In this document: positions 1 to 64,000 of the stretch, piece after piece
Position numbering within the stretch: the first letter of the stretch is position 1
Layout of the letters: each line of letters opens with the position of its first letter
Origin: an uncultured bacterium
GTDB lineage: Bacteria > Bacteroidota > Bacteroidia > Bacteroidales > Bacteroidaceae
Length of the DNA: 64,000 nucleotides
Reading direction: 5' to 3'
Assembly: GCA_905214625.1 (NCBI GenBank)
Contig: CAJMMQ010000001.1
Span: 158,178 to 222,177, forward strand
Translations under genes and position numbers: made by a program
The notes under the pieces: model-generated
Database searches by the model: none
Told to the model about the DNA's origin: nothing
The model's input: only the letters and a program-made list of their open reading frames with translations

Positions 1-1
1 G

Positions 2-1135
2 CAGCTGTGGATGACGTCGAAGCGCGACTTCACCATATTCTTCCCGTTGCTTTACTGCATTGTGGTGGGCAATATGAGTCTGTCGCCCTGGATAACCATA
101 CACCTTACATATATATTCCAGAGCTGGTATGCCATGCACTGGGCCATGACGGGTGCAATGCTCTTCATTGCGCTGATGGTGTATGTGCTCACCCATAACT
201 TCCGCTTCATGAAGCCGCTGCCGCTGATAAGTCTCGACTGGCTGGGCTGCGTGCTCTGGTCGGCACTGCTGATAGAGATTGTGTTTTTGTTCAATTACGG
301 AGAGTTCTACAACTGGTGGGACGGCCGTCCGTTCCGTGTTGTTACGTTCATGGTGCCGGTAACGTTCTACTTTGCGTTGCAGCGCATGCGCCACATCCGC
401 CATCCCTATATAGCCCCCGAGGCATGGCTCTACAAGCGTCTGCTGCCCCTGCTGGCCGTGTTTGCGCTGGTTGAGCTTATCAACTCAACCCCTAAGATAT
501 TGCAGAACACGTTTACGTCAGGCGTGCTTCATTTCGGTGTTATGTCCACTTCCGTGTTCTATCTTGTTGAATGGGTGGGCACAATATGCGGCTGTATGTT
601 CGTGATGTTCTGGATAAAGGTGCTCAGGCAGAAGTTTACGCGCCTGCTTACCGTAGGACTTATGGCCCTGTTGGCTTATGAAGTGCAGATGTATCTCATG
701 GTTACGCCCGGACTCGACATAGAGAGTTTATTCATCCCCATATTCTGCCGTACCTTCGGTGTGGCTATCTTCTTCACGGCCCTTACAATATATCTCGAAG
801 AACTGATGCCGTTTCAGCATTTTTTCATGGGGCTAACCATGGTGGGCTTCATCCGCAACGGCGTGGTTGACACTATATGCTCGGGCATATACAGCTTTTC
901 GCTCAGGCATCACATAGCAGAAAACTTTGCGCGCGCCATGCCGTACGATGCCACGCAGGTGATACTCGTCAGTCTGAAACAACTGTTCGGCGTTACGTGC
1001 ATCATAGCCACAGTTGTGCTGCTCATCTTCCTTGTATGGGACATTCAGCCCGTTAGGGATACGCTGAAAAGGATGCCTTACTGGAGCGTTGTCGGCCGGT
1101 TACTTAGGAGGCAGATGTCTTCACGCAAGCGTTAG
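2..1135 (+). CDS. MFS-type transporter, C-terminal part (5' end outside window)
   Basis: The frame is open to the left edge, so the true start is outside; the first in-window Met is at 11. The visible 377 residues form about nine to ten hydrophobic segments joined by short charged loops and end in a basic cytoplasmic tail. This resembles the C-terminal part of the 14-helix drug:proton antiporter-like MFS proteins common in Bacteroidales, some of which carry misleading carotene-oxygenase labels in databases. Such genes often follow an EmrA-like adaptor and a TolC-like protein, but that neighbourhood cannot be seen here. Substrate unknown; the family call rests on overall pattern, not on a diagnostic motif. 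Confidence 0.6.
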   Translation, partial: QLWMTSKRDFTIFFPLLYCIVVGNMSLSPWITIHLTYIFQSWYAMHWAMTGAMLFIALMVYVLTHNFRFMKPLPLISLDWLGCVLWSALLIEIVFLFNYGEFYNWWDGRPFRVVTFMVPVTFYFALQRMRHIRHPYIAPEAWLYKRLLPLLAVFALVELINSTPKILQNTFTSGVLHFGVMSTSVFYLVEWVGTICGCMFVMFWIKVLRQKFTRLLTVGLMALLAYEVQMYLMVTPGLDIESLFIPIFCRTFGVAIFFTALTIYLEELMPFQHFFMGLTMVGFIRNGVVDTICSGIYSFSLRHHIAENFARAMPYDATQVILVSLKQLFGVTCIIATVVLLIFLVWDIQPVRDTLKRMPYWSVVGRLLRRQMSSRKR

Positions 1136-1271
1136 GCCAGAAGTATGGCATTATCCATTACTATGCTGATGTATTAAACAAAAAAGTTTTTAGCGAAAAT
1201 TTTTTATCTTTTCAACCGTAAAACATACTCCGTTCAATCTAAATAGCGTTATGATTCAGCCTGTATACACT

Positions 1272-1314
1272 AAATAGATAAAACTATATACGGTCTAATG
1301 ATTTGGGTTCAAAT
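1272..1314 (+). repeat. Dispersed motif, copy 1
   Basis: An AT-rich segment beginning AAATAGATAAAAC and ending TCTAATGATTTGGGTT. It matches segments at 17214-17260 and 19913-19957 nearly base for base across about 43 bp, apart from a 2-3 base deletion after TAATGA. All copies are intergenic. Function unknown. Confidence 0.7.
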
Positions 1315-1339
1315 ATGCCATGTTTATGAACGTGTGCAG

Positions 1340-1471
1340 AAAAGACTGTATCTTGTGTTGTGTAAAGAAATTTGTTGAGTTGCGAAATGCCACATATTGC
1401 ATTGTAAAAAGCCGTATATTACACCACAAAAGCATACCTTTTGCATTGTGAAAGGTATGCTTTTGTAGTGC
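1340..1471. repeat. 22-bp dyad repeat array E (6 units)
   Basis: Six consecutive 22-bp units begin at 1340, 1362, 1384, 1406, 1428 and 1450 with no gaps. Units 3-6 fit the shared pattern best: purine-AAA, a short GC-rich centre, a T-run, then a 7-base linker such as GCATTGT. The array lies between the convergent MFS and PepSY genes. The period is not a multiple of three, so the array is not coding. Confidence 0.8.
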
Positions 1472-1535
1472 AATGTTATTTTGCCGGTGTTTTATCGTGT
1501 GTTTTGCCGTTGTTTATTTTTGTTTTTTAGGTTTA

Positions 1536-1982
1536 TCATTCAATGTCAATAACCTGGAATTTCTTGTTAAAAGTAATTTCTATCCGGTTAGACAAGTCCA
1601 CCTCATATTCGTCATCGTCTTTTTCAATTTTTATAATTATACATTCCGGATAATTCTTTTTTACGTATGAGCTTATCTGTGGCGGAACGATGCTTGCCGG
1701 CACGGCAGAGCGCTTACAGCTTATTTCTGTCCAGTTGCCATGTTTGTCAAATTCTATTTTTTCGCCGTTGGTAAATATTACGGTATATTCTTTTGTAAAG
1801 AAGCCCGATTCAACTTTTGCCATGGCTACTTTTTTGTTGGCGAAGTGCCTGCTTAGCAGCTGGTGTGCCTTGGCCGGAAGCTGACTTACGCTTATGGGCT
1901 TTTCGTCGCCTGCCGCGGCGTTTATGGCTACAGCAGAAAACAAGAATACAGCCATGATGGCTTTTTTGATAAATTCTTTCAT
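1536..1982 (-). CDS. PepSY-like secreted protein, paralogue 1
   Basis: A 148-residue protein with a Sec signal peptide (about residues 1-24, ending NAAAG) and two PepSY-like half-repeats. Each half has a strand rich in lysine and acid residues, then a short turn (FTNGEKIEFDKHGNW near 70-84; KIEKDDDEYEVDLSN near 118-132). It matches the PepSY_like family (PF11396) common in the Bacteroidetes periplasm. It has the same length and plan as the next gene, so the two probably arose by duplication. An AAAAGAAG ribosome site precedes the ATG at 1982. The neighbouring two-component system suggests a role in sensing or adapting to envelope stress, but that is inference; no biochemical role is established. 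Confidence 0.85.
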   Translation of the reverse strand: MKEFIKKAIMAVFLFSAVAINAAAGDEKPISVSQLPAKAHQLLSRHFANKKVAMAKVESGFFTKEYTVIFTNGEKIEFDKHGNWTEISCKRSAVPASIVPPQISSYVKKNYPECIIIKIEKDDDEYEVDLSNRIEITFNKKFQVIDIE

Positions 1983-2013
1983 TAGACTTCTTTTGTTTTT
2001 AATGTTATATGGT

Positions 2014-2065
2014 TAAAAAGAGATGTGCCCAAAAATAAATCTGATTATTTGTTTCGGCACACTCT
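2014..2065 (-). terminator. Rho-independent terminator after PepSY paralogue 2
   Basis: Read on the minus strand, AGAGTGTGCC pairs with GGCACATCTCT (one bulge), an inner AAATAA/TTATTT pair extends the stem, and TTTTTAACC follows. It separates the two PepSY genes into different transcripts. Confidence 0.65.
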
Positions 2066-2092
2066 TTCTTTTGTCTGTTGTCAGTATTGCCG

Positions 2093-2539
2093 TCAGTCGA
2101 TGTCTATTACGACAAAGTTTTTGTTGAATTTAATCTCTATGCCGTTGGCAAGGTCTACTTCATACTCTTTTTCGTCTTTTTCTATTTTCAGCACTTTTAC
2201 TCCCGGATAGTTTGTTTTCAGATAGCTTGCTATTTTTGCGGGGATTAGTCTTGCCGGTACGGCAGATAGCTTGCAGTCTATCTCTTTCCATGCTCCTCTT
2301 TTGTCGAACTCAATCTTCTCTCCGGTTGTGAACACCACTTCATAATCTTTATCAATAAGTCCGGTTTCCTGTTTAGCCATTGCTACCTTCTTTCCGGCAA
2401 AATACTTTTTAATGATTTGCTGTGATACTGTAGGAAGCTGATTTACAGTAATTGGTCTGTCGTTGTCGGCAAGGGCTTTAACCTGGAACGCTAATATGCA
2501 GATTACTGCTACTACACATGTCTGGATAATTCTTTTCAT
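2093..2539 (-). CDS. PepSY-like secreted protein, paralogue 2
   Basis: A 148-residue paralogue of the upstream protein: signal peptide (MKRIIQTCVVAVICILAF...), then two PepSY-like halves with the same turns (FTTGEKIEFDKRGAW, KIEKDEKEYEVDLAN). The frame extends upstream to 2593, but the Met at 2539 starts a normal signal peptide, follows an AAAAGAAGAT ribosome site and matches the length of paralogue 1, so it is chosen. The promoter region next to it carries an 11-bp-spaced direct repeat typical of OmpR-family binding, and the adjacent histidine kinase and response regulator are the obvious candidates to control it. Likely periplasmic; function unknown. Confidence 0.85.
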   Translation of the reverse strand: MKRIIQTCVVAVICILAFQVKALADNDRPITVNQLPTVSQQIIKKYFAGKKVAMAKQETGLIDKDYEVVFTTGEKIEFDKRGAWKEIDCKLSAVPARLIPAKIASYLKTNYPGVKVLKIEKDEKEYEVDLANGIEIKFNKNFVVIDID

Positions 2540-2590
2540 AATCTTCTTTTTTTTAGGGTTTGTAATCATTTTTTGTTCTTTTGTTTGATG

Positions 2591-2640
2591 CAAAGATGCA
2601 AGGGGTTTCTGAAAAGAATCTGAAAAAACGGTTCAGAAAA
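2591..2640 (-). promoter_or_regulatory. Candidate promoter with OmpR-type direct-repeat operator
   Basis: CAAAGATG at 2591-2598 reads CATCTTTG on the minus strand, one mismatch from the Bacteroidetes -7 box. Just upstream, TCTGAAAA occurs at 2608 and again at 2619 (11-bp spacing), with a related TCAGAAAA at 2633. Direct repeats at one helical turn are typical of winged-helix OmpR-family regulators. No clear -33 TTTG is present, which fits an activator-dependent promoter. Binding by the adjacent regulator is inference. Confidence 0.5.
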
Positions 2641-2650
2641 GTGCTTTTAA

Positions 2651-3931
2651 CTAATTTTTGCTTTTGCTTATTTCAAACGCATGTTTTCCGTTGCTGTAGC
2701 TGTAGGTTATTTCCATGCCGTATTGTGCGCAGATAGCTTTCACTATGGCAAGGCCGAGTCCGGTTGACGATTTCTTGCCGGGTGAGTGATAGAAGCGTTC
2801 AAATATCTTGTCGCTGTCGAGCCTGTCGGGCTGTCCAGTGTTTTCTATTTTTATATGTCTGCTGTCCGACGTTATGTTTATCTCGCCTCCTTCTATGTTA
2901 TGCACAAAGGCGTTCTTTATAAGGTTTGTCATCAGTATGTTTGACAGCTGTCCGTCCATGTCTATCACCGGCGCCTCTTCGCACATGTTGTTTACGGTTA
3001 TCTTCATGCGCGAATAAACCGGTTTAAGGTTGTTGACAGTCTGTGAAGTAACATCCTTCAGGCTTACCTGCTTATGCTCAGCAAACTGTCCGTTGTCAAT
3101 CTTGCACAACAGCAGCAGCGAGCGGTTTGTCTCGGTAAGCTCCTTCAGCGTGTGAAGTGTCTTAATTATCTCGGCCATCTGGTTTTCCGACAGCCCTTCT
3201 TCGTCGAGCAGCATCTCGAGTCTGTTGCGGCAAATGGCCAGCGGTGTCTGCATCTCGTGCGACGCATTTGCAATGAAGAGCTTTTGCTGCTCATATTGTT
3301 TCTCGTTGCGCTCGATACTCCTCATCACCGTTTCGTTGAGTTTCTTGAATTCGGCTATTTTCGTATTGTTTTTCAGTGGTTTGATGTTTTTTCCGAGTTT
3401 ATACGAGTCGAGCCAGTTGAACAGTCTTTTCAGCGGTTTCATGCTGTGGCTTACCGTCCACAGGTTAACTGTTATCATGCCTATGAGCAGACCGAAATAC
3501 AGTACGACAAGCCAGATGAAGATAGAGTTTTTAAGGTTTTGTTTGTCTATTGTGGGCGTGAATACCGTTAGTTCATGATATTTGTCGTCGTTCGACTTGA
3601 ATATATATGTAACGGCTCTTGTCTGTTCAAACTCGTTGTTCTCAACAACATAAGTGTCCATGTCGCGGTATCTTATGTGCGAGTGACTCTCGGCATATTC
3701 GTCAGATACCGTGTGTATATAGTAGTTGTTGCCGGCACCATTGTGGGTGTCGGGCAGTGGTACGCCGGCCAGATAGTCGGTAATGAGAGTTTCGGCATAA
3801 TTTGTCAGGCTGTCGTCGGTCTTGTTGTTGATTTCTTTTATGATTGCAAAATAGAAGCACACGGCCCACAGGGCTATGCCTATGGCCTTTAGTACGGACA
3901 GACGGAAAGTAAGAACATTTTGCAGTTTCAT
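2651..3931 (-). CDS. Membrane sensor histidine kinase
   Basis: A 426-residue sensor kinase. One helix near residues 12-32, a periplasmic segment of about 105 residues, and a second helix near 136-158 precede the cytoplasmic kinase. The H-box is SHEMQTPLA, with His225 as phosphoacceptor. The N-box (TNLIKNAFVHN), the F-box region (IFERFYHSPG) and the G2 motif (STGLGLAIVKA) are intact. It resembles the Bacteroidales RprX type, but the periplasmic domain is short. It overlaps the response regulator by 4 bp (ATGA) and is co-transcribed with it. The ligand is unknown; PepSY-like proteins next door may be targets or modulators. Confidence 0.92.
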   Translation of the reverse strand: MKLQNVLTFRLSVLKAIGIALWAVCFYFAIIKEINNKTDDSLTNYAETLITDYLAGVPLPDTHNGAGNNYYIHTVSDEYAESHSHIRYRDMDTYVVENNEFEQTRAVTYIFKSNDDKYHELTVFTPTIDKQNLKNSIFIWLVVLYFGLLIGMITVNLWTVSHSMKPLKRLFNWLDSYKLGKNIKPLKNNTKIAEFKKLNETVMRSIERNEKQYEQQKLFIANASHEMQTPLAICRNRLEMLLDEEGLSENQMAEIIKTLHTLKELTETNRSLLLLCKIDNGQFAEHKQVSLKDVTSQTVNNLKPVYSRMKITVNNMCEEAPVIDMDGQLSNILMTNLIKNAFVHNIEGGEINITSDSRHIKIENTGQPDRLDSDKIFERFYHSPGKKSSTGLGLAIVKAICAQYGMEITYSYSNGKHAFEISKSKN

Positions 3932-4605
3932 ACTTTTACGAGCTTATATCCAAAACCGTATATTGTTTTTATCTCTATGTCGGCACCTGCCGCCTTAAGC
4001 TTTTTGCGCAGGTTTTTAATCTGGGCGTATATGAAGTCGAAGTTGTCGGCCTGGTCGATGTCGTCGCCCCAGACGCCTTCGGCCAGTGTCTGTTTCTCTA
4101 TAAGGCGGTTTGCCCGGTTTACAAGATAGTGAAGAATCTCATACTCTTTGCGTCCAAGGTCAATGTCCTGTCCGTTCACCTCCACCTTAAATGTGTCTGG
4201 ATGAATGGTTACGTTGCCGAACTTTATGTTGTTCTCGCCGTTCTGCGTGTGGCGTCTCATTACGCTCCTTATGCGCGCGTGCAGCTCGGCCAGGTGGAAA
4301 GGCTTTGCCAGATAGTCGTCGGCGCCCAGCTCAAGTCCGGCCACCTTGTCGTCGATAGAATCCTTTGCCGATATTATTATCACGTTTTTGCGCTTGCCGC
4401 GTTCGGCCAGTTCCCTCATAAGGTTAAGTCCGTTGCCGTCGGGCAGCATGATATCCAGCAGAATGCAGTCGTATTCATAAATAAACAGCTTGGTGTGCGC
4501 CGTTGCATAGTCGGGCGCTGTTTCCACAACGTAGCGCTCTTTTTCGAGCGAGCGCACAATTATGTCTCTCAGGTCGGCATTGTCTTCTATTACGAGTATC
4601 TTCAT
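3928..4605 (-). CDS. OmpR-family response regulator
   Basis: A 225-residue two-domain regulator. The receiver domain (1-120) has the acidic pair at EDN (residues 7-8), phosphoacceptor Asp51 in LLDIMLPDG, and the conserved Lys in AKPF. The C-terminal winged helix (about 130-223) includes the usual end TIYGFGYKLV. It resembles the RprY group. It is the first gene of the two-component operon, with the kinase following by a 4-bp overlap. It probably controls the PepSY-like gene downstream, whose promoter carries an 11-bp direct repeat. Confidence 0.93.
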   Translation of the reverse strand: MKILVIEDNADLRDIIVRSLEKERYVVETAPDYATAHTKLFIYEYDCILLDIMLPDGNGLNLMRELAERGKRKNVIIISAKDSIDDKVAGLELGADDYLAKPFHLAELHARIRSVMRRHTQNGENNIKFGNVTIHPDTFKVEVNGQDIDLGRKEYEILHYLVNRANRLIEKQTLAEGVWGDDIDQADNFDFIYAQIKNLRKKLKAAGADIEIKTIYGFGYKLVKV

Positions 4606-4648
4606 TTCTTTTAATTATAAGTTTTATGCCCGGGGCATTTAATGAATG

Positions 4649-4676
4649 TCGGGCGGCATCTGCCGACGCCGCCCGA
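4649..4676 (-). terminator. GC-rich hairpin between acyl-CoA synthetase and response regulator genes
   Basis: TCGGGCGGC (4649-4657) pairs with GCCGCCCGA (4668-4676), 9 bp with a 10-base loop. No T-run follows on the minus strand, so termination or processing is possible but not certain. Confidence 0.5.
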
Positions 4677-4686
4677 TTGATTTTAT

Positions 4687-6750
4687 TTAGTTCTTTTCAA
4701 TAAGTATTCTTGCGTCTACAGCCGTAACGCTGTCCTCGTCGGCCAGCAGCGGGTTGATGTCGAGTTCTTTTATTTCGGTGGCGAATCTCAGCAGGGTAGA
4801 GAGCCGCACGATAATCTCGGCATACTTCTGCTCGTTGAGTCCCTTCTGTCCGCGCGTTCCCTTGATAATCTTGTAGGCGCGCAGAGAGCGAATCATAGAG
4901 TAGGCTTCGTCGTATGACAGAGGCGCAAGTCCGCTCGAAACGTCTTTCAGCACTTCAACGAATATACCGCCGAGTCCGCACAGCACGATGTGGCCGAAGC
5001 GCTGCTCATATTTTGCTCCGATAAACAGCTCCTTGCCTTTAAGCATCTTTTGCACCATAACGGCCTTGGCGTCTTTAATCTTCATCATGCGGTCGAACTC
5101 CATTTCAAGGTGTTCCGCGCTTCTTACGTTGAGCGCAACGCCGCCCACGTCGCTCTTGTGTACAGGACCAACCACCTTGGCCACTACCGGATAGCCAACC
5201 TTGTCGGCAAATGCTTTAAGGTCGCTCTTAGAGTCGCTAACCATCTCGGGCACCATAGGTATGCCGGCACATTCAAATATCTGATGCACAAGTTCGGGCG
5301 CTATATATCCGTTCTCCTTTATTCCTGCGATAATCTCTCTTATGCGCGGAACGTCAACGCCGAACAGCTCAATCTCAGGCGATGCCGGCTTTGGTGTCTT
5401 CATAATCTGCGTGAGAGCCGTGGCGAGCGTTACCTCGTCGCTGAAGTTTACGTGCCCCTTCTTCAGGAATTCAGCCACTTCGGGTCCTGCCGTGTGCAGA
5501 CATGGCAGTATGGGGAATATAGGTTTCTTGCACTCGAGAATCTTCTTGTGCAGCACGTCGTATGCCTCATAGAGCTGAACAAGGCCCGGTGTGCCGAAGA
5601 TTACGAATATGGCGTCGATGTCCTTGAACTTGTTTTCGCAGTAGTCTATGGCTATGCCCAGATGTTCGGGCGTTCCGGTTGCAAGGATGTCAATAGGGTT
5701 AGCCACTGACGCTCCGGGAAATAGCAGGCTCTTCAGCTCGTCGGCGTCGGGACCTTCAATCTTCGGAACGTTGAGCCCGCCCTTAGACAGCGCGTCGGTG
5801 AGCATTACTCCGGGACCTCCGGCATGGGTCACGATGGCGAAGTTGCGGCCCGTGAGTGGCGGAAGCGTGAATATGCAGCCAACGGTTGTGAGTTCCTCTC
5901 TTGAGAAACAGCGCACTATGCCCGCCTTGCGGAACAGGGCCTCTACGGCAGAGTCGCTGCTGGCAATGGCTCCTGTGTGCGACGATGCGGCACGGCTTCC
6001 GCTCTCGCTGCTGCCGGCCTTGATTGCCGCTATGCGGCAGCCTTTGCGTATAAGCGACGAAGCGTGGAAGAGCAGCTTGTCGGGGTTGCCCACGTTTTCG
6101 ATGTATAGCAGTTTTACGTGCGAGTCTTTCTCAGGGTCGAAGTTCTCGTCCATATATTGCAGCACGTCCTCAATGCCAATCTGCTTGCCGTTGCCTATGC
6201 TCCATACAGAGTTGAACGGCAGACCCTTTGTTACTGCCGACTCGAGGATAAACACTGCCGTTGCGCCTGAACCGCTGATAAAGTCGACGCCTTTTTCGTG
6301 CAGTGTAGGTATAGGTTTGGTGAATACGCTGTGATGCCATGAGTTGAGCAGGCCGATACAGTTAGGCCCAATAAGCGCTGCTCCGTGGCGTTCGCAGGTG
6401 TCGAGTATGTGTTGTTCGAGCTTGGCTCCCTCCTTTGTCTCCTCTCCGAAGCCTGCCGATATTATTATGAAGGCTTTTACTCCTTTGTCTTCAGCCAGGC
6501 GGTCAACCGTTTCGGGGCACATGTGCGAGGGTATTACGAGTATTGCCAGGTCGGTAGGCGGCAGCTCGCTTATGTCGTGGAACGCCTTTACGCCTTGTAC
6601 CTCGTCTTCTTTCGGATTTACAATGCGCAGAACGCCCTTGTAGCCTCCGTTGATGATGTTGCGCACGATGGCGCCGCCGGGTTTGTGAACGTTGTTTGAG
6701 CCGCCGATTACGACGATGCTCTCCGGGTGAAGAAGTTGTCGGTTAATCAT
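4687..6750 (-). CDS. ADP-forming acetyl/acyl-CoA synthetase, fused alpha-beta
   Basis: A 687-residue fused enzyme that interconverts acyl-CoA plus ADP and phosphate with free acid, CoA and ATP. Order of parts: a CoA-binding Rossmann domain (about 8-130, SIVVIGGSN), succinyl-CoA-ligase-like flavodoxin folds (150-450) with the phosphorylated His258 in SHTG, and an ATP-grasp domain (about 470-687) including GPVHKSDVGGVAL. Length is typical of bacterial fused alpha-beta forms. It gives ATP from acetyl-CoA or another acyl-CoA in anaerobes and bypasses phosphate acetyltransferase/acetate kinase. Single gene, separated by hairpins from neighbours. Exact acyl preference cannot be read from sequence. 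Confidence 0.9.
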   Translation of the reverse strand: MINRQLLHPESIVVIGGSNNVHKPGGAIVRNIINGGYKGVLRIVNPKEDEVQGVKAFHDISELPPTDLAILVIPSHMCPETVDRLAEDKGVKAFIIISAGFGEETKEGAKLEQHILDTCERHGAALIGPNCIGLLNSWHHSVFTKPIPTLHEKGVDFISGSGATAVFILESAVTKGLPFNSVWSIGNGKQIGIEDVLQYMDENFDPEKDSHVKLLYIENVGNPDKLLFHASSLIRKGCRIAAIKAGSSESGSRAASSHTGAIASSDSAVEALFRKAGIVRCFSREELTTVGCIFTLPPLTGRNFAIVTHAGGPGVMLTDALSKGGLNVPKIEGPDADELKSLLFPGASVANPIDILATGTPEHLGIAIDYCENKFKDIDAIFVIFGTPGLVQLYEAYDVLHKKILECKKPIFPILPCLHTAGPEVAEFLKKGHVNFSDEVTLATALTQIMKTPKPASPEIELFGVDVPRIREIIAGIKENGYIAPELVHQIFECAGIPMVPEMVSDSKSDLKAFADKVGYPVVAKVVGPVHKSDVGGVALNVRSAEHLEMEFDRMMKIKDAKAVMVQKMLKGKELFIGAKYEQRFGHIVLCGLGGIFVEVLKDVSSGLAPLSYDEAYSMIRSLRAYKIIKGTRGQKGLNEQKYAEIIVRLSTLLRFATEIKELDINPLLADEDSVTAVDARILIEKN

Positions 6751-6836
6751 GTGTTTTTTGTTTAGGGTTAATAGGTTTTGGCCGCTTGCGTCCTTTTATA
6801 GGCATAAGGATGCGCAGGCGGCAGTTGTATGATATG

Positions 6837-7295
6837 TTATTTCTGTTGTCCGATAATCTGTTCGGCGTGGTTCTTAACCTTTATCTCCTTGGGCGAGATT
6901 ATTCGCTCAATCACTCCGTTTTCGTCGATGATGAATGTTGTGCGGAACGTGCCCATGTATGTTCGGCCGTACATTTTCTTTTCGCCCCACACGCCAAACT
7001 GCTCTACCAGGGTTTTCTCCGTGTCGGCAATGAGGTGGAACGGCAGCTCGTTCTTGGCTATGAACTTCTGGTGCTGCTTGCCGTCGTCAACGCTTACGCC
7101 AACCACTTCGTAGCCCATTTCCTTCATTTCGTTGTAGTTGTCGCGCAGGTTGCACGCCTCGGTGGTGCATCCCGACGTAAGGTCTTTGGGATAGAAATAA
7201 AGCACCAGCTTGCGGCCTTTAAAGTCGCTGAGCTTTATCTCGTTGCCGTTTTCGTCGTGCCCGAGTATTTCGGGCGCCTTGTCTCCGATATTCAT
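6837..7295 (-). CDS. bcp: Thioredoxin-dependent peroxiredoxin, Bcp/PrxQ type
   Basis: A 152-residue peroxiredoxin that reduces hydrogen peroxide and organic peroxides using thioredoxin. The peroxidatic Cys43 and resolving Cys48 sit in SGCTTEACNLRD, the atypical 2-Cys spacing of the BCP/PrxQ group; YFYPKD precedes them and RTTFIID follows, as usual. The frame runs open to 7442, but the added residues look like untranslated DNA, and the Met at 7295 gives the standard N-terminus MNIGDKAPEI. Cytoplasmic. Single gene, about 85 bp from the synthetase gene. Confidence 0.93.
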   Translation of the reverse strand: MNIGDKAPEILGHDENGNEIKLSDFKGRKLVLYFYPKDLTSGCTTEACNLRDNYNEMKEMGYEVVGVSVDDGKQHQKFIAKNELPFHLIADTEKTLVEQFGVWGEKKMYGRTYMGTFRTTFIIDENGVIERIISPKEIKVKNHAEQIIGQQK

Positions 7296-7547
7296 GTTGT
7301 TATGTTTTATTGTTTCACAATGTTCATGGCATGGCACAACCAGGCGCTGCCTTATTAGTGTGGCATGTTGCTGATTGGAAATTTTGCATGCAACCACACT
7401 GCAAATATACAATAAGAAAATGAGAAAGTTGTTCAAAAACAAGGATAATATTTCTTAATAAGGTGATAGTCAGTGGCGTATTCATGTAGTTGCGTAACTT
7501 TCTGATTAACATTGTATGGTTTGTTTTATCTTATTTATCGCGTTAAC

Positions 7548-7580
7548 TTTTGCCGTTACCGCAAACTTTTGTTACCTTTA
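7548..7580 (+). promoter_or_regulatory. Bacteroidetes-type promoter for the SGNH hydrolase gene
   Basis: TTTTG ends at 7552; after 20 bases comes TACCTTTA (7573-7580), matching 7 of 8 positions of TAnnTTTG. The ATG follows 25 bp downstream. Confidence 0.55.
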
Positions 7581-7604
7581 CGGCCGATTAACAAACTAAT
7601 TGAA

Positions 7605-8453
7605 ATGAACAAAATTTTTTTATTGTCTCTTGCTTTTATGACCTGTGCTGCTTCTGACGCTTCCTGTCAGACTGTGTTGAACGACAATACCGCCGTCAGG
7701 AGCGGATATGTGCGCCATCCGTGGGCAGGAAAGCGTGTGGGATACATCGGCGACTCGATTACCGACCCGAAGAACAACAGCAACGACATCAAGCAGAAAT
7801 ACTGGGCATATCTGCAACAGTGGCTCGGCATTACTCCTTATGTCTACGGCATAAGCGGCCGCCAGTGGAACGACGTTCCGCGCCAGGCAGAGAAGCTCAG
7901 CAAGGAACACGGCAGTGAGGTTGACGCCGTTGTGGTGTTCATGGGCACAAACGACTTCAACGCCGGAGTGCCTCTTGGCGAGTGGTATGTTGAAACTGAA
8001 GACACCGTTACCGCTGCCGTTCATGGGCAAAAGCAGGTGTATAAGCGCAAAAAGCGCACTCCGCTTATGACCAATGACACCTTTAAGGGGCGCATCAACA
8101 TTGGAATAAGCCGGCTGAAGACGCTGTTCCCCGATAAGCAGATTGTGCTGCTGACGCCTCTGCACAGGGCTTACGCCACGTTCGGAGCCACGAACATTCA
8201 GCCCGACGAGAGCTGGCAGAACATCTGCGGCGAATATTTCGACGCTTATGTAGTGGCTGTCAAGGAGGCCGCAAACGTGTGGGGCGTGCCTGTTATCGAC
8301 CTCAATTCGGTCAGCGGACTTAACCCCATGGTTGAGGCTCAGTTGCCTTATTTCCACGACAAGGCTACCGACCGCCTGCATCCTTCAACCGAAGGGCAGG
8401 AGCGCATGGCCGCAACGCTGATGTATCAGCTGCTGACTCTTCCTGTTGAATAG
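7605..8453 (+). CDS. Secreted SGNH/GDSL-type hydrolase
   Basis: A 282-residue exported hydrolase, probably an esterase or deacetylase acting on carbohydrate or lipid esters outside the cytoplasm. A signal peptide (about 1-21) comes first. Family blocks follow: GDSIT with the nucleophile Ser, a GRQWND segment, GTNDF with the oxyanion Asn, and DRLHP with the catalytic Asp-His pair near the C-terminus. The frame extends back to 7512, but the Met at 7605 begins the signal peptide and lies downstream of the predicted promoter. Monocistronic, with a strong terminator after it. The substrate is unknown; it is not adjacent to a polysaccharide utilisation locus here. Confidence 0.88.
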   Translation: MNKIFLLSLAFMTCAASDASCQTVLNDNTAVRSGYVRHPWAGKRVGYIGDSITDPKNNSNDIKQKYWAYLQQWLGITPYVYGISGRQWNDVPRQAEKLSKEHGSEVDAVVVFMGTNDFNAGVPLGEWYVETEDTVTAAVHGQKQVYKRKKRTPLMTNDTFKGRINIGISRLKTLFPDKQIVLLTPLHRAYATFGATNIQPDESWQNICGEYFDAYVVAVKEAANVWGVPVIDLNSVSGLNPMVEAQLPYFHDKATDRLHPSTEGQERMAATLMYQLLTLPVE

Positions 8454-8514
8454 CGTATTCCACGCGTTGTGCCGGTTATTATGACGGAGCAATTTATAGT
8501 AAGATTTTATGGTA

Positions 8515-8566
8515 AAATATGTTAACGCAAAGACTTCTGCGTTAACATATTTATCTCATTTTTTGC
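8515..8566 (+). terminator. Strong terminator after the SGNH hydrolase gene
   Basis: AAATATGTTAACGCA (8515-8529) pairs perfectly with TGCGTTAACATATTT (8538-8552), 15 bp with an 8-base loop; a CATTTTTTGC tract ends at 8566. Confidence 0.75.
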
Positions 8567-8709
8567 AATCTTACGGCCGAAATGCCGTTTCGGTATGAAA
8601 AACTCACATTTTTTAGTCTTTTCAGTATTTGTCTGATAATCAGTGTGTTGTGCCGGGCGGTGGACTGATATGTCTTCTTTCGCATGTTGAAGAGGCCACT
8701 GAAAGGCTG

Positions 8710-8820
8710 TAAATCACTGCTTTTTGCACGCAAAACAGTTGTTTTTTGTTTTGTAAAATGCCGTGTTTTGCGCTTCAATATGCCTCATTTTGCATGCTGA
8801 AAGCATAGCTTTTGCATTAT
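8710..8820. repeat. 22-bp dyad repeat array F (5 units, one of 23 bp)
   Basis: Units start at 8710, 8732, 8755, 8777 and 8799. Four are 22 bp; the second has one extra T. Units 3-5 are the clearest, with linkers GCGCTTC, GCATGCT and GCATTAT. The array is in the 730-bp gap between the SGNH hydrolase and alpha-2-macroglobulin genes, both on the plus strand. No gene is supported in this gap (8454-9186); apart from the terminator, this array and the promoter, nothing else is seen. Confidence 0.75.
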
Positions 8821-9042
8821 ATTTAAGTACTTTTTGCCTTTTAAACGCATTTGTCGCAGGTCATGACGGTGTATTTCGTGCATTATAATTTCTATAATAC
8901 CTGTTTCTGACGTGTTAAAATTATGTACTTAAAATACACAGTATTGGTAAATAAAGTTAATTTGTTCGCCTCTTGTGCGTAATCCTCGGCAATAATCATG
9001 TTTTAGTTTTTGAAAGTTAAACGGCAAAAAACATTAAATCGT

Positions 9043-9073
9043 TTTGTCAGCTACGATTAATTATTTACCTTTG
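9043..9073 (+). promoter_or_regulatory. Promoter of the alpha-2-macroglobulin operon
   Basis: TTTG (9043-9046), 19 bases, then TACCTTTG (9066-9073): a perfect match to the Bacteroidetes primary sigma consensus. It implies a 5' leader of about 105 bases with several short GC-rich inverted repeats (for example CGGCA/TGCCG near 9094-9110). Confidence 0.8.
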
Positions 9074-9186
9074 TAGAAATATAGGAGACATCGGCGGCAG
9101 ACTATGCCGTATGGGCAGCAGGCATCATTAATGCGCCCTGGCAACGGTGCAGCCGCGTTGAATTAAGAATAAAAACTTTGTTGATT

Positions 9187-12100
9187 ATGAGAAAAACCGC
9201 TTTCCTCTTGCTTACGGCTTTTATGCTGGTGCCGGCCACAATGTTTGGCGACAGCTATTCTAAATTATGGAAACAGGTAGACGAGGCAGCCAATAAGGAC
9301 CTGCCGAAGACACAGATACAACTGTTGCAGACTATTGCCGACAAGGCCGAAGCCGGCGGCGACTATGGCCATCTGCTGAAGGCAGAGACACAAATGGCGT
9401 CGGTGTGGTATTCAATATCATCCGACTCGCTGCCTTCAAGGCTTGCCCGTCTTGAAGACAAGGCCGAGGCTTACAGTGGGTCTGACGGTGCGCTGTCGGC
9501 AGTTTACTATGCCGCATTGGGCAAAATATACAGCTCTTACTTCAATGCTACTCCGTATGCCGCTGTCGGAATTGACAATTCGGCCAAGGCATCCGAATGT
9601 TTTGCCAAGGCATTGGCCAATCCTGCATTGCTGGCATCTAAAAAAGCGCTCTGTTATGAGCCTTTTGTCGTTAAGGGGCGCGACGGAAAATATTTCAACG
9701 ACGACCTTCTTAGTCTTATCGGATATACGGCAGAAGACTATGCCACGATGCACTCTTATTATGCCGCCACACAGAACCGCACAGCCACGCTGCTGACGGC
9801 TCTGGCTATGGTGAAGCAGAACAACGAGCGCAACGGCGGCATCTATTTCCGTGAATTAAAGAAGTCGCGCTATGCCGTGTCGCTCGATTCGCTCATAAAT
9901 CTTTATTCAGACCTCAAGGCTTGTGGCGAGGTGGCCGTAGAACGATATTCGTTCATGCAGAACTGCAACGATGTAAAGACTGAAGAACTTGTTACGTACA
10001 TCAACAATGCCGTTAACCGCTGGGGCGAATGGCCTCGTATGAACGTGCTGCGCAACGAACTTAAAAAGTTGACCAATCCGCAGTTTGATATCAGTCTCAC
10101 CAATAATGTTGTGCTGCCGGGCAAGAGCAACGTTATAAAAATGAATTTGCGAAACATCGACGAGATAAAAGTTAAGGTGTCTCGTCTGGCCGTTGACGGC
10201 GACACAGAGCTTCAGCCTTCTGTTGAAACAGAATATAAGGAGCTTCGCAAAAAGATAGTTCCGCTGACAGAAAATGTGCAGACAAAACGCTATCCCGGTC
10301 AGCCTGACTATAAGGTGATAAAAGACTCGCTTGTGCTTGGCGGACTTCCCATAGGTGTTTATCTCGTGGAAGTATCGGCAGGCGGCAAGAATCTTGAGCC
10401 GCAGAGGCGCCTGTTGTATGTAACCGATATGTTTGTAGTGCATCATCAGCTGCCCGGCAACAAGCTGCGTCTTGCCGCTCTGAGCGCCACAACAGGACAG
10501 CCCATGCCCGGCGCAACCATAGTTGTGCAGACAAACGGAAATAAAACGCATACGCTTACATGCGACAGCAATGGCGAAGCTGTGCTGAGCCTGGTTGGCG
10601 ACGGAATTAAAAAACTGCGCGCCTATACAGCGAGAGACAAGGCCGCACCGCTGTTGAACACATGGAGCAACTTCTCATATTATGCCCAGAAAGCCGACCG
10701 CGACGTGCTTAATCTGTTTACCGACCGCAAGATTTACCGCCCGGGACAGACCGTTCATGTGGCTGCCGTGGCATACAACACTCAGAAAGGAACAGAAAGC
10801 AAGGTTATTGCAGGCAAGTCATTCAAGCTCACCATGAGAGACGCTAACTATAAGGTGGTGAGCGAAGCCACGGTAACCACCGACGAATATGGTACAGCCA
10901 GCACCGACTTTGCGCTGCCTTCAGGCGGACTTACGGGCCGCTACACCATACAGGGCGACTTCGGCATCAATGCTTCTGTAAACATTACCGTAGAAGAGTA
11001 CAAGCGTCCTACGTTTCAGGTTGAGTTTCCCAAGATAAACCAGAGATACCAGAGCGGCGACACACTGGTTGTTACGGCCCACGCAAAGACCTACGCCGGA
11101 GTGCCTGTTCAGGGCGCAAAGGTAAGCTACACGGTTAAGCGCAGCCAGTCATTGTGGTGGCGTTATTACACAGCTGCTTACATTAACGGTTCAGGCACCG
11201 ACGTGCTTGCAAAAGGCGAGGCCGTTACCGATGCTGAAGGAGCTTTCAAGATAGAAATGCCTATGGTGCTGCCCGCATGGGTGGAGACCGAGGGAGGAAT
11301 AGACGAGCGCACGTTTAACAGCATTGCACGTTTCTATACTGTAACCGCTGAAGCCGACGTTACCGACCAGGCCGGCGAGACACGCAGCGGACAGTTGGCA
11401 CTACCTCTCGGCAACAAGCCCGCCGCGCTGAGCACCACTTTGCCCGAACGGATACTCCGCGACAGCCTGAAAACAATAAGGTTTGTATATAAGAATATGG
11501 CCGGTGTAGATATCGACGACAACGTGAGATATTACATCGACGGCTCGTTCAATGCCTTCAAGGCAAGGACCAACCGCGACGAGAGCATAACATGGAACAC
11601 GGCGTCGCAGCTTAAATCTGGCCGCCACAAGCTCGTGGCCATCTGCGGCACCGATACATTGAGACAAGAGTTTATAGTGTTCAGTCTTAATGACACAAAG
11701 CCTTGTGTTGAAACACACGACTGGTTCTATCTTTCTGACACCAAGTTCCCGTCAGACGGCCGTCCCGTTTATCTGCAGGTAGGCTCGTCAGACGCCGGAA
11801 CACATATCCTTTACACCGTTATTTCTGGCAATAATGTGATAGCCAACGGCACAACCGACCTTAGCAACCAGCTGTCAACCCGTGCCATAACATATAAAGA
11901 GGAGTATGGCGATGGTCTGAAGATAAACCTCGTATGGGTGAAAGACGGCAAGGACTACAGCCACAGCATGTACATCACACGTCCTGTTCCCGACAAGCGC
12001 CTGATGCTGAAGTGGACCACATTCCGCGACAGGCTTACGCCCGGACAAAGCGAAGAGTGGACTCTCAATATAACAAGGCCCGGCGGAAAGGCTGCCGATG

Positions 12101-14769
12101 CACAGCTCATGGCAACGCTTTACGACAGTTCGCTCGACCAGATTACTCCTTTCAACTGGATGTTCTACAGCAGCATGAGCATCAGCGAGCCTTATGCCCA
12201 GTGGCGTTCGGTTTATCAGAACGGATTGCATTTCTCAAGTACGGCAAACATAAAACTGCTCGACGTGGAAGGCTTTGATATGAACAGATTTGACATTGAT
12301 AACTTCTTCGTGTCAAATATAATGGTGAGAGGTTACGGGGCTAATGGCGGTCCGAGACTAAATCTGGCCGGCAGCGCAGTTAAAAAGCAGGCAGTAGCTT
12401 CCGATTCAGCCATGTCTGCCGTCCAGACTGAGTCTGCTGTGCTTACGAGCAAGGAAGAACTTGCTGAAGCTCCTGTTACAGCCGAAGACGGTTCAAGGCA
12501 GAACAGCTCTGTTGACAATGTTCAGTTGCGCGAGAATCTTAATGAGACAGCATTTTTCTATCCGGCACTTCAGGCAGATGCCAAAGGTAACGTGAGCGTT
12601 AAGTTTACTCTGCCCGAAAGCATAACCACATGGAGGTTTATGGGACTTGCTCACGACAAGGACGTTAATTACGGACTTATTGATGGCGAAGCCGTGGCGC
12701 GCAAGACCGTTATGGTGCAGCCCAACATGCCGCGCTTTGTACGTGTAGGCGACCGTGCTTCGATAGCAGCAAGAATATTCAACACTTCAGAGAAGAGTGC
12801 AGAGGGTACGGCTGTGATGCAGCTCGTTGACCCGGAGACTGACAAAACTGTGTTTGAACAGAAAAAGTCGTTCAAGGTTGCTGCCGGACAGACTACGGCC
12901 GTGTCGTTCGAATATTGTCCCGATGCCAACAGCTCAATGCTTGTGTGCAAGATATTTGCAAACGGACGCAACTTCAGCGACGGCGAGCAGCACTATCTTC
13001 CGGTACTGGCAGACGAGGAACTTGTAACCAATACGGTGCCGTTCACACAGACACAGCCCGGCAAGAAGACGATAGACCTTGGCAACCTGTTCGCTAAAGG
13101 CGGCAGAAACAACAAGCTGACGGTTGAATACACCAACAATCCTGCATGGCTTGTGCTTCAGGCTTTGCCTTACATCGGCATCGTCAGCGACAACAACGCC
13201 ATAAGTCTTGCCACGGCATATTACGCCAACAGCATAAGCAACTATATCCTGGAGAACGCTCCGCAGGCCAAGACAACGTTCGAGCAGTGGAAGCGTGAGG
13301 CCGCGCAGACAAGTCTTTTGAGCAGTCTGGAGAAGAATCAGGAACTTAAAGACATTGTTCTCAACGAAACTCCTTGGGTGGCCGACGCCGACAATGAGGC
13401 TGAACAGAAACGTCTCCTGGCCAACTATTTCGACAGTTCTTCGCTCAGTAACAGCATCAGTCTGCTGCTCGGCAAACTGAAGAATTTACAGAATCAGGCC
13501 GACGGCTCATGGTCATGGTGGCAGGGCATGCCTTACGGCTCGCCGTCACTGACAGCAAATGTGGCCGAGCTGCTTACACGTCTGAATGCCATGATAGGCA
13601 CGCAGGACGAGACTAAAGACATGCTTGACAAGGCAATGACTTATCTCGGACGTGTAGTGGTTGATGAAGTTGAGAAAATAAAGGAGGCCGAAAAGAACGG
13701 CAACGCATACGGCATACGCGACTATTCGGCACTGCAGTATCTGTATATCTGTGCCCTTGGCGACAGACAACTTACGTCGGCAGAACGTTCCGCTGCAGAT
13801 TATCTGCTCGGATATCTCAAGACAAAGAACACATCACTTAACCTTTACGGCAAGGCTCTCATGGCCGTGGTATTGTCGAAGAACGGCGAGAGCAAGCTCG
13901 CAGGTGAATACTTGAAGAGTCTTGAGGAGTATTCGGTGAAGACCGAGACAATGGGCCGCTACTACGACTCGCCGCGCGCAGGCTACAACTGGTTTGATTA
14001 CCGCATACCTACACAGGTGGCAGCCATCGAGGCAATGAAGCTTGTTGACGCCAAAGGCTATTCGTCAGAAATCGACGAGATGAGGCAATGGCTCTTGCAG
14101 CAGAAGAGAGTGCAGGGCTGGAACACACCTGTAAACAGCGCAAATGCGGTTTACGCTTTCCTGAGCGACAACATGTCGGTGCTCAACAACAGCGAAAAGG
14201 CCGAGATAACACTCGACGGCAAGAAACTCGACATGTCGCCTGCAACAGCCGGTCTGGGTTATGTCAAGTCGGCAACAAACGTAACCAGTCCCGGCAAGCT
14301 GACCGTGGACAAAACTTCTGAAGGCACTTCGTGGGGTGCCGTTTACGCTCAGTCGGTATGCAAGATTTCCGACATAAACGCCGCTTCGTCGGGCTTTAAG
14401 GTTACGAGAGAAATACTTTCTGACGATGGGACATCGCCCGCAAGTCTGAAAGTTGGCTCACGCATCAAGGTGCGTATAACCATTGTGGCCGACCGCGATT
14501 ACGACTTTGTTCAGGTGAGCGACAAGCGTGCCGCCTGCATGGAGCCGCTCAGACAGCTCAGCGGATACGCCGGCGGATATTACTGCACGCCGAAAGACAA
14601 TGTTACGAACTATTATTTCGACCGTTTCAGCAAAGGAATGCACGTTATAGAGACAGAATATTATGTTGACCGCGAAGGCACTTACGAGACAGGCACGTGC
14701 ATCGTACAGTGTGCTTACTCGCCTGAATATTCAGGACGCGCAGTGTCTAAGGTTATTGTTATTGAATGA
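9187..14769 (+). CDS. Alpha-2-macroglobulin-like protein, thioester motif not seen
   Basis: A 1,860-residue exported protein with a signal peptide (about 1-20, ending in FGDS), an N-terminal helical region, then macroglobulin domains. A typical MG2 start, TDRKIYRPGQTVH, lies near residue 512. A bait-like region with low-complexity Ala/Ser/Glu falls near 1055-1110, an alpha/alpha-toroid TED-like region near 1310-1620, and a C-terminal MG10-like domain ends the protein. Bacterial macroglobulins trap proteases at the cell envelope. The CxEQ thioester motif is not visible, so it may be a non-thioester form. The upstream TTG at 9178 is ignored in favour of the ATG at 9187. It is first in an operon with DUF1573 and meaB (gaps of 18 and 7 bp). 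Confidence 0.9.
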   Translation: MRKTAFLLLTAFMLVPATMFGDSYSKLWKQVDEAANKDLPKTQIQLLQTIADKAEAGGDYGHLLKAETQMASVWYSISSDSLPSRLARLEDKAEAYSGSDGALSAVYYAALGKIYSSYFNATPYAAVGIDNSAKASECFAKALANPALLASKKALCYEPFVVKGRDGKYFNDDLLSLIGYTAEDYATMHSYYAATQNRTATLLTALAMVKQNNERNGGIYFRELKKSRYAVSLDSLINLYSDLKACGEVAVERYSFMQNCNDVKTEELVTYINNAVNRWGEWPRMNVLRNELKKLTNPQFDISLTNNVVLPGKSNVIKMNLRNIDEIKVKVSRLAVDGDTELQPSVETEYKELRKKIVPLTENVQTKRYPGQPDYKVIKDSLVLGGLPIGVYLVEVSAGGKNLEPQRRLLYVTDMFVVHHQLPGNKLRLAALSATTGQPMPGATIVVQTNGNKTHTLTCDSNGEAVLSLVGDGIKKLRAYTARDKAAPLLNTWSNFSYYAQKADRDVLNLFTDRKIYRPGQTVHVAAVAYNTQKGTESKVIAGKSFKLTMRDANYKVVSEATVTTDEYGTASTDFALPSGGLTGRYTIQGDFGINASVNITVEEYKRPTFQVEFPKINQRYQSGDTLVVTAHAKTYAGVPVQGAKVSYTVKRSQSLWWRYYTAAYINGSGTDVLAKGEAVTDAEGAFKIEMPMVLPAWVETEGGIDERTFNSIARFYTVTAEADVTDQAGETRSGQLALPLGNKPAALSTTLPERILRDSLKTIRFVYKNMAGVDIDDNVRYYIDGSFNAFKARTNRDESITWNTASQLKSGRHKLVAICGTDTLRQEFIVFSLNDTKPCVETHDWFYLSDTKFPSDGRPVYLQVGSSDAGTHILYTVISGNNVIANGTTDLSNQLSTRAITYKEEYGDGLKINLVWVKDGKDYSHSMYITRPVPDKRLMLKWTTFRDRLTPGQSEEWTLNITRPGGKAADAQLMATLYDSSLDQITPFNWMFYSSMSISEPYAQWRSVYQNGLHFSSTANIKLLDVEGFDMNRFDIDNFFVSNIMVRGYGANGGPRLNLAGSAVKKQAVASDSAMSAVQTESAVLTSKEELAEAPVTAEDGSRQNSSVDNVQLRENLNETAFFYPALQADAKGNVSVKFTLPESITTWRFMGLAHDKDVNYGLIDGEAVARKTVMVQPNMPRFVRVGDRASIAARIFNTSEKSAEGTAVMQLVDPETDKTVFEQKKSFKVAAGQTTAVSFEYCPDANSSMLVCKIFANGRNFSDGEQHYLPVLADEELVTNTVPFTQTQPGKKTIDLGNLFAKGGRNNKLTVEYTNNPAWLVLQALPYIGIVSDNNAISLATAYYANSISNYILENAPQAKTTFEQWKREAAQTSLLSSLEKNQELKDIVLNETPWVADADNEAEQKRLLANYFDSSSLSNSISLLLGKLKNLQNQADGSWSWWQGMPYGSPSLTANVAELLTRLNAMIGTQDETKDMLDKAMTYLGRVVVDEVEKIKEAEKNGNAYGIRDYSALQYLYICALGDRQLTSAERSAADYLLGYLKTKNTSLNLYGKALMAVVLSKNGESKLAGEYLKSLEEYSVKTETMGRYYDSPRAGYNWFDYRIPTQVAAIEAMKLVDAKGYSSEIDEMRQWLLQQKRVQGWNTPVNSANAVYAFLSDNMSVLNNSEKAEITLDGKKLDMSPATAGLGYVKSATNVTSPGKLTVDKTSEGTSWGAVYAQSVCKISDINAASSGFKVTREILSDDGTSPASLKVGSRIKVRITIVADRDYDFVQVSDKRAACMEPLRQLSGYAGGYYCTPKDNVTNYYFDRFSKGMHVIETEYYVDREGTYETGTCIVQCAYSPEYSGRAVSKVIVIE

Positions 14770-14787
14770 TTGAAAGAGAATTGAATT

Positions 14788-15849
14788 ATGAAAAGAAAAA
14801 TAGTACTGACAGCCTTGGTTGCCGCCTTTGCCCTCGACATGGCGGCACAGCGCATATCCGCCAAGCACGAGGTTATCGACTGCGGAAGCGTTCTTTACGA
14901 ACAGCCCGTCACGGTGAAGTTTGAATTGCGCAACAAAGGCAACGAACTGATAATCGACACGGTGAGGACAAGTTGCGGATGCGCCACCGCAAGCTATCCC
15001 AGAGGCAGCATAATGAAGGGTGACAACTTTATTGTTGAGGCCACTTACGATGCCCGCCAGCTCGGACATTTTGAGAAAGAGGTGGCCATATTCAGCAATG
15101 CTTCCGACAAGCCTTTTTATCTGAAGATGAAAGGTGTGGTGGTTGACAAGCTTGTTGACTTCACCGGAAAGTATGACTACACCATCGGCAGCGTGAGGAC
15201 CGACAACAACAACATCGAGTTTGATGATGTCAACGTTGGTGACATGCCTATACAGAAAATACATATCATCAACAGCGGTTCTGAGAGTGTCAGTCCTGTA
15301 GTGATGCACCTGCCGGCTTATCTTACGGCATCGGTGTCGCCTACCACAATAGCTCCGGGACATACCGGCGTGGCTACGATAACCCTCAATTCGCTGAAGC
15401 TGCGCGATTACGGACTTACACAGTCGTCTGTATATCTCGGAATGTATCCCGGCGACAAGGTGAGCGCCGACAAGGAGATTTCGGTTTCGGCCGTGTTGCT
15501 CCCCGGATTCAGGAACATGTCTGAGACGCAGAAGCACAATGCGCCGGTGATTAGTCTCTCTTCAGAGACCCTCGACCTCGGCACGTTCGGCGACAAAGAC
15601 GACAAGAGCGGAACTATTATTATAGAAAATCATGGCAAGAGCAGGCTCGACATACGTTCAATGCAGATGTTTACCACAGGTCTGAAGGTAAGGCTGAACA
15701 AGTCGAAGCTTGATCCGGGAGAGTCGGCAAAACTTAAAATCACTGCTTACAAAAAGCAGCTGAAGAGCGCAAGGAGCAAACCGCGTGTGCTCATGATAAC
15801 CAACGACCCGGCCAAACCAAAGGTTGTTATACATGTAAAAGTGAAATAA
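14788..15849 (+). CDS. Secreted DUF1573 (Ig-like) protein
   Basis: A 353-residue exported protein: signal peptide about 1-20 (ending MAAQ), then about three Ig-like beta-sandwich domains. The first is a clear DUF1573 domain, with the hallmark TSCGCATASYP near 62-72. The later segments (near 125-230 and 245-353) repeat the pattern of a strand, NHGKS/NSGSES, and a strand. DUF1573 proteins are abundant in Bacteroidetes, are related to the ASH/MSP-like fold and have no established enzyme activity. Located 18 bp after the macroglobulin gene and 7 bp before meaB, so co-transcribed. A periplasmic or surface partner of the macroglobulin is possible but unproven. Confidence 0.88.
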   Translation: MKRKIVLTALVAAFALDMAAQRISAKHEVIDCGSVLYEQPVTVKFELRNKGNELIIDTVRTSCGCATASYPRGSIMKGDNFIVEATYDARQLGHFEKEVAIFSNASDKPFYLKMKGVVVDKLVDFTGKYDYTIGSVRTDNNNIEFDDVNVGDMPIQKIHIINSGSESVSPVVMHLPAYLTASVSPTTIAPGHTGVATITLNSLKLRDYGLTQSSVYLGMYPGDKVSADKEISVSAVLLPGFRNMSETQKHNAPVISLSSETLDLGTFGDKDDKSGTIIIENHGKSRLDIRSMQMFTTGLKVRLNKSKLDPGESAKLKITAYKKQLKSARSKPRVLMITNDPAKPKVVIHVKVK

Positions 15850-15856
15850 TATTGTT

Positions 15857-16957
15857 ATGGAACATCCAGAAAACAGCAGTGAGTATAAGGGGCTTACGGT
15901 TAATTCCGGAGTAGAGCAGCCTTCAACAGTTAATCCTTATCTGAAGCGTGGCCGTTTTAAGCGCCACGAATACACGGTGGGCGAGATGGTGGAAGGCATC
16001 CTTAATGGCAACGTAACGGTGCTGAGCCAGGCCGTTACGCTGATAGAGAGCGTTAATCCCGACCACCAGCAGAAGGCGCAGGAGGTTATCGAGAAGTGTC
16101 TGCCATACAGCGGCAAGTCGCTGCGTGTGGGCATAAGCGGTGTGCCCGGTGCCGGAAAGAGCACCTCTATCGACCAGTTTGGAGTGCATGTGCTCGACCG
16201 TTTTGGCGGCAAGCTGGCCGTTCTGGCCATCGACCCCAGTTCTGAGCGCTCCAAGGGAAGTATTCTTGGCGACAAGACACGTATGGAAAAGTTGTCCTTG
16301 CGCGAAGAAGCCTTCATACGTCCCAGTCCTACGGCAGGCTCGTTGGGAGGCGTGGCGCGCAAGACCCGTGAGACAATCATATTGTGCGAGGCTGCCGGAT
16401 ACGACAAGATATTTGTAGAGACGGTGGGCGTCGGGCAGAGCGAGACGGCTTGCCACTCCATGGTAGACTTCTTCCTGCTCATTCAGCTTGCCGGCACAGG
16501 CGACGAGCTTCAGGGCATAAAGCGAGGCATCATGGAGATAGCCGACGGCATTGTTATCAACAAGTGCGACGGCAACAACGTAGACAAGTGCAACATTGCC
16601 GCCACCAACTTCCGCAACGCCCTCCATTTCTTCCCGCCTTCTGACAGCGGATGGCAGCCCAAGGTGCTCTGTTACAGCGGTTTCTACGGCACAGGAGTAA
16701 AGGAAGTGTGGGATATGGTCTACGAGTATGTTGACTTTGTAAAAGCCAACGGCTACTTCGATTACCGACGTAACGAGCAGAGCAAGTATTGGATGTATGA
16801 AACCATAAACGAGCATCTGCGCAACAGCTTCTATAACAATCCGCTCATACAGCAGAAACTGAAGGCATCTGAAAACTCGGTTTTGGCCGGAACAAAGACG
16901 AGCTTTGTGGCTGCAAAAGAACTGCTCGACACGTATTTTGGCACAGAAAAGCCGTAA
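15857..16957 (+). CDS. meaB: Methylmalonyl-CoA mutase-associated G protein
   Basis: A 366-residue cytoplasmic P-loop GTPase of the MeaB/ArgK group. It protects methylmalonyl-CoA mutase and gates loading of its adenosylcobalamin cofactor, supporting the succinate-propionate interconversion. Motifs seen: Walker A GVPGAGKST, DPSSERSKGSILGDKTRM (base/Mg region), ETVGVGQSE (switch) and NKCDGNN (guanine specificity). The N-terminal helical extension and C-terminal dimerisation arm have usual lengths. The mutase genes are not in the window. The link to the upstream envelope genes is positional (7-bp gap) and has no obvious functional reason. Confidence 0.94.
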   Translation: MEHPENSSEYKGLTVNSGVEQPSTVNPYLKRGRFKRHEYTVGEMVEGILNGNVTVLSQAVTLIESVNPDHQQKAQEVIEKCLPYSGKSLRVGISGVPGAGKSTSIDQFGVHVLDRFGGKLAVLAIDPSSERSKGSILGDKTRMEKLSLREEAFIRPSPTAGSLGGVARKTRETIILCEAAGYDKIFVETVGVGQSETACHSMVDFFLLIQLAGTGDELQGIKRGIMEIADGIVINKCDGNNVDKCNIAATNFRNALHFFPPSDSGWQPKVLCYSGFYGTGVKEVWDMVYEYVDFVKANGYFDYRRNEQSKYWMYETINEHLRNSFYNNPLIQQKLKASENSVLAGTKTSFVAAKELLDTYFGTEKP

Positions 16958-17027
16958 GGCTTATGCCAAGGCAGGCAAATATAGAGCTATAGGAATATAT
17001 TATTACGGTCAGAATGCCTGTTTGTTT

Positions 17028-17061
17028 TTATTCATGACCGGCTCAGTCCGGTCATGAATAA
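17028..17061. terminator. Perfect hairpin after meaB, no T-run
   Basis: TTATTCATGACCGG (17028-17041) pairs with CCGGTCATGAATAA (17048-17061), 14 bp with a 6-base loop. No T-run follows on either strand, so it may end or stabilise transcripts in another way. Confidence 0.5.
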
Positions 17062-17213
17062 TCTCAAATCGTTATTATGATTAGGCTCTGATTTTTGCTT
17101 TATATTGAGCTGATCTACGTTAATTTTTTTGCTGGTATAGCTGACTATTCAAGAAAAATCTAACGGAAATCTGTCGATAGAAACAAAAAGACGGGCTAAA
17201 AGCATGAATGCAC

Positions 17214-17260
17214 AAGATAGATAATACTATGTGCGCTCTAATGACGGTTTGGGATTATTT
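17214..17260 (+). repeat. Dispersed motif, copy 2
   Basis: AAGATAGATAATAC ... TCTAATGACGGTTTGGG, matching copies at 1272 and 19913. It ends 20 bp before the ispH start codon, so it is likely in the leader of that transcript. Confidence 0.7.
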
Positions 17261-17279
17261 TATAAGAAACATCAAGAAG

Positions 17280-18137
17280 ATGGTACAGATAGAAATCGAT
17301 GACGGCAGCGGATTCTGCTTCGGGGTTACCACTGCCATAAGAAAGGCCGAAGAAGAGCTTGCGGCCGGAAAGACATTATACTGCCTGGGCGACATTGTGC
17401 ACAACGGAATGGAGTGTGAACGCCTGCGCAGCATGGGACTTATAACCATTAACCACGACGAGCTGAAGGCTCTTCATGACGTTAAGGTGCTGCTGCGTGC
17501 CCACGGCGAACCGCCAGAGACTTACGAGATAGCGCGCCGGAACAACATCGAGATTATCGATGCTACCTGCCCTGTGGTATTGCAACTGCAGCGGAGAATA
17601 AAACGCGAATACGACTCAAATCCGGATGCACAGATTGTGATCTTCGGAAAACCAGGCCATGCCGAAGTGCTCGGGCTTGTTGGCCAGACCAACAGCAAGG
17701 CCATCGTCATTGCCGGAATAGACGATGCCAGAGCGCTGGACTTCAACCGCGACATATATCTGTATTCGCAGACAACGAAGTCGCTCGACGAGTTTCACCG
17801 CATAATCGACTACATTCAGGAGCATATCTCGCCAGAAGCCACGTTCAGGAGCTTCGACACAATATGCCGTCAGGTGGCCAACCGCATGCCAAATATCAGC
17901 TCGTTTGCCAAGCGTCACGACCTCATCCTCTTTGTCTGCGGCCGTAAGAGCAGCAACGGCAAGGTGCTCTTCAACGAGTGCAGGAGCGTTAATCCCAACA
18001 GTCATCTTATAGAAGGCCCCGACGAGATTAAGCGCGAATGGATTGAAGGCATCGACACGATAGGCATCTGCGGCGCTACGAGCACGCCAAAGTGGCTCAT
18101 GGAGCAGTGTCGTGACAGGATTATTAACGGCATTTAA
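17280..18137 (+). CDS. ispH: 4-hydroxy-3-methylbut-2-enyl diphosphate reductase
   Basis: A 285-residue iron-sulfur enzyme for the last step of the MEP isoprenoid pathway, making IPP and DMAPP. The three cluster cysteines are present in GFCFGV (Cys13), DATCP and DTICRQVANR, with catalytic acid and His motifs in LGDIVHN and HGEPPE. The frame opens at 17208, but that part overlaps a dispersed repeat; the Met at 17280 gives the family start MVQIEIDDGSGFCFG. It sits a few kb from porQ and cmk, which are commonly near ispH in this phylum. A polyprenyl synthase gene that uses its products is 5.6 kb downstream. Confidence 0.95.
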   Translation: MVQIEIDDGSGFCFGVTTAIRKAEEELAAGKTLYCLGDIVHNGMECERLRSMGLITINHDELKALHDVKVLLRAHGEPPETYEIARRNNIEIIDATCPVVLQLQRRIKREYDSNPDAQIVIFGKPGHAEVLGLVGQTNSKAIVIAGIDDARALDFNRDIYLYSQTTKSLDEFHRIIDYIQEHISPEATFRSFDTICRQVANRMPNISSFAKRHDLILFVCGRKSSNGKVLFNECRSVNPNSHLIEGPDEIKREWIEGIDTIGICGATSTPKWLMEQCRDRIINGI

Positions 18138-18208
18138 TATAAATCTGTCATTAAGATTCGGGTTTGATAAAAGTCTCTTTCATTTTATCTTTCGCCAAGC
18201 CTTTTTGC

Positions 18209-18296
18209 GAAAGGTGTCATTTTAGGTTGTAAAAGACCACATATTGCAGTGTAAAAGACAGCCTTTTGCAGTGCAATATGCGGCATATTAGAAAAG
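18209..18296. repeat. 22-bp dyad repeat array D (4 units)
   Basis: Units at 18209, 18231, 18253 and 18275, exactly 22 bp apart. The fourth unit has the perfect dyad AATATGC-G-GCATATT, while the third is AAAAG...CTTTT, so arm sequence changes but pairing is kept. A degenerate partial unit may follow to about 18340. It lies between convergent ispH and the WG-repeat gene. A motif rich in ATTCGGGTT at 18150-18168 resembles part of the second dispersed family. Confidence 0.8.
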
Positions 18297-18351
18297 CGGT
18301 TGGTTGTAGTGCAAAACTATAACCGGCCGCTTTTGTGTATAATTCTGTCTG

Positions 18352-19635
18352 TCAATATGATACATCAGGTTTCCGTTTCCATGTTGCTGGTGTGGTGGGG
18401 CGGTCAAAAATTACGGCATAGTTGCCGTTCTGGCCGATAAACCCATAATATTTTTTATTTTCAACCACCAGTTCCGCATAGCAATATGATATTGCTTCAT
18501 CACCAAAAAACGCGTAATTATCGTTAAGGTTGTCGCTGAAATCGTCTGTGCCGTTGATTACAACATCGCATAATGGCGTTATAATTTCTCTTCCGAAGGT
18601 TGCAGTTTTGAACCCGTGTTTTGAGAATATCGGATTGTCAAGTATGCCCCATCTTCCTTTGCTTTCGTCAACCTTGTGTACCGTGTTGAAATTTGGATCT
18701 ACAATGTGCATCCAAGTAGTGTCGTCAAGTGTGGCTTTTTCGCATATCCATGCTACGTCTCCGGGCAGGAATTCTGTACCGACAGCATCTTTAAATACTT
18801 TCAGTAAGTCGCCTTTGGTGCTGTAATAAGTAAGAGCGCCATCTCTCAATACGCGAATGCGTCCTGAATGTACGTCTCCTATCTTGTCGCTCCAATTATT
18901 ATATCCTTTCAGCACCGGTGGAAAAGTAAATTCTCCGGCTTGGTTAATAAATCCTACCATAGGCTTGCCTTCTACCATTGTTGTCACTCCGGCAAATCCC
19001 TCGCTGAAGTCACGGACATTAACGAACTGAGGCTTAATCACAATGTTGCCTTTCTCGTCCAGAAAGCCCCATTTGCCGTCTTTTTTAAAAGCCCGGCGGT
19101 TGTCGCGCAGCGGTCGCACAGGATATGCAGAAAGAAGAGATGTCATGCTGCGTCCAATCACTTTGAGATGTGGCCAAATCTCTTCTCCTTTAGTGTTTAT
19201 GTAAAAACAGCGTGGAATGTATTTTGCGTCTACGGCTTTCACCATGGCCACGCCGTCGGCGAAGTCGGTTACTTCAACCCATTCTGCCGGAAGCTGCTTT
19301 CGTGTACCGTCGGTGTAGAGAATTACGTAAGGCTTTGTACGGGCTTTTGATTCCAAATCCTGCATAACCAGTGCCCTTGAGTCGAAAGTCGGGTTCGTGC
19401 TGTTGAATCTGCATCTGCCTGCGGCATGAATTATGCTTCCTCCAATTCTGTAAAAGGTCCATTTACCGTCAGTGTTAACACCGAAGATACCTTCTTTCAC
19501 AGAGGTTACTATGGGTGTGCCGTATGATTTGGGCAGGGTGATGTATACTGCATGTCTCAGCTGCTCAGACTTACCGGCTATCGCATTTAAAGACAATAAT
19601 CCAAATGCGAGAATAAATAATACTTTGAATTTCAT
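18352..19635 (-). CDS. Secreted WG-repeat protein
   Basis: A 427-residue exported protein: signal peptide about 1-20 (ending NAIAG), then irregular WG (KWGF) repeats such as GKWTFYRIGG, DGKWGFLDEKGNIVIKPQF and KYYGFIGQNGNY. These beta-rich repeats are common in Bacteroidetes, and their function is not established; they probably bind a surface or periplasmic partner. No lipobox or T9SS C-terminal signal is seen. The gene is alone, with its own promoter about 175 bp upstream. Other beta-propeller proteins would look similar, but the repeated W-G-F/Y with KPQF is characteristic. Confidence 0.85.
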   Translation of the reverse strand: MKFKVLFILAFGLLSLNAIAGKSEQLRHAVYITLPKSYGTPIVTSVKEGIFGVNTDGKWTFYRIGGSIIHAAGRCRFNSTNPTFDSRALVMQDLESKARTKPYVILYTDGTRKQLPAEWVEVTDFADGVAMVKAVDAKYIPRCFYINTKGEEIWPHLKVIGRSMTSLLSAYPVRPLRDNRRAFKKDGKWGFLDEKGNIVIKPQFVNVRDFSEGFAGVTTMVEGKPMVGFINQAGEFTFPPVLKGYNNWSDKIGDVHSGRIRVLRDGALTYYSTKGDLLKVFKDAVGTEFLPGDVAWICEKATLDDTTWMHIVDPNFNTVHKVDESKGRWGILDNPIFSKHGFKTATFGREIITPLCDVVINGTDDFSDNLNDNYAFFGDEAISYCYAELVVENKKYYGFIGQNGNYAVIFDRPTTPATWKRKPDVSY

Positions 19636-19810
19636 AGATATAGTAATTTATGGGTGAGAAAATTCTTTAGTTCCAGTGCCTCAATAAATTTTCGTATGTT
19701 TGAAGTTAATCGAAGCGTGGGTATGATTTCTCGCCTGTCAAAGTAGTTCTTTTACATCGGCAATTAATCGATTCTCTTGTAGGATATGTTTTATTCGTTA
19801 TTTATTGCTA

Positions 19811-19843
19811 CAAATATAATGAAAACAATTGGATTAGAGCAAA
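19811..19843 (-). promoter_or_regulatory. Promoter of the WG-repeat gene
   Basis: On the minus strand TTTG (19843-19840), 21 bases, then TATATTTG (19818-19811). Both boxes match the Bacteroidetes consensus. The leader is about 170 bases. Confidence 0.65.
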
Positions 19844-19888
19844 AAAAGTGTTGATTTTTTTGATTATTTTATGTCGGAGGTAAGAAAC

Positions 19889-19957
19889 TTCAACCCTAAT
19901 CATGAACAAACAAAATAGATAAAACAATATGCGTTTTAATGACGATTTGGGTTAAAT
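19889..19957 (+). repeat. Dispersed motif, copy 3, with inverted arms
   Basis: AACCCTAATCATGA near 19891 is the inverted partner of TAATGACGATTTGGGTT near 19938-19954, and AAATAGATAAAAC lies between them. The right part matches copies at 1272 and 17214. The pair could form a hairpin of about 12 bp with mismatches. Confidence 0.7.
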
Positions 19958-20076
19958 GTATTTTGTAGAAAAGTCTGATTTATTATACTTGATTTGTGTG
20001 CTGAAAATATCCTTTTAAAACATAGTCAAGTTAAAAAGTACTTGTGTTATAAATGAGATTTGCCGGCATAACAAAA

Positions 20077-20409
20077 TCATTTTCTTTTCTGTCTTATTTT
20101 CAGCATCATCTCCTTAATCATGTGCTTAATGGCATCTGTTGGGTGATATATTATCATGCGTGGACCGGCATAGCGCATCATTTGACGTATCTGTTCGCGC
20201 TTTTCAGGCTTGTAGCAGTGCACCTTGCACAGCCGGCATGTAGGCTTGTTGTCCTGAAACGGGCAACGGGCAAGGCGCGATGTGGCATATTCAAGCAGCT
20301 CGCGGCATTGAGGACACAGATCCATGTTGCCCTCCTTATGGCGGCAATACAGGCGTATCATCAGTTCAACGGTGCGCTGCTCGTTGGTTGTTCGAGGAGT
20401 GGGTGGCAT
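20077..20409 (-). CDS. YgbA / nitrous oxide-stimulated promoter family protein
   Basis: A 110-residue small cysteine-rich protein of PF11756. Cysteines are clustered (CRH at about 24; CPQCRELLEYA; RCPF; CRLCKVHCYKP), fitting a bound metal or Fe-S site. The C-terminal half RMIIYHPTDAIKHMI is characteristic of the family. In enterobacteria the member YgbA is induced by nitric oxide and linked to recovery from nitrosative stress, but the activity is not known. The ORF extends to 20454; the Met at 20409 (MPPTPRTTNEQRT) is preferred because family members begin shortly before the TVELMIRLYC helix. Single gene with nothing related beside it. Confidence 0.8.
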   Translation of the reverse strand: MPPTPRTTNEQRTVELMIRLYCRHKEGNMDLCPQCRELLEYATSRLARCPFQDNKPTCRLCKVHCYKPEKREQIRQMMRYAGPRMIIYHPTDAIKHMIKEMMLKIRQKRK

Positions 20410-20526
20410 TTTTAGGGGATGGGGATTATGGGAGTAGTGGGAGTAATGGAACAAATGGAATAGTTATGGCGGCGGCACAGTTGTGAGCCGCCGCCATGAT
20501 GTTTCTTTGGATATTTCTTTTTAGTG

Positions 20527-21093
20527 TTACCTTATTTTTATCTCACAGTTGTCAAGGCTGTCAATTATTGCCAGCGACTCCACTCTCACACCGGCGTTGC
20601 GCAGATATTCGCCACCGTGCTGAAAGGCCTTTTCTATGATGAAGCCCATGCCGGCAAGTGTGGCTCCGGCCTTGTTTACAAGGTCGATTATGCCCTTTGC
20701 GGCATTGCCGTTGGCCAGAAAGTCGTCGATGAACAGAACGTGGTCGCCTTCGCACAGGAAGTCCTTGCTCACACAGATTTCATAGTTGCGGTTCTTTGTG
20801 AACGAGTAGACCGTTGTTGTGAGCATGTTGTCCATCGTCACCGGCTTTTTCTTCTTTGCAAACACCACCGGCAGCTCAAGCAGATAGCCCGTCATTATGG
20901 CCGGAGCTATGCCGCTTGCCTCGATTGTTATAATCTTGTTGATGTCGGTAGAGGCAAACCTCCTGACAAACTCCACCGCAATAGACTTCATCAAGATAGG
21001 GTCCATCTGGTGGTTGATAAAGCTGTCTACCTTCAGTATGCCTCCGTCAAAACATTTTCCGTCGCGCATTATGCGCTCTTTCAGTGCCTTCAT
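20527..21093 (-). CDS. xpt: Xanthine phosphoribosyltransferase
   Basis: A 188-residue purine salvage enzyme converting xanthine and PRPP to XMP in the cytoplasm. The PRPP-binding loop [16 protein letters not shown] is at about 125-140, the start [14 protein letters not shown] is typical, and ASGIAPA lies near 60. Length equals the family norm. It is 22 bp downstream of cmk on the same strand and probably co-transcribed with cmk and porQ. No purine riboswitch is evident upstream. Confidence 0.94.
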
Positions 21094-21115
21094 GTTCCGT
21101 TACTGTGATTATGTG

Positions 21116-21805
21116 TCAGGCCGTAGCCTCGTTAAACTTCTGCATCAGCCACGCCTTCTGCTCGGCAATGGTCATGTTGCTGTTGTCGAGTTCTATTGCA
21201 TCGTCGGCCTTGCGCAGCGGCGACACCTCACGGTGAGAGTCGATATAGTCACGCTCCTTCACGTTCTTCAGTATGTCGTCAAAGTCGGCCGGCATGCCTT
21301 TGGCTTTCAGTTCGTCGTAGCGTCTTTGCGCTCTTACTTCGGCCGATGCCGTTACAAATATCTTGAGTTCGGCGTCGGGGAACACCACTGTGCCTATGTC
21401 TCTTCCGTCCATTATTATGCCTTTCTCCTTGCCCATGGCCTGCTGCCGGGCAACGAGGGCCTCTCTTACAAACGGCAGTGCGGCTATAGGGCTTACGCGG
21501 GCAGACACCTCCATTGTGCGTATGTCTTTCTCAACAAGTTCGCCGTTGAGGTAAGTGTCGGGGCGCCCCGTCTCGCTGTTCAGTCTGAACGATATGTTTA
21601 TCTCGTTCATTCTCTGCCTGAGTTCGTCTGTCTTTATGCTTCCGTCTGCGTTGAACAGGCCGTTGCGCATGGCAAACAGCGTGACAGAGCGGTACATTGC
21701 GCCCGTGTCAACATATATATATCCTATCTCGCGTGCAAGGTCTTTGGCCATTGTGCTTTTGCCGCACGATGAAAAACCGTCGATGGCTATGGTTATTTTT
21801 TTCAT
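21116..21805 (-). CDS. cmk: Cytidylate kinase
   Basis: A 229-residue (d)CMP kinase, phosphorylating CMP and dCMP with ATP. P-loop [15 protein letters not shown] at about 8-22, [11 protein letters not shown] (CMP site), [15 protein letters not shown] (NMP site) and [10 protein letters not shown] (lid region) are intact. Located 71 bp after porQ on the same strand, a linkage usual in Bacteroidetes. A second, distantly related cytidylate-kinase-like gene lies at 50942-51571. Confidence 0.95.
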
Positions 21806-21876
21806 GTCTTGTTTATTTTGTTCTTGATATTTACTTCTTTTATTGGTGTCTGCCGTGTGTATTTAAGCGCAAGCCG

Positions 21877-22824
21877 TTACAGCGAATAGCTTACGTTTAT
21901 GAGCAGAGAGTTTGACGATACGTTATATTTGCCGTAGCCAAGCTGCAACTTGAAGCGCTCAAGCTGCAGTCCTGCGCCGAACGACCAGCCCGCACCGTGA
22001 CTGCTTTCCTCGTCAGTACCGCTGCCTATCGTCATTTCGTCGGCACGTCTGAAGTTGTATCCGGCTGCCAGGTATATCTGCTGCGACAGGATAATGTCGG
22101 CACCCACCACAAGATGATTAATCAGTCCGTAGTCCCAGTCGGTAAGCCCAACCAGTGTGGCTGACACTCTGAAGGGCAGCGACGCAAACTTTTTGCTCAC
22201 TCCGGCCTGAAGGTCGAATGGCATCTTTTCATATTCCTCATCGTAAGCCTTGATTTGTCCGCCCAGGTTTTTGGCCACGAGCGACGCCGACCATTCGCGG
22301 TCAGGGTCATAGTAGTTGAGGCCGAGGTCTATGCCCACAGCCAGCGAACTGTAGTCGCCGATGTAAGAATTTATGAACTTTGCCGTTATTCCTCCCACCA
22401 GTCTGTCGGTCAGTATGTAACTGAACACTCCGCTTATGGCGATGTCCTTGGCCGAGAATTCGCCTTTAATGACATTGTTTTCGTCAACTTCCTTCATCTT
22501 GCCGTAGTCCATATACTGTGCCATCACGGCCACTGAAGCTTTGTCTTTTATGATACGGTTGAACGACGCGCTCGCGGTGGTGGCGCCCTCCATATATGTC
22601 ATGAAGTTGAGATTAATGCTTTTGTCGCTCACCGATGCGAGCAGTGCCGGATTGCTGAACATCAGCGAGGGGTCGTCTTCTATTATCGTAATGTTTTCTC
22701 CGCCGAGAGCAGCCGCGTGGGCGCTGACCGGTATCCTCAAAAAATTATATCCGGTCTGGCTGTCCTGCGCGCCGGCTGTAACGGCAAAAAACGTCAGCAG
22801 AAACAAAAAAACGGTTTTTTTCAT
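21877..22824 (-). CDS. porQ: Type IX secretion system protein PorQ
   Basis: A 315-residue outer-membrane beta-barrel protein with a signal peptide (about 1-19, ending TAGAQ). It carries the PorQ N-terminus (YNFLRIPVSAHAAALGGENIT), PSLMFSNPALLAS near 52-64 and a barrel ending in an aromatic-poor strand NSLLINVSYSL. PorQ acts with PorU/PorV-type proteins in the late steps of T9SS cargo attachment. The next gene is cmk, the conserved partner. The window also holds a PorE-like lipoprotein, which supports a working T9SS. Confidence 0.9.
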   Translation of the reverse strand: MKKTVFLFLLTFFAVTAGAQDSQTGYNFLRIPVSAHAAALGGENITIIEDDPSLMFSNPALLASVSDKSINLNFMTYMEGATTASASFNRIIKDKASVAVMAQYMDYGKMKEVDENNVIKGEFSAKDIAISGVFSYILTDRLVGGITAKFINSYIGDYSSLAVGIDLGLNYYDPDREWSASLVAKNLGGQIKAYDEEYEKMPFDLQAGVSKKFASLPFRVSATLVGLTDWDYGLINHLVVGADIILSQQIYLAAGYNFRRADEMTIGSGTDEESSHGAGWSFGAGLQLERFKLQLGYGKYNVSSNSLLINVSYSL

Positions 22825-22845
22825 CGATTTCTGTTAATTTTATGG

Positions 22846-22884
22846 CAAAGATACACCTTTTTTCAAATATCTACGTTACTTTTG
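22846..22884. promoter_or_regulatory. Divergent -7 boxes between porQ and tonB
   Basis: CAAAGATA (22846-22853) reads TATCTTTG toward porQ; TACTTTTG (22877-22884) points toward tonB. Both fit TAnnTTTG, but neither has a good -33 TTTG at 19-21 bp, so promoter strength is uncertain. Confidence 0.45.
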
Positions 22885-22986
22885 TAGAGTGAAAATATGG
22901 TGTCGTGCACATTTGTTCTTGATAATAACGCCAAAAAAGTCAGATTAGTATGTGCGGGCACAAAGGTATTAATCATCATTCGTCAG

Positions 22987-23706
22987 GTGGAACTTAAAAA
23001 ATCATATAAAGCCGACTTGGAACATCAGCGCGTATCAGGCTTTTTGCTTGGTCTGATAGTTGTGCTGTCGATGTTTCTCGTTTGTCTTGAATTTACCACG
23101 TCAAGTCAGTCGACCGACGTAGCTGACGATATTCTTGATGATATTTCGCAAGACATTGAGATGATGCCGGTGCTGCAACAGAAAAATATGATTGCCGCAC
23201 CACAGGCTGCGCCTAAGCGTGCCGTGCCCGAAAAAATGAAGGTGGTGGACGAGCAGGTGGCCGACGTGGTAGAGAAGAAGGAGGCAAGCGAAAGCAACTC
23301 TGACAACCAGGCAGGAACATACGGAAGCGGCGTAGAGACAGACAGCAAGACAGAAGCTGTGTCGCCGGTGGCGGTGGACAAAGACGACATTCCGCTGAAC
23401 TTTCAGGTTGTGGAGCGTCTGCCGGAGTTTCCCGGAGGTATGGTGGAGTTTATGAAATGGTTAACCAAGAATCTCTCGTATCCTGTCATTGCGCAACAGC
23501 AGAAGATACAGGGCAAGGTCCTTGTGTCGTTTATCATAAATAAAGACGGAACGGTAAGCAGTCCGAAGGTGGTTAAGTCGGTCAGCCCCGAGCTCGACCG
23601 TGAGGCTTTGCGCGTGATACGCATAATGCCTAAATGGAAACCGGGAGAGGATCACGGTAAGCCATGCCGCACTTATTTCTGCATTCCAGTCGTGTTTAAA
23701 TTATAG
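22987..23706 (+). CDS. TonB family energy transducer, GTG start
   Basis: A 239-residue inner-membrane protein that passes proton-motive energy to TonB-dependent outer-membrane receptors. One membrane helix (about 17-37, GFLLGLIVVLSMFLV), a Pro/Lys/Glu-rich periplasmic linker, and the C-terminal TonB fold (about 150-239: LPEFPGGMVEFMKWL, then IQGKVLVSFIINKDGTVS and PKWKPG). The ATG at 22897 lies only about 12 bp past the -7 box. The GTG at 22987 gives the usual Bacteroidetes N-terminus ELKKSYKADLE and is preferred. Divergent from porQ and 34 bp before the polyprenyl synthase. ExbB/ExbD partners lie at 26.8-29.4 kb. Confidence 0.88.
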   Translation: MELKKSYKADLEHQRVSGFLLGLIVVLSMFLVCLEFTTSSQSTDVADDILDDISQDIEMMPVLQQKNMIAAPQAAPKRAVPEKMKVVDEQVADVVEKKEASESNSDNQAGTYGSGVETDSKTEAVSPVAVDKDDIPLNFQVVERLPEFPGGMVEFMKWLTKNLSYPVIAQQQKIQGKVLVSFIINKDGTVSSPKVVKSVSPELDREALRVIRIMPKWKPGEDHGKPCRTYFCIPVVFKL

Positions 23707-23740
23707 CAATTATTCTGCAATCTTAAAAACCTTTATCACT

Positions 23741-24715
23741 ATGTTAACGGCAAACGAAATACTACAGAAGATTAACTCGTATCTTGACAACCTGCCTTAC
23801 GAACGTAAGCCGCAGAGCCTTTATGAACCCATTAAGTATGTGTTGTCGATGGGCGGCAAGCGTATACGGCCGTCGCTGATGCTGATGGCTTATAATATGT
23901 ATAAGGAAGACGTGGAGGCTATCCTTTCACAGGCCTGCGGTCTTGAGATTTATCATAACTACACGCTCTTGCACGATGACCTTATGGACAATGCAGCCAT
24001 GAGGCGCGGGCGCGAAACGGTTCATGTTAAATGGAACGCCAATACGGCTATATTGTCAGGCGACAGCATGTATGTGCTTGCGTTCAGACGCATGGCACAG
24101 TGCGCACCCGAGAAAGTGAAGCCCGTGCTCGACATTTTTATAGAGACAGCTCTGCAGGTTGGCGAAGGGCAGCAGTACGATATGGATTTTGAGAAGCGCA
24201 CAGATGTTACGGAAGAAGAATACATCGAGATGATACGCCTGAAGACAAGTGTGCTGCTGGCGTGTGCCTTGAAAATAGGTGCTGTGTTGGCTGGAGCTTC
24301 CGGGAGCGATGCCGACAACTTGTATAAGTTTGGCGAGCAGATAGGTCTTGCATTCCAGTTACAGGACGATTATCTCGACGTTTATGGCGACCCTAAAGTG
24401 TTCGGAAAGGCCATTGGCGGCGACATATTGTGCAATAAAAAGACTTACATGCTCATCAATGCATTCAATAGGGCCGACGACGCGCGCCGAAAGGAACTTA
24501 TAAAATGGGTTACGGCAACTGAATTTAATCCGGAGGAGAAGATAAAGGCTGTTACGTCTATATACAACGAGCTTGGCATTGACCGCCTGGCAAAGGAGAA
24601 AATAAAATATTATTTTGACCAAAGCCGTAAATATCTTGCCCTTGTCAGTGTTGACGATGAGCGCAAGAATGTGCTTCGCAATTATGCCGATGCCATGATG
24701 GGGCGCAAGGCTTAG
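23741..24715 (+). CDS. Polyprenyl diphosphate synthase (trans-type)
   Basis: A 324-residue prenyltransferase that condenses IPP with allylic diphosphates. First Asp-rich motif DDLMDNAAMRRGRETVH (about 78-94), second DDYLDVYGD (about 208-216), plus GGKRIRPSL near the start. The chain length of the product depends on residues before the first motif, here a bulky HNYTLLH, consistent with a short (C15-C20) product, but this is not certain. Cytoplasmic. It uses the output of ispH at 17.3 kb. It follows the tonB gene by 34 bp and may share its transcript. Confidence 0.9.
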   Translation: MLTANEILQKINSYLDNLPYERKPQSLYEPIKYVLSMGGKRIRPSLMLMAYNMYKEDVEAILSQACGLEIYHNYTLLHDDLMDNAAMRRGRETVHVKWNANTAILSGDSMYVLAFRRMAQCAPEKVKPVLDIFIETALQVGEGQQYDMDFEKRTDVTEEEYIEMIRLKTSVLLACALKIGAVLAGASGSDADNLYKFGEQIGLAFQLQDDYLDVYGDPKVFGKAIGGDILCNKKTYMLINAFNRADDARRKELIKWVTATEFNPEEKIKAVTSIYNELGIDRLAKEKIKYYFDQSRKYLALVSVDDERKNVLRNYADAMMGRKA

Positions 24716-24847
24716 GCATGTTCTTGGCTTTGGCTTCATCTCATACCGCTTGGATACGGCGCGGTTATCAGAAATGTGCCCATAGCCTGTTGCAACCATC
24801 TTTGGGGCTGGATTTTATTTAATAATATATTTATGTGATAAAAAGAA

Positions 24848-25546
24848 ATGCCATACAGACGACTACCGAAGACAGACGCTGCACGTTTGAGAGCACTGAA
24901 AACATTGCTCGACAATAACGAGATATATACAGTGCGCAACCGTTTTATAGACTGGAAGACCCTTAACCGGGCGCAGCCGGCCTATGACAGACTGCTTACT
25001 GCCTTGGAACAATATAAGGTGAGTTATGCAGCACAGTTAAGAGGTGCCGGAAAGGGAGACAAGCTGCAGCGTAATGCCACGATGTATGTAAGTCATTTCC
25101 TTCAGGTTCTTTTGATGTCTGTTGAGCGGGGAGAGATTAAAAGGGCAAATCTGAAGCTGTATGGACTTGATGAAAGCGCGACGGCGCTGCCTAATATTAA
25201 GACTGTAGGCGGTTTGATAAAATGGGGAGTGCAGGCTGTTGAGGGTGAGAAGGCACGCATAAAAAAAGGTGGCCGGCCTATATATAATCCTACAATTGGC
25301 ATGGTCAGCACTCATCTTGACATATTCAAGGAGAACAACGACCAGCAAAAACGGTTGCAGGGGCGTACTGCGCAGGCTCTTGAGGCATTGAAGACAATAC
25401 GGCCTGAGGTGGATGAGGTGTTGTTGGAACTGTGGAATCAGATAGAAGAACACTTTAAGGATGAACCGCCTGAGGTGCGCTTTGCCGAATGTCGCAAATA
25501 CGGCATCGTTTATTATTACCGCAGGCGCGAGGAACATTTATATTGA
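24848..25546 (+). CDS. Conserved Bacteroidales protein of unknown function
   Basis: A 232-residue soluble protein with no signal peptide or membrane helix, rich in Arg/Lys and helical stretches. Features: an N-terminal MPYRRLPKTDAARLRAL, a central TMYVSHFLQVLLMSVERGEIK helix pair, GGRPIYNPTIGMVSTHLDIF near 140-160, and a C-terminal EELLELWNQ-like acidic helix before YGIVYYYRR. I recognise the pattern as a widespread Bacteroidales family with no assigned role; I assign none. It stands alone between the polyprenyl synthase (132 bp) and the TatD gene (128 bp), all on the plus strand. Confidence 0.8.
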   Translation: MPYRRLPKTDAARLRALKTLLDNNEIYTVRNRFIDWKTLNRAQPAYDRLLTALEQYKVSYAAQLRGAGKGDKLQRNATMYVSHFLQVLLMSVERGEIKRANLKLYGLDESATALPNIKTVGGLIKWGVQAVEGEKARIKKGGRPIYNPTIGMVSTHLDIFKENNDQQKRLQGRTAQALEALKTIRPEVDEVLLELWNQIEEHFKDEPPEVRFAECRKYGIVYYYRRREEHLY

Positions 25547-25674
25547 TTTTTCAGCTTTTTGGCCTATGGCAAAGCTTTTTGTCGTACTGTCACGGTATTT
25601 TGTTTCTGTTGTATTTGCCATCAAAGGCTGTTGCAGATTATAGCATTTCCAGTATATAAAGACAATTTTAGATA

Positions 25675-26454
25675 ATGAATTTTATTGACACACATACACA
25701 TCTTGACGGCGAGGAGTTTGATTCCGACCGTGACGAGGTTATATCACGGGCCAAGGCGGCCGGTGTAAGCAAGGTGTTTGTTCCAGCTATCGACATGCCG
25801 TCGGTCAGCAGAGTGTTGGCCGTATGCGGCCGTTATCCGGGTTATGCCTATCCGATGATAGGTCTGCATCCCGAAGAAGTAAGGGCCGATTGGCGTGAAG
25901 TACTGGCGGAGATGAAATCTGTTTTTGATTTAAACAGACCAAAGATTATTGCCGTAGGTGAGGTTGGACTCGACTATTATTGGAGCCGTGAGTTTGAACA
26001 GGAGCAGTTGTTGGCTTTTGAAGAGCAGGTAAGATGGTCTGTAGAATATCGTTTACCGCTGATGATACATTGCCGTAAGGGGCAAAATGACATGGTGCGT
26101 GTGCTGCGACGTTATGAGAAAGACCTTCCCGGCGGTGTGTTCCATTGTTTTACAGGCAATGAGAAAGAAGCTGCCGAGCTGCTTTCGTTTGATAACTTCT
26201 TACTCGGCATCGGCGGTGTCCTTACGTTCAAGAAATCACATCTGCCGGAAGTATTGTCTTCTGTTCCGCTCGAAAGAGTGGTGCTTGAAACCGACTCGCC
26301 GTATATGGCACCTGTCCCCATGCGCGGCAAGCGCAATGAAAGTGCCTACGTGGCTTATGTCCTGAAACGTATGGCAGAGTGTTACGGGGTGAGCGAGGAG
26401 CAGGTGGCCGAAGCAACCAATGCAAACGTAAGGCGAGTATTCTCAATAGAGTAA
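25675..26454 (+). CDS. TatD family metal-dependent hydrolase
   Basis: A 259-residue TIM-barrel metal hydrolase of the TatD group, whose members act as 3' to 5' exonucleases or DNases, and some as deacylases. Metal ligands are seen in FIDTHTHLD (HxH), GEVGLDYYW (Glu), IHCRKG (His), the FHCFTGN region and ETDSPY (Asp). Length is normal. Cytoplasmic. Followed after 227 bp by tRNA-Ser; that gap contains nothing recognisable. Confidence 0.92.
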   Translation: MNFIDTHTHLDGEEFDSDRDEVISRAKAAGVSKVFVPAIDMPSVSRVLAVCGRYPGYAYPMIGLHPEEVRADWREVLAEMKSVFDLNRPKIIAVGEVGLDYYWSREFEQEQLLAFEEQVRWSVEYRLPLMIHCRKGQNDMVRVLRRYEKDLPGGVFHCFTGNEKEAAELLSFDNFLLGIGGVLTFKKSHLPEVLSSVPLERVVLETDSPYMAPVPMRGKRNESAYVAYVLKRMAECYGVSEEQVAEATNANVRRVFSIE

Positions 26455-26681
26455 ATGTGGTTTGCCTGTTTGTAATGTATTGGTGATGTTTGCTCGTTTT
26501 CCGCTTTTTTCGTTCAGAACAGATAGCTGTTTTCAATAAACATCAAAAAAGTGACAGTTTGTAAAAACTAAAAATACAAAAAATGCCGGCGCAAAGCTAA
26601 AAAAGATGTGATTTTATGGTGGAAATAGGTGGAAAAGAGATAATTTTGCAATCCGTAAGCCGGATTTCCCAATAAGCATAA

Positions 26682-26769
26682 GGAAAGATGCTCGAGTGGC
26701 TGAAGAGGCACGCCTGGAAAGCGTGTAAACGTTAAAAGCGTTTCGGGGGTTCGAATCCCCCTCTTTCCG
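26682..26769 (+). tRNA. tRNA-Ser (GGA)
   Basis: An 88-base class II tRNA. Acceptor stem GGAAAGA (26682-26688) pairs with TCTTTCC (26762-26768), with discriminator G26769. D arm ...GAGTGGCTGAAGAGGC, anticodon stem CACGC/GCGTG around loop CTGGAAA with anticodon GGA at 26716-26718, a variable arm AACGTTAAAAGCGTT and T-arm GGGGGTTCGAATCCCCC. It reads UCC and UCU codons. No CCA end is encoded. Confidence 0.97.
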
Positions 26770-26795
26770 CTAATATTTTTTAATTCATAACAGAT

Positions 26796-27722
26796 ATGAA
26801 TAATCTGATTGCAAAGATTGCAATAACAACGCTCCTTGTATTTTCTATAAGCTGTTCGGCATTTGCCCAGAATGGCGAAGTAACCGGGCAAATGAAGTCG
26901 AAAGCCGTGTCTACACTTGCTGCCGACCAGCCAAAGTCGCACAAAGCAACGGCTTCGGCAGACAAGGTTGTGGAGGAAAAAAATGCAAAAAGCATGCAAG
27001 ACACAACCGGACAGGCTGCCCAGATTGATTCTTTCGACATCGACATGGCTGAGCAACCGGACTCAATGGTGATGCCGGTAGAAAGTGAAGGATTCCATAA
27101 AACACTTAAAGTAAAGTATATTGAGGGTGACGCCGGCTTTATGTCGTTTGTTGCCTTGGTGCTGGTGCTTGGTCTTGCTTTCTGCATAGAGCGCATTATT
27201 TATCTGACATTGTCTGAGATAAATGCAAAAAAACTTATGACCGACCTTGAGCCTCTTATTCTTGATGGTGACATTGAAGGTGCAAAGACTGTATGCAGAA
27301 ACACACGCGGACCTGTTGCCTCTATTTGTTATCAGGGCCTTATGCGCATAGACGAATCGATGGACGATATTGAGCGCAGCATAACTTCGTACGGTTCGGT
27401 GCAGGCTGCAAACTTGGAGAAAGGCTGTTCGTGGATAACGCTGTTTATAGCCATGGCTCCGTCGCTCGGATTTCTTGGCACCGTGATAGGTATGGTTATG
27501 GCGTTCGAGCAGATACAGATGGCCGGAGACATAAGTCCTACAATTGTTGCGGCTGGTATGAAGGTGGCATTGATAACCACAATCTTCGGACTTATAGCCG
27601 CATTGATAATGCAGGTGTTCTATAATTACATACTTTCAAAAATAGAGCACATAACAAGTCAGATGGAAGAGTCGGCCATAACGCTGCTCGACATAATAAT
27701 GAAATATAAGCTTACACGATGA
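26796..27722 (+). CDS. exbB: MotA/TolQ/ExbB proton channel protein with periplasmic extension
   Basis: A 308-residue inner-membrane protein. A signal-like segment (about 1-24) and a roughly 85-residue Ala/Lys/Gln-rich periplasmic extension precede the ExbB core: helix near 107-131 (FMSFVALVLVLGLAFCIERIIYL), then a cytoplasmic loop, and paired helices near 206-232 and 245-273 (LFIAMAPSLGFLGTVIGMVMAF and MKVALITTIFGLIAALIMQVF). The GTVxGM motif is typical. With the ExbD proteins it drives TonB. It is first in the operon and overlaps the next gene by 4 bp. Confidence 0.92.
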   Translation: MNNLIAKIAITTLLVFSISCSAFAQNGEVTGQMKSKAVSTLAADQPKSHKATASADKVVEEKNAKSMQDTTGQAAQIDSFDIDMAEQPDSMVMPVESEGFHKTLKVKYIEGDAGFMSFVALVLVLGLAFCIERIIYLTLSEINAKKLMTDLEPLILDGDIEGAKTVCRNTRGPVASICYQGLMRIDESMDDIERSITSYGSVQAANLEKGCSWITLFIAMAPSLGFLGTVIGMVMAFEQIQMAGDISPTIVAAGMKVALITTIFGLIAALIMQVFYNYILSKIEHITSQMEESAITLLDIIMKYKLTR

Positions 27723-28243
27723 TGCGCATATCTTTAAAAAACATGAGACAGCTTTCGGCAGAACAGATTTCAACACGTGTGCTGTATGTTCTGCTTGCTA
27801 TAATTGTGCTCTTGTTCGGCGCGTTTTTTCTGGTTGGCTACGACATTCCATTTGAAGAAGACCCGACGTTCAACGCCCCAATGTTTACCGATGCTGTGCT
27901 TGTGTTTATTTATATTCTTGTGCTGGCTACTGTGGTCATCACTGCTTATGCCGTGTTTAGAAGCATAAAAAAACGCGACAAGACAACCGATACGGTTAAC
28001 AATATCCCTGCCGCAAAGATAGTATGGCTCACAACAGTACTTACGGCGGCAAGCATGCTGCTTACGTTCTTGCTTGGTTCGTCAGAGCCGGTTATGATTA
28101 ATGGCGTTGAATATTCCAATGTATTCTGGCTGAAAGCTACTGATATGTTTATTAATACAGCAATAATATTACTGTTTTTTGCAGTATGTGGCGTAGGATT
28201 CGGATTGTCGGGATATAATAGAAAAATTCATCTAAAAAAATAA
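27719..28243 (+). CDS. Four-helix membrane protein in the ExbB/ExbD operon
   Basis: A 174-residue protein with about four hydrophobic segments (near 20-42, 58-82, 98-120 and 142-166). It is not similar to ExbB or ExbD by eye. The start overlaps the exbB stop (ATGA) and the first exbD follows after 128 bp. Members of this unnamed family sit at the same place in many Bacteroidetes TonB-motor operons, so a structural or assembly role in the motor is reasonable inference. No functional motif is seen. A single degenerate 22-bp repeat unit may lie just after it at 28264-28285. Confidence 0.75.
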   Translation: MMRISLKNMRQLSAEQISTRVLYVLLAIIVLLFGAFFLVGYDIPFEEDPTFNAPMFTDAVLVFIYILVLATVVITAYAVFRSIKKRDKTTDTVNNIPAAKIVWLTTVLTAASMLLTFLLGSSEPVMINGVEYSNVFWLKATDMFINTAIILLFFAVCGVGFGLSGYNRKIHLKK

Positions 28244-28371
28244 GACACGGCCTGACTCAACAAAATTTGCCATATATTGCAGAGCATTATTACAAATGTC
28301 TGAATGTTAAGTCTGTGCGATATTGCTGAACATACATTTATACGGAGAATAAATAATATTGGTCAAAGAAA

Positions 28372-28908
28372 ATGATTCTTAGACATAACAAACGTGAAGT
28401 ACCTCAGCTAAACACCACGTCAACGGCTGACATATCGTTTATATTGCTGGTGTTTTTCCTTATCATGACATCTATGGATGTTGATAAGGGACTGCAGCGC
28501 CAGTTGCCTCCGCCAGACAAAGACAAGACAGAAGAAGTGGCAGACATAAGCAGGACCAACATGCTTGATTTGCAGCTCACGTCAACAAACATGCTTATAG
28601 TTGACGGCAAGCCGTTTGACGTATCACGTTTGCGTTCGCGGGTTATGTCGTTTGTAGGCAAGACGGCCGACCGTCAGCGCCACATTATCTCGGTGACAGT
28701 TGACCGAAAGACAAGCTATAATCTTTATTTCAACGTTCAGAACGAGATAATGGCTGCATACAACACGCTCCGTAACAGATATGCGCTGAAGACATACGGG
28801 CGCGAATATGAGCGTTGCACTCCTGAACAGCGTAAAAAAATTAGGGCATATTATCCTCAGCGCATAGCTGAAACTACTGTGGCAGAAGCCGAAGGAGGTG
28901 ATATATGA
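28372..28908 (+). CDS. exbD: ExbD/TolR biopolymer transport protein 1
   Basis: A 178-residue protein with a short cytoplasmic N-terminus (RHNKREVPQLNTTSTADISF), one membrane helix (about 21-38, with Asp20 just before or at the helix start as the likely proton site) and a periplasmic domain of about 135 residues. The C-terminal part is longer than classical ExbD and ends in a Glu-rich tail. It works as a dimer inside the ExbB pentamer. The next exbD overlaps by 4 bp. Two unequal ExbD proteins per operon are usual in this phylum. Confidence 0.9.
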   Translation: MILRHNKREVPQLNTTSTADISFILLVFFLIMTSMDVDKGLQRQLPPPDKDKTEEVADISRTNMLDLQLTSTNMLIVDGKPFDVSRLRSRVMSFVGKTADRQRHIISVTVDRKTSYNLYFNVQNEIMAAYNTLRNRYALKTYGREYERCTPEQRKKIRAYYPQRIAETTVAEAEGGDI

Positions 28909-29372
28909 CGATGTTCAGACGTAGCAGGCGTACTGTGCCGATGCTGAATACAGCATCATTGCCCGACCTCATATTTACAGTGCTGTTCTTTTTTATCACC
29001 GTTACGCACATGCGCCAGGTGACGCTGAAGGTGAAATACAGAGTGCCGGAAGGAACGGAACTTACTAAACTTACAAAGAAATCAGCCGTTACACATATTT
29101 ATATAGGCAAGCCGACAAAAGAGATGAGAGCGCAGGCCGGAAACAAGACGCGCATACAGATTAACGATAAGTATGCCGATATTCCTGCCGTAGTAGACTT
29201 TGTGACTGAAGAGCGCCGCCGGATGTCGCCTGAAGATGCCAAGATTATGAGCGTGTCGGTAAAGGCCGACCGTGATACGGAGATGGGAATTATGAGCGAT
29301 TTGCGTCAGGCATTGCGTGAGGCAGGGGCTTTGCGGGTCAATTATTCAGCCGTTGAAAAAAGCAAAAAGTAA
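28905..29372 (+). CDS. exbD: ExbD/TolR biopolymer transport protein 2
   Basis: A 155-residue second ExbD. N-terminal RRSRRTVPMLNTASLPDLIF followed by a helix near 20-36 (TVLFFFITVTHM), with Asp18 the probable proton-carrying residue, then a periplasmic TolR-like domain with IYIGKPT and INDKYAD strands. It differs clearly from the first ExbD in the periplasmic part, so the two probably form a heteromeric plug. Last gene of the operon; an ATGA overlap links it to the previous gene. Confidence 0.9.
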   Translation: MTMFRRSRRTVPMLNTASLPDLIFTVLFFFITVTHMRQVTLKVKYRVPEGTELTKLTKKSAVTHIYIGKPTKEMRAQAGNKTRIQINDKYADIPAVVDFVTEERRRMSPEDAKIMSVSVKADRDTEMGIMSDLRQALREAGALRVNYSAVEKSKK

Positions 29373-29433
29373 TTTTTACTATATAAAAGATGTAATAATC
29401 TGTTATGTAGAAGTAAAATTTTGCTTTAAATCT

Positions 29434-29465
29434 ATTGCAGAAATGATAAATTTATCATATCTTTG
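29434..29465 (+). promoter_or_regulatory. Promoter of the Lrp/AsnC-type regulator gene
   Basis: ATTG (29434-29437), 20 bases, TATCTTTG (29458-29465). The -7 box is a perfect match; the -33 has one mismatch. The leader is about 140 bases. Confidence 0.6.
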
Positions 29466-29615
29466 CACAAATTAATCGGTCTGTTGGATTTTGATTATAG
29501 CATGTTTTTTGCGTCACAGATGCCGGCGTTTGCCGTGGCAGACGTATGGTATAAAAACAAAACATTCTTTATCCATAGACTGTGTTTATGTTTGTTTTAA
29601 TCTAAAACTTAGAAA

Positions 29616-30116
29616 ATGGCGCATCACAATTTAGATTCATTAGACAAGAAAATCCTGAGGCTTATTGCCGAGGATGCCCGTATTCCGTTTCTTGAGGTAG
29701 CCCGTTCTTGCAATGTAAGCGGCGCGGCTATCCATCAGCGCATACAGAAGCTTAACAGTCTTGGAGTGTTGAAAGGTTCACAGTTTATAATCGACCCGGA
29801 GAAAATAGGTTATGAAACATGTGCCTATATTGGTCTTAACCTCAAAAATCCTGAGGATTTTGACAAGGCAGTCGAAGCTTTGCGAAAGATTCCTGAGGTT
29901 GTTGAATGCCATTATACAACGGGTGACTATGATATGTTTATAAAGATTTACGCTTTCAATAATCATCATTTGCTCAATATCATTCACGACCGTCTGCAGC
30001 CATTGGGATTGTCACGAAGCGAAACAATCATATCGTTCAATTCTGCGTTTGACCGCCAGCTGCCTATCGTTGACATACCGGTTGACGATGAGGAAGACGA
30101 CGATATTTCTGAATAA
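29616..30116 (+). CDS. Lrp/AsnC family transcription regulator
   Basis: A 166-residue regulator with an N-terminal helix-turn-helix (about 8-55; LDKKILRLIAEDARIPF and VSGAAIHQRIQKL) and a C-terminal RAM ligand-binding domain (about 70-150; VECHYTTGDYDMFIKI). The very acidic tail DDEEDDDISE is a small oddity. Members sense amino acids and act as octamers on amino acid genes; the effector here is unknown. Its own promoter and terminator make it monocistronic. Confidence 0.92.
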   Translation: MAHHNLDSLDKKILRLIAEDARIPFLEVARSCNVSGAAIHQRIQKLNSLGVLKGSQFIIDPEKIGYETCAYIGLNLKNPEDFDKAVEALRKIPEVVECHYTTGDYDMFIKIYAFNNHHLLNIIHDRLQPLGLSRSETIISFNSAFDRQLPIVDIPVDDEEDDDISE

Positions 30117-30121
30117 AAGTA

Positions 30122-30155
30122 AACCAAGGCATACTTGCCTTGGTTATTTGTTTTT
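30122..30155 (+). terminator. Terminator after the Lrp-type gene, directly before the next start codon
   Basis: AACCAAGGCA (30122-30131) pairs with TGCCTTGGTT (30136-30145), a 4-base loop, followed by ATTTGTTTTT. The next gene starts at 30159, 4 bases after the T-run. Confidence 0.7.
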
Positions 30156-30158
30156 ATT

Positions 30159-31352
30159 ATGATGAAACAAGTTTTATTTATTTTATCTCTATTCTTGGCC
30201 ATCAACATTCATGCTGAGAATAAGTTTGTTATTGAAGGTAATATAACAAACGTGCCCGACGGGCTTATCATAGAACTTTTGCGTAATGAAGATAATGTTG
30301 GAATACTTGTGGCTTCTGACACTTTGCAGAATGGAACGTTCCGTTTTGAGGAAGAAACTTCAGGCAACGGCACCGACTGGATGTTCCTTACGGCAAGGAC
30401 GGAATACTATAACAGCATGATTTTGTATCTTTGGGTACGTCCGGGAAGCTTGGTAAGAATATCTGCCGACAATCTTCGTGTGTATACATGGAACGTTGAA
30501 AGCGATGTGCCCGAGCAACAGACAAGGAGCAAGATACTTGCAAGCTCGCATGACCTCTGGGACGAATATCAGATTTTAGATGGAGATTATGACTCTCTGC
30601 GCAGCAGGATAAAATCGGATAAGTATTCCGGCGAGGAAAAGAAAAAGCATAAGGCGAGACTCGACAGTATGAAGCAGGCGAAAAGCATGCTGCAGGACCG
30701 CATCTCTGCCGTTGAACTTGAGGCTATGGCGAAACTTGATGTCGACCAAGCCTGGATGCTGAATTATGTTAACACGGCATACATGGTGAATATCTCCAAG
30801 AACAAGGATAATCTGGAAAAGGCTAAGGCTCTCTACGCCTATATACCTGATTCGTGGCGTGATTCTTTTTCCGGCCGTGAGGCCAAGAATGTTCTGTTCC
30901 CCCAACATGTCGTTGAGGTGGGTGAGGAGGCTGCTGATGCCGACCTGTATGATATTGATGGAAAGGTGTGGCATTTGTCTGACTTCAGGGGCAAATATGT
31001 GCTGATTGACTTTTGGAGCTATGGCTGCGGTCCGTGCAAGATGTCTATCCCGGAGATAAAGGAAGCTGCTGATAAGTATAAAGACAGACTTGTGGCGGTA
31101 AGTATTTCGATAGACAATGAGAAGGTGTGGAAAGAACATTCTGCATCTGAAGGCATTACATGGATGAGCCTCAGCGATAAAAAACTTGGTACGGGCATTG
31201 CCGCTAAATATGGCGTTCGTGGAATACCTTACTTTGTTCTTTTGTCGCCCGACGGAAAAGTTGTCAAGAAGTGGTCGGGCTACAGTAAAGGACTGATAGA
31301 GAAAAATATATCCGGACATATCGTCACGGCTGGCGTACCTTCAGGCAAATAA
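30159..31352 (+). CDS. DUF4369-TlpA-type thiol-disulfide oxidoreductase
   Basis: A 397-residue exported protein: signal peptide about 1-20 (ending NIHAEN), an N-terminal DUF4369-like beta domain (about 22-110, IEGNITNVPDGLIIELLR), a helical linker (about 125-235) and a C-terminal TlpA/AhpC-like thioredoxin fold with the active site CGPC in FWSYGCGPCKMS near residue 288. The cis-Pro region GIPYFVLLSPDG is intact. It probably acts on periplasmic disulfides or as a peroxide/thiol carrier. Start at 30159 (MMKQ); 30162 is equally possible. It begins 4 bases after a terminator, so how it is transcribed is unclear. Confidence 0.88.
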   Translation: MMKQVLFILSLFLAINIHAENKFVIEGNITNVPDGLIIELLRNEDNVGILVASDTLQNGTFRFEEETSGNGTDWMFLTARTEYYNSMILYLWVRPGSLVRISADNLRVYTWNVESDVPEQQTRSKILASSHDLWDEYQILDGDYDSLRSRIKSDKYSGEEKKKHKARLDSMKQAKSMLQDRISAVELEAMAKLDVDQAWMLNYVNTAYMVNISKNKDNLEKAKALYAYIPDSWRDSFSGREAKNVLFPQHVVEVGEEAADADLYDIDGKVWHLSDFRGKYVLIDFWSYGCGPCKMSIPEIKEAADKYKDRLVAVSISIDNEKVWKEHSASEGITWMSLSDKKLGTGIAAKYGVRGIPYFVLLSPDGKVVKKWSGYSKGLIEKNISGHIVTAGVPSGK

Positions 31353-31390
31353 TGTCCGACAGAATTTATTTTATTATATTTTATATCTGA

Positions 31391-31438
31391 AAAGTATGAG
31401 CCAAAGAGAACCGGCGGGGTCTCTTTGGCTCATACTTT
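31391..31438. terminator. Bidirectional terminator, 19-bp perfect inverted repeat
   Basis: Left arm 31391-31409 (AAAGTATGAGCCAAAGAGA) and right arm 31420-31438 are perfect complements around a 10-base loop. The arms start and end in A/T runs, so it can end transcripts from both the TlpA-type gene and folA. Confidence 0.8.
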
Positions 31439-31440
31439 TA

Positions 31441-31920
31441 TTATTTCACATAATCTACAAATGAGTATTTGTAGGCATGTTTCTCGTCTATGTCGTGGTC
31501 CTCACGCTTTTCTTCTCTCCATCCGTCAAACTCAGGAAAGAATGTGTCGGCATTTTCCGGCGTGTCATCTATCTCCGTAAGACATAGCCTGTCGGCCCGT
31601 TTTATGGCCTGTTCATAGATGCTTGCCCCACCTATTATATATATGTCTTCGTCGGCAGAGCAGTTGTCAAGAGCCTCGTCGAGCGATGTATAGCAGTCGC
31701 ATCCTGTAAAGTCGCGCTTGCTGCGGCTAAGAACAATGTTACGCCTGTTTGGCAGTGCCCCTTTCGGCAGCGACTCAAAGGTCTTGCGTCCCATTATTAT
31801 TGTGTGTCCTGTGGTAAGTGCCTTAAACCGTTTAAGGTCGTTTGGCAGCCAGTAAATCAGTTTGTTGTCTTTTCCTATCGCCCGGTTTTGTGCCACGGCG
31901 GCAATGATGGTTATTTGCAT
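31441..31920 (-). CDS. folA: Dihydrofolate reductase
   Basis: A 159-residue enzyme that reduces dihydrofolate to tetrahydrofolate with NADPH. Conserved: AVAQNRAIGKDNKLIYWLPNDL (substrate pocket, with the catalytic acid Asp at 28), IMGRKTFESLP, LSRSK, and IIGGASIYEQ for NADPH. Length typical. It follows thyA on the same strand; thymidylate synthase makes the dihydrofolate that FolA recycles. The 187-bp gap between them carries 9-bp repeats that could fold in the shared mRNA. Confidence 0.95.
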   Translation of the reverse strand: MQITIIAAVAQNRAIGKDNKLIYWLPNDLKRFKALTTGHTIIMGRKTFESLPKGALPNRRNIVLSRSKRDFTGCDCYTSLDEALDNCSADEDIYIIGGASIYEQAIKRADRLCLTEIDDTPENADTFFPEFDGWREEKREDHDIDEKHAYKYSFVDYVK

Positions 31921-31930
31921 GATATGTCAG

Positions 31931-32100
31931 TAGTTAAAGTAGTTATAGTAGTTAAAGTAGTTAAAGCCATTACCTTTATTGCTGCATTCTGCTGTTGTTA
32001 TTGTCAATATTTTTGTTGTCGGACGTTTTTCCGGTAAGACTAATGACTTTAACTACTTAGCGAACAACGTGAGCGGTAACTTCTTTAACTACTTTAACTA
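31931..32100 (-). repeat. Inverted blocks of 9-bp tandem repeats between thyA and folA
   Basis: Four tandem copies of TAGTTAAAG (one varied to TAGTTATAG) at 31931-31966, and the reverse complement CTTTAACTA twice in tandem at 32083-32100, plus a single copy at 32047-32055. The outer blocks can pair over about 18 bp. One block is next to the thyA stop, the other 10 bp from the folA start. Confidence 0.75.
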
Positions 32101-32107
32101 CTGAATT

Positions 32108-32902
32108 TTATACACTCACCTTTCCCGCAATATGCGGCCAGGGGTTATAGTTTTCGAGAGTGAAGTCTTCGTATTTGAAGTCGAAGAGGTCTTTAACGTC
32201 GGGGTTGAGCTTCATTACGGGCAACGGGCGTGGGGTGCGCGTCAGCTGCAGGTCAACCTGCTCAATATGGTTAAGATATATGTGCGTGTCGCCGGTGGTG
32301 TGGATAAAGTCGCCCGGTTGCAGTCCGGTTACCTGTGCAACCATCATCAGCAACAGTGCGTATGATGCTATGTTGAACGGCACACCGAGGAAGGTGTCGG
32401 CGCTGCGCTGATAAAGCTGAAGACTCAGACGGCCGTCGGCCACATAGAACTGGAACAGACAATGGCATGGCGGCAGGTGCATCTGCTCTATGTCGGCCAC
32501 GTTCCATGCACTTACTATTATGCGCCTTGAGTCAGGAGTGTTCTTTATCTGGTCTATGATATTCTTTATCTGGTCTATGTGCCCGCCGTTATGGTCGGGC
32601 CATGAGCGCCACTGATGGCCGTAGACCGGACCGAGTTCGCCGTTCTCGTCGGCCCATTCGTTCCATATCCTTACGCCGTGTTCCTGAAGATATTTAACGT
32701 TGGTGTCGCCCTTCAAGAACCACAGAAGCTCGTAGATGATAGACTTCAGGTGCAGTTTCTTGGTTGTAAGAAGCGGAAAGCCGTCGTCAAGATTAAAGCG
32801 CATCTGGTTGCCGAAAATGCTTATGGTGCCCGTTCCTGTGCGGTCGTGCTTGGTAACGCCTTCGGTCTTGATGCGTCTTAGCAGGTCGAGATATTGTTTC
32901 AT
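32108..32902 (-). CDS. thyA: Thymidylate synthase
   Basis: A 264-residue enzyme converting dUMP to dTMP with methylene-tetrahydrofolate. The nucleophile Cys is in [11 protein letters not shown] (about 146), with [11 protein letters not shown] (phosphate and folate region), [31 protein letters not shown] and THIYLNH intact. Length equals the E. coli enzyme. Transcribed with folA downstream, and 6 bp after the rRNA methyltransferase gene, so the three may form one unit. Confidence 0.96.
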
Positions 32903-32908
32903 CGTTGT

Positions 32909-34336
32909 TTATTTTGTTCTTATTATTTCGTTGTATTCATCGGGCACGTGCGTGCTCTTTATCTTCCATTCGGCCGGATACAGGTTGTTTGCCCTGTTGC
33001 CTATGTTCTTTTCAAATCCGAGCGGCACGCCGTTAAACATTACGAGCACATAGCCGCGTGGCGTGTCGGCAGGTAATGTTACGGCCTCTTTGCGCAGATA
33101 GCTCATGGCCTGTGCGTAGGTCAGTTCTGCCTGTGCAAAGGCTTCTTTGTTGAGTGCCGTCGAGAGGGCCAGCGCCTGTGCCGGAATGATATCCTTGCCC
33201 TTGCTTTCGCCGATGGTTATTCCCGCCGACAATATTTTGAGCGACTTTGCCGCAGCATCATACACATCGCGCCACGCCTTTGGTATGGCTGCCGTTATGT
33301 TATCTGTGGTTACAAAGTCGTATCTGTCAGGCTCTTTGAACCAATCGCGGTTGCAGCTTGCCGTTTCTTTTTTGTTGTTGCGCTGCTTGTCTTTTTTAGC
33401 CTTCTTGTCCTTACGTGGTGTGTCGTTGCCGTTGTGTTCGCCGTTCTTGCGCATCACTGCCATGAATATTCCTTCGCCTCGCGTCAGTCCGGGCAGAAAG
33501 CGGTACACAGGCTTGTCGAATCCGCAGAGCAGCGAGCCGGTTATCCTCCAGCTGTCGTCAATGTCAACGGGCTGCAGTTCTGCGCCAAGCTCTTCGGTTA
33601 TATACCTTATGTTTTCTTCGTCCTCCTTTGTGTTGAAGGTGCATGTTGAGTATATCAGCAGACCGCCCGGCTTCAGGCACTGCCACACGTCGCTAACTAT
33701 TTCGCGCTGTAGTCGCCAACATTTCTCCACGTTCTGCAAGCTCCATTCGCTTATCGCCGTGTCGTCTTTTCTGAACATTCCTTCGCCCGAACACGGCACG
33801 TCGGTAAGAATAACATCAAACATAAGACGGCTCTTGCCGAAGTCGCGCGGATAGTTGTTGGTAACAATCACGTCCTCGTGACCGAATTTCTGCATGTTTT
33901 CTGCCAGAATCTGCGCGCGTGTCTTCATCGGCTCGTTGCTTATCAGCAGGCTGCCTTCGGGCAGGGCTGCCCTTGCCACGGTAGACTTTCCGCCCGGAGC
34001 GGCACAAAGGTCGAGCATGGTCAGCGGCCTGTCGGATGCATACTGCCTCATTACACGGTAGAGAAACATCGACGATGCTTCCTGAACATAATACATTCCG
34101 GCATGGAGCAGGGGGTCGAACGTGAAGTTTGGCCGTGAGTTAAGATAATATCCGCTGTCGCACCATCCCACCTTTCCGTCATAAAGGCTTTCAGCAGGTG
34201 AGCCGCAGGCACACTTAAACGGGTTAAGCCTTATGCTCACGGGCGGCTCGTCGGCCAGTCCGCGGCTTAGCACGCTCCATAGCTCGTTGCCTGTAAGCGC
34301 TTTAGTGCAGTTTATAAAATCTTCCGGCAGTGTCAT
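32909..34336 (-). CDS. RsmF/NOL1-NOP2-Sun family RNA cytosine-5 methyltransferase
   Basis: A 475-residue SAM-dependent methyltransferase for rRNA or tRNA cytosines. The catalytic domain (about 90-310) has DLCAAPGGKS (SAM motif I), DVPCSGEGMFR (motif IV Cys) and IYSTCTFNTKEDEENI (motif VI catalytic Cys). A Lys-rich linker (KDKKAKKDKQRNNKKE near 322-337) leads to a C-terminal PUA-like RNA-binding domain ending near EWKIKSTHVPDEY. Length fits RsmF (YebU) type, which modifies 16S rRNA. It is upstream of thyA by 6 bp; its own promoter is seen. Confidence 0.9.
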   Translation of the reverse strand: MTLPEDFINCTKALTGNELWSVLSRGLADEPPVSIRLNPFKCACGSPAESLYDGKVGWCDSGYYLNSRPNFTFDPLLHAGMYYVQEASSMFLYRVMRQYASDRPLTMLDLCAAPGGKSTVARAALPEGSLLISNEPMKTRAQILAENMQKFGHEDVIVTNNYPRDFGKSRLMFDVILTDVPCSGEGMFRKDDTAISEWSLQNVEKCWRLQREIVSDVWQCLKPGGLLIYSTCTFNTKEDEENIRYITEELGAELQPVDIDDSWRITGSLLCGFDKPVYRFLPGLTRGEGIFMAVMRKNGEHNGNDTPRKDKKAKKDKQRNNKKETASCNRDWFKEPDRYDFVTTDNITAAIPKAWRDVYDAAAKSLKILSAGITIGESKGKDIIPAQALALSTALNKEAFAQAELTYAQAMSYLRKEAVTLPADTPRGYVLVMFNGVPLGFEKNIGNRANNLYPAEWKIKSTHVPDEYNEIIRTK

Positions 34337-34363
34337 TTAAATATGCAGTGTGATTATTGCAGG

Positions 34364-34394
34364 CAAAGTTACAAATAATTTTAATGTGTGCAAT
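34364..34394 (-). promoter_or_regulatory. Promoter of the rRNA methyltransferase-thyA-folA unit
   Basis: On the minus strand ATTG (34394-34391), 19 bases, TAACTTTG (34371-34364). The -7 box is perfect and the -33 has one mismatch. The start codon is 28 bp downstream. Confidence 0.65.
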
Positions 34395-34556
34395 TAAAAA
34401 GGTGTCTTGATTTTCATACATCCTTTCTTATATGTATGCCATTGCATGGATGCACCGTTCTGAAATGCCTTGGCGTGCCCTGACGTGCTCCTGCTGCGGC
34501 GCGTTGAAAAATAAGTTTTAAGTGCTGTGTAACATGCTGACTGTCAGTAGGTTTGC

Positions 34557-34666
34557 AAAAGGCCTCCTTTTACATTCCAAAAGGTGGCTTTTTAGCGTGC
34601 GATTTGTGGCCTTTTGCATCCCGAAAGGTGGCCTTTTACAAAACGCTTTGTGGCGTGCCGTCTTTC
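34557..34666. repeat. 22-bp dyad repeat array A (4 clear units, 1 decayed)
   Basis: Units at 34557, 34579, 34601, 34623 and (decayed) 34645, strictly 22 bp. Unit 4 holds a core close to AAAGG-TGG-CCTTT. Units 2-4 are nearly identical to units 2-4 of array B at 53287-53352, 18.7 kb away. Located between divergent genes. Nothing else is recognised in the 469-bp gap 34337-34805 apart from the methyltransferase promoter. Confidence 0.85.
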
Positions 34667-34805
34667 GTTATGTACGGTATGGCATTATTCAATGACAGTG
34701 AAGTTTTTTTGACGGGTATTCATTTTTCTGAATTTTTTTGCTTTCCATGCAACCTTTTCACCCTTTCATACGTCTAACGGATAGAACAAAAAATAAAATT
34801 AAGAT

Positions 34806-35510
34806 ATGAAAAAGTTATTTATTATTTTTGCTATGACAGCCGCACTTGCGGCTCCTGCTCAGGATCAAAAGTCGTTATACAGACACAATCCGCAGGTGGT
34901 TAACAGCCAGACGGCTGCCGACACGGGCGGGGTGGTGGCTTATTCTGACACAACGGGCGCAGCCCGCGACACAAGTGCGGCTCAGACAGATGCTACAGAA
35001 GAAGACAATATAACATCGGTAAAGCAGTTTGACGACGTGTCTGATCCGTTTACGCTTATTGCATATCTGGCCGATTTGGGCGGTCCTGGCAGTGTTATGG
35101 TTGCCATAGCCTTTGTGTTGCTGTGTCTTCTTGTAGTACTTTCGCCGTTCCTTTTTGTCGCACTCATCATCTATCTGGTGCTGAAAAACCGCAACCAGCG
35201 CTACCGTCTGGCCGAAAAGGCAATGGAAAGCGGTCGCCCTATACCCGACAACCTGCTGAAGAAAGACGATTTCAGCAATGAGGCTCTGTGGAAAAAAGGT
35301 GTAAGGAATGCATGTCTTGGCGTAGGTCTTGTGGTTTGTTTCTACATCATCGGGGCCAACCCGCTCACCGGCATAGGATGGCTCGTGTTCTTCTATGGCC
35401 TTGGCCAGTGCATTATAGCGCGCACTACAGGCCGCAGAAAGCCGAAGGACGATAGTGAAAGTTATATGGACGACATAAAGGACGAGTCGGACTACGATAA
35501 AGAAAAGTAA
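34806..35510 (+). CDS. DUF6249-type membrane protein
   Basis: A 234-residue exported or membrane protein: signal-like N-terminus (about 1-19, ending APAQD), a polar Thr/Asp-rich stretch, then two to three hydrophobic segments (about 96-128 and 165-200, NACLGVGLVVCFYIIG and GIGWLVFFYGLGQCII) and an acidic tail. The segment RYRLAEKAMESGRPIPDNLL between the helices is characteristic of the DUF6249 group. Followed after 16 bp by an ECF sigma factor and then a DUF5056 protein, an arrangement repeated in Bacteroidales, so it may take part in control of the sigma factor. Function unknown. Confidence 0.8.
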   Translation: MKKLFIIFAMTAALAAPAQDQKSLYRHNPQVVNSQTAADTGGVVAYSDTTGAARDTSAAQTDATEEDNITSVKQFDDVSDPFTLIAYLADLGGPGSVMVAIAFVLLCLLVVLSPFLFVALIIYLVLKNRNQRYRLAEKAMESGRPIPDNLLKKDDFSNEALWKKGVRNACLGVGLVVCFYIIGANPLTGIGWLVFFYGLGQCIIARTTGRRKPKDDSESYMDDIKDESDYDKEK

Positions 35511-35526
35511 TATTTCGGGGTTAAAG

Positions 35527-36063
35527 GTGAAACTGCTTAATGACATATCGTTGGTTACGAGGGTGGCCGTTTTTCACGACAAGAAGGCGTTCAACGCGCT
35601 TGTCGTGAAATATCAGGCGGCCGTCAGGAGGTTCTTCCTCAGCCAGACGCTGGGCGATGCGCAGCTCAGCGACGACCTGGCGCAGGACACCTTCATAAAG
35701 GCATATACCAACATAGGGCGTTTCAGGGGGCTGTCAGGTTTTTCCACGTGGCTTTATCGCATAGCCTATAATGTGCTTTATGACTACAGGCGGTCGCATA
35801 AGTCGACAGAAGATGTAAGCTCGGTGCCGGCAGACCGCAGCGTGGCGCAGACGGACAAGGGCCTGAGTATTGACATCTACTCGGCACTGAATCTGCTGAA
35901 AGACGACGAGAGGCTCTGCCTTACGCTGCAGATTATCGACGGTCTGTCAGTCGACAAGATATCAGAGATAACCTCGCTGCCGCCGGGAACGGTAAAGTCG
36001 CATCTCTCAAGAAGTAAACATAAACTTGCAAATTATTTAAAGGATAATGGATATGACAGATAA
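35527..36063 (+). CDS. ECF-type RNA polymerase sigma factor, GTG start
   Basis: A 178-residue sigma-70-family factor with region 2 (about 20-95; LSDDLAQDTFIKAYTNI and FSTWLYRIAYNVLYDYRR) and region 4 (about 118-175; LTLQIIDGLSVDKISEITSLPPGTVKSHLSRSKHKL). Start is GTG at 35527, 16 bp after the DUF6249 stop; homologues have the same N-terminus MKLLNDISLV, so GTG is accepted. The following DUF5056 gene overlaps by 11 bp and is the candidate anti-sigma factor. Signal and regulon unknown. Confidence 0.92.
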   Translation: MKLLNDISLVTRVAVFHDKKAFNALVVKYQAAVRRFFLSQTLGDAQLSDDLAQDTFIKAYTNIGRFRGLSGFSTWLYRIAYNVLYDYRRSHKSTEDVSSVPADRSVAQTDKGLSIDIYSALNLLKDDERLCLTLQIIDGLSVDKISEITSLPPGTVKSHLSRSKHKLANYLKDNGYDR

Positions 36064-36385
36064 CAATGACGATATTCTGGTAAAAAAGTTCTTCAGCGAA
36101 AACCGCATTGATGTGCCCGATGACGGATTTTCGAAGCGTGTTATGCGTCGTCTGCCAAACCGCACACGGCGTATCAGCCGTTTGTGGACAGCAGTATGTG
36201 TTGTCGTCGGCCTGATGATTTTCTTCAGAAACAAGGGATTCTCGGTTCTTGTGTCGTGTTTCGACAGCATATTTTCAGATGTCCTTGCACGCCACGAGCA
36301 ACTCAACAATCCTCATATGCTGCTTACCGTGGGGCTTGTCCTTCTTCTTATGTGGGGTGTGGGCTTTGCCGTTCGCGAGCGGTGA
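36053..36385 (+). CDS. DUF5056 membrane protein, candidate anti-sigma factor
   Basis: A 110-residue protein: N-terminal acidic segment DILVKKFFSENRIDVPDDGFSK, then a helix near 45-61 (AVCVVVGLMIFF) and another near 88-106 (LLTVGLVLLLMWGVGFA). Two starts exist; the Met at 36053 lies 8 bases after AGGA and is preferred over 36047, which is only 2 bases from it. The start lies inside the sigma factor gene, so translation is coupled. The cytoplasmic head plus two helices, and the position after an ECF gene, fit an anti-sigma factor, but this is inference. Confidence 0.82.
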   Translation: MTDNNDDILVKKFFSENRIDVPDDGFSKRVMRRLPNRTRRISRLWTAVCVVVGLMIFFRNKGFSVLVSCFDSIFSDVLARHEQLNNPHMLLTVGLVLLLMWGVGFAVRER

Positions 36386-36495
36386 GCGGTGTGTGGTGCA
36401 TTAATTGACAGTTTCATGATATAATATTATACCTTGTCGGCATGGCTGGCTTAAGTGTCCGTGCCTGCCGGCAGCGTGTCTTTTCTTTCTTAGAT

Positions 36496-36539
36496 ACAAT
36501 AATCCCCGGAACAGCACATGCCGTTTCGGGGATTATTGT
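36496..36539. terminator. Bidirectional terminator between DUF5056 and PorE-like genes
   Basis: ACAATAATCCCCG (36496-36508) pairs with CGGGGATTATTGT (36527-36539), and GAAC/GTTT extends it inward by 4 pairs. It serves convergent genes. Confidence 0.7.
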
Positions 36540-36540
36540 G

Positions 36541-38613
36541 TTACATCTCTATCACGAAACTGTCGTCTTCAGAGCCTCCGGCTTCCAGTTCCTTTGACTT
36601 TGGCGGATTCTTCAGATTGCCGTTTTCGTCAAACATTCCGTATGTAATCCTAAGAACGATGAACTCTGTACGTCGGTTCAGCTGGTTGCATATCTCCTGT
36701 TTTTCCTCGTCGAGTTTCTTTATGAACTCTTCTGTCAGCACGTCGCCCTCCTTCAGCCACGGATATTTCTCGGTCAGCTTCTTGCGTATTGTCTTCGGTT
36801 TTTCCTTGCCGTAGCCTACCGGCGACAAGCGGTCTTTAGCTATGCCGTGCTCTATCAGATAGTTTACCACGGCCTCGGCTCTCTTCTGCGACAGGGTCTT
36901 GTTATATTCCGCGCTGCCCTTATAGTCGCAGTGTGCGCTCAGTTCGATGGTCACGTTGGGGTTTTCGTTCAGCAACTTGATAAGCTCGTCGAGCGCCTTG
37001 GTCGACTCCTGGCGCAGCGAATACTTGTCAAAGTCGTAGAATATGTTGTCTATCAGCACCGGTACACGTATCGAGGCGAGCGGAAACTGCAGCACATATT
37101 CTTCTGATTCTGTCACCGGCTTCACCCTCAGTTCTTCCTTGTGGTTGAGGAAACCCTTGCATGTTGCAAGCATCATGTAGTCTACATTCGGGTTTATAAC
37201 CTGCGTAAAAGAGCCGTCGCCCTTAACGTTCAGCTTTAGGTTGGTACCGTCGCTGCCTATCATATACACCAGTGCGTCGGGCAGTTCGTAGCCGTCCATC
37301 TCGTAAACCCAGCCCTTCACGGTCTGTATTATCTCCGGTTTTTCAAAGCTGTATATGTGGTCCCATCCTCTGCCGTCGCCTCTGTTCGATGAGAAGAAGC
37401 CGCGGTTGTGGGGCCCTTCAAAAGTCATTCCGAAGTCGTCTCCATAAGAGTTGAGCGGATAACCAGGGTGTTCGAGCACAAATTTCTTTGTCTTCTTGTC
37501 CACCTTAGCTATGTATATGTCGAGTCCGCCGAGGCCTTTGTGTCCGTCAGACGAGAAATAAAGGTCGCCGTTCGGCCTGAAAGTGGGGAACATCTCGTTG
37601 CCCGGCGTGTTGACGGGTTCGCCAAGATTCTCCACGCCTCCAAGTCCGTTACTTGTAAGTCTTACTCTCCATATGTCGTATCCGCCCTTTCCTCCCGGCA
37701 TGTCAGACGTGAAATAAAGCCATTGTCCGTCGGGCGATACGGCCGGATGGGCATAGCTCGACAGCGTGTCGCGTGTTATTTCGAGAGCTGAAGCCTTACT
37801 CCATGCGGCATCGGCGCGGTTAGATGTCACTATGGTTGCGTACCTCGGATAGTTCGGGTCGGTGGTGCATTGGGTAAGATACATCTGACTTTGGTCTGGC
37901 GTAAAGCAGCATGCGCCCTCGTCAAACTCAGTGTTGAGGCCCGAAACAATGGCCTCCGGTTTGCCCCATTTGCCCTTGTCGTCCTTCTGCGACACAAATA
38001 TGTCGCCAGCTTTGGTGCCCGTTATGCCGCTCAGTTCGTCGCCTTCGGCCTCGTTTCTCGTAGAAGTGAAGTACAGTTGGTCGTATTCGTCACCGAAGAG
38101 CATGGGCGAATAGTCGGCCCGGCGCGAGTTGAACACGTCCATCTTCTTTACGATATATCTCGAGCCGGCTTCCTTTTCGGCCTGTGCTGTCTGTGCCGAC
38201 AGCAGTCCGGTCTTGGCGAGTTCGTTGTCGGGAAGTGAGTCGAGCACGAGCTGAAACTCCTTTGCAGCCTCCTTATAGCTGCCGTTTTTCATCAGCACAC
38301 GTGCAAAGGAAAGGTGCGTGTCGATGTCGGCCTTGTTGTATCTTATCGTGTTCCGGTATGCCGCAATGGCTTTTTGTGTTGAGTTTATGCGGTCGTAGCA
38401 TCCGGCAAGTTTCTTTGCCCGTTCGCCTCTTTTGTCCTTGTCTTTGGGTGAGGTCTTGTTATACGCGGTCTTAAATTCGGCCGCAGCGTCATAATATTCG
38501 CCTAAGGCGAGATATTTCTCACCTTTTTTCATGTAATGGTCGGCGCCGCACGACGCTGTAAGCAGCATCGTAAAGCATATTATTATGAGTGTGTAAAGCT
38601 TTTCTTTCATCAC
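36541..38613 (-). CDS. PorE-like OmpA-domain lipoprotein of type IX secretion
   Basis: A 690-residue lipoprotein. Signal peptide with lipobox LTASC (Cys22), tetratricopeptide helices (about 25-160), a WD40/PD40-like beta-propeller (about 175-440, with repeated DGQWLYFTSD- and NGDLYFSSDG-type blades), a carboxypeptidase-regulatory-like domain (about 445-520) and a C-terminal OmpA-type peptidoglycan-binding domain (about 530-660; ELSAHCDYKGSAEYN, LSQKRAEAVVNYLIEHGI and SPVGYGKEKP). This four-part order matches PorE of Porphyromonas gingivalis, which links the T9SS to peptidoglycan. Homologues of the same architecture outside T9SS exist, so PorE itself is likely but not certain. Confidence 0.85.
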   Translation of the reverse strand: MMKEKLYTLIIICFTMLLTASCGADHYMKKGEKYLALGEYYDAAAEFKTAYNKTSPKDKDKRGERAKKLAGCYDRINSTQKAIAAYRNTIRYNKADIDTHLSFARVLMKNGSYKEAAKEFQLVLDSLPDNELAKTGLLSAQTAQAEKEAGSRYIVKKMDVFNSRRADYSPMLFGDEYDQLYFTSTRNEAEGDELSGITGTKAGDIFVSQKDDKGKWGKPEAIVSGLNTEFDEGACCFTPDQSQMYLTQCTTDPNYPRYATIVTSNRADAAWSKASALEITRDTLSSYAHPAVSPDGQWLYFTSDMPGGKGGYDIWRVRLTSNGLGGVENLGEPVNTPGNEMFPTFRPNGDLYFSSDGHKGLGGLDIYIAKVDKKTKKFVLEHPGYPLNSYGDDFGMTFEGPHNRGFFSSNRGDGRGWDHIYSFEKPEIIQTVKGWVYEMDGYELPDALVYMIGSDGTNLKLNVKGDGSFTQVINPNVDYMMLATCKGFLNHKEELRVKPVTESEEYVLQFPLASIRVPVLIDNIFYDFDKYSLRQESTKALDELIKLLNENPNVTIELSAHCDYKGSAEYNKTLSQKRAEAVVNYLIEHGIAKDRLSPVGYGKEKPKTIRKKLTEKYPWLKEGDVLTEEFIKKLDEEKQEICNQLNRRTEFIVLRITYGMFDENGNLKNPPKSKELEAGGSEDDSFVIEM

Positions 38614-38665
38614 GAAACCTTAGTTGTTATATATAAAACCAATGTTTAGGGGCTCTTAAAACCTT

Positions 38666-38683
38666 TGTTATTATATAATAACA
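38666..38683. promoter_or_regulatory. 18-bp perfect palindrome between topB and PorE-like genes
   Basis: TGTTATTATATAATAACA at 38666-38683, a perfect palindrome with no spacer. It lies 15 bp past the topB stop and about 50 bp before the PorE-like start on the minus strand. Could be an operator for the PorE-like gene or part of a weak terminator. Confidence 0.45.
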
Positions 38684-38697
38684 CAAAAAGGCCTGAT

Positions 38698-40788
38698 TTA
38701 TTGTTTGAAAGGCAGTCTGAATGTGCATCCTTCTTTCCAGCGGCTGCATCCGTAGGCCGTTTTGCCTTTTATGATGTGTCCTTGACCGCATATTGGGCAT
38801 GCAGAGCCTACAATCGAGTCATCGGCCTGCATTGTCTGCAGTGCCGGTTCTGGCTTGTTTGGCTGTGCGGCATCGGCTTTCTGTGCCGCGTCAGGCTGCT
38901 GTCCGGCAGTCTTTACGGTCTTGCTTTCAGCCTTTTTTCTTGGATTCGACACCTTTTTCGATGTCTTTTTTTTCATGTCTTCGTCACTCATTATGGTTAC
39001 GTGACGATTGCTGTTGTCGGCCAGAACATCGTTGACGATTGTGGTGATTTGCTCTTTCAGTTCGTTGATAAACTGTCCGGCGTCATATTTCTTGTGTTCA
39101 ATGTCGCGCAGTTTCTTCTCCCATATACCCGTGAGTTCGCAGCTTTTGAGCAGTTCTTCTTTAATAGTGTCTATGAGTTCGATTCCCGTAGGAGTGGCAA
39201 CTATGTTTTTTCTTTTGCGTTTGATGTAACGTCTCTTGAACAGAGTCTCGATTATGTTGGCTCTCGAAGACGGCCTTCCGATGCCGTTCTCTTTCAAGGC
39301 AGCACGCAACTCCTCGTCGTCGACAAACTTTCCGGCCGTTTCCATGGCCCTCAGCAATGTTGCTTCGGTGTAATATTTGGGCGGAGTTGTCCACTTTTCA
39401 GTGAGAGTTGGAGTATGAGGTCCGCTTTCTCCCTTTGTGAATGTGGGCAATGTTCGCTCTTCTTCCTGACTGTTCGCAATGTCGTTATCGGCGTTTTGCG
39501 TATCCTTGTCATACAGAACGCGCCACCCCGGGTCGTTAATCTGTTTGCCGCTGACCTTAAAGTCAACGTCCTCAACTTTGCCCATTACAGTGGTCGTAGA
39601 GAACTTGCAGTCGGGATAGAACACGCTGATGAAACGTCGGGCAATAAGGTCGTAGACGTTACGCTCGAGGTCGGTAAGGTTAGAGGCCGGAACGCCGGTG
39701 GGGATGATGGCATGGTGGTCGGTTACCTTAGACGAGTCGAACACTTTCTTGCTCTTTGGCAAATTCTTATTTGCCAGAGGAAGCGTGAAAGCCTCATAGC
39801 CCCTGAGCCCTTTAAGAGTTGCAGGACACTTGGGATAGATGTCGTCGCTGAGATACTGAGTGTCTACACGAGGATATGTGGTGAGCTTTTTCTCGTAGAG
39901 CGACTGTATGGTGTTGAGTGTGAGTTCGGCGCTCATGGAGAATTTCTTGTTGCAGTCTACCTGCAACGACGTAAGGTCGTAGAGATGCGGAGGTGCTTCT
40001 TTTCCGGCTTTCTTCTGCACGTCGGTTACGACAAAGGGCTTGCCTGCTATCTTGTCGAACGACTGCTCACCCTCTTCCTTGCTCGTAAACTTGCCCGAAG
40101 TGGCCGTGAACAGCGTGTCGCGGTATATCGTTGACAGCACCCAGTAAGGCTCCGGCTTGAAATTGTCTATCTCCTTCTGCCTGTTCACAATCAGCGCGAG
40201 GGTGGGCGTCTGCACGCGGCCTATGGACAACACCTGCTTGTATTGTCCGTATTTAAGCGTGTAAAGCCTTGTGGCATTCATGCCGAGAATCCAGTCGCCT
40301 ATGGCACGGCTCAGTCCGGCAAGATACAGCGGCTGATATTCGTTCTGGTCTTTCAGCGACTGAAATCCCTCGCGTATGGCCTCGTCGGTCATCGACGATA
40401 TCCACAAACGCTTGACGGGGCATTTGGCCTGAGCCTTCTGCATGACCCATCTCTGTATAAGTTCACCCTCCTGTCCGGCGTCTCCGCAGTTTATTATGCT
40501 GTCTGCCGTCTGCATTAGCTTCTCTATCACCGAGAACTGTTTGCGAATACCGGCATCGTCTATCAGCTTTATGCCAAATCGCTGAGGCAGCATCGGCAGT
40601 GCGCTCAGACACCATTTTTTCCATAGAGGCGTATAGTCGTCGGGCTCTTTCAGTGTACAAAGATGACCGAATGTCCATGTAACCTGATAGCCGTTGCCCT
40701 CCATGAATCCGTCGCACGGTTTTGTTGCTCCCAAAATCCGTGCTATGTCTTTTGCTACACTTGGTTTCTCGGCAATGCAGACAATCAT
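38698..40788 (-). CDS. topB: DNA topoisomerase III
   Basis: A 696-residue type IA topoisomerase that relaxes and decatenates DNA. Toprim domain at the N-terminus (MIVCIAEKPSVAKDIA; DAGQEGELIQRW), the catalytic domain with SIGRVQTPTLALIV and the active-site Tyr in TTYPRVDTQYLS (about 300), NGIGRPSSRANII near 505, and a C-terminal Lys/Ala-rich stretch (about 610-655) followed by a zinc-finger-like ACPICGQGH and YGCSRWKEGCTF. Length normal for Bacteroidetes TopB. Transcribed alone on the minus strand. Confidence 0.95.
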   Translation of the reverse strand: MIVCIAEKPSVAKDIARILGATKPCDGFMEGNGYQVTWTFGHLCTLKEPDDYTPLWKKWCLSALPMLPQRFGIKLIDDAGIRKQFSVIEKLMQTADSIINCGDAGQEGELIQRWVMQKAQAKCPVKRLWISSMTDEAIREGFQSLKDQNEYQPLYLAGLSRAIGDWILGMNATRLYTLKYGQYKQVLSIGRVQTPTLALIVNRQKEIDNFKPEPYWVLSTIYRDTLFTATSGKFTSKEEGEQSFDKIAGKPFVVTDVQKKAGKEAPPHLYDLTSLQVDCNKKFSMSAELTLNTIQSLYEKKLTTYPRVDTQYLSDDIYPKCPATLKGLRGYEAFTLPLANKNLPKSKKVFDSSKVTDHHAIIPTGVPASNLTDLERNVYDLIARRFISVFYPDCKFSTTTVMGKVEDVDFKVSGKQINDPGWRVLYDKDTQNADNDIANSQEEERTLPTFTKGESGPHTPTLTEKWTTPPKYYTEATLLRAMETAGKFVDDEELRAALKENGIGRPSSRANIIETLFKRRYIKRKRKNIVATPTGIELIDTIKEELLKSCELTGIWEKKLRDIEHKKYDAGQFINELKEQITTIVNDVLADNSNRHVTIMSDEDMKKKTSKKVSNPRKKAESKTVKTAGQQPDAAQKADAAQPNKPEPALQTMQADDSIVGSACPICGQGHIIKGKTAYGCSRWKEGCTFRLPFKQ

Positions 40789-40886
40789 ATATTATGCTTT
40801 TATAAGATGTATTTTTTGTTTTATGTGAGATGTTGCTGTCGCGTCAGCCAGACAGTATGGCCGTTGCTTGCGTAAGCAGGCGGACA

Positions 40887-41522
40887 TCAGTAGCCCAAGT
40901 CTTCGCCGACGAGAACCACGGTGTGGCGTCCTGCCGGATGAGAGTTGCGCATGAAGTGGATATAGTTGCAGATGCTCTCGGGCGAGTTGCAGTTGTGGCA
41001 GATGCCGTCAACCTGGCACGGAGTCTTGATGTCGAAGCGTGCCGCGTTAATAGGACTTGCCGTAGAGCGTGCCCTTGCCAGTGCGCTCTGAACATCCTGC
41101 GCCACCTTGTTGAGCCCCACGACGAATATCACGTGCTTAGGTCCGAAGGTTATTGCGGCCACGCGGTTGCCGTTGCCGTCGATGTTTACAATAACGCCGT
41201 CTTCGCTGATGGCGTTGACGCTCGACAGATAGTAGTCGCACGAAAAAGCCTCGCGGTAAATCTGCTGCGCCTCGTCGCGCGTCTCGGCCTCGTCCCGGTC
41301 GAGCACCTTCAGGTCTCTTTCGTGCAGGGCTTTGGTAAGTCCCATGTCCCTGATAGTCATCGAGCCGCCCCACGTAACGCTGCTTCCGTCGGGAATCATG
41401 GCCGACACAGCCTTTACGGCTTCAGCCGCCGTGGCACAGTAACAAGCCTTAAAATTGCGGCGTTCCAGGTTCTTAATCATCTTTGCAGCGAGCTTTTCGT
41501 TGCGTATTTCTTTAGGTGTCAT
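40887..41522 (-). CDS. Stand-alone LUD-domain protein
   Basis: A 211-residue LUD (lactate utilisation, DUF162) domain protein. Typical features: an N-terminal helix (EKLAAKMIKNLERRNF), the nucleotide-binding-like DGSSVTWGGSMTI, ISEDGVIVNIDGNGNRVA and GPKHVIFVVGLNKV. The C-terminal CQVDGICHNCNSPESIC has four cysteines in a cluster-like pattern, unlike LutC. It lies divergently beside lutABC, with a 680-bp gap between. Proteins of this type (LUD family, with Cys motif) occur in anaerobes, without a proven reaction; a lactate or related oxidoreductase partner is plausible. Confidence 0.85.
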   Translation of the reverse strand: MTPKEIRNEKLAAKMIKNLERRNFKACYCATAAEAVKAVSAMIPDGSSVTWGGSMTIRDMGLTKALHERDLKVLDRDEAETRDEAQQIYREAFSCDYYLSSVNAISEDGVIVNIDGNGNRVAAITFGPKHVIFVVGLNKVAQDVQSALARARSTASPINAARFDIKTPCQVDGICHNCNSPESICNYIHFMRNSHPAGRHTVVLVGEDLGY

Positions 41523-41768
41523 AATGTCTCTGTAATTATATGTTTGGTGTGAAACAGGTTTGCAAAATTAATAAAATTGCTTCATACATCGTTTACTTTT
41601 AAGCATTGTTTATAAAAAAACTTTCCACCTATTATATATATGGCAGCCGTAGATATTACCTGTTGGCAAGAAATAGCCTCCTTTTGAGTGTGTTTTTCAG
41701 ACGGCTTGCCACCCCTTCCGCCAGATGAATATATGTGTCTGTAAGTGACTGATAATCAATGTATTTCT

Positions 41769-41856
41769 GAAAGGTGGCCTTTTGGCTTGTAAAAGACGGT
41801 CTTTTAGCCTGCAAAAGACGGCATTTTGGACGGTGAAAGGTGTCCTTTTGCAAATC
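41769..41856. repeat. 22-bp dyad repeat array C (4 units)
   Basis: Units at 41769, 41791, 41813 and 41835, exactly 22 bp. Unit 2 has the perfect dyad AAAAGAC-G-GTCTTTT; units 1 and 4 have AAAGG...CCTTT, so arms covary. It lies between divergent LUD and lutA genes, well away from both starts. Confidence 0.85.
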
Positions 41857-42038
41857 GTCCGTGCTCTGGCCGGATAAACCCAAATCGATGATATGGAAAA
41901 ACTTTTGCATAAATGCAGCCCTAACTTAAATTCTGTGTATAAACGTCTGTCTGCAATGTCTGTTTTACAGTCAGGCATGTTACGCTTTCAGTGCATGAAC
42001 GTTTGCACAAATCTGATACAGTTTGTTGCTGAAAGATG

Positions 42039-42069
42039 TTTGCTGTTAATATTAAAATTATTACCTTTG
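42039..42069 (+). promoter_or_regulatory. Promoter of the lutABC operon
   Basis: TTTG (42039-42042), 19 bases, TACCTTTG (42062-42069): a perfect match to the Bacteroidetes consensus. The leader to lutA is about 130 bases. Confidence 0.8.
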
Positions 42070-42204
42070 CGGTAGGTAAACAGCCTCCACACAACTACTG
42101 AAATATATTTAGCCAGAACGTATGGTGGCTGTGCTTTTAAGCCCGGTTAGCTCCCTTATGGCTGCCTGGCCGTTATGGCTTGCGGACAAAATTTATATAA
42201 CTAT

Positions 42205-42942
42205 ATGAAAACAGGACTTTTTATTCCTTGCTATGTTGATGCGCTATATCCTGAGGTGGCGGTGGCTTGCTATAAGCTGCTGAAGCATCTGCAGGTAGAT
42301 GTTACGTATCCGCTAAAGCAGACATGCTGCGGTCAGCCTATGGCAAATGCCGGTTTTGAAGACAAGGCCGTGCCCTTGGCCGAGCATTTTGAGGACATCT
42401 TCAAGGGTTTTGATTATGTGGTGGCCCCTTCGGCCAGTTGTGCGGCTTTCGTAAAGCTCAACTATCCCAGACTGCTTCAGGGCAAGCATTTCTGCGAGAC
42501 ATCAGACAAGATAATGGACATCTGCGAGTTTCTGCACGACGTTCTGAAGGTAAAATCGCTTCCGGGCAAGTTTTATCACAAGGTAAGTCTGCACAACTCT
42601 TGTCACGGAGTGCGCGAGCTTGGCATCTCGTCGCCCAGCGAGCGCAATATCCCTAAATATTCAAAGCTCAAGGACCTGCTGTCGCTTGTTGAGGGCGTAA
42701 CAGTCTGCGAGCCTGAGCGCGTTGACGAGTGCTGCGGATTTGGCGGCATGTTCTCGGTTGAGGAGCCAGAGGTGTCCACGCAGATGGGCATCGACAAGCT
42801 TGAACGCCACATGGCCACGGGCGCAGAGTATATAACAGGCCCCGACAGCTCGTGCCTGATGCATCTGCAGGGCGTGGCCAAGCGGCAGAAGAAAGACATA
42901 AAGTTTATTCATATTGTACAAATTTTAGCGGCAGGACTATGA
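42205..42942 (+). CDS. lutA: L-lactate oxidation Fe-S protein LutA
   Basis: A 245-residue cytoplasmic protein with two CCG domains of the heterodisulfide-reductase type: PCYVDALYPEV with TCCGQPMANAG (about 1-60), and LHNSCHGVRELG with ECCGFGGMFS (about 130-195). It forms the LutABC (YkgEFG) complex that oxidises L-lactate to pyruvate. The frame extends to 42175, but the Met at 42205 (MKTGLFIPCYV) is the standard start. The next gene overlaps by 4 bp (ATGA). Confidence 0.93.
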   Translation: MKTGLFIPCYVDALYPEVAVACYKLLKHLQVDVTYPLKQTCCGQPMANAGFEDKAVPLAEHFEDIFKGFDYVVAPSASCAAFVKLNYPRLLQGKHFCETSDKIMDICEFLHDVLKVKSLPGKFYHKVSLHNSCHGVRELGISSPSERNIPKYSKLKDLLSLVEGVTVCEPERVDECCGFGGMFSVEEPEVSTQMGIDKLERHMATGAEYITGPDSSCLMHLQGVAKRQKKDIKFIHIVQILAAGL

Positions 42943-44306
42943 GCACACTACACAGAAAAGCAGCACAGAAATTCCTGGAGAACGGAAAGAACGCCAAGTG
43001 GCACGACGCCACATTCTGGTCGTTGCGCGACAAACGCGACAGCATGGCCATGGGGCTTGACGAGTGGGAACGGCTGCGCGACACGGCAAGCGCCATAAAG
43101 CGCCACACGGTTACGCATCTTGACAAATATCTGGAGCAGTTTGCGGCCAACGCCGAAAAGAACGGAGTGAAGGTTCACTGGGCCAAAGACGCTGAAGAGT
43201 TTAACAGCATTGTGCTTGAAATACTCACGTCGCACAACGTAAAGAAGCTTGTTAAGAGCAAGTCGATGCTTACCGAGGAGTGCGAGATGAACCCGTTTTT
43301 GGAGCGGCACGGCATTGATGTCGTTGAGACAGACCTCGGCGAGCGCATCCTTCAGCTTATGAAGCAGAAGCCGAGCCACATTGTTGTGCCGGCCATACAT
43401 ATAACGCAGGAAGAGGTGGGACATCTCTTTGAGCGCGTGCTCGGGAGCGAGAAGGGCAACTACGACCCCACATATCTTACCTATCAGGCGCGCATAAGTC
43501 TGCGCAACGAGTTTATGACGGCCGACGCAGGCATGACGGGTGCCAACTTCGGCGTTGCCGCCACGGGCGATATAGTGGTGTGCACCAACGAGGGCAACGC
43601 TGACATGTCAACCTCTGTTCCGAAGCTGCATATCGCTGCGATGGGTCTCGAAAAGGTTATTCCCGACTACCGTTCGCTGGCTGTGTTCCAGCGCCTGCTC
43701 TGCCGTGCGGCCACAGGTCAGCCCACAACGTCTTATACGTCACACTTCCGCAAGGCACGTCCGGGAGGCGAAATGCACATAATTTTGGTAGACAACGGAC
43801 GCAGCGACATCATAGCAAACACAGAACATTGGGAAACGCTGAAGTGCATACGCTGCGGCTCTTGCATGAACACGTGCCCCGTTTACCGCCGCAGCGGAGG
43901 CTATTCTTATACATACTTCATTCCCGGTCCTGTCGGAATAAACCTCGGAATGTTGAAAAATCCGGTTAAATATTCCGACAACGTGAGCGCATGCTCGCTT
44001 TGCTGTTCGTGCGACAATGTGTGTCCTGTTAAGGTTAACCTGTCGGAACAGATATACAGATGGCGGCAGAACCTCGACTCGCTGGGCAAGGCCGACCCGA
44101 TGAAGAAGGCCATGTCGGCAGGAATGAAGTATCTTTTCGGTCATCCGGGCCTCTACAGCACGTCGCTCAAATTTGCGCCGTTGGCCAACCATCTGCCGCG
44201 ACTGCTGATGTATAACAAACTTAACGGGTGGGGCATAGGGCACGAAATGCCGGAGTTCCCGCACGAATCGTTCCAGACAATGTGGAAGAAAGGAGAAGTG
44301 AAATGA
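42939..44306 (+). CDS. lutB: L-lactate oxidation Fe-S protein LutB
   Basis: A 455-residue cytoplasmic subunit: an N-terminal LUD-type domain (about 60-290; GVAATGDIVVCTNEGNADMST near 203-223) and two ferredoxin-like clusters, CIRCGSCMNTCPVYRR (near 304-319) and CSLCCSCDNVCPVKV (near 354-368). It carries electrons in the LutABC lactate dehydrogenase complex. The start at 42939 overlaps the lutA stop, and lutC starts within its stop (ATGA). Length is in line with YkgF. Confidence 0.94.
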   Translation: MSTLHRKAAQKFLENGKNAKWHDATFWSLRDKRDSMAMGLDEWERLRDTASAIKRHTVTHLDKYLEQFAANAEKNGVKVHWAKDAEEFNSIVLEILTSHNVKKLVKSKSMLTEECEMNPFLERHGIDVVETDLGERILQLMKQKPSHIVVPAIHITQEEVGHLFERVLGSEKGNYDPTYLTYQARISLRNEFMTADAGMTGANFGVAATGDIVVCTNEGNADMSTSVPKLHIAAMGLEKVIPDYRSLAVFQRLLCRAATGQPTTSYTSHFRKARPGGEMHIILVDNGRSDIIANTEHWETLKCIRCGSCMNTCPVYRRSGGYSYTYFIPGPVGINLGMLKNPVKYSDNVSACSLCCSCDNVCPVKVNLSEQIYRWRQNLDSLGKADPMKKAMSAGMKYLFGHPGLYSTSLKFAPLANHLPRLLMYNKLNGWGIGHEMPEFPHESFQTMWKKGEVK

Positions 44307-44893
44307 GTACGAAGGAAGAAATACTTTCAAGATACCGCCGCAACATGAAGGTTACGGGGCAGTATGACATGCCCGATTTCAGCACCTTGAAGGGTGTTGA
44401 ATACGACAATCCTCTTGCGCAGTTTGTTGCCATGAGCGAGAATGTGGGCAGCCATGTGGTAGACCTGTCCGCCGGCGACGACATAAACAATGTTATCAGG
44501 AGCTTGTATCCCGAGGCAAAGGTGTTTGCAAGCAGTCTGCCCGAAATAACCATTGCCGACCGCAATCCTGATACCGTTGAAAAGGCGCAGGACCTCAACG
44601 GAACAGACGTCGGCATTGTAAGGGGCGAAATAGGAGTGGCAGAGAACGGCTGTGTGTGGATTCCGCAGACAATGAAAGAGAAGGCCGTATGCTTCATTTC
44701 AGAGTATCTTGTAATACTGCTCAGCCGCAAGAGCATCGTTAGCAACATGCATCAGGCATACGAGCGCATACAGTTTACAGACTATGGCTACGGCTCGTTC
44801 ATATCAGGCCCGTCCAAGACGGCCGACATAGCGCAGGCTCTTGTTATGGGAGCGCAGGCAGCGCGCGGCGTTACCGTGATACTTACAGACTGA
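44303..44893 (+). CDS. lutC: L-lactate oxidation protein LutC (LUD domain)
   Basis: A 196-residue LUD-domain subunit; the last third has GIVRGEIGVAENGCVWIPQT and GSFISGPSKTADIAQALVMGAQ, typical of LutC/YkgG. It lacks the cysteine cluster found in the stand-alone LUD protein at 40.9 kb. The start (44303) overlaps the lutB stop by 4 bp, and a strong terminator ends the operon. The upstream ORF extension to 44228 is out of register with the family and is ignored. Confidence 0.92.
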   Translation: MSTKEEILSRYRRNMKVTGQYDMPDFSTLKGVEYDNPLAQFVAMSENVGSHVVDLSAGDDINNVIRSLYPEAKVFASSLPEITIADRNPDTVEKAQDLNGTDVGIVRGEIGVAENGCVWIPQTMKEKAVCFISEYLVILLSRKSIVSNMHQAYERIQFTDYGYGSFISGPSKTADIAQALVMGAQAARGVTVILTD

Positions 44894-44917
44894 AATACAG
44901 CTGACTCTCAGACATAA

Positions 44918-44990
44918 ACGAAGCCCAAACCGGCTGTTACTCTTTCTGAAAGATGTAATATAATAACCGGTTTGGGCTTCGTCTTTTTTG
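44918..44990. terminator. Terminator at the end of lutABC
   Basis: ACGAAGCCCAAACCGG (44918-44933) pairs with CCGGTTTGGGCTTCGT (44967-44982), 16 bp, followed by CTTTTTTG. The 33-base loop holds a small TTTCTGAAA hairpin. It can also serve the convergent gene at 45013. Confidence 0.8.
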
Positions 44991-45012
44991 TTTATTATGA
45001 TTATTGTAGGCG

Positions 45013-45933
45013 TCAGAGTTCGAAGAAGAGCTTCTGCGTAACCGAGCATCCTATGGCCTCCTTAAAGTCGCAGAGGCCGTTGTTGGGCACCCCGTCTTCG
45101 GTTGACGGACCGATGTCGAGAATCCTGAACCCTTTTTTGTAGTAATATCCGAATATCTTGTATGCCAGAAAATTCATCGTTCTGAGGTTGGAATATTCTT
45201 TCAAGTCGCCCCAGTAAATCACCTGTGCCACATCCTCCGTTACCTTAAACACCTGTGCGGCAGCCACATCTGTGCCGTTGTGCGACACCACAAAGAAGTC
45301 GGCATCAATTATTTTCACTGTGTCGGCAACGTCTTGCAGACTCATTCTGAGCGGATAGCCGTGTTCCTTGCGGTTGATGCTTATCACGCCGTAGGCCCTC
45401 GATATGTCGTCGGCATTACTGCTGTCGAGGTGAGTCATTGCGAAATTTCCGGCCAATGCCTTATGTAGGTTCTTGCGTGCGCTCCGGTCTATGAAACTTT
45501 CATAATGCGGAAATATCGACAGGTCGAAGTGATAGTTGAGGTCGATGTTGGTCAGCCGGCCGTTTCTGAACATCACGTTTGCCCATTTCGAGAGCTGCGT
45601 ATCGTCGTAGACCGACGGCTGCAGCGTTATCTTTATCTTCTTGTCATGGCTTTTGCCCCAGTCTTTCAGCAGAGCTGCGGCCTCGTCCATATATGCAATG
45701 CGCTGCGGTGTATTCATGTTGAAACCGCCGTAGGGAGCAGAGAACGGACTGCACATGCAGTCGCCTTTCTCGCCGAGTACAATCGAGAATCTTGTCTTGT
45801 TGTCCTTAATCAGAATGTAGTGAACGCCGTTGGTCTTGGCCTTGTTAAGCTCTGAAAACTCCGGCGTGTTGTATATGTGGGCATAAAATCCTGCCTGAGC
45901 GTATTCTTCGGCGGTAACTTCGTATAGTTGCAT
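45013..45933 (-). CDS. GNAT/FemAB-like acyltransferase, candidate amino-sugar N-acyltransferase
   Basis: A 306-residue cytoplasmic protein with a two-lobed GNAT plan like FemAB. The C-terminal lobe (about 150-300) has SRAYGVISINRKEHGYPLR, FFVVSHNGTDVAAAQVF, VIYWGDLKEYSNLRTMNFL and YYKKGFRILDIGPSTEDG. It is last in a minus-strand run after a DegT aminotransferase and an FdtA/QdtA isomerase (13 bp from the aminotransferase gene), so it is a good candidate to acylate the 3-amino group of the dTDP sugar, a step done in known pathways by hexapeptide-repeat FdtC/QdtC. That role is inference. Confidence 0.75.
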   Translation of the reverse strand: MQLYEVTAEEYAQAGFYAHIYNTPEFSELNKAKTNGVHYILIKDNKTRFSIVLGEKGDCMCSPFSAPYGGFNMNTPQRIAYMDEAAALLKDWGKSHDKKIKITLQPSVYDDTQLSKWANVMFRNGRLTNIDLNYHFDLSIFPHYESFIDRSARKNLHKALAGNFAMTHLDSSNADDISRAYGVISINRKEHGYPLRMSLQDVADTVKIIDADFFVVSHNGTDVAAAQVFKVTEDVAQVIYWGDLKEYSNLRTMNFLAYKIFGYYYKKGFRILDIGPSTEDGVPNNGLCDFKEAIGCSVTQKLFFEL

Positions 45934-45946
45934 ACGGCTGGTCGGC

Positions 45947-47053
45947 TTAAAAGTTGTTGAGAAGTTCTATCACATAGTCCTGCTCCTTCTCGTCGAGCGC
46001 AGGACTCATGGGCAGGCTCAGTTCCTGCCGGTGTATCCGTTCTGTCACCGGCAACTGCAACGAGGCCAGGCTTTCATAGCATTTCTGCTTGTGCGGGGCA
46101 ATGGGGTAGTGCACTTCTGTCTGCACTCCGTGCTCGCTAAGATAGGCTTTCAGTTCGTCGCGCCTTTCACAAAGAATGGGAAAAATGTGGAAAACACTGT
46201 TCTCCCAATATTTTTCTGACGGCACTTTTATGTCCTTGTTGTTTATGTTCCTTATGTAACGCAGCGCCTTGTCGCGTCTCAGTCTGTTGTCTTCGTCGAG
46301 ATATTTCAGCTTGACATCAAGCACGGCGGCCTGCAGTTCGTCTATGCGGCTGTTTCGTCCTATGTGGTCGAATATATATTTTCTGGCCGAGCCATAGTTG
46401 CCCAATGAGCGCACCATGTCGGCAAGTTCGCTGTCGTTTGTAGTCACGGCGCCTGCGTCTCCCAGTGCGCCGAGGTTCTTTGTCGGGTAAAAGCTATGTC
46501 CTGCGGCATCGCCCAGTGCTCCCGTGCGTATGCCGTTGTGTGTGCAGCCGTGTGCCTGTGCGTTGTCTTCAATAAGCTTCAGATTATGTTTTCTGCACAG
46601 TTCGCCAATTTTTTTGGTGTATGCGCAGCGTCCGTAAAGATGTACAATCATAATGGCTTTGGTGCGTCCGGTTATTGTATGTTCAATAAGTCTGTCGTCT
46701 ATTTGCAGCGTCTCAATGTCCGGTTCAACCATTATGGGCACCAGTTTGTTCTCTGTAACGGCCAGTATTGATGCTATATAAGTGTTTGCCGGAACGATAA
46801 CCTCGTCGCCTTCCCTCATTACGCCCATTTCGATGTAGGCTCTCAGAATGAGCGTTAGCGCGTCGAGTCCGTTGCCGCAGCCTACGCAATGGGCCGTACC
46901 GATGTATGCCGCAAAGTCGTGTTCAAAGCGTTCTGTCTCTTTGCCGCGCAGATACCATCCGCTGTTTACAACCCTCTTGACGGCTTCCTCTATTTCAGAC
47001 GAATATCTTTCGGTGTTTTTTGTCAGGTCAGAATATTTTATAATTTTGTTCAT
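45947..47053 (-). CDS. DegT/DnrJ/EryC1 family sugar aminotransferase (QdtB/FdtB-like)
   Basis: A 368-residue PLP aminotransferase acting on a dTDP-3-keto-6-deoxyhexose. Key parts: N-terminal [49 protein letters not shown] and the PLP Lys in [14 protein letters not shown]. The frame extends to 47170; the Met at 47053 matches family starts, and the ATG at 47074 just after the previous stop is an alternative. Next to the FdtA/QdtA isomerase that makes the 3-keto substrate, it would form the dTDP-3-amino-3,6-dideoxy sugar (Qui3N or Fuc3N). The exact epimer cannot be told. Confidence 0.9.
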
Positions 47054-47075
47054 CTTTACATTTTTTGCTTGCATG

Positions 47076-47486
47076 TTATAGCTCTTGCGGCTTGTCCTTG
47101 ACGTATCCCAGATAGTCGTTATAGTCGCGTATGTAGTCTTCTTCCTCAAATCTTTCAGAAGCAAGCACAAGGCATACCGCTCCCGATGAGAAATCGTCGA
47201 GTGTTCGCCAGATGTTCACGTCGATGAAAAGTCCTTGATATGGATGGTTAAGAAGGTACGTGTGTTTTTCGTTTCCATCATCTAGTGTTACAGTAAAACT
47301 TCCGCTTACCGCAACAAGCAGTTCCTTGCACTGCTTGTGAGCATGTCCTCCGCGGTGTTCGCCACTCGGCACGTCATAAACCCAATAAACACGCTTTATG
47401 TCGAAAGGAATGTTCTTAATGCTTTCAGCTACAGTCAGATTGCCGCGTGGATCTATTATTTTGGGTAGTTCAATTATTTTATTCAT
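47076..47486 (-). CDS. FdtA/QdtA-type dTDP-sugar 3,4-ketoisomerase
   Basis: A 136-residue small cupin that moves the keto group of dTDP-4-keto-6-deoxy-glucose from C4 to C3. Cupin residues in [21 protein letters not shown] (about 42-62) include the catalytic His pair, and the fold continues through FTVTLDDG and [13 protein letters not shown]. Length typical of FdtA/QdtA/WxcM-like proteins. It is upstream of the DegT aminotransferase (22 bp) and works on the product of RfbB at 49.1 kb. Confidence 0.92.
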
Positions 47487-47522
47487 ATTAATTATTTTAA
47501 GGTTTTAGGCTTATATGGCGGT

Positions 47523-47556
47523 ACGACGGAGCGTAGACATGCTCTTGCTCCGTCGT
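47523..47556. terminator. Hairpin between purT and the FdtA/QdtA gene
   Basis: ACGACGGAGC (47523-47532) pairs with GCTCCGTCGT (47547-47556), 10 bp. On the minus strand no T-run follows; on the plus strand ATCTTTTTT lies 10 bases later. Possible partial stop between purT and the sugar genes. Confidence 0.45.
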
Positions 47557-47573
47557 TGCTTATGGCATCTTTT

Positions 47574-48734
47574 TTATTTTATTACGGTTTCTGCCAGTCG
47601 CTTGGCCTTGTCTCTCAGTGCTGTTGTGTCAGCATCTGCATCTCCGTAGCAAAGCACTACGCCCATGCGTCTGTTAACGTGTTGTTCCTGTTTTCCGAAG
47701 ATGCGCAGGCGTGTATAGTCTTCTTTCAGAACGTCGAGCATGTTGTATTCGGGTTCGTGGTGAGCCTCCTCTTTGGCCAGGACAACGGCGCTTGCGCCTG
47801 CATGTTCAAGATGTATGGCCGGAATTGGCAGCCCCATTACGGCACGGAAGTGCAGTTCAAACTCGTTGAGGTTAAGAGTATGGCCGAGCGTTACCATGCC
47901 TGTGTCGTGCGGACGGGGTGAAAGTTCTGAGAATATGACGCCTTTGTCACGGCTGAGGAAGAACTCCACGCCCCATATTCCAGCTCCTGTGAGCGCCTTT
48001 GTAACAGCTTCCGCCATGTGTTGCGCTTCTTTGAGGTCGGCCTCGCAGAGTGCAAACGGCTGCCAGCTTTCGCGGTAGTCGCCGCTCTTCTGTACGTGCC
48101 CTATCGGCGGACAGAAGAGTGTAGGGCCGTCTTTCTGTGTAACAGTCAGGAGTGTAAACTCACTGTCGAAGTGTATAAATTCCTCGATTATTATTTCCTT
48201 TACGTCTCCGCGGCTGCCTTCCATGGCTGCATTGAAGGCCGTTTCGAGTTCATCAGCAGACTTTACAATGCTCTGTCCGTGTCCGGATGATGACATCAGA
48301 GGCTTTATAACACATGGAAAACCGATTTCTTTCGAGTGCTCTTTCAGTTCATCGAGTGTTTTGGCATAGAAATATTTGGCTGTTTTCAGTCCAAGTTCCT
48401 TTGCTGCCAGGTCGCGTATGGCCTTGCGGTTCATGGTGAAGTTCACGGCACGTGCGCTTGGAACAACCTGTATTCCTTCTTTTTCAAAGTCGAAAAGACG
48501 TTCCGTGCGTATGGCTTCTATTTCCGGAACGATGATGTCCGGCTGATGTTTTTTCACCACTTTGTCGAGCGCATCGCCGTCGAGCATGCTGAATACTTCG
48601 CATTCATCTGCCACCTGCATTGCCGGAGCATTGGCGTAGCGGTCGCATGCGATAACGTATTGTCCGGCACGTTTGGCCGCAATAACAAATTCCTTGCCCA
48701 GTTCTCCCGAGCCTAAAAGCAATATCTTCTTCAT
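47574..48734 (-). CDS. purT: Formate-dependent phosphoribosylglycinamide formyltransferase
   Basis: A 386-residue ATP-grasp enzyme making formyl-GAR from GAR, formate and ATP in purine synthesis, without folate. Seen: [17 protein letters not shown] (start), [17 protein letters not shown]-grasp loop [30 protein letters not shown] and [11 protein letters not shown]. Length equals E. coli PurT. It sits between the amino-sugar genes without metabolic reason. The preceding small gene ends 3 bp before it. Confidence 0.95.
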
Positions 48735-48737
48735 TGT

Positions 48738-49037
48738 TTATTCTTTGATTAATTGTTTTACCATCTGCCATTCTGGGGATACGGCCATTCTCCTTACATT
48801 CGCCTCTATGATTTTTCTCATTGTTTCGGGGCTTACGTTGTGTTCCTTTGCAATGTCTTCAAGCGGTTTGACATCGTTGCCGAACAGTCCGTAATACTGT
48901 TGAAGCACGGCTTCGTCGTCAGCGTAGATAAGGTGCATTATGTGCTTTATGTAATGTTCAATCTTTTCGCTTACGCAATGCGGTTCTTTGCCGAGTCTTA
49001 TCAGAAAATCCTGAAGCTCTTGTGAGAGTGCGTCCAT
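48738..49037 (-). CDS. Small sigma-region-4-like protein of unknown function
   Basis: A 99-residue cytoplasmic protein. The second half, YYGLFGNDVKPLEDIAKEHN and VSPETMRKIIEANVRRMA, looks like region 4 of sigma-70: a helix-turn-helix with LEDIAKEHNVSPETMRKI in the place of LEEIGKEFNVTRERIRQI. No regions 1-3 are present, so it is not a sigma factor itself; it may bind -35-like DNA or RNA polymerase. It is 3 bp upstream of purT and probably co-transcribed. This homology is by eye and should be taken as tentative. Confidence 0.65.
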   Translation of the reverse strand: MDALSQELQDFLIRLGKEPHCVSEKIEHYIKHIMHLIYADDEAVLQQYYGLFGNDVKPLEDIAKEHNVSPETMRKIIEANVRRMAVSPEWQMVKQLIKE

Positions 49038-49087
49038 CTTGATAAAAGAATGTTATGAAAAGTTGTTATTATTATATATGTTTGACA

Positions 49088-49128
49088 AATGTCAGAAAAT
49101 GGAGTGTGATACATCATTTCCTGACATT
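49088..49128 (-). terminator. Hairpin after rfbB
   Basis: AATGTCAGAAAATG (49088-49101) pairs with CATTTCCTGACATT (49115-49128) with one mismatch. On the minus strand it lies just after the rfbB stop and before the small sigma-4-like gene; the following T content is modest. Confidence 0.5.
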
Positions 49129-49139
49129 ATCTTTTGTGG

Positions 49140-50288
49140 TTATCTGTTTGAATACATCTGCTCGTAATACTTCTGATAATCGCCGCTTGTAACCTCTTTC
49201 ACCCAGTCTTGGTTTTCGAGATTCCATTTAATCGTCTTAACAATGCCGTCGGCAAACTTTGTCTCAGGATACCATCCTAGCTCATTCTTGATTTTTGTCG
49301 GGTCGATGGCATAGCGCTGGTCGTGGCCCAGGCGGTCTTTAACGAACGTGATAAGGCTGTCGTTAATCCAGTCGATGGCTATCTCGCCGTCAGTGTCTTT
49401 CACCTGTTTCTTCAGTATCTTGCGCAGCTCTTTGTTTTCGGCCATCATGTCGTGAATGGTCTTTATCGTCAGTTTTACGATGTCGATGTTAGTCATTTCG
49501 TTGTGGCCTCCGACGTTATACACTTCTCCTTCCTTGCCTTCGCGCACCACAAGGTCTATGGCCTTGCAGTGGTCTTCTACATAAAGCCAGTCTCTCACGT
49601 TGTCTCCCTTGCCGTAAACCGGGAGCTGTTTGCCTTCAAGAATATTGTTTATTATCAGCGGAATAAGCTTTTCGGGGAAGTGGTAAGGACCGTAGTTGTT
49701 AGAGCATCTTGTTATTGTTACAGGCATGTGGTAAGTGTCGTGGTATGCCATGACAATCATGTCGGCACTTGTCTTTGAAGCACTGTAAGGACTGTGGGGG
49801 CAGAGCGGTGTCTTTTCTGTAAAGTAGCCTTCCTTGCCCAGTGAACCGTACACTTCGTCGGTGCTGACCTGATGGAAGCGTTTGCCTGCTTTCCATACGG
49901 GGTATCCCGTTTCATCTTTTCCTGTAACCCATGCTTTTCTTGCAGCGTCGAGCAGGTTTTGCGTACCGAGAATGTTTGTTTCGAGAAACAGTTGGGGATT
50001 CTCTATGCTGCGGTCAACATGACTTTCGGCGGCAAAGTTTACAACATAGTCAATATCGTTTTCTGAAAATATCTTGTCGGCCAGTTTGCTGTCGCGTATG
50101 TCTCCGTGTACAAACACGCATCTCCTGCCGTCAATATCGTCTTTTATTGTACCATAATTACCTGCGTATGTAAGCAAGTCGAGCACAATTATCTTGATGT
50201 CGTCTTCCTTATATTTTTTATAGAGAAGATATTTAATAAAATTTGAGCCGATAAATCCGGCAGCTCCGGTAACAAGATAAGTTTTCAT
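49140..50288 (-). CDS. rfbB: dTDP-glucose 4,6-dehydratase
   Basis: A 382-residue NAD-dependent short-chain dehydrogenase-type enzyme converting dTDP-glucose to dTDP-4-keto-6-deoxyglucose. GAAGFIGSNFIKYL binds NAD; FAAESHVDRSIENP, STDEVYGSLG and the YSASK catalytic Tyr-Lys are present, with CSNNYGPYHFPEKLIP for the sugar. It supplies the substrate of the FdtA/QdtA isomerase located 1.7 kb downstream. The RmlA thymidylyltransferase is not in the window, so dTDP-glucose must come from elsewhere. Confidence 0.95.
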   Translation of the reverse strand: MKTYLVTGAAGFIGSNFIKYLLYKKYKEDDIKIIVLDLLTYAGNYGTIKDDIDGRRCVFVHGDIRDSKLADKIFSENDIDYVVNFAAESHVDRSIENPQLFLETNILGTQNLLDAARKAWVTGKDETGYPVWKAGKRFHQVSTDEVYGSLGKEGYFTEKTPLCPHSPYSASKTSADMIVMAYHDTYHMPVTITRCSNNYGPYHFPEKLIPLIINNILEGKQLPVYGKGDNVRDWLYVEDHCKAIDLVVREGKEGEVYNVGGHNEMTNIDIVKLTIKTIHDMMAENKELRKILKKQVKDTDGEIAIDWINDSLITFVKDRLGHDQRYAIDPTKIKNELGWYPETKFADGIVKTIKWNLENQDWVKEVTSGDYQKYYEQMYSNR

Positions 50289-50339
50289 ATTATTGATTTT
50301 TATTGTTAGTATTCTTATTTAAGATAACTCGTTTTTTGC

Positions 50340-50858
50340 CTAAAAATTGTGTCCGTCAGCTTTTCTTGGGTCTGATAATGTAACAACCTCAAGGTCTTTA
50401 AAGGTATTTCCGTCTATCGTGAGCCTTATCAGAGTGCGGTCTTTATGCCATCCTTGCAGTCCGGCAGCCCCGGGGTTTATGTGCAGCAGGTTTAGCGTTT
50501 TGTCGAATTTAACTTTAAGGATGTGCGAGTGTCCGCTTATGAAAAGCTGTGGCGGCATGGCGTATATCGAGCCTCTGATGCTTGCGTCGTAGTTGCCCGG
50601 ATAGCCTCCGATATGCTTCATCAGCACCTCGGTGTCCTCACATTTCCAGCGTAAAGTCTCTCTGAACATACGCCTGAGGTCGCCTCCGTCGCAGTTGCCG
50701 TAGACGGCTCTAAGCGTGCGGTATTCTGCCAGCTTTTGTGCCACCTCGAGCGAACCAATGTCTCCTGCATGCCATATTTCATCGCATGGCTCAAAATATT
50801 TCAGGTATTTCTCGTCCCAATAGGCGTGTGTGTCGCTTATTATCCCTATGCGTTTCAT
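50340..50858 (-). CDS. YfcE/MJ0936-type metallophosphoesterase
   Basis: A 172-residue calcineurin-like phosphoesterase. Metal ligands: ISDTHAYWDE (Asp, His), WHAGDIGS (Asp), YGNCDGG (Asn), and SGHSHI (His-X-His) with GAAG nearby. Short form of the YfcE family with broad phosphodiesterase activity; the natural substrate is unknown. Cytoplasmic. It lies between rfbB and a cytidylate-kinase-like gene on the same strand, with gaps of 51 and 83 bp. Confidence 0.9.
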   Translation of the reverse strand: MKRIGIISDTHAYWDEKYLKYFEPCDEIWHAGDIGSLEVAQKLAEYRTLRAVYGNCDGGDLRRMFRETLRWKCEDTEVLMKHIGGYPGNYDASIRGSIYAMPPQLFISGHSHILKVKFDKTLNLLHINPGAAGLQGWHKDRTLIRLTIDGNTFKDLEVVTLSDPRKADGHNF

Positions 50859-50941
50859 AATTCATTAACGGCTTTTTGTTATGCGATAATGCTGCTGGCA
50901 GCCGGCGCTGGACAATAATGCCAGGCCGTGCTGCATCGGTA

Positions 50942-51571
50942 TTATTTTAAGTTCAGGCTCTTTATGACAAACTCTTTCAGAAAGTCGGCAGTGCCTTCAA
51001 TTCCAAGCAGACTTGAGTTTACGCACAGGTCGTATGACGTGCTGTGTCCCCATTTCTTGCCCGTATAATAGTTATAGTATGAGGAGCGGCTGTCTTCCTT
51101 GTTTTCGATAATCTTTTTTGCCTCCTCCTTGCTGCAGTTGTGTCTCTTGCATACACGTTCTATGCGTTCGTCCATGTTTGCGGTTATGAAGACGCTTACC
51201 ATGTCGTTAAAGTCGCGGAGCACGTAGTCGGCACATCTGCCTACAAAGACACACGAGTGGGCTTCTGCCGCCTTGCGTATGGCATCGCTCTGAAACTGGA
51301 ACAGGCTTTCCTGCGACAGCTTGTTGTTGTAAAAGCAGTTGTCTGATATATAAGGCACATGCATGTGGAACAACGACTTGAAAAATCCTTTTTTCTCATC
51401 GTTCTGCTCAAAAAATTTTTCACTGAATCCGCTTTCTTTCGCTGCGAGGTTCAGCAGCTCGCGGTCGTAAAACTTACATCCAAATTCGTTTGCAAGCATC
51501 TTTGCTATAATAAGTCCGCCGCTTCCGAGTTGTCTTCCTACGTTAATTATTATTTTCTTCTTGGTTTCCAT
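50942..51571 (-). CDS. Cytidylate kinase-like family protein
   Basis: A 209-residue P-loop nucleotide kinase-like protein (PF13189 type). NVGRQLGSGGLIIAKMLA is an altered P-loop near the start (GRxxGSGG instead of GxxGxGKST), then YDRELLNLAAKESGF and the CVFVGRCADYVL and KRHNCSKEEAKKII segments. Distinct from the classical Cmk at 21.1 kb. Substrate not established. Its first 29 bp overlap the end of the MATE pump gene in another frame, so the two are translationally linked. Confidence 0.85.
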   Translation of the reverse strand: METKKKIIINVGRQLGSGGLIIAKMLANEFGCKFYDRELLNLAAKESGFSEKFFEQNDEKKGFFKSLFHMHVPYISDNCFYNNKLSQESLFQFQSDAIRKAAEAHSCVFVGRCADYVLRDFNDMVSVFITANMDERIERVCKRHNCSKEEAKKIIENKEDSRSSYYNYYTGKKWGHSTSYDLCVNSSLLGIEGTADFLKEFVIKSLNLK

Positions 51572-52931
51572 AAGGCACGGCTTTATTTTGTTTTTTGAAT
51601 TTTCTCATATATTTTGTCATCATTACTGCGGCTATTATTGAGGCAATGGTGTCTGCTGTTGGCAGAGATATCCACACACCGTCGAGTTTAAAGAAGTGTG
51701 GGAGGATAATCAGCAGCGGCAGAAGGAACAGCATCTGTCGTGACAGCGACAGGAATATGCTTATCTTTGCCTTGCCGATGCTTTGGAAAAAGTTTGTGAT
51801 AACCATCTGGTATCCTACAAACGGGAAGGCTGCCATGTTTATTTTTATTGCCCGCATGGCTTTGTCTATTAGTTCGGCATCTGTCGTAAACAGTCGTGCG
51901 CACTGATAAGGAAAGATGTGTACAATCAGAAATCCTGTTGTGGTTATAGCTGTTCCTGCTATTATTGCGCATTTCAGCACTTTCATCAGGCGGTCGAAGC
52001 GCTGTGCGCCATAGTTATATCCTGCAATAGGAAGCATGCCCTGGTTTAATCCCATTGTTACCATTATAAATACAAATGCCACCTTATTGGCTATTCCGTA
52101 TGCACCAACGGCCATGTCGCCTCCATATTTATATAAACTGGTGTTGATGAATATAACCACAATACACGCACAAACGTTCATTGCAAACGGCGACATACCG
52201 ATGCCGATGATATTTTTCAGGATGTTGCTTCTCAGCTTGTATATGCCTTTTTTAAAGTGCACTATCTCCTTTGGCTTGGTGAACAGCCATAACTGCCATG
52301 CAAGCGATGCGATTTGTGATATTACCGTGGCCAGGGCCGCTCCCTGTATTCCCATTTTCATCGGCCAGATAAATATCGGTGCCAAAATGGTGTTGAGAAC
52401 CACAGACGACATCGTGGCAAACATGGCGTGGCGCGGCTTTCCCACGGCGCGCAGTATGGCATTCATGCCGAAGAATGTTTGCGAGAACACGTTGCCGGCT
52501 AAAACCACGAGCATGTATTCGCGCGCATAAGGAATAGTGTTTTCGCTCGCACCGAAAAAGTAGAGTATCGGGTCGAGAAAAAGCAGTGATATAACTCCGA
52601 AGGCTACTCCCACAATGATGTTCAGTACAATGCTGTTTCCGAATATCAGCTCAGCTTTTCGATAGTCTTTTTGTCCAAGCTTTACCGATATACATGTAGA
52701 TGAACCGATGCCGACTGCGGCTCCGAATGCAGCCGAGAGGTTCATCAGGGGGAACGTTATCGCCAGTCCTGATATTGCCAGTGGACCTACGCCTTGACCT
52801 ATAAAAATACTGTCAATCATGTTGTACAGCGAGGCCGCCGTCATCGCTATGATGGCGGGCAGGGCATATTGCATAAGCAGTTTGCCCACCGGTTTTGTTC
52901 CCAGTTCAAGTGTTGCTTGTTTATTATCCAT
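51543..52931 (-). CDS. MATE family efflux transporter
   Basis: A 462-residue inner-membrane protein with about 12 helices in two halves, and the N-terminal TKPVGKLLMQYALPAIIAMTAASLYNMIDSIFIGQGVG typical of the DinF/NorM-like MATE group. It exports drugs or metabolites with sodium or proton. Length typical. Its 3' end overlaps the cytidylate-kinase-like gene by 29 bp. Promoter seen about 25 bp upstream of the start. Confidence 0.92.
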   Translation of the reverse strand: MDNKQATLELGTKPVGKLLMQYALPAIIAMTAASLYNMIDSIFIGQGVGPLAISGLAITFPLMNLSAAFGAAVGIGSSTCISVKLGQKDYRKAELIFGNSIVLNIIVGVAFGVISLLFLDPILYFFGASENTIPYAREYMLVVLAGNVFSQTFFGMNAILRAVGKPRHAMFATMSSVVLNTILAPIFIWPMKMGIQGAALATVISQIASLAWQLWLFTKPKEIVHFKKGIYKLRSNILKNIIGIGMSPFAMNVCACIVVIFINTSLYKYGGDMAVGAYGIANKVAFVFIMVTMGLNQGMLPIAGYNYGAQRFDRLMKVLKCAIIAGTAITTTGFLIVHIFPYQCARLFTTDAELIDKAMRAIKINMAAFPFVGYQMVITNFFQSIGKAKISIFLSLSRQMLFLLPLLIILPHFFKLDGVWISLPTADTIASIIAAVMMTKYMRKFKKQNKAVPYGNQEENNN

Positions 52932-52956
52932 AATGCTATACCAATCTTAATCTGTG

Positions 52957-52987
52957 CAAAGTTACTGTATGTTGGTCTAATTGCAAA
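52957..52987 (-). promoter_or_regulatory. Promoter of the MATE gene
   Basis: On the minus strand TTTG (52987-52984), 19 bases, TAACTTTG (52964-52957): perfect Bacteroidetes consensus. The leader is about 20 bases, so the transcript start is close to the ATG at 52931. Confidence 0.8.
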
Positions 52988-53264
52988 GTAAATTGTTGTA
53001 AAAAACTGTTTTTGTTTGTTTTCATGCCAATGTTTTTGTTTTGTTTGCCGGCTGTTGGTACTTGTGTTGTCTGTATTGCCCGCTGTCTGTAAGGCATAAA
53101 ATTCTCTGTGTGCGAAAAGCTGATAGCCGTTTCATACTAAGCTGTCTGACGTGTTGTTTCAATCACAAAAAGCGTATATTCAAAGGGCTTTTGACATCAT
53201 GTCTGAACAGGGGCTTGTCAGGCTGTATTTGGGTTTAAAAATGCCCGTCAATGTTTGATTTTAC

Positions 53265-53352
53265 AAAACACGGCAAATCGCATTCCAAAAGGTGCCCTTT
53301 TAGCGTGCGATTTGTGGCCTTTTACAGCGTGAAAGGCCACCTTTTGCAAAAG
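53265..53352. repeat. 22-bp dyad repeat array B (4 units)
   Basis: Units at 53265, 53287, 53309 and 53331, strictly 22 bp. Units 2-4 are nearly the same as those of array A (34579-34644), sharing the tract TTTTAGCGTGCGATTTGTGG. The last unit has AAAGG-CCA-CCTTT. Between divergent genes, about 250 bp from each promoter. Confidence 0.85.
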
Positions 53353-53620
53353 GGGATATAAAATGGCATTGCTTAAAGCGGAATAAAGTGCTGTGTTGCT
53401 TTGTAACTCATTGATATTAAATGGTTTGTACTGTTGTGCCGATTTGTCGGGATGTTGTGCGTAAAACAGATTGTTCTGCCTTATGTGTAAAATCTTCTTG
53501 CATGAGCTGAAGATAACAAAGCCGGCGCAAGGCAAACTTTGTGAAATAAACGCTGCAATGTTTTTTGTCGTTTACATACGATTTTTAGCTGGCTGCATGG
53601 AAAATTAATGCTTTATAGTC

Positions 53621-53651
53621 TTTGTGTTTACGCTTAAAAGAGCTAACTTTG
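53621..53651 (+). promoter_or_regulatory. Promoter of the subtilase-xseAB unit
   Basis: TTTG (53621-53624), 19 bases, TAACTTTG (53644-53651): perfect consensus; the start codon is 26 bp downstream. Confidence 0.8.
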
Positions 53652-53677
53652 CATTTAATAAAAAATAATGTCGGCAG

Positions 53678-55096
53678 ATGAAAAAGCTAATATTTCTTTT
53701 CGTCTTTACTATATTGACAATGGCTGCAGCGGCGTACGGTTCCGACAAGGGACGCAAGATAAAGTATCCGGGCGGCAAGACTTATATGTATCGTGTCTTG
53801 CTTAAAGATAAAAACGGGACTCCTTTCAGCATAGACAGCCCAGGTGAGTTTTTGTCTGAAAAATCGATAGCACGACGCAGGCGGCAGCATATAGCAATAG
53901 ATTCTACCGACTTGCCTGTTAATCCGGCATATATTAAGGCTATAAGTTCTGAGGATGTTGCCGTTGTGAGCCGCAGCAAATGGAACAACACACTGCTTGT
54001 GCGGAGCAAGAATGCCGAGCTTGTCAGACGCTTGTCACTGTTGCCCTGCGTCAAGAGTGTCAAAAAGGTATGGACCTCGCCAGACTCCATCAATTCCGTT
54101 TCGTCAAGAATGAAGTATCACACCGAGTTTAACCGTTGGGACACCGTGGCGCAGAATTATTACGGAGTTACCCGTGAGCAGGTAGAGATGCTTGGCGGAG
54201 TGCGTATGCACAATCATGGGTTTACGGGCAAGGGAATCACTATTGCCGTTTTTGACGGCGGCTTTATGAACACTGACCTTATTCCTTGCCTGCAAGATGT
54301 AAACATTGTCGGCTGGGAAGATTTTGTGGTGCCTAAGTCTAAGAGCATATTTAAGGAAATGGAGCATGGCACAAAAGTGCTGTCGGCCATGGCCGTGAGA
54401 GAGCCTAACATATTTGTCGGTACGGCTCCAGATGCTTCTTACTGGCTTCTGAGGTGCGAGGATGAATTTACAGAAAGTCTTGCCGAAGAAGACTATTGGG
54501 CCGCAGCAGCAGAATTTGCCGACAGTGTTGGGGTTGACGTAATAAACAGTTCATTGGGCTTTCATGATTTCGACGACAGTTCTGGCAATTATAAATACAC
54601 CCAGCTTGACGGACACACTGCTCTTATTTCAGCTACGGCTTCGATGCTTGCTTCAAAAGGGATCGTACTTGTAAACAGTGCCGGCAACGACGGCATGTCG
54701 TCGTGGAAAAAGATTAACGTGCCGGCCGATGCCGACAATATCATAACTGTTGGCGCAGTAAGTCCAAACGGCCGTAACGCGGCTTTCAGCAGTATCGGTC
54801 CAACGGCCGACAACCGTGTAAAGCCCGACGTAATGGCCCTTGGCAGTCCGGCATCGGTAATCACCGGCCGCGGCACTATAATTAGGGATATGGGCACCTC
54901 GTTCTCAGCTCCCCTTGTAGCCGGTATGGTGGCTTGTCTGTGGCAGGCTTTGCGCGACAAGACGGCGCTGGAGATAATAGACATCGTAAGGCGATGTGCG
55001 GACAACTATTCCACACCCGATAACATTTACGGCTATGGCGTGCCTGATTTCTGGCGTGCCTATACAACGGCCAGACAGCAAGACCGCCAGAAATGA
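53678..55096 (+). CDS. Secreted S8 (subtilisin-like) serine peptidase
   Basis: A 472-residue exported protease. Signal peptide about 1-20, a propeptide-like region (about 25-130), then the S8 domain with Asp193 (AVFDGG), His230 (EHGTKV), Asn337 (NSAGND) and the nucleophile Ser408 (GTSFSAP), so all catalytic residues are present. The protein ends soon after the domain, without a T9SS C-terminal signal or an anchor, so export is probably by the Sec route to the periplasm or outer face. Followed with a 4-bp overlap by xseA, a common Bacteroidales neighbourhood. Confidence 0.92.
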   Translation: MKKLIFLFVFTILTMAAAAYGSDKGRKIKYPGGKTYMYRVLLKDKNGTPFSIDSPGEFLSEKSIARRRRQHIAIDSTDLPVNPAYIKAISSEDVAVVSRSKWNNTLLVRSKNAELVRRLSLLPCVKSVKKVWTSPDSINSVSSRMKYHTEFNRWDTVAQNYYGVTREQVEMLGGVRMHNHGFTGKGITIAVFDGGFMNTDLIPCLQDVNIVGWEDFVVPKSKSIFKEMEHGTKVLSAMAVREPNIFVGTAPDASYWLLRCEDEFTESLAEEDYWAAAAEFADSVGVDVINSSLGFHDFDDSSGNYKYTQLDGHTALISATASMLASKGIVLVNSAGNDGMSSWKKINVPADADNIITVGAVSPNGRNAAFSSIGPTADNRVKPDVMALGSPASVITGRGTIIRDMGTSFSAPLVAGMVACLWQALRDKTALEIIDIVRRCADNYSTPDNIYGYGVPDFWRAYTTARQQDRQK

Positions 55097-56457
55097 AACA
55101 CACCATATCGCTTCTTGAACTCAATGGCCTTGTAAGAGAGACTCTCGAAATTGGCATGCCTGATGCCTATTGGGTTGAGGCTGAGCTGGCAGACGTGCGC
55201 GAGTCAGCCGGCCATTGTTATATGGAGCTGGTGCAGAAAGACGAGTTTGGCAGCATCCCCGTAGCCCGTGCTTCAGCCAAGTGCTGGCGTAACACATGGA
55301 TGCTTGTCCGTCCGCATTTCGAGCGTGTCACGGGCGAGAGGCTTCATGCCGGCATGAAAGTTCTTTTGCAGGTCCGCGCACAGTTTCACGAAAACTACGG
55401 ATTCTCGTGGATTGTTACAGACATCGACCCTACATTTACGCTTGGCGATATGGCTCGCAAGCGCATGGAGATTGTGCAGACTTTAAAAGAGGAAGGTGTT
55501 TTCGACCTCAACCGTGAGCTTTCCATTCCGCTTTTTGCGCAGCGCATAGCCGTAATTTCAAGTGCCACCGCCGCAGGCTATGGCGACTTTTGCAGTCAGC
55601 TTGGCAATAATGCTTACGGATTCGACTTTCTTGTAGAATTGTTTCCGGCCGTTATGCAGGGCGAACAGGTTGAGCAGAGCGTCATTGCGGCTCTCAACCG
55701 TATAAATGACTGTGCCGACTTGTTCGATTGTGTTGTCATCATCCGTGGCGGCGGAGCCACGAGCGACCTTTCAGGTTTCGATACATTGGCTCTTGCCGAG
55801 AATGTGGCCAATTTCCCGCTTCCCGTAATCACGGGTATAGGCCATGAGCGCGACGAGTCGGTGCTCGATATGGTGGCTAACACAAGGGTAAAGACCCCTA
55901 CGGCCGCTGCTGCTTTTCTTATAGATAATCTTAAACATGTGCTCGACCGTATCAATACGGCCAAAGACCGCATTACCTCGGCCGTGCGCCGTCGTCTCGA
56001 CTACGAGTCAATGCGCCTTGCCCGTATGTCGGTCAGCATCCCGTCCTTGTCTTCGCTCGTCATTACCAGGCGACAGTCATCGCTTTCGTCTCTTTATGGC
56101 CGCCTTTGTGCCGCTGCGTCGTCGGGTCTGGCTTCGCGCCGTTCACGTCTCGAATCCATTGGCGCGTCTCTTGCCCCTTTGTCTTCGCGCCTTATTCTCG
56201 TCGAAGGGCATCGTGTGCAGATGTTTGCCCAGCGTGTGGCTGCTTCTGATCCGTCGCTGCTCCTGCGCCGTGGCTATTCAATTACGCTTCACAACGGGCG
56301 GGCCGTTACCGATGCGTCAACACTTGCATGTGGTGATGTTCTCGAAACACGTTTTGCCAGCGGCTCAGCCGTGTCGGTAGTCCGTTCTTCCGGCCGCTCT
56401 CCGGCAAGCAACATTGAGGCGACAGACAAGAATGATGCACATATTGAGGATAAATAA
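55093..56457 (+). CDS. xseA: Exodeoxyribonuclease VII large subunit
   Basis: A 454-residue nuclease subunit. N-terminal OB-fold (about 1-105; YWVEAELADVRESAGHCYMEL), then the catalytic domain with AVISSATAAGYGDF, VVIIRGGGATSDLSGFD, GIGHERDESVLDMVA and TRVKTPTAAAAFL, and a C-terminal coiled coil. Works with XseB to degrade single-stranded DNA in repair. ATGA overlap with the subtilase gene; xseB follows after 26 bp. Confidence 0.95.
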   Translation: MKHTISLLELNGLVRETLEIGMPDAYWVEAELADVRESAGHCYMELVQKDEFGSIPVARASAKCWRNTWMLVRPHFERVTGERLHAGMKVLLQVRAQFHENYGFSWIVTDIDPTFTLGDMARKRMEIVQTLKEEGVFDLNRELSIPLFAQRIAVISSATAAGYGDFCSQLGNNAYGFDFLVELFPAVMQGEQVEQSVIAALNRINDCADLFDCVVIIRGGGATSDLSGFDTLALAENVANFPLPVITGIGHERDESVLDMVANTRVKTPTAAAAFLIDNLKHVLDRINTAKDRITSAVRRRLDYESMRLARMSVSIPSLSSLVITRRQSSLSSLYGRLCAAASSGLASRRSRLESIGASLAPLSSRLILVEGHRVQMFAQRVAASDPSLLLRRGYSITLHNGRAVTDASTLACGDVLETRFASGSAVSVVRSSGRSPASNIEATDKNDAHIEDK

Positions 56458-56483
56458 TTTTATTTTTTATTAAAATAACGACC

Positions 56484-56684
56484 ATGCCTAAAGAAATAAA
56501 ATATGATGAGGCCATAAGGCAGCTTGAAGACATTGTAGCCAAGATGGAAAGCAACGAGCTCGATGTCGACAGTCTTAGTCAGCAGCTCAAGACAGCCCAG
56601 AAACTTATTAAAATATGTAAGGATAAACTAAGTCGTGCAGACAGTGACATAAAGAAAATTCTACAAGACGACAACGCCGGCTGA
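56484..56684 (+). CDS. xseB: Exodeoxyribonuclease VII small subunit
   Basis: A 66-residue helical protein: MPKEIKYDEAIRQLEDIVAK and MESNELDVDSLSQQL are typical of XseB. It binds the C-terminal part of XseA and allows nuclease activity. Third gene after the subtilase and xseA. Confidence 0.95.
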   Translation: MPKEIKYDEAIRQLEDIVAKMESNELDVDSLSQQLKTAQKLIKICKDKLSRADSDIKKILQDDNAG

Positions 56685-56750
56685 ATAAGACGGCCCAATA
56701 GGCGATGAAGTTATTTAAATCTGACATTTTTAATAAATTAAGTCATAAAA

Positions 56751-56782
56751 ATTGCTGATTAGTAATATTATTATTATTTTTG
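56751..56782 (+). promoter_or_regulatory. Promoter of ilvE
   Basis: ATTG (56751-56754), 20 bases, TATTTTTG (56775-56782). The -7 box is perfect and the -33 has one mismatch. Leader about 90 bases. Confidence 0.55.
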
Positions 56783-56879
56783 CCGTTGGTATATCGGGGT
56801 TATACTTTACAATTGGTTAATCACGGTGGCTTTTGTTAATAGAGTAAAATTTGTTGTATACTTTAAAAATAATATGATT

Positions 56880-57902
56880 ATGAAAAATCTGGATTGGGCA
56901 AAATTGCCTTTCGGTTACATTCCGACAGACTATAACGTGCGTTGCTTTTATCGCGACGGCAAGTGGGGTGAAATTGAAGTTTGCTCCGACGAATATATCA
57001 AGATGCACATGGCTGCTACGTGTCTGCACTACGGCCAGGAGGCTTTTGAGGGTTTGAAGGCTTATCGCTGTCCTGACGGAAAGGTTCGCGTGTTCCGTAT
57101 GGATGAAAACGCAGCCCGCTTGCAGAGCACATGCCGCGGCATTCTTATGCCGGAGGTTTCTACAGAGCTGTTTGAGGAAATGGTCACCAAGGTAGTGCGC
57201 TTAAACCAGGATTACATACCTACATACGAGAGCGGTGCCACTCTTTACATACGTCCGCTGCTCGTCGGCATGTCGGCACAGGTTGGTGTTCATCCCGCCA
57301 GCGAGTATCTCTTTATGATATTTGTAACTCCCGTAGGCCCTTACTTCAAAGGTGGATTTGCTACAAATCCTTATGTCATCATACGCGAGTACGACCGTTC
57401 GGCTCCTCTCGGCACAGGTATATACAAAGTGGGCGGTAACTATGCTGCTTCTTTGCGCGCAAACAAGATGGCTCACGACCTCGGATATGCATGCGAGTTC
57501 TATCTCGACGCAAAGGAGAAAAAGTATATGGACGAGTGTGGTGCTGCCAACTTCTTCGGTATCAAGGACAACACATACGTTACTCCTAAGTCTACCAGTA
57601 TTCTGCCGAGCATCACCAACAAGAGCCTCATGCAGCTGGCTGAAGACATGGGCATGAAGGTTGAGCGCCGCCAGATTCCTGAAGAGGAGCTGGCTACATT
57701 CGAGGAGGCCGGAGCATGCGGTACGGCTGCCGTTATCAGTCCTATCTCTAAGATTGACGACCTGGAGAACAATAAGAGCTATGTTATCAGCAAGGACGGC
57801 AAGCCCGGACCTATCAGCACAAAGCTCTACAACAAGCTGCGCGGCATTCAGTATGGCACAGAGCCTGACATCCACAACTGGACAAAGGTGGTAATTGAAT
57901 AA
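56880..57902 (+). CDS. ilvE: Branched-chain amino acid aminotransferase
   Basis: A 340-residue class IV PLP aminotransferase for the last step of Val, Leu and Ile synthesis. Conserved: HYGQEAFEGLKAYR, RPLLVGMSAQVGV, PLGTGIYKVGGNYAAS (PLP Lys), DECGAANFFGI and EACGTAAVISPI. Length is typical of the type II (Bacteroidetes and eukaryote-like) group. The Met at 56826 belongs to a leader extension; 56880 gives MKNLDWAKLPFGY, the standard start. Monocistronic. Confidence 0.95.
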   Translation: MKNLDWAKLPFGYIPTDYNVRCFYRDGKWGEIEVCSDEYIKMHMAATCLHYGQEAFEGLKAYRCPDGKVRVFRMDENAARLQSTCRGILMPEVSTELFEEMVTKVVRLNQDYIPTYESGATLYIRPLLVGMSAQVGVHPASEYLFMIFVTPVGPYFKGGFATNPYVIIREYDRSAPLGTGIYKVGGNYAASLRANKMAHDLGYACEFYLDAKEKKYMDECGAANFFGIKDNTYVTPKSTSILPSITNKSLMQLAEDMGMKVERRQIPEEELATFEEAGACGTAAVISPISKIDDLENNKSYVISKDGKPGPISTKLYNKLRGIQYGTEPDIHNWTKVVIE

Positions 57903-58039
57903 TTCAAAATTCATAATTTATAAATTACAAATCCATAATTCATAGTTCATTATTCATAATTGGCAACTTTGGTTGTAAATTGTCCGTATGTTGACAAATA
58001 ATTATGAATTGTGAATTATGAATTATGAATTATTTTAAG
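57903..58039. repeat. AT-rich inverted repeat before trmB
   Basis: CATAATTCATAGTTCATTAT-type repeats at 57933-57961 and the complement AATTATGAATTGTGAATTATG at 58000-58030 can form a long imperfect hairpin. Its right arm ends about 10 bases before the trmB start. No other feature. Confidence 0.6.
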
Positions 58040-58810
58040 ATGAGTAAAGGAAAATTGGCAAAGTTCGCCGACATGGCGAGATATGAGAATGTGTTTCAAT
58101 ATCCCTATTCGGTTGTTGAGAATGTTCCTTTTGACATGAAGGGCCGTTGGCGCGACATGTATTTCCACAACGACAACCCCATTGTGCTTGAGCTGGGATG
58201 CGGCAAGGGCGAATACACCGTTGAGCTGGCAAGGCTCTATCCCGACGTCAACTTTATTGGTGTCGATATAAAGGGCGCACGCATGTGGACCGGGGCAACG
58301 CAGGCTCTCAACGACGGATTGAAGAATGTGGCTTTCCTTCGTACCAACATCGAGATTATCGACCGCTTTTTCGGTTCCGGCGAAGTGCAGGAAATCTGGC
58401 TCACGTTCAGCGATCCGCAGATGAAGAACGTGCGCAAGCGCCTTACCAGCACATATTTCATGGAGCGTTATCGCCGTTTTCTTGTCGATGGAGGCATAGT
58501 TCATGTTAAGACCGACAGCAATTTCCTTTTTACATACACCACATACATGACAGAGCGCAACGCCTTTCCGGTGCTGTTCTCAACCACCGACCTTTATCAT
58601 GCAGAAGGTCTTGATGCCGACACTATGCGTATTCTTTCAATCCAGACATATTATGAAAGTCAGTGGATTGAGCGTGGACTCAACATTAAATATATGAAGT
58701 TCCGCCTTCCTGCCACAGGCGACATGACTGAGCCCGACGTGGAGATACCCGTTGACGACTATCGCAGCTACAAGCGCACACGCCGCAGCGGCGTAGATAT
58801 GCGTAAGTAG
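58040..58810 (+). CDS. trmB: tRNA (guanine-N7)-methyltransferase
   Basis: A 256-residue SAM enzyme that methylates G46 of tRNA. SAM motif [16 protein letters not shown], then [27 protein letters not shown] segment and [17 protein letters not shown]. Start: the Met at 58040 ([15 protein letters not shown]) is the normal one; the ATG at 58025 lies in the upstream inverted repeat. The C-terminal tail after residue 225 is longer than in E. coli, as in other Bacteroidetes. Confidence 0.94.
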
Positions 58811-58959
58811 TGGCATGGCCGCTTTTGCGCGGTTACATGGCTTTGTACGTTATGCGTATTTCGCATACATGCCAGGGCTTTGTTCTAATATCTCTTTTTA
58901 TGTCTTAATATTATGTCTGTAAGAGCGTATTGCAGGCATAAAATATTTTGCGATAACTG

Positions 58960-60135
58960 ATGACTGTAGAGCTTAAAGAAAACGGCGGACTTCCCGCTCA
59001 TGTGTTGTGGACCCTTGCCATTGTGGCCGGTGTGTCGGTTGCCAATATCTATTACAATCAGCCGCTGCTCAATGTCATGCGTCATGATTTGGGCATCAGC
59101 GAGTTCAGTTCCAACCTCATAGCCATGATTACCCAGGTAGGATATGCCGTCGGGTTGCTTTTCATCGTTCCTCTTGGCGATCTGTGCCGCAGGAAGAATA
59201 TAGTGCTTATAAACTTCAGCGTGCTTGTGTTCTCTCTTTTGGCCATTGCCTGTTCCACGAGTGTCGAGGTTATATGGGCAGCGTCGTTTCTCACCGGCGT
59301 AGGCTCAATGATTCCGCAGATATTTGTTCCCATTGCCTCACAGTTTTCGCGTCCCGAACATAAAGGGCGCAATGTAGGCATAGTCATTTCCGGACTGCTC
59401 ACCGGCATCCTTGCTTCGCGCGTTGTCAGCGGGGTAGTGGGTGATATGCTCGGATGGCGTGCAATGTATTTTATAGCCTCCGGCTTGATGCTGGTCTGCG
59501 CCTTCGTTGTCTTGAAGGTTTTGCCCGACATCCGTCCTACATTCAAAGGCTCTTATGCCAAGCTCATGGGCTCGCTGTTCTCTCTTGTGCGCGATTATCC
59601 GGCCCTGCGCGTCTATTCAGTAAGAGCCGGTTTGGCCTTCGGCTCGTTTCTTTCGCTTTGGGCCTGTCTTGCGTTCAAGATGGCTCAGGCTCCGTTTCAT
59701 GCCGACAGCGATGTTGTCGGCTTTCTCGGTCTTTGCGGTATTGCCGGTGCGCTCACGGCCTCGTCCGTAGGCAAGCATGTCAGGACGGTAGGCATACGCC
59801 GTTTCAATTTCATAGGTTGCGCCCTCATGCTGCTTGCGTGGGCATCTGTGCTGTTTCTTGGCGACACCTATGTGGGCATCATAGCCGGCGTAATTATTAT
59901 CGACATCGGCATGCAGTGCATACAGCTCAGCAATCAGGCCAGCATGTTCGATGTATGCCCCGGTGCGTCAAACCGTGTCAACACCATATTCATGACAACC
60001 TATTTTGCCGGAGGTTCTCTCGGCACTTTTCTTGCCGGAGCCGGGTGGCAGGCTGCCATGTGGCCCGGAGTGGTGGCCGTTGGCGTGCTGCTTACGCTGT
60101 CTTCTCTTTGTGTAACGCTGTTTACGCGTCGCTGA
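58960..60135 (+). CDS. MFS transporter (12 helices)
   Basis: A 391-residue inner-membrane protein with 12 predicted helices and MFS marks (loop 2-3 PLGDLCRRKNIVLINF; GSMIPQIFVPIASQ). The N-terminus ALPAHVLWTLAIVAGVSVANIYYNQPLLNVM-type is typical of the YgaY-like subgroup. It probably exports small organic molecules; substrate unknown. Own leader of about 150 bp after trmB; strong terminator after it. Confidence 0.92.
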   Translation: MTVELKENGGLPAHVLWTLAIVAGVSVANIYYNQPLLNVMRHDLGISEFSSNLIAMITQVGYAVGLLFIVPLGDLCRRKNIVLINFSVLVFSLLAIACSTSVEVIWAASFLTGVGSMIPQIFVPIASQFSRPEHKGRNVGIVISGLLTGILASRVVSGVVGDMLGWRAMYFIASGLMLVCAFVVLKVLPDIRPTFKGSYAKLMGSLFSLVRDYPALRVYSVRAGLAFGSFLSLWACLAFKMAQAPFHADSDVVGFLGLCGIAGALTASSVGKHVRTVGIRRFNFIGCALMLLAWASVLFLGDTYVGIIAGVIIIDIGMQCIQLSNQASMFDVCPGASNRVNTIFMTTYFAGGSLGTFLAGAGWQAAMWPGVVAVGVLLTLSSLCVTLFTRR

Positions 60136-60204
60136 GTTCATTTATTTTATTTAAGCCGACAGTCATGAATTAAGGTTTTACCCCAAATTGTTAATAGTAT
60201 ATAC

Positions 60205-60246
60205 TTTAACCCGAATCTTGATAACAGATTTGGGTTAAACTTTTTT
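60205..60246 (+). terminator. Terminator after the MFS gene
   Basis: TTTAACCCGAATC (60205-60217) pairs with GATTTGGGTTAAA (60227-60239), one G-T pair, then CTTTTTTATTT. The arms belong to the same motif as the dispersed repeat (AACCC..AATC), here as its own hairpin. Confidence 0.75.
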
Positions 60247-60386
60247 ATTTCATATTGATACATGCCTTTTTTGCCTGCTCAGGCATGTCTTGTTGATGTT
60301 AGGCAACAATGTGTATTTTATGTCTTATAATAAGATAGTGCATTTTTTTATATGATTTTTGCATTTTTTTGTCAGGAGTTTTGCTG

Positions 60387-60394
60387 TAAATTTG
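60387..60394 (+). promoter_or_regulatory. -7 box of the GH2 gene
   Basis: TAAATTTG matches TAnnTTTG. TTTG elements upstream have spacings of 15 and 25, not the usual 19-21, so it may need an activator. Confidence 0.35.
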
Positions 60395-60471
60395 CCGACG
60401 GAAAACAACATAAGTGTGCCGTGTGTTGATATATGGTGCCACCAAGCATAGATAACCAAACCTGAATAAAT

Positions 60472-63261
60472 ATGAAAACTTACAGATTATCACTAATTAC
60501 ATGCCTGCTCTGCTGGCTGTTACACATGCCTGTGCAGGCTCAATCCGTGCGCGAGATTGACCTCTCCGGCTCATGGGCTGTGGCTCTCGACAGCCTTGAC
60601 AAAGGAATTGATGACAACTGGCAGAACCGCAGTTTCACCGACAGGATAAAGTTGCCGGGCACGCTGTGCGAAGCCGGGTACGGCACGCCGTGCACATTGA
60701 AGCCGGTGATGGAGAGAGAAACTTTCTTAAATCTAAAGCGCAAGTATGATTATGTTGGCGTGGCATGGTACAGCAAGACGGTGGACGTGCCTGCCGACTG
60801 GAAAAACCATCCCGTAGTGTTAGAGCTTGAACGTGTGCTGTGGCGGTCGGATGTATGGGTTAACGGCCATAAGGCCGACGGATTCTGTGAGAGTCTTACC
60901 ACGCCTCACCGTTTCAGTGTCGGGCATCTGCTCCGTCCGGGACAGAGCAATGTTATTGTGGTGCGCGTGGACAACCGCAAGCGTTATGACATGTCTGAAA
61001 ACATGCTGGCACATGCCTATACCAATGAAACCCAGACCATGTGGAACGGAATATTGGGGCGCATGGCCCTGATGGCAGAAGACAGGGCCGTAATAAAGGA
61101 TGTGCGGATTACGCCTGACGTAGACAACAGCATGGTGAAGGTTGTGGTAAATATTGAGAGTGATGGCAAGCTGCGCAACGGAAAACTTGTGTTTTCTGTT
61201 ACAGACCCTTCGGGTAAAACTTTGCCCGACAAGACTGTCAATGTAAATGGAGCCACCCTGGCCTTTGACTATCCTGTGGCCGACGCAGAACTTTGGGACG
61301 AGTTCAGCCCTGCTCTCTACAAGGCAACAGCCACTCTGAAAGGCAAGGGCTGTCAAGATGCCGTGAGTGAGATTTTCGGCATGCGAAAGCTTACTAATCG
61401 CGATGCGCAGCTGCAAATCAACGGACGCCGCATGTTTTTGCGCGGCACGCTCGAGTGCTGCATCTTCCCGCTGGCCGGCTATCCTCCAACCACAGAAGCC
61501 GGATGGCACAAAGTGTTTGAAACGGCTCGCCAATACGGGCTCAACCATCTGCGTTTCCATTCGTGGTGTCCGCCGGAGGCCGCCTTCAATGTTGCCGACA
61601 GCATGGGCTTCTATCTCCAGATAGAATTGCCGTCATGGACGCTCAATATAGGCAGGGATATGGCTACTGTGGAGTTTCTGCAGGCCGAGGGCCGGCGCAT
61701 AGTCAGCGAATACGGCAATCATCCCTCGTTCTGCTTTTTCAGCATGGGCAACGAGATGCAGGGCAGCTTCGGAGTGCTCGACAATTTAATGACAAGTCTG
61801 CGCCGTGAAGACCCGCGCCGTCTTTACACCACAACCACCTTTACCTTTGAAAAAGGGCACGGCACATGGCCGGAGCCTCATGACGACTACTGGATATCGC
61901 AATGGACTACTAAGGGCTGGGTGCGCGGACAGGGCGTGTTCGACGACTCTCCCGTTAGCTTTGAGCAGGATTATTCGGCCTCTGTGAGCGGGCTGCCGGT
62001 GCCTATTGTTACTCACGAGATAGGGCAGTACAGCGTTTATCCCAATCTCGACGAGATAGACAAATATAAGGGCAACCTTATTCCCCTTAACTTCCGTGCC
62101 GTGAAACTCGACCTTGAGAAGAAAGGGCGCGCTGCATGGGCACGCCAAAACCTTATGGCAAGCGGACATCTGGCGGCCATATTATACAAGGAAGAGATTG
62201 AGCGGGCACTTAAAACTCCTGGCTTCAGCGGTTTCCAGCTGCTCGACCTTCACGATTTCCCCGGACAGGGCACGGCTCTTGTAGGGCTGCTCGATGCCTT
62301 CTGGGACAGCAAGGGCATAATAACTCCTCAGGAGTTTCGCCGTTTCTGCTCGCCGGTGGTGCCGCTGGCACGTTTTGCCAAGGCAACATATACCACTGAC
62401 GAAACATTCAGCGCAAGTGTTGAGGTGGCCAATTTCGGCCCATCACCGCTCAATGACGTAGAAACCTCATGGACGCTTGCCGACGACCGCGGAAACGTTG
62501 TGGCACGAGGCTCTCTGCCAAGGCAAGACATAGGGCAGGGCAACGGCATTAAGACAGGTACCATATCGGTGCCGCTAAACACAGTGGAAAGAGCCTCACG
62601 GCTGACGCTCACCGTAGCATTAGGCGATACGGGCAGCATGAATACATGGAACATCTGGGTATATCCGCGGCAGGCAGAATGTGCCGAAGGCGATGTCGTC
62701 TTTACGCGCAGCTTCGACGAGGCGCGCAGCGCGTTGGCCAAAGGCCGCAAGGTGCTGTTCAATCCGGCACCCGAAGACCTCAACGGACTTGAAGGCAAGT
62801 TTGTGCAAGTGTTCTGGAGTCCTGTTCATTTCCCCAACCAGGCAGGCACTATGGGTATATGGTGCAACCCGTCGCATCCGGCGCTTGCCGACTTCCCGAC
62901 GGAAGAACACAGCAACTGGCAGTGGTGGGATGTGTGCAAGAAAGCCAAGACCATGGTGCTCGACAGCATAGACCCCGGCATTGAGCCTATTGTGCGTATG
63001 ACAGACAACTTCTACAAAAACCGCAATCTGGCTCTCGTCTTTGAGGCAAGGGTGGGCAAGGGCAAGCTGCTTATGTGCAGCTCCGACCTTTGCGGCAACA
63101 TCGACAGCCGGCCGGTGGCTCGCCAGCTGCGCTGCAGTCTGCTCGAGTATATGTTGTCAGACAAGTTTAATCCTACAAGACAACTTTCTTTCGACAAGAT
63201 AGAGAAAGTCTTTCATAACGTGAACCACAAGACCGTTGAGCGCAAGTCGATTTACGAATGA
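60472..63261 (+). CDS. Secreted glycoside hydrolase family 2 enzyme
   Basis: A 929-residue exported exo-glycosidase. Signal peptide about 1-24 (ending PVQAQ), a GH2 sugar-binding jelly-roll (about 30-215, with WRSDVWVNGHKADGF), an immunoglobulin-like domain (about 220-325), then the (beta/alpha)8 barrel (about 330-600) with catalytic acid Glu428 (SMGNEMQG) and nucleophile Glu516 (HEIGQY). The rest (about 640-900) is an Ig-like part and a Rossmann-like segment (ALAKGRKVLFNPAPEDLNGL..FPTEEHSNWQWWD) recalling the class I glutaminase-like domain in some GH2 and GH42 enzymes. Substrate could be a beta-galactoside, mannoside or glucuronide; not clear. Confidence 0.9.
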   Translation: MKTYRLSLITCLLCWLLHMPVQAQSVREIDLSGSWAVALDSLDKGIDDNWQNRSFTDRIKLPGTLCEAGYGTPCTLKPVMERETFLNLKRKYDYVGVAWYSKTVDVPADWKNHPVVLELERVLWRSDVWVNGHKADGFCESLTTPHRFSVGHLLRPGQSNVIVVRVDNRKRYDMSENMLAHAYTNETQTMWNGILGRMALMAEDRAVIKDVRITPDVDNSMVKVVVNIESDGKLRNGKLVFSVTDPSGKTLPDKTVNVNGATLAFDYPVADAELWDEFSPALYKATATLKGKGCQDAVSEIFGMRKLTNRDAQLQINGRRMFLRGTLECCIFPLAGYPPTTEAGWHKVFETARQYGLNHLRFHSWCPPEAAFNVADSMGFYLQIELPSWTLNIGRDMATVEFLQAEGRRIVSEYGNHPSFCFFSMGNEMQGSFGVLDNLMTSLRREDPRRLYTTTTFTFEKGHGTWPEPHDDYWISQWTTKGWVRGQGVFDDSPVSFEQDYSASVSGLPVPIVTHEIGQYSVYPNLDEIDKYKGNLIPLNFRAVKLDLEKKGRAAWARQNLMASGHLAAILYKEEIERALKTPGFSGFQLLDLHDFPGQGTALVGLLDAFWDSKGIITPQEFRRFCSPVVPLARFAKATYTTDETFSASVEVANFGPSPLNDVETSWTLADDRGNVVARGSLPRQDIGQGNGIKTGTISVPLNTVERASRLTLTVALGDTGSMNTWNIWVYPRQAECAEGDVVFTRSFDEARSALAKGRKVLFNPAPEDLNGLEGKFVQVFWSPVHFPNQAGTMGIWCNPSHPALADFPTEEHSNWQWWDVCKKAKTMVLDSIDPGIEPIVRMTDNFYKNRNLALVFEARVGKGKLLMCSSDLCGNIDSRPVARQLRCSLLEYMLSDKFNPTRQLSFDKIEKVFHNVNHKTVERKSIYE

Positions 63262-63776
63262 TGTGCGTTATAACTAAAGCTAAGCAATTAGGATTAGGTC
63301 CTATTGAAAGCAAAAAAAACGGATGAAAGCATTGATCCGGAAGCATATCGCCCTTATCCCCTTGTGTCATCTCCGCCTTAGGGTGTCATTCCAGACTTGC
63401 CTCATATCCAATGAACACCGCCTGTCCTTGTGCGCTCCGGATCGCGTCAACTGTGATACGACACGGTAAGAGTATTTGCAGGAGGCCACCTCACGATCAT
63501 CAAGAGGTGGCCTCACGTTTTCAGGCCGCCACCCGCCCGGAATAGGATTTCATATTTGTTGTTCACTATTTTTTCAATATGCCTTTGAAAAATCCCGAAA
63601 GGTTGTGGTTGTCCGCAGTCTTTCGGGATTATTACCCCTTATCAAGGTAAGACTTATCCCTTATATTTCTATGAAGCCAACATTATATACAGGGCGTTAT
63701 AGTATTCATTTCTTTGTTAATGTTATACTTCGGTTATCTTCCGTTTCGGGCGGAACTTTTCCCGCCCGACGGTTTA
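63262..63776. other. 515-bp non-coding or decayed region with three hairpins
   Basis: Hairpins: GAGGCCACCTC (63482-63492) with GAGGTGGCCTC (63504-63514); AATCCCGAAAG (63591-63601) with CTTTCGGGATT (63620-63630); TCGGGCGG (63746-63753) with CCGCCCGA (63762-63769). The last two could end transcription of the minus-strand gene at 63777. Part of the minus strand (63386 to about 63498) has a short open frame, described below. Nothing else is supported; the plus-strand ORF at 63476 is spurious. Confidence 0.5.
63386..63498 (-). pseudogene. Possible short gene remnant, minus strand
   Basis: A frame of about 36 codons ends TVDAIRSAQGQAVFIGYEAS followed by LE and a stop at 63386-63388. It has no start codon and follows a stop in frame. 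The residues look protein-like and could be the C-terminus of a decayed gene, but no family is recognised and it may be chance. Confidence 0.25.
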
Positions 63777-64000
63777 CTATCTTTTCAATAATGTAGGTAA
63801 TGTTCCGGTGGTGAGTTCGTACTGCCAGCCTGTTTCGCTCAGGGCGGCGTTCATCCCGTCCATTGCACCTAACCAGTTACCGTCCGTCACCTGCTCGGTT
63901 CCGCCGGTGGTGCCTGCCTGATTTTCACCGATGCCTTGTTCCTGACCGTTGCCTCCCCAGTAGCAGGCGGTGATGATACCGCCATACGGGAGGCCGTAGT
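63777..64000 (-). CDS. C-terminus of a GLUG/fimbrillin-type surface protein (5' end outside window)
   Basis: On the minus strand a frame of 74 codons is open to the right edge and stops at 63777-63779. It reads ...YGLPYGGIITACYWGGNGQE, then GIGENQAGTTGGTEQVTDGN, WLGAMDGMNAALSETGWQYE and LTTGTLPTLLKR. The pattern ACYW.GN....G....VDG..W..AM..MN.AL...GW.YEL..G.LPTL is the usual end of large Bacteroidales GLUG-motif or fimbrillin-like exported proteins. The rest of the gene lies to the right. A GC-rich hairpin follows the stop by 8 bases. Recognition is by pattern only. Confidence 0.65.
   Translation of the reverse strand, partial: YGLPYGGIITACYWGGNGQEQGIGENQAGTTGGTEQVTDGNWLGAMDGMNAALSETGWQYELTTGTLPTLLKR

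Follow-up and report, generated by a model that had tools for sequence, protein, structure and literature searches.

A family of tandem arrays with a pitch of 22 bp, or two helical turns, keeps its geometry across Prevotellaceae while the preferred word of the units changes between lineages. Six of these arrays lie in the window (the whole 64,000-nt stretch of DNA analyzed here), whose source species is a close relative of Xylanibacter rarus. Word-based searches miss the family because its spacing is conserved and its sequence is not: a model built on the arrays of a single lineage gave no array in 40 other genomes of the bacterial family, whereas a pitch scan that used no word found arrays in 39 of 80 Prevotellaceae loci. 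The arrays look like undescribed docking sites for DNA-organizing proteins, and literature searches returned no description of such arrays. To our knowledge, little is known about chromosome folding and segregation in Bacteroidota, and elements this abundant and regular in common gut and oral bacteria offer a bait for the protein and a map of its expected sites.

Six arrays in the window

An earlier note on this DNA had placed arrays of a 22-bp unit at six positions, and all six were present in a sequence check of the window. They are listed below with a separate flanking dyad, termed M0.

1340..1471, + strand: array 1, six 22-bp units in a convergent intergenic region (profile and gene calls)
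8710..8842, + strand: array 2, with six units of which the last is weak and a 23-bp step at the start, in a tandem intergenic region flanked by genes for a GDSL lipase and an alpha-2-macroglobulin
18209..18296, + strand: array 3, four units in a convergent intergenic region downstream of ispH
34529..34555, + strand: M0 dyad at array 4, GTAAC-N4-TGACTGTCA-N4-GTTTG, centre 22 bp before the first unit centre
34557..34644, + strand: array 4, four units in a divergent intergenic region
34645-34666: decayed fifth unit of array 4
41741..41767, + strand: M0 dyad at array 5, GTAAG-N4-TGATAATCA-N4-ATTTC, centre 22 bp before the first unit centre
41769..41856, + strand: array 5, four units in a divergent intergenic region, with a minus-strand LUD-domain gene as left neighbor
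53265..53352, + strand: array 6, four units in a divergent intergenic region, unit order similar to that of array 4
53403..53429, + strand: degenerate M0-like stretch, 78 bp past the last unit centre of array 6, recognized by eye and falling below the motif used in the M0 count

Two extents in the earlier note were revised, since array 2 runs on to 8842 with its weak sixth unit and array 4 consists of four units and a decayed fifth. The exact pitch with one 23-bp unit proved right, the start of array 2 being the sole 23-bp step, and a codon-usage gene caller confirmed that all six arrays are intergenic, in two convergent, one tandem and three divergent settings. Each array was recovered by a profile built from the other five, with 43.9 to 64.1 bits over three units against a top score of 13.9 bits in 20 shuffled windows per array. 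Among distances of 15 to 60 bp between strong unit matches in the window, 22 bp occurred 19 times, 44 bp 15 times and any other value at most once. Tandem Repeats Finder at score 30 reported parts of three of the six arrays.

All six arrays persist at syntenic sites in X. rarus, a second species. In four orthologous arrays the arms are 100% identical, a figure inflated by the arrays having been found through their arms, and identities are 61 to 78% in the centres, 46 to 75% in the linkers and 20 to 64% in the flanks; this ungapped comparison covers four of the six pairs, as those at 1340 and 53265 do not align ungapped.

A constant pitch with changing words

Applied to the intergenic DNA of the 80 Prevotellaceae loci, the word-independent scan yielded 66 arrays with a pitch of 22, whereas every other pitch in the range 16 to 32 yielded 0 to 11, and shuffles gave none at pitch 22. 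The words of these 66 arrays differ from genome to genome. Clear dyads were present in 48, and the remaining 18, with a dyad z of 2 or less, count against dimer sites, as the 41 loci without an array count against an architectural role. One alternative word, GTGCA-N7-TGCAC arms at 22-bp pitch, had 87 and 15 matches in two genomes and none in the reversed control. Small samples of other Bacteroidota, drawn from the order and the phylum, contained no pitch-22 array.

Model-based scans gave the same geometry. X. rarus contains at least 75 arrays, which are sparse in parts of its genome, a point against an architectural reading. In a pool of 133 arrays, 112 consist of exactly four units, and 399 of 400 steps measure 22 bp, the remaining one being 21. 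A five-unit version occurs in two other genomes (G057 and G093), where 41 of 47 arrays have five units and all 181 steps are 22 bp, and its copy number is at least 150 in a genome with two chromosomes. The profiles were retrained on the genomes that they then scanned, and shuffles gave 0 in both the pooled-array and the five-unit scans. Model-based counts are lower bounds; because only 22 to 150 candidates were scored per genome, the figure of at least 12 in 201 family genomes with model matches is an undercount. In one model scan, 15 of 40 genomes had no match. Gene calls based on ORF length put 48 arrays inside ORFs, mostly spurious, and the codon-usage caller was used instead. By this caller 128 of the 133 arrays are intergenic, with every gene setting included and divergent regions not avoided (36 of 128 arrays versus 100 of 515 regions).

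The earlier note had reckoned with units confined to this DNA, without a preferred pitch, or amounting to chance or low-complexity sequence. The arrays instead occur in X. rarus and other Prevotellaceae genomes, prefer 22 bp in the genome scans and are distinct from shuffled-DNA noise. Tandem units and, in this clade, AT-richness are what chance, slippage or low-complexity sequence would produce, but the probability of such an origin is negligible given one sharp pitch across words, shuffles that give nothing, conserved arms, and identical direct neighbor units that are rarer than expected (1 versus about 11).

Dyad symmetry and possible roles of the arrays

The consensus unit is a dyad, and the individual units quoted in the earlier note are indeed palindromic. 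At scale, the proposed dyad core did not hold up as a paired structure: in 104 four-unit elements, to which the covariation tests were confined, the two arms of a unit match each other no better than do arms exchanged between arrays by permutation (z of -2.9 to +1.0), and the arm-covariation test proposed earlier thus failed within units. The dyad claimed for the linker is present but only loose. Covariation is found between units, within the pairs 1:2 and 3:4, with an inverted-repeat excess of z 6.6 and 5.8 in one genome (G209) and 1.8 and 2.0 in X. rarus and the window. Simple dimer sites do not need this covariation, which counts against that reading. In the five-unit version (40 of 47 arrays used), the 1:2 and 3:4 pairing is absent. 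Units 4 and 5 of this version are not palindromes, which weakens a pure dimer-site reading for it.

The mutual inversion of units 1:2 and 3:4 is what transcribed hairpins, terminators or mRNA stabilizers would call for. We consider such a role very improbable, however, since pairing is missing from the five-unit version, arrays are frequent in divergent regions, and the transcribed strand shows no G-U excess (183 G-U versus 211 A-C, p 0.17). When elements were oriented by linker 2, which was possible for 64 of the 104, wobble pairs showed no clear asymmetry. Against Rfam, no curated covariance model reached its gathering score on any array; one chance-level match (24.5 bits versus a gathering score of 60) lies across the end of array 2. 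Tiny RNA hairpins in a string, as envisaged in the earlier note, are unsupported, given no covariation inside units, no G-U excess and non-palindromic units 4 and 5 in the five-unit version, and hairpins or terminators were rejected as the main role on the covariation and the wobble type on the transcribed strand.

The array and M0 together form an 11-bp lattice. Of 62 near occurrences of M0, 45 are at a distance of 22 or 33 bp from the array. Only 55 of 206 arrays have an M0 within 80 bp, which counts against the phased assembly site proposed below. M0 resembles two overlapping half-sites of the IHF type.

The balance of evidence tips slightly toward the arrays being dispersed intergenic nucleoprotein-assembly sites, in which helically phased dimer sites would nucleate a nucleoprotein complex extending over the chromosome and would have an architectural rather than a gene-specific role. 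Each dimer of a DNA-binding protein would recognize two short half-sites in inverted orientation, which in this clade are AAA and TTT at a distance of 10 bp. With four such pairs repeating every 22 bp, the dimers would line up along the same helical face, with M0 as a second dyad 22 or 33 bp further out in part of the arrays. Once bound, the dimers may wrap or bridge about 100 bp of DNA into one complex, and numerous copies set apart from each other could serve as architectural anchors for the chromosome instead of gene-specific switches. The preferred word shifts between lineages with the geometry kept, and arrays persist at their sites, where they would be partly overwritten by copies from other sites. 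Such a phased array fits because the lattice includes M0, the arms are conserved while the centres drift, and the pitch is kept despite word change. The earlier suggestion of a phased array for a dimeric chromosome protein is thus supported in part, by lattice, arms, pitch and copy spacing, and is weakened in the five-unit version by the non-palindromic units 4 and 5. No obvious cognate regulator was found beside arrays of five or more units, and no reader emerged among the candidate proteins examined, which counts against a binding array.

A broader proposal, which we hold tentatively and lean against, is that in Prevotellaceae a rapidly diverging protein dimer co-evolves with the half-site word that it reads and that a family-wide fixed array geometry organizes the chromosomes. 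Half-sites would be alternately about 10 and 12 bp apart, giving 22 bp per dimer, usually with four or five dimers and with copies kept apart. If this is true, the arrays represent a new class of architectural element of bacterial chromosomes, conserved in geometry instead of sequence.

Copying, spacing and comparison with known systems

Part of the family was probably copied between sites. Near-identical copies (at least 85%) account for 22 of the 66 arrays in G209, for 7 of the 44 in X. rarus, for 2 of the 28 in G208 and for none of the 14 in G206. In some pairs identity ends close to the array, and a 72-bp stretch of window array 6 is 83% identical to the X. rarus array that corresponds to array 4. 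The five-unit element, about 245 bp long, has similar sequence at both ends. These observations would suit a selfish or neutral dispersed repeat (MITE- or BIME-like) of about 95 to 245 bp that is spread by a transposase or by copying, with the dyads as the enzyme's sites and no gain for the host. Such a repeat is rather unlikely, given that arrays with conserved arms are kept at all six syntenic sites in two species and that one pitch with unrelated words would require many independent elements of the same geometry. PF01797 (RAYT, Y1 transposase) is present in 15 of 40 genomes overall and absent from 9 of 15 array-rich genomes, which leaves mobilization by RAYT unsupported. A strict three-unit pattern had no match in viral contigs, and a viral origin was set aside.

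Array spacing is even in five of eight stretches tested and not in three; the stretches were partly picked for looking dense, and two lie within a third. The best 150 copies of one genome include no gap below 2.5 kb, where about 17 were expected under uniform placement on the chromosomes, with the limit chosen after a glance at the copy list. Outside that list, one G057 pair is 0.4 kb apart, its second member having three units, and the overall spacing CV in G057 is not low, which counts against even spacing. A minimum spacing could also reflect target immunity of a mobile repeat.

BrickBuilt elements of Porphyromonas gingivalis, a member of the same bacterial order, are likewise intergenic tandem arrays of imperfect repeats of similar unit length (23-nt units, 1 to 22.8 repeats, 19 copies), with a leader and tail bearing IS5-like inverted ends and BLAST matches only in Porphyromonas, according to PMC4596501, which also mentions earlier reports of 22-, 23- and 41-nt tandem repeats in strain W83. 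Unlike the 23-nt unit, the array steps are 22 bp apart from the single 21-bp and 23-bp exceptions. The IS5-like end motif, with up to two mismatches, matched the window 9 times versus 17 expected by chance, one match (18259) falling inside array 3. Membership in BrickBuilt was therefore rejected on unit length and end motifs.

The BIME/REP elements of enterobacteria are palindromes scattered in many copies through extragenic DNA, where they form ordered groups and are bound by gyrase and other proteins, and some (BIME-1/RIB) carry an IHF-bound sequence between REPs (PMC2817692); a GTAG or CGTC tag at the palindrome end is also described (PMC3733652). The present arrays are also multi-copy, extragenic and composed of palindromes in ordered groups. 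They differ in their fixed lattice of 22-bp steps, with four or five units in most arrays and M0 at 22 or 33 bp, in words that change between lineages and in having no link to a RAYT transposase.

Lrp/AsnC proteins bind degenerate, imperfect inverted repeats of 13 to 17 bp set two or three helical turns apart, and their octamers wrap DNA (PMC2995911). The arrays are similar in inverted-repeat size and spacing, and a protein of this family might be the reader, with four dimers (an octamer) on four units and the DNA wrapped. We regard this as quite improbable. Proteins of this family occur in all of 30 genomes, some with and some without matches to model R1, so that their presence does not discriminate, and the five units in G057 and G093 do not fit four dimers. 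In one paralogue the segment SRAAIHQRVQ, presumably its recognition helix, is identical in 18 of 18 recovered proteins despite differing array words, which leaves this paralogue unsupported as the word reader (30 loci sampled: 18 usable, 7 with another paralogue, 2 with the wrong ORF and 3 with none). Unlike the Lrp/AsnC cases in the parts of PMC2995911 used here, which concern gene-specific control regions, the arrays number up to hundreds per genome and occupy all gene settings.

Extent and form of the array family

The six arrays of 22-bp units that the earlier note had placed in the window at 1340, 8710, 18209, 34557, 41769 and 53265 (arrays 1 to 6) were all recovered there, each in intergenic DNA. 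When held out, each array scored 43.9 to 64.1 bits with a profile built on the other five, compared with a top score of 13.9 bits in shuffled controls (20 windows per array, leave-one-out profile). The pitch, or unit-to-unit step, is exactly 22 bp with one 23-bp exception, as had been claimed, and this lone step lies in the array at 8710. A codon-usage gene caller placed 2 arrays in convergent, 1 in tandem and 3 in divergent settings, the three kinds noted earlier. Two other sorts of short repeat were seen in the window, each within a single intergenic region:
31929-31966 and 32077-32102: two facing 9-bp tandem arrays, unit AGTAGTTAA and its reverse complement
57892-57962 and 58000-58033: AT-rich 7-bp repeats of the ATAATTC and AATTATG types

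A genome scan with a unit profile, proposed in the earlier note, revealed that arrays occur well beyond the window. With the unchanged window profile, 17 of 80 Prevotellaceae topB loci hold three-unit arrays, and shuffled loci (one shuffle per locus) gave no hits of ≥12 bits. The closely related Xylanibacter rarus (strain 109 TopB 96% identical to that of the window; syntenic region 86.8% identical, length weighted over all listed BLAST pieces, including a few paralogous ones) contains 79 forward matches to a strict two-unit pattern, with 0 for the reversed control, and at least 150 covariance-model matches counted over two strands, which correspond to at least 75 arrays. In the metagenome-assembled genome G209, stretches of 294 kb and 100 kb contain 55 and 21 arrays. 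Among the 133 arrays above 45 bits from X. rarus, the window and G209, 112 consist of four units exactly, and the step is 22 bp in 399 of 400 cases; 732 kb of shuffled DNA yielded no array above 45 bits. Matches were present in 25 of the 40 genomes searched, 15 of which had at least 76, and a strict three-unit pattern found none in viral contigs. The family is real, abundant and lineage-wide.

A five-unit version was found in two two-chromosome genomes, G057 and G093, where 20 regions selected around model hits contained 47 arrays, 41 with exactly five units, and all 181 steps were 22 bp. Each unit position has a separate word (unit sequence), and units 4 and 5 are nonpalindromic (1.4 and 1.8 of 7 arm pairs). 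The conserved element spans ~245 bp, and each of its ends carries a TGTAA-nn-ATTTTTCA-like sequence. G057 holds at least 150 copies; of the matches listed, 73 and 77 fall on the two strands. At an E value of 1e-6, the five-unit model gave no match in another 40 genomes of the family. The third linker has two forms, GAGGTCT and AAGACCC, which resemble mutual inversions, possibly a mark left by template switching. In another genome, G208, three neighboring long arrays of 7, 8 and 10 units (GAAAGGCCGTGAATC-GCACACC; contig C1, 90776-91720) stand upstream of a TonB-receptor-like gene, SusC type by its look.

Pitch, word and unit anatomy

The conserved trait is the pitch, not the word. A word-independent scan for self-similarity of four units at a set pitch in the intergenic DNA of all 80 topB loci found 66 arrays in 39 loci at pitch 22 and none in a shuffled copy; pitch 24 gave 4, and pitches other than 16, 21, 22 and 24 gave 0 to 2. 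Minor peaks were seen at 21 (11 arrays in 8 loci) and 16 (8 arrays in 7 loci). The dyad z score at pitch 22 had a median of 3.28 and exceeded 2 in 48 of the 66 arrays, versus 4 of 30 at all remaining pitches pooled. Some of the 66 arrays share the window's word, and others carry different ones.

Words of individual topB loci, read by eye
L029: TTGCACnnnGTGCAA
L052: TTATCnCCATGGnGATAA
L057: CTACATG-CATGTAG
L065: AGTAACC-GGTTACT
L069: TCTAGA-TCTAGA

Three pitch-22 arrays each were found in 200 kb of P. communis (dyad z 2.2, 4.5 and 0.8) and 100 kb of S. buccae (4.5, 6.0 and 1.5). The doubled pattern [GTGCA-N7-TGCAC-N5] occurs 87 times in the genome of L029 and 15 times in S. buccae, with none in six further genomes or in the reversed control. 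No pitch-22 array was detected in 25 order-level (26 kb intergenic) and 26 phylum-level (24 kb) loci of other Bacteroidota, small samples for which the topB-loci rate predicts ~9 arrays per 26 kb, or in six 20-kb stretches (16 kb intergenic).

The unit of the X. rarus clade consists of a 15-bp core, RAAAGG-NNN-CCTTTY, and a 7-bp linker, so arranged that half-sites alternate at ~10 and ~12 bp; the GTGCA word shows this alternation too (12/10). A separate flanking dyad, M0 (GTAAC-N4-TGAYNRTCA-N4-GTTAC), was counted 77 times over 1.79 Mb, versus 11 in one shuffled copy, and precedes window arrays 4 and 5. Sixty-two occurrences are no farther than 300 bp from an array, and in 45 of these the distance to the last unit center is exactly 22 or 33 bp; such distances, being multiples of 11 bp, suggest a single face of the DNA double helix. 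M0 is not obligatory, since only 55 of 206 arrays have it within 80 bp.

Symmetry, constraint and copying

The earlier note had held that pairing is kept within units and that the arrays could be strings of RNA hairpins. Within units, however, arm pairing is no better than after permutation of the arms (z of -2.9 to +1.0). RNA stems would require more G-U than A-C on the transcribed strand, and 85 tandem-context elements have 183 and 211, respectively (p 0.17), which does not fit the hairpin idea. The symmetry lies between units: 1:2 and 3:4 are mutual inverted repeats above expectation, with z of 6.6 and 5.8 in G209 and 1.8 and 2.0 in X. rarus plus the window. Of 164 elements, 45 and 52 match at 13 to 15 of 15 positions for these two pairs, where the null predicts 19.5 and 28; for pair 2:3 the number is 9, below the null of 22.6. 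Such pairing is absent from the five-unit version. We infer that it reflects site orientation or a trace of inverted-repeat correction via template switching; a DNA cruciform is a possible alternative.

Each of the six window arrays is matched by one at the corresponding place in the syntenic X. rarus region, and a seventh X. rarus array (383485) had no counterpart detected in the window. In four ungapped pairs, the A and T arms agree at all 96 positions (100%), a value inflated because the arrays were located through their arms, with centers at 61 to 78%, linkers at 46 to 75% and ungapped flanks at 20 to 64%. Elements are copied as well: 22 of 66 G209 elements have another at ≥85% identity, with identity ending near the array in some pairs and continuing past it in others, and window array 6 resembles, at 83% over 72 bp, the X. 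rarus array that corresponds to array 4.

Genomic placement, candidate reader and known relatives

Of the 133 arrays, 128 are intergenic (70 tandem, 36 divergent and 22 convergent; background regions of ≥110 bp, 324, 100 and 91). Between tandem genes, an array typically stands 85 bp (median) after the upstream stop and 197 bp (median) before the downstream start. One strong four-unit array (X. rarus contig C4, 105209) is within a predicted 3-kb gene. The 23 arrays of this contig are evenly spaced (coefficient of variation [CV], 0.40 versus 0.78 for random eligible regions; none of 2,000 draws that low), as are those at 53-107 kb of contig C2 (0.21 versus 0.60). Even spacing was significant at 0.02 in 5 of 8 stretches, some picked for their dense appearance, and not in the other 3. 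G057 has no gap below 2.5 kb among its best 150 copies (~17 expected under uniform placement), with one closer pair outside that list and an overall CV that is not low; in G209, arrays 1.2 kb apart occur. Array density correlates positively with G+C across 39 X. rarus windows (rho 0.59) and shows no significant rise with it in G209.

The arrays would be nucleoprotein-assembly sites used across the whole chromosome. Several features taken together fit this reading: half-sites are conserved and their centers freer, four or five sites are phased exactly with the helix, and some arrays have a companion dyad in phase with them; copies are numerous, their spacing is partly controlled, and they occur whatever the orientation of the neighboring genes. 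The known geometry that matches best is that of the Lrp/AsnC family, for which the available text of PMC2995911 describes imperfect inverted repeats of 13 to 17 bp, two or three turns apart, and DNA-wrapping octamers. By analogy, the arrays may work like an Lrp array, with an Lrp/AsnC protein as a candidate reader. However, members are present in 30 of 30 genomes, and the segment SRAAIHQRVQ of one paralogue is unchanged in all of the proteins recovered (18 of 18) even though the words differ. On X. rarus contig C6, an array (37357-37444) adjoins an AsnC/Lrp-family match (37576-37752).

No published description of such Prevotella repeats, palindromes or nucleoid sites was found in a search of mostly nonsubscription literature, and the family appears to be undescribed so far. 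Should a co-evolving reader exist, the family would merit a separate class. By kind, the arrays are bacterial interspersed palindromic elements. Judging from the portions available of the sources (PMC12306157 and PMC5771137 also serving as background), BIMEs/REPs are the closest known kind (PMC2817692), and the nearest by lineage is BrickBuilt (PMC4596501), whose paper notes that tandem repeats of 22 nt had earlier been reported in P. gingivalis W83.
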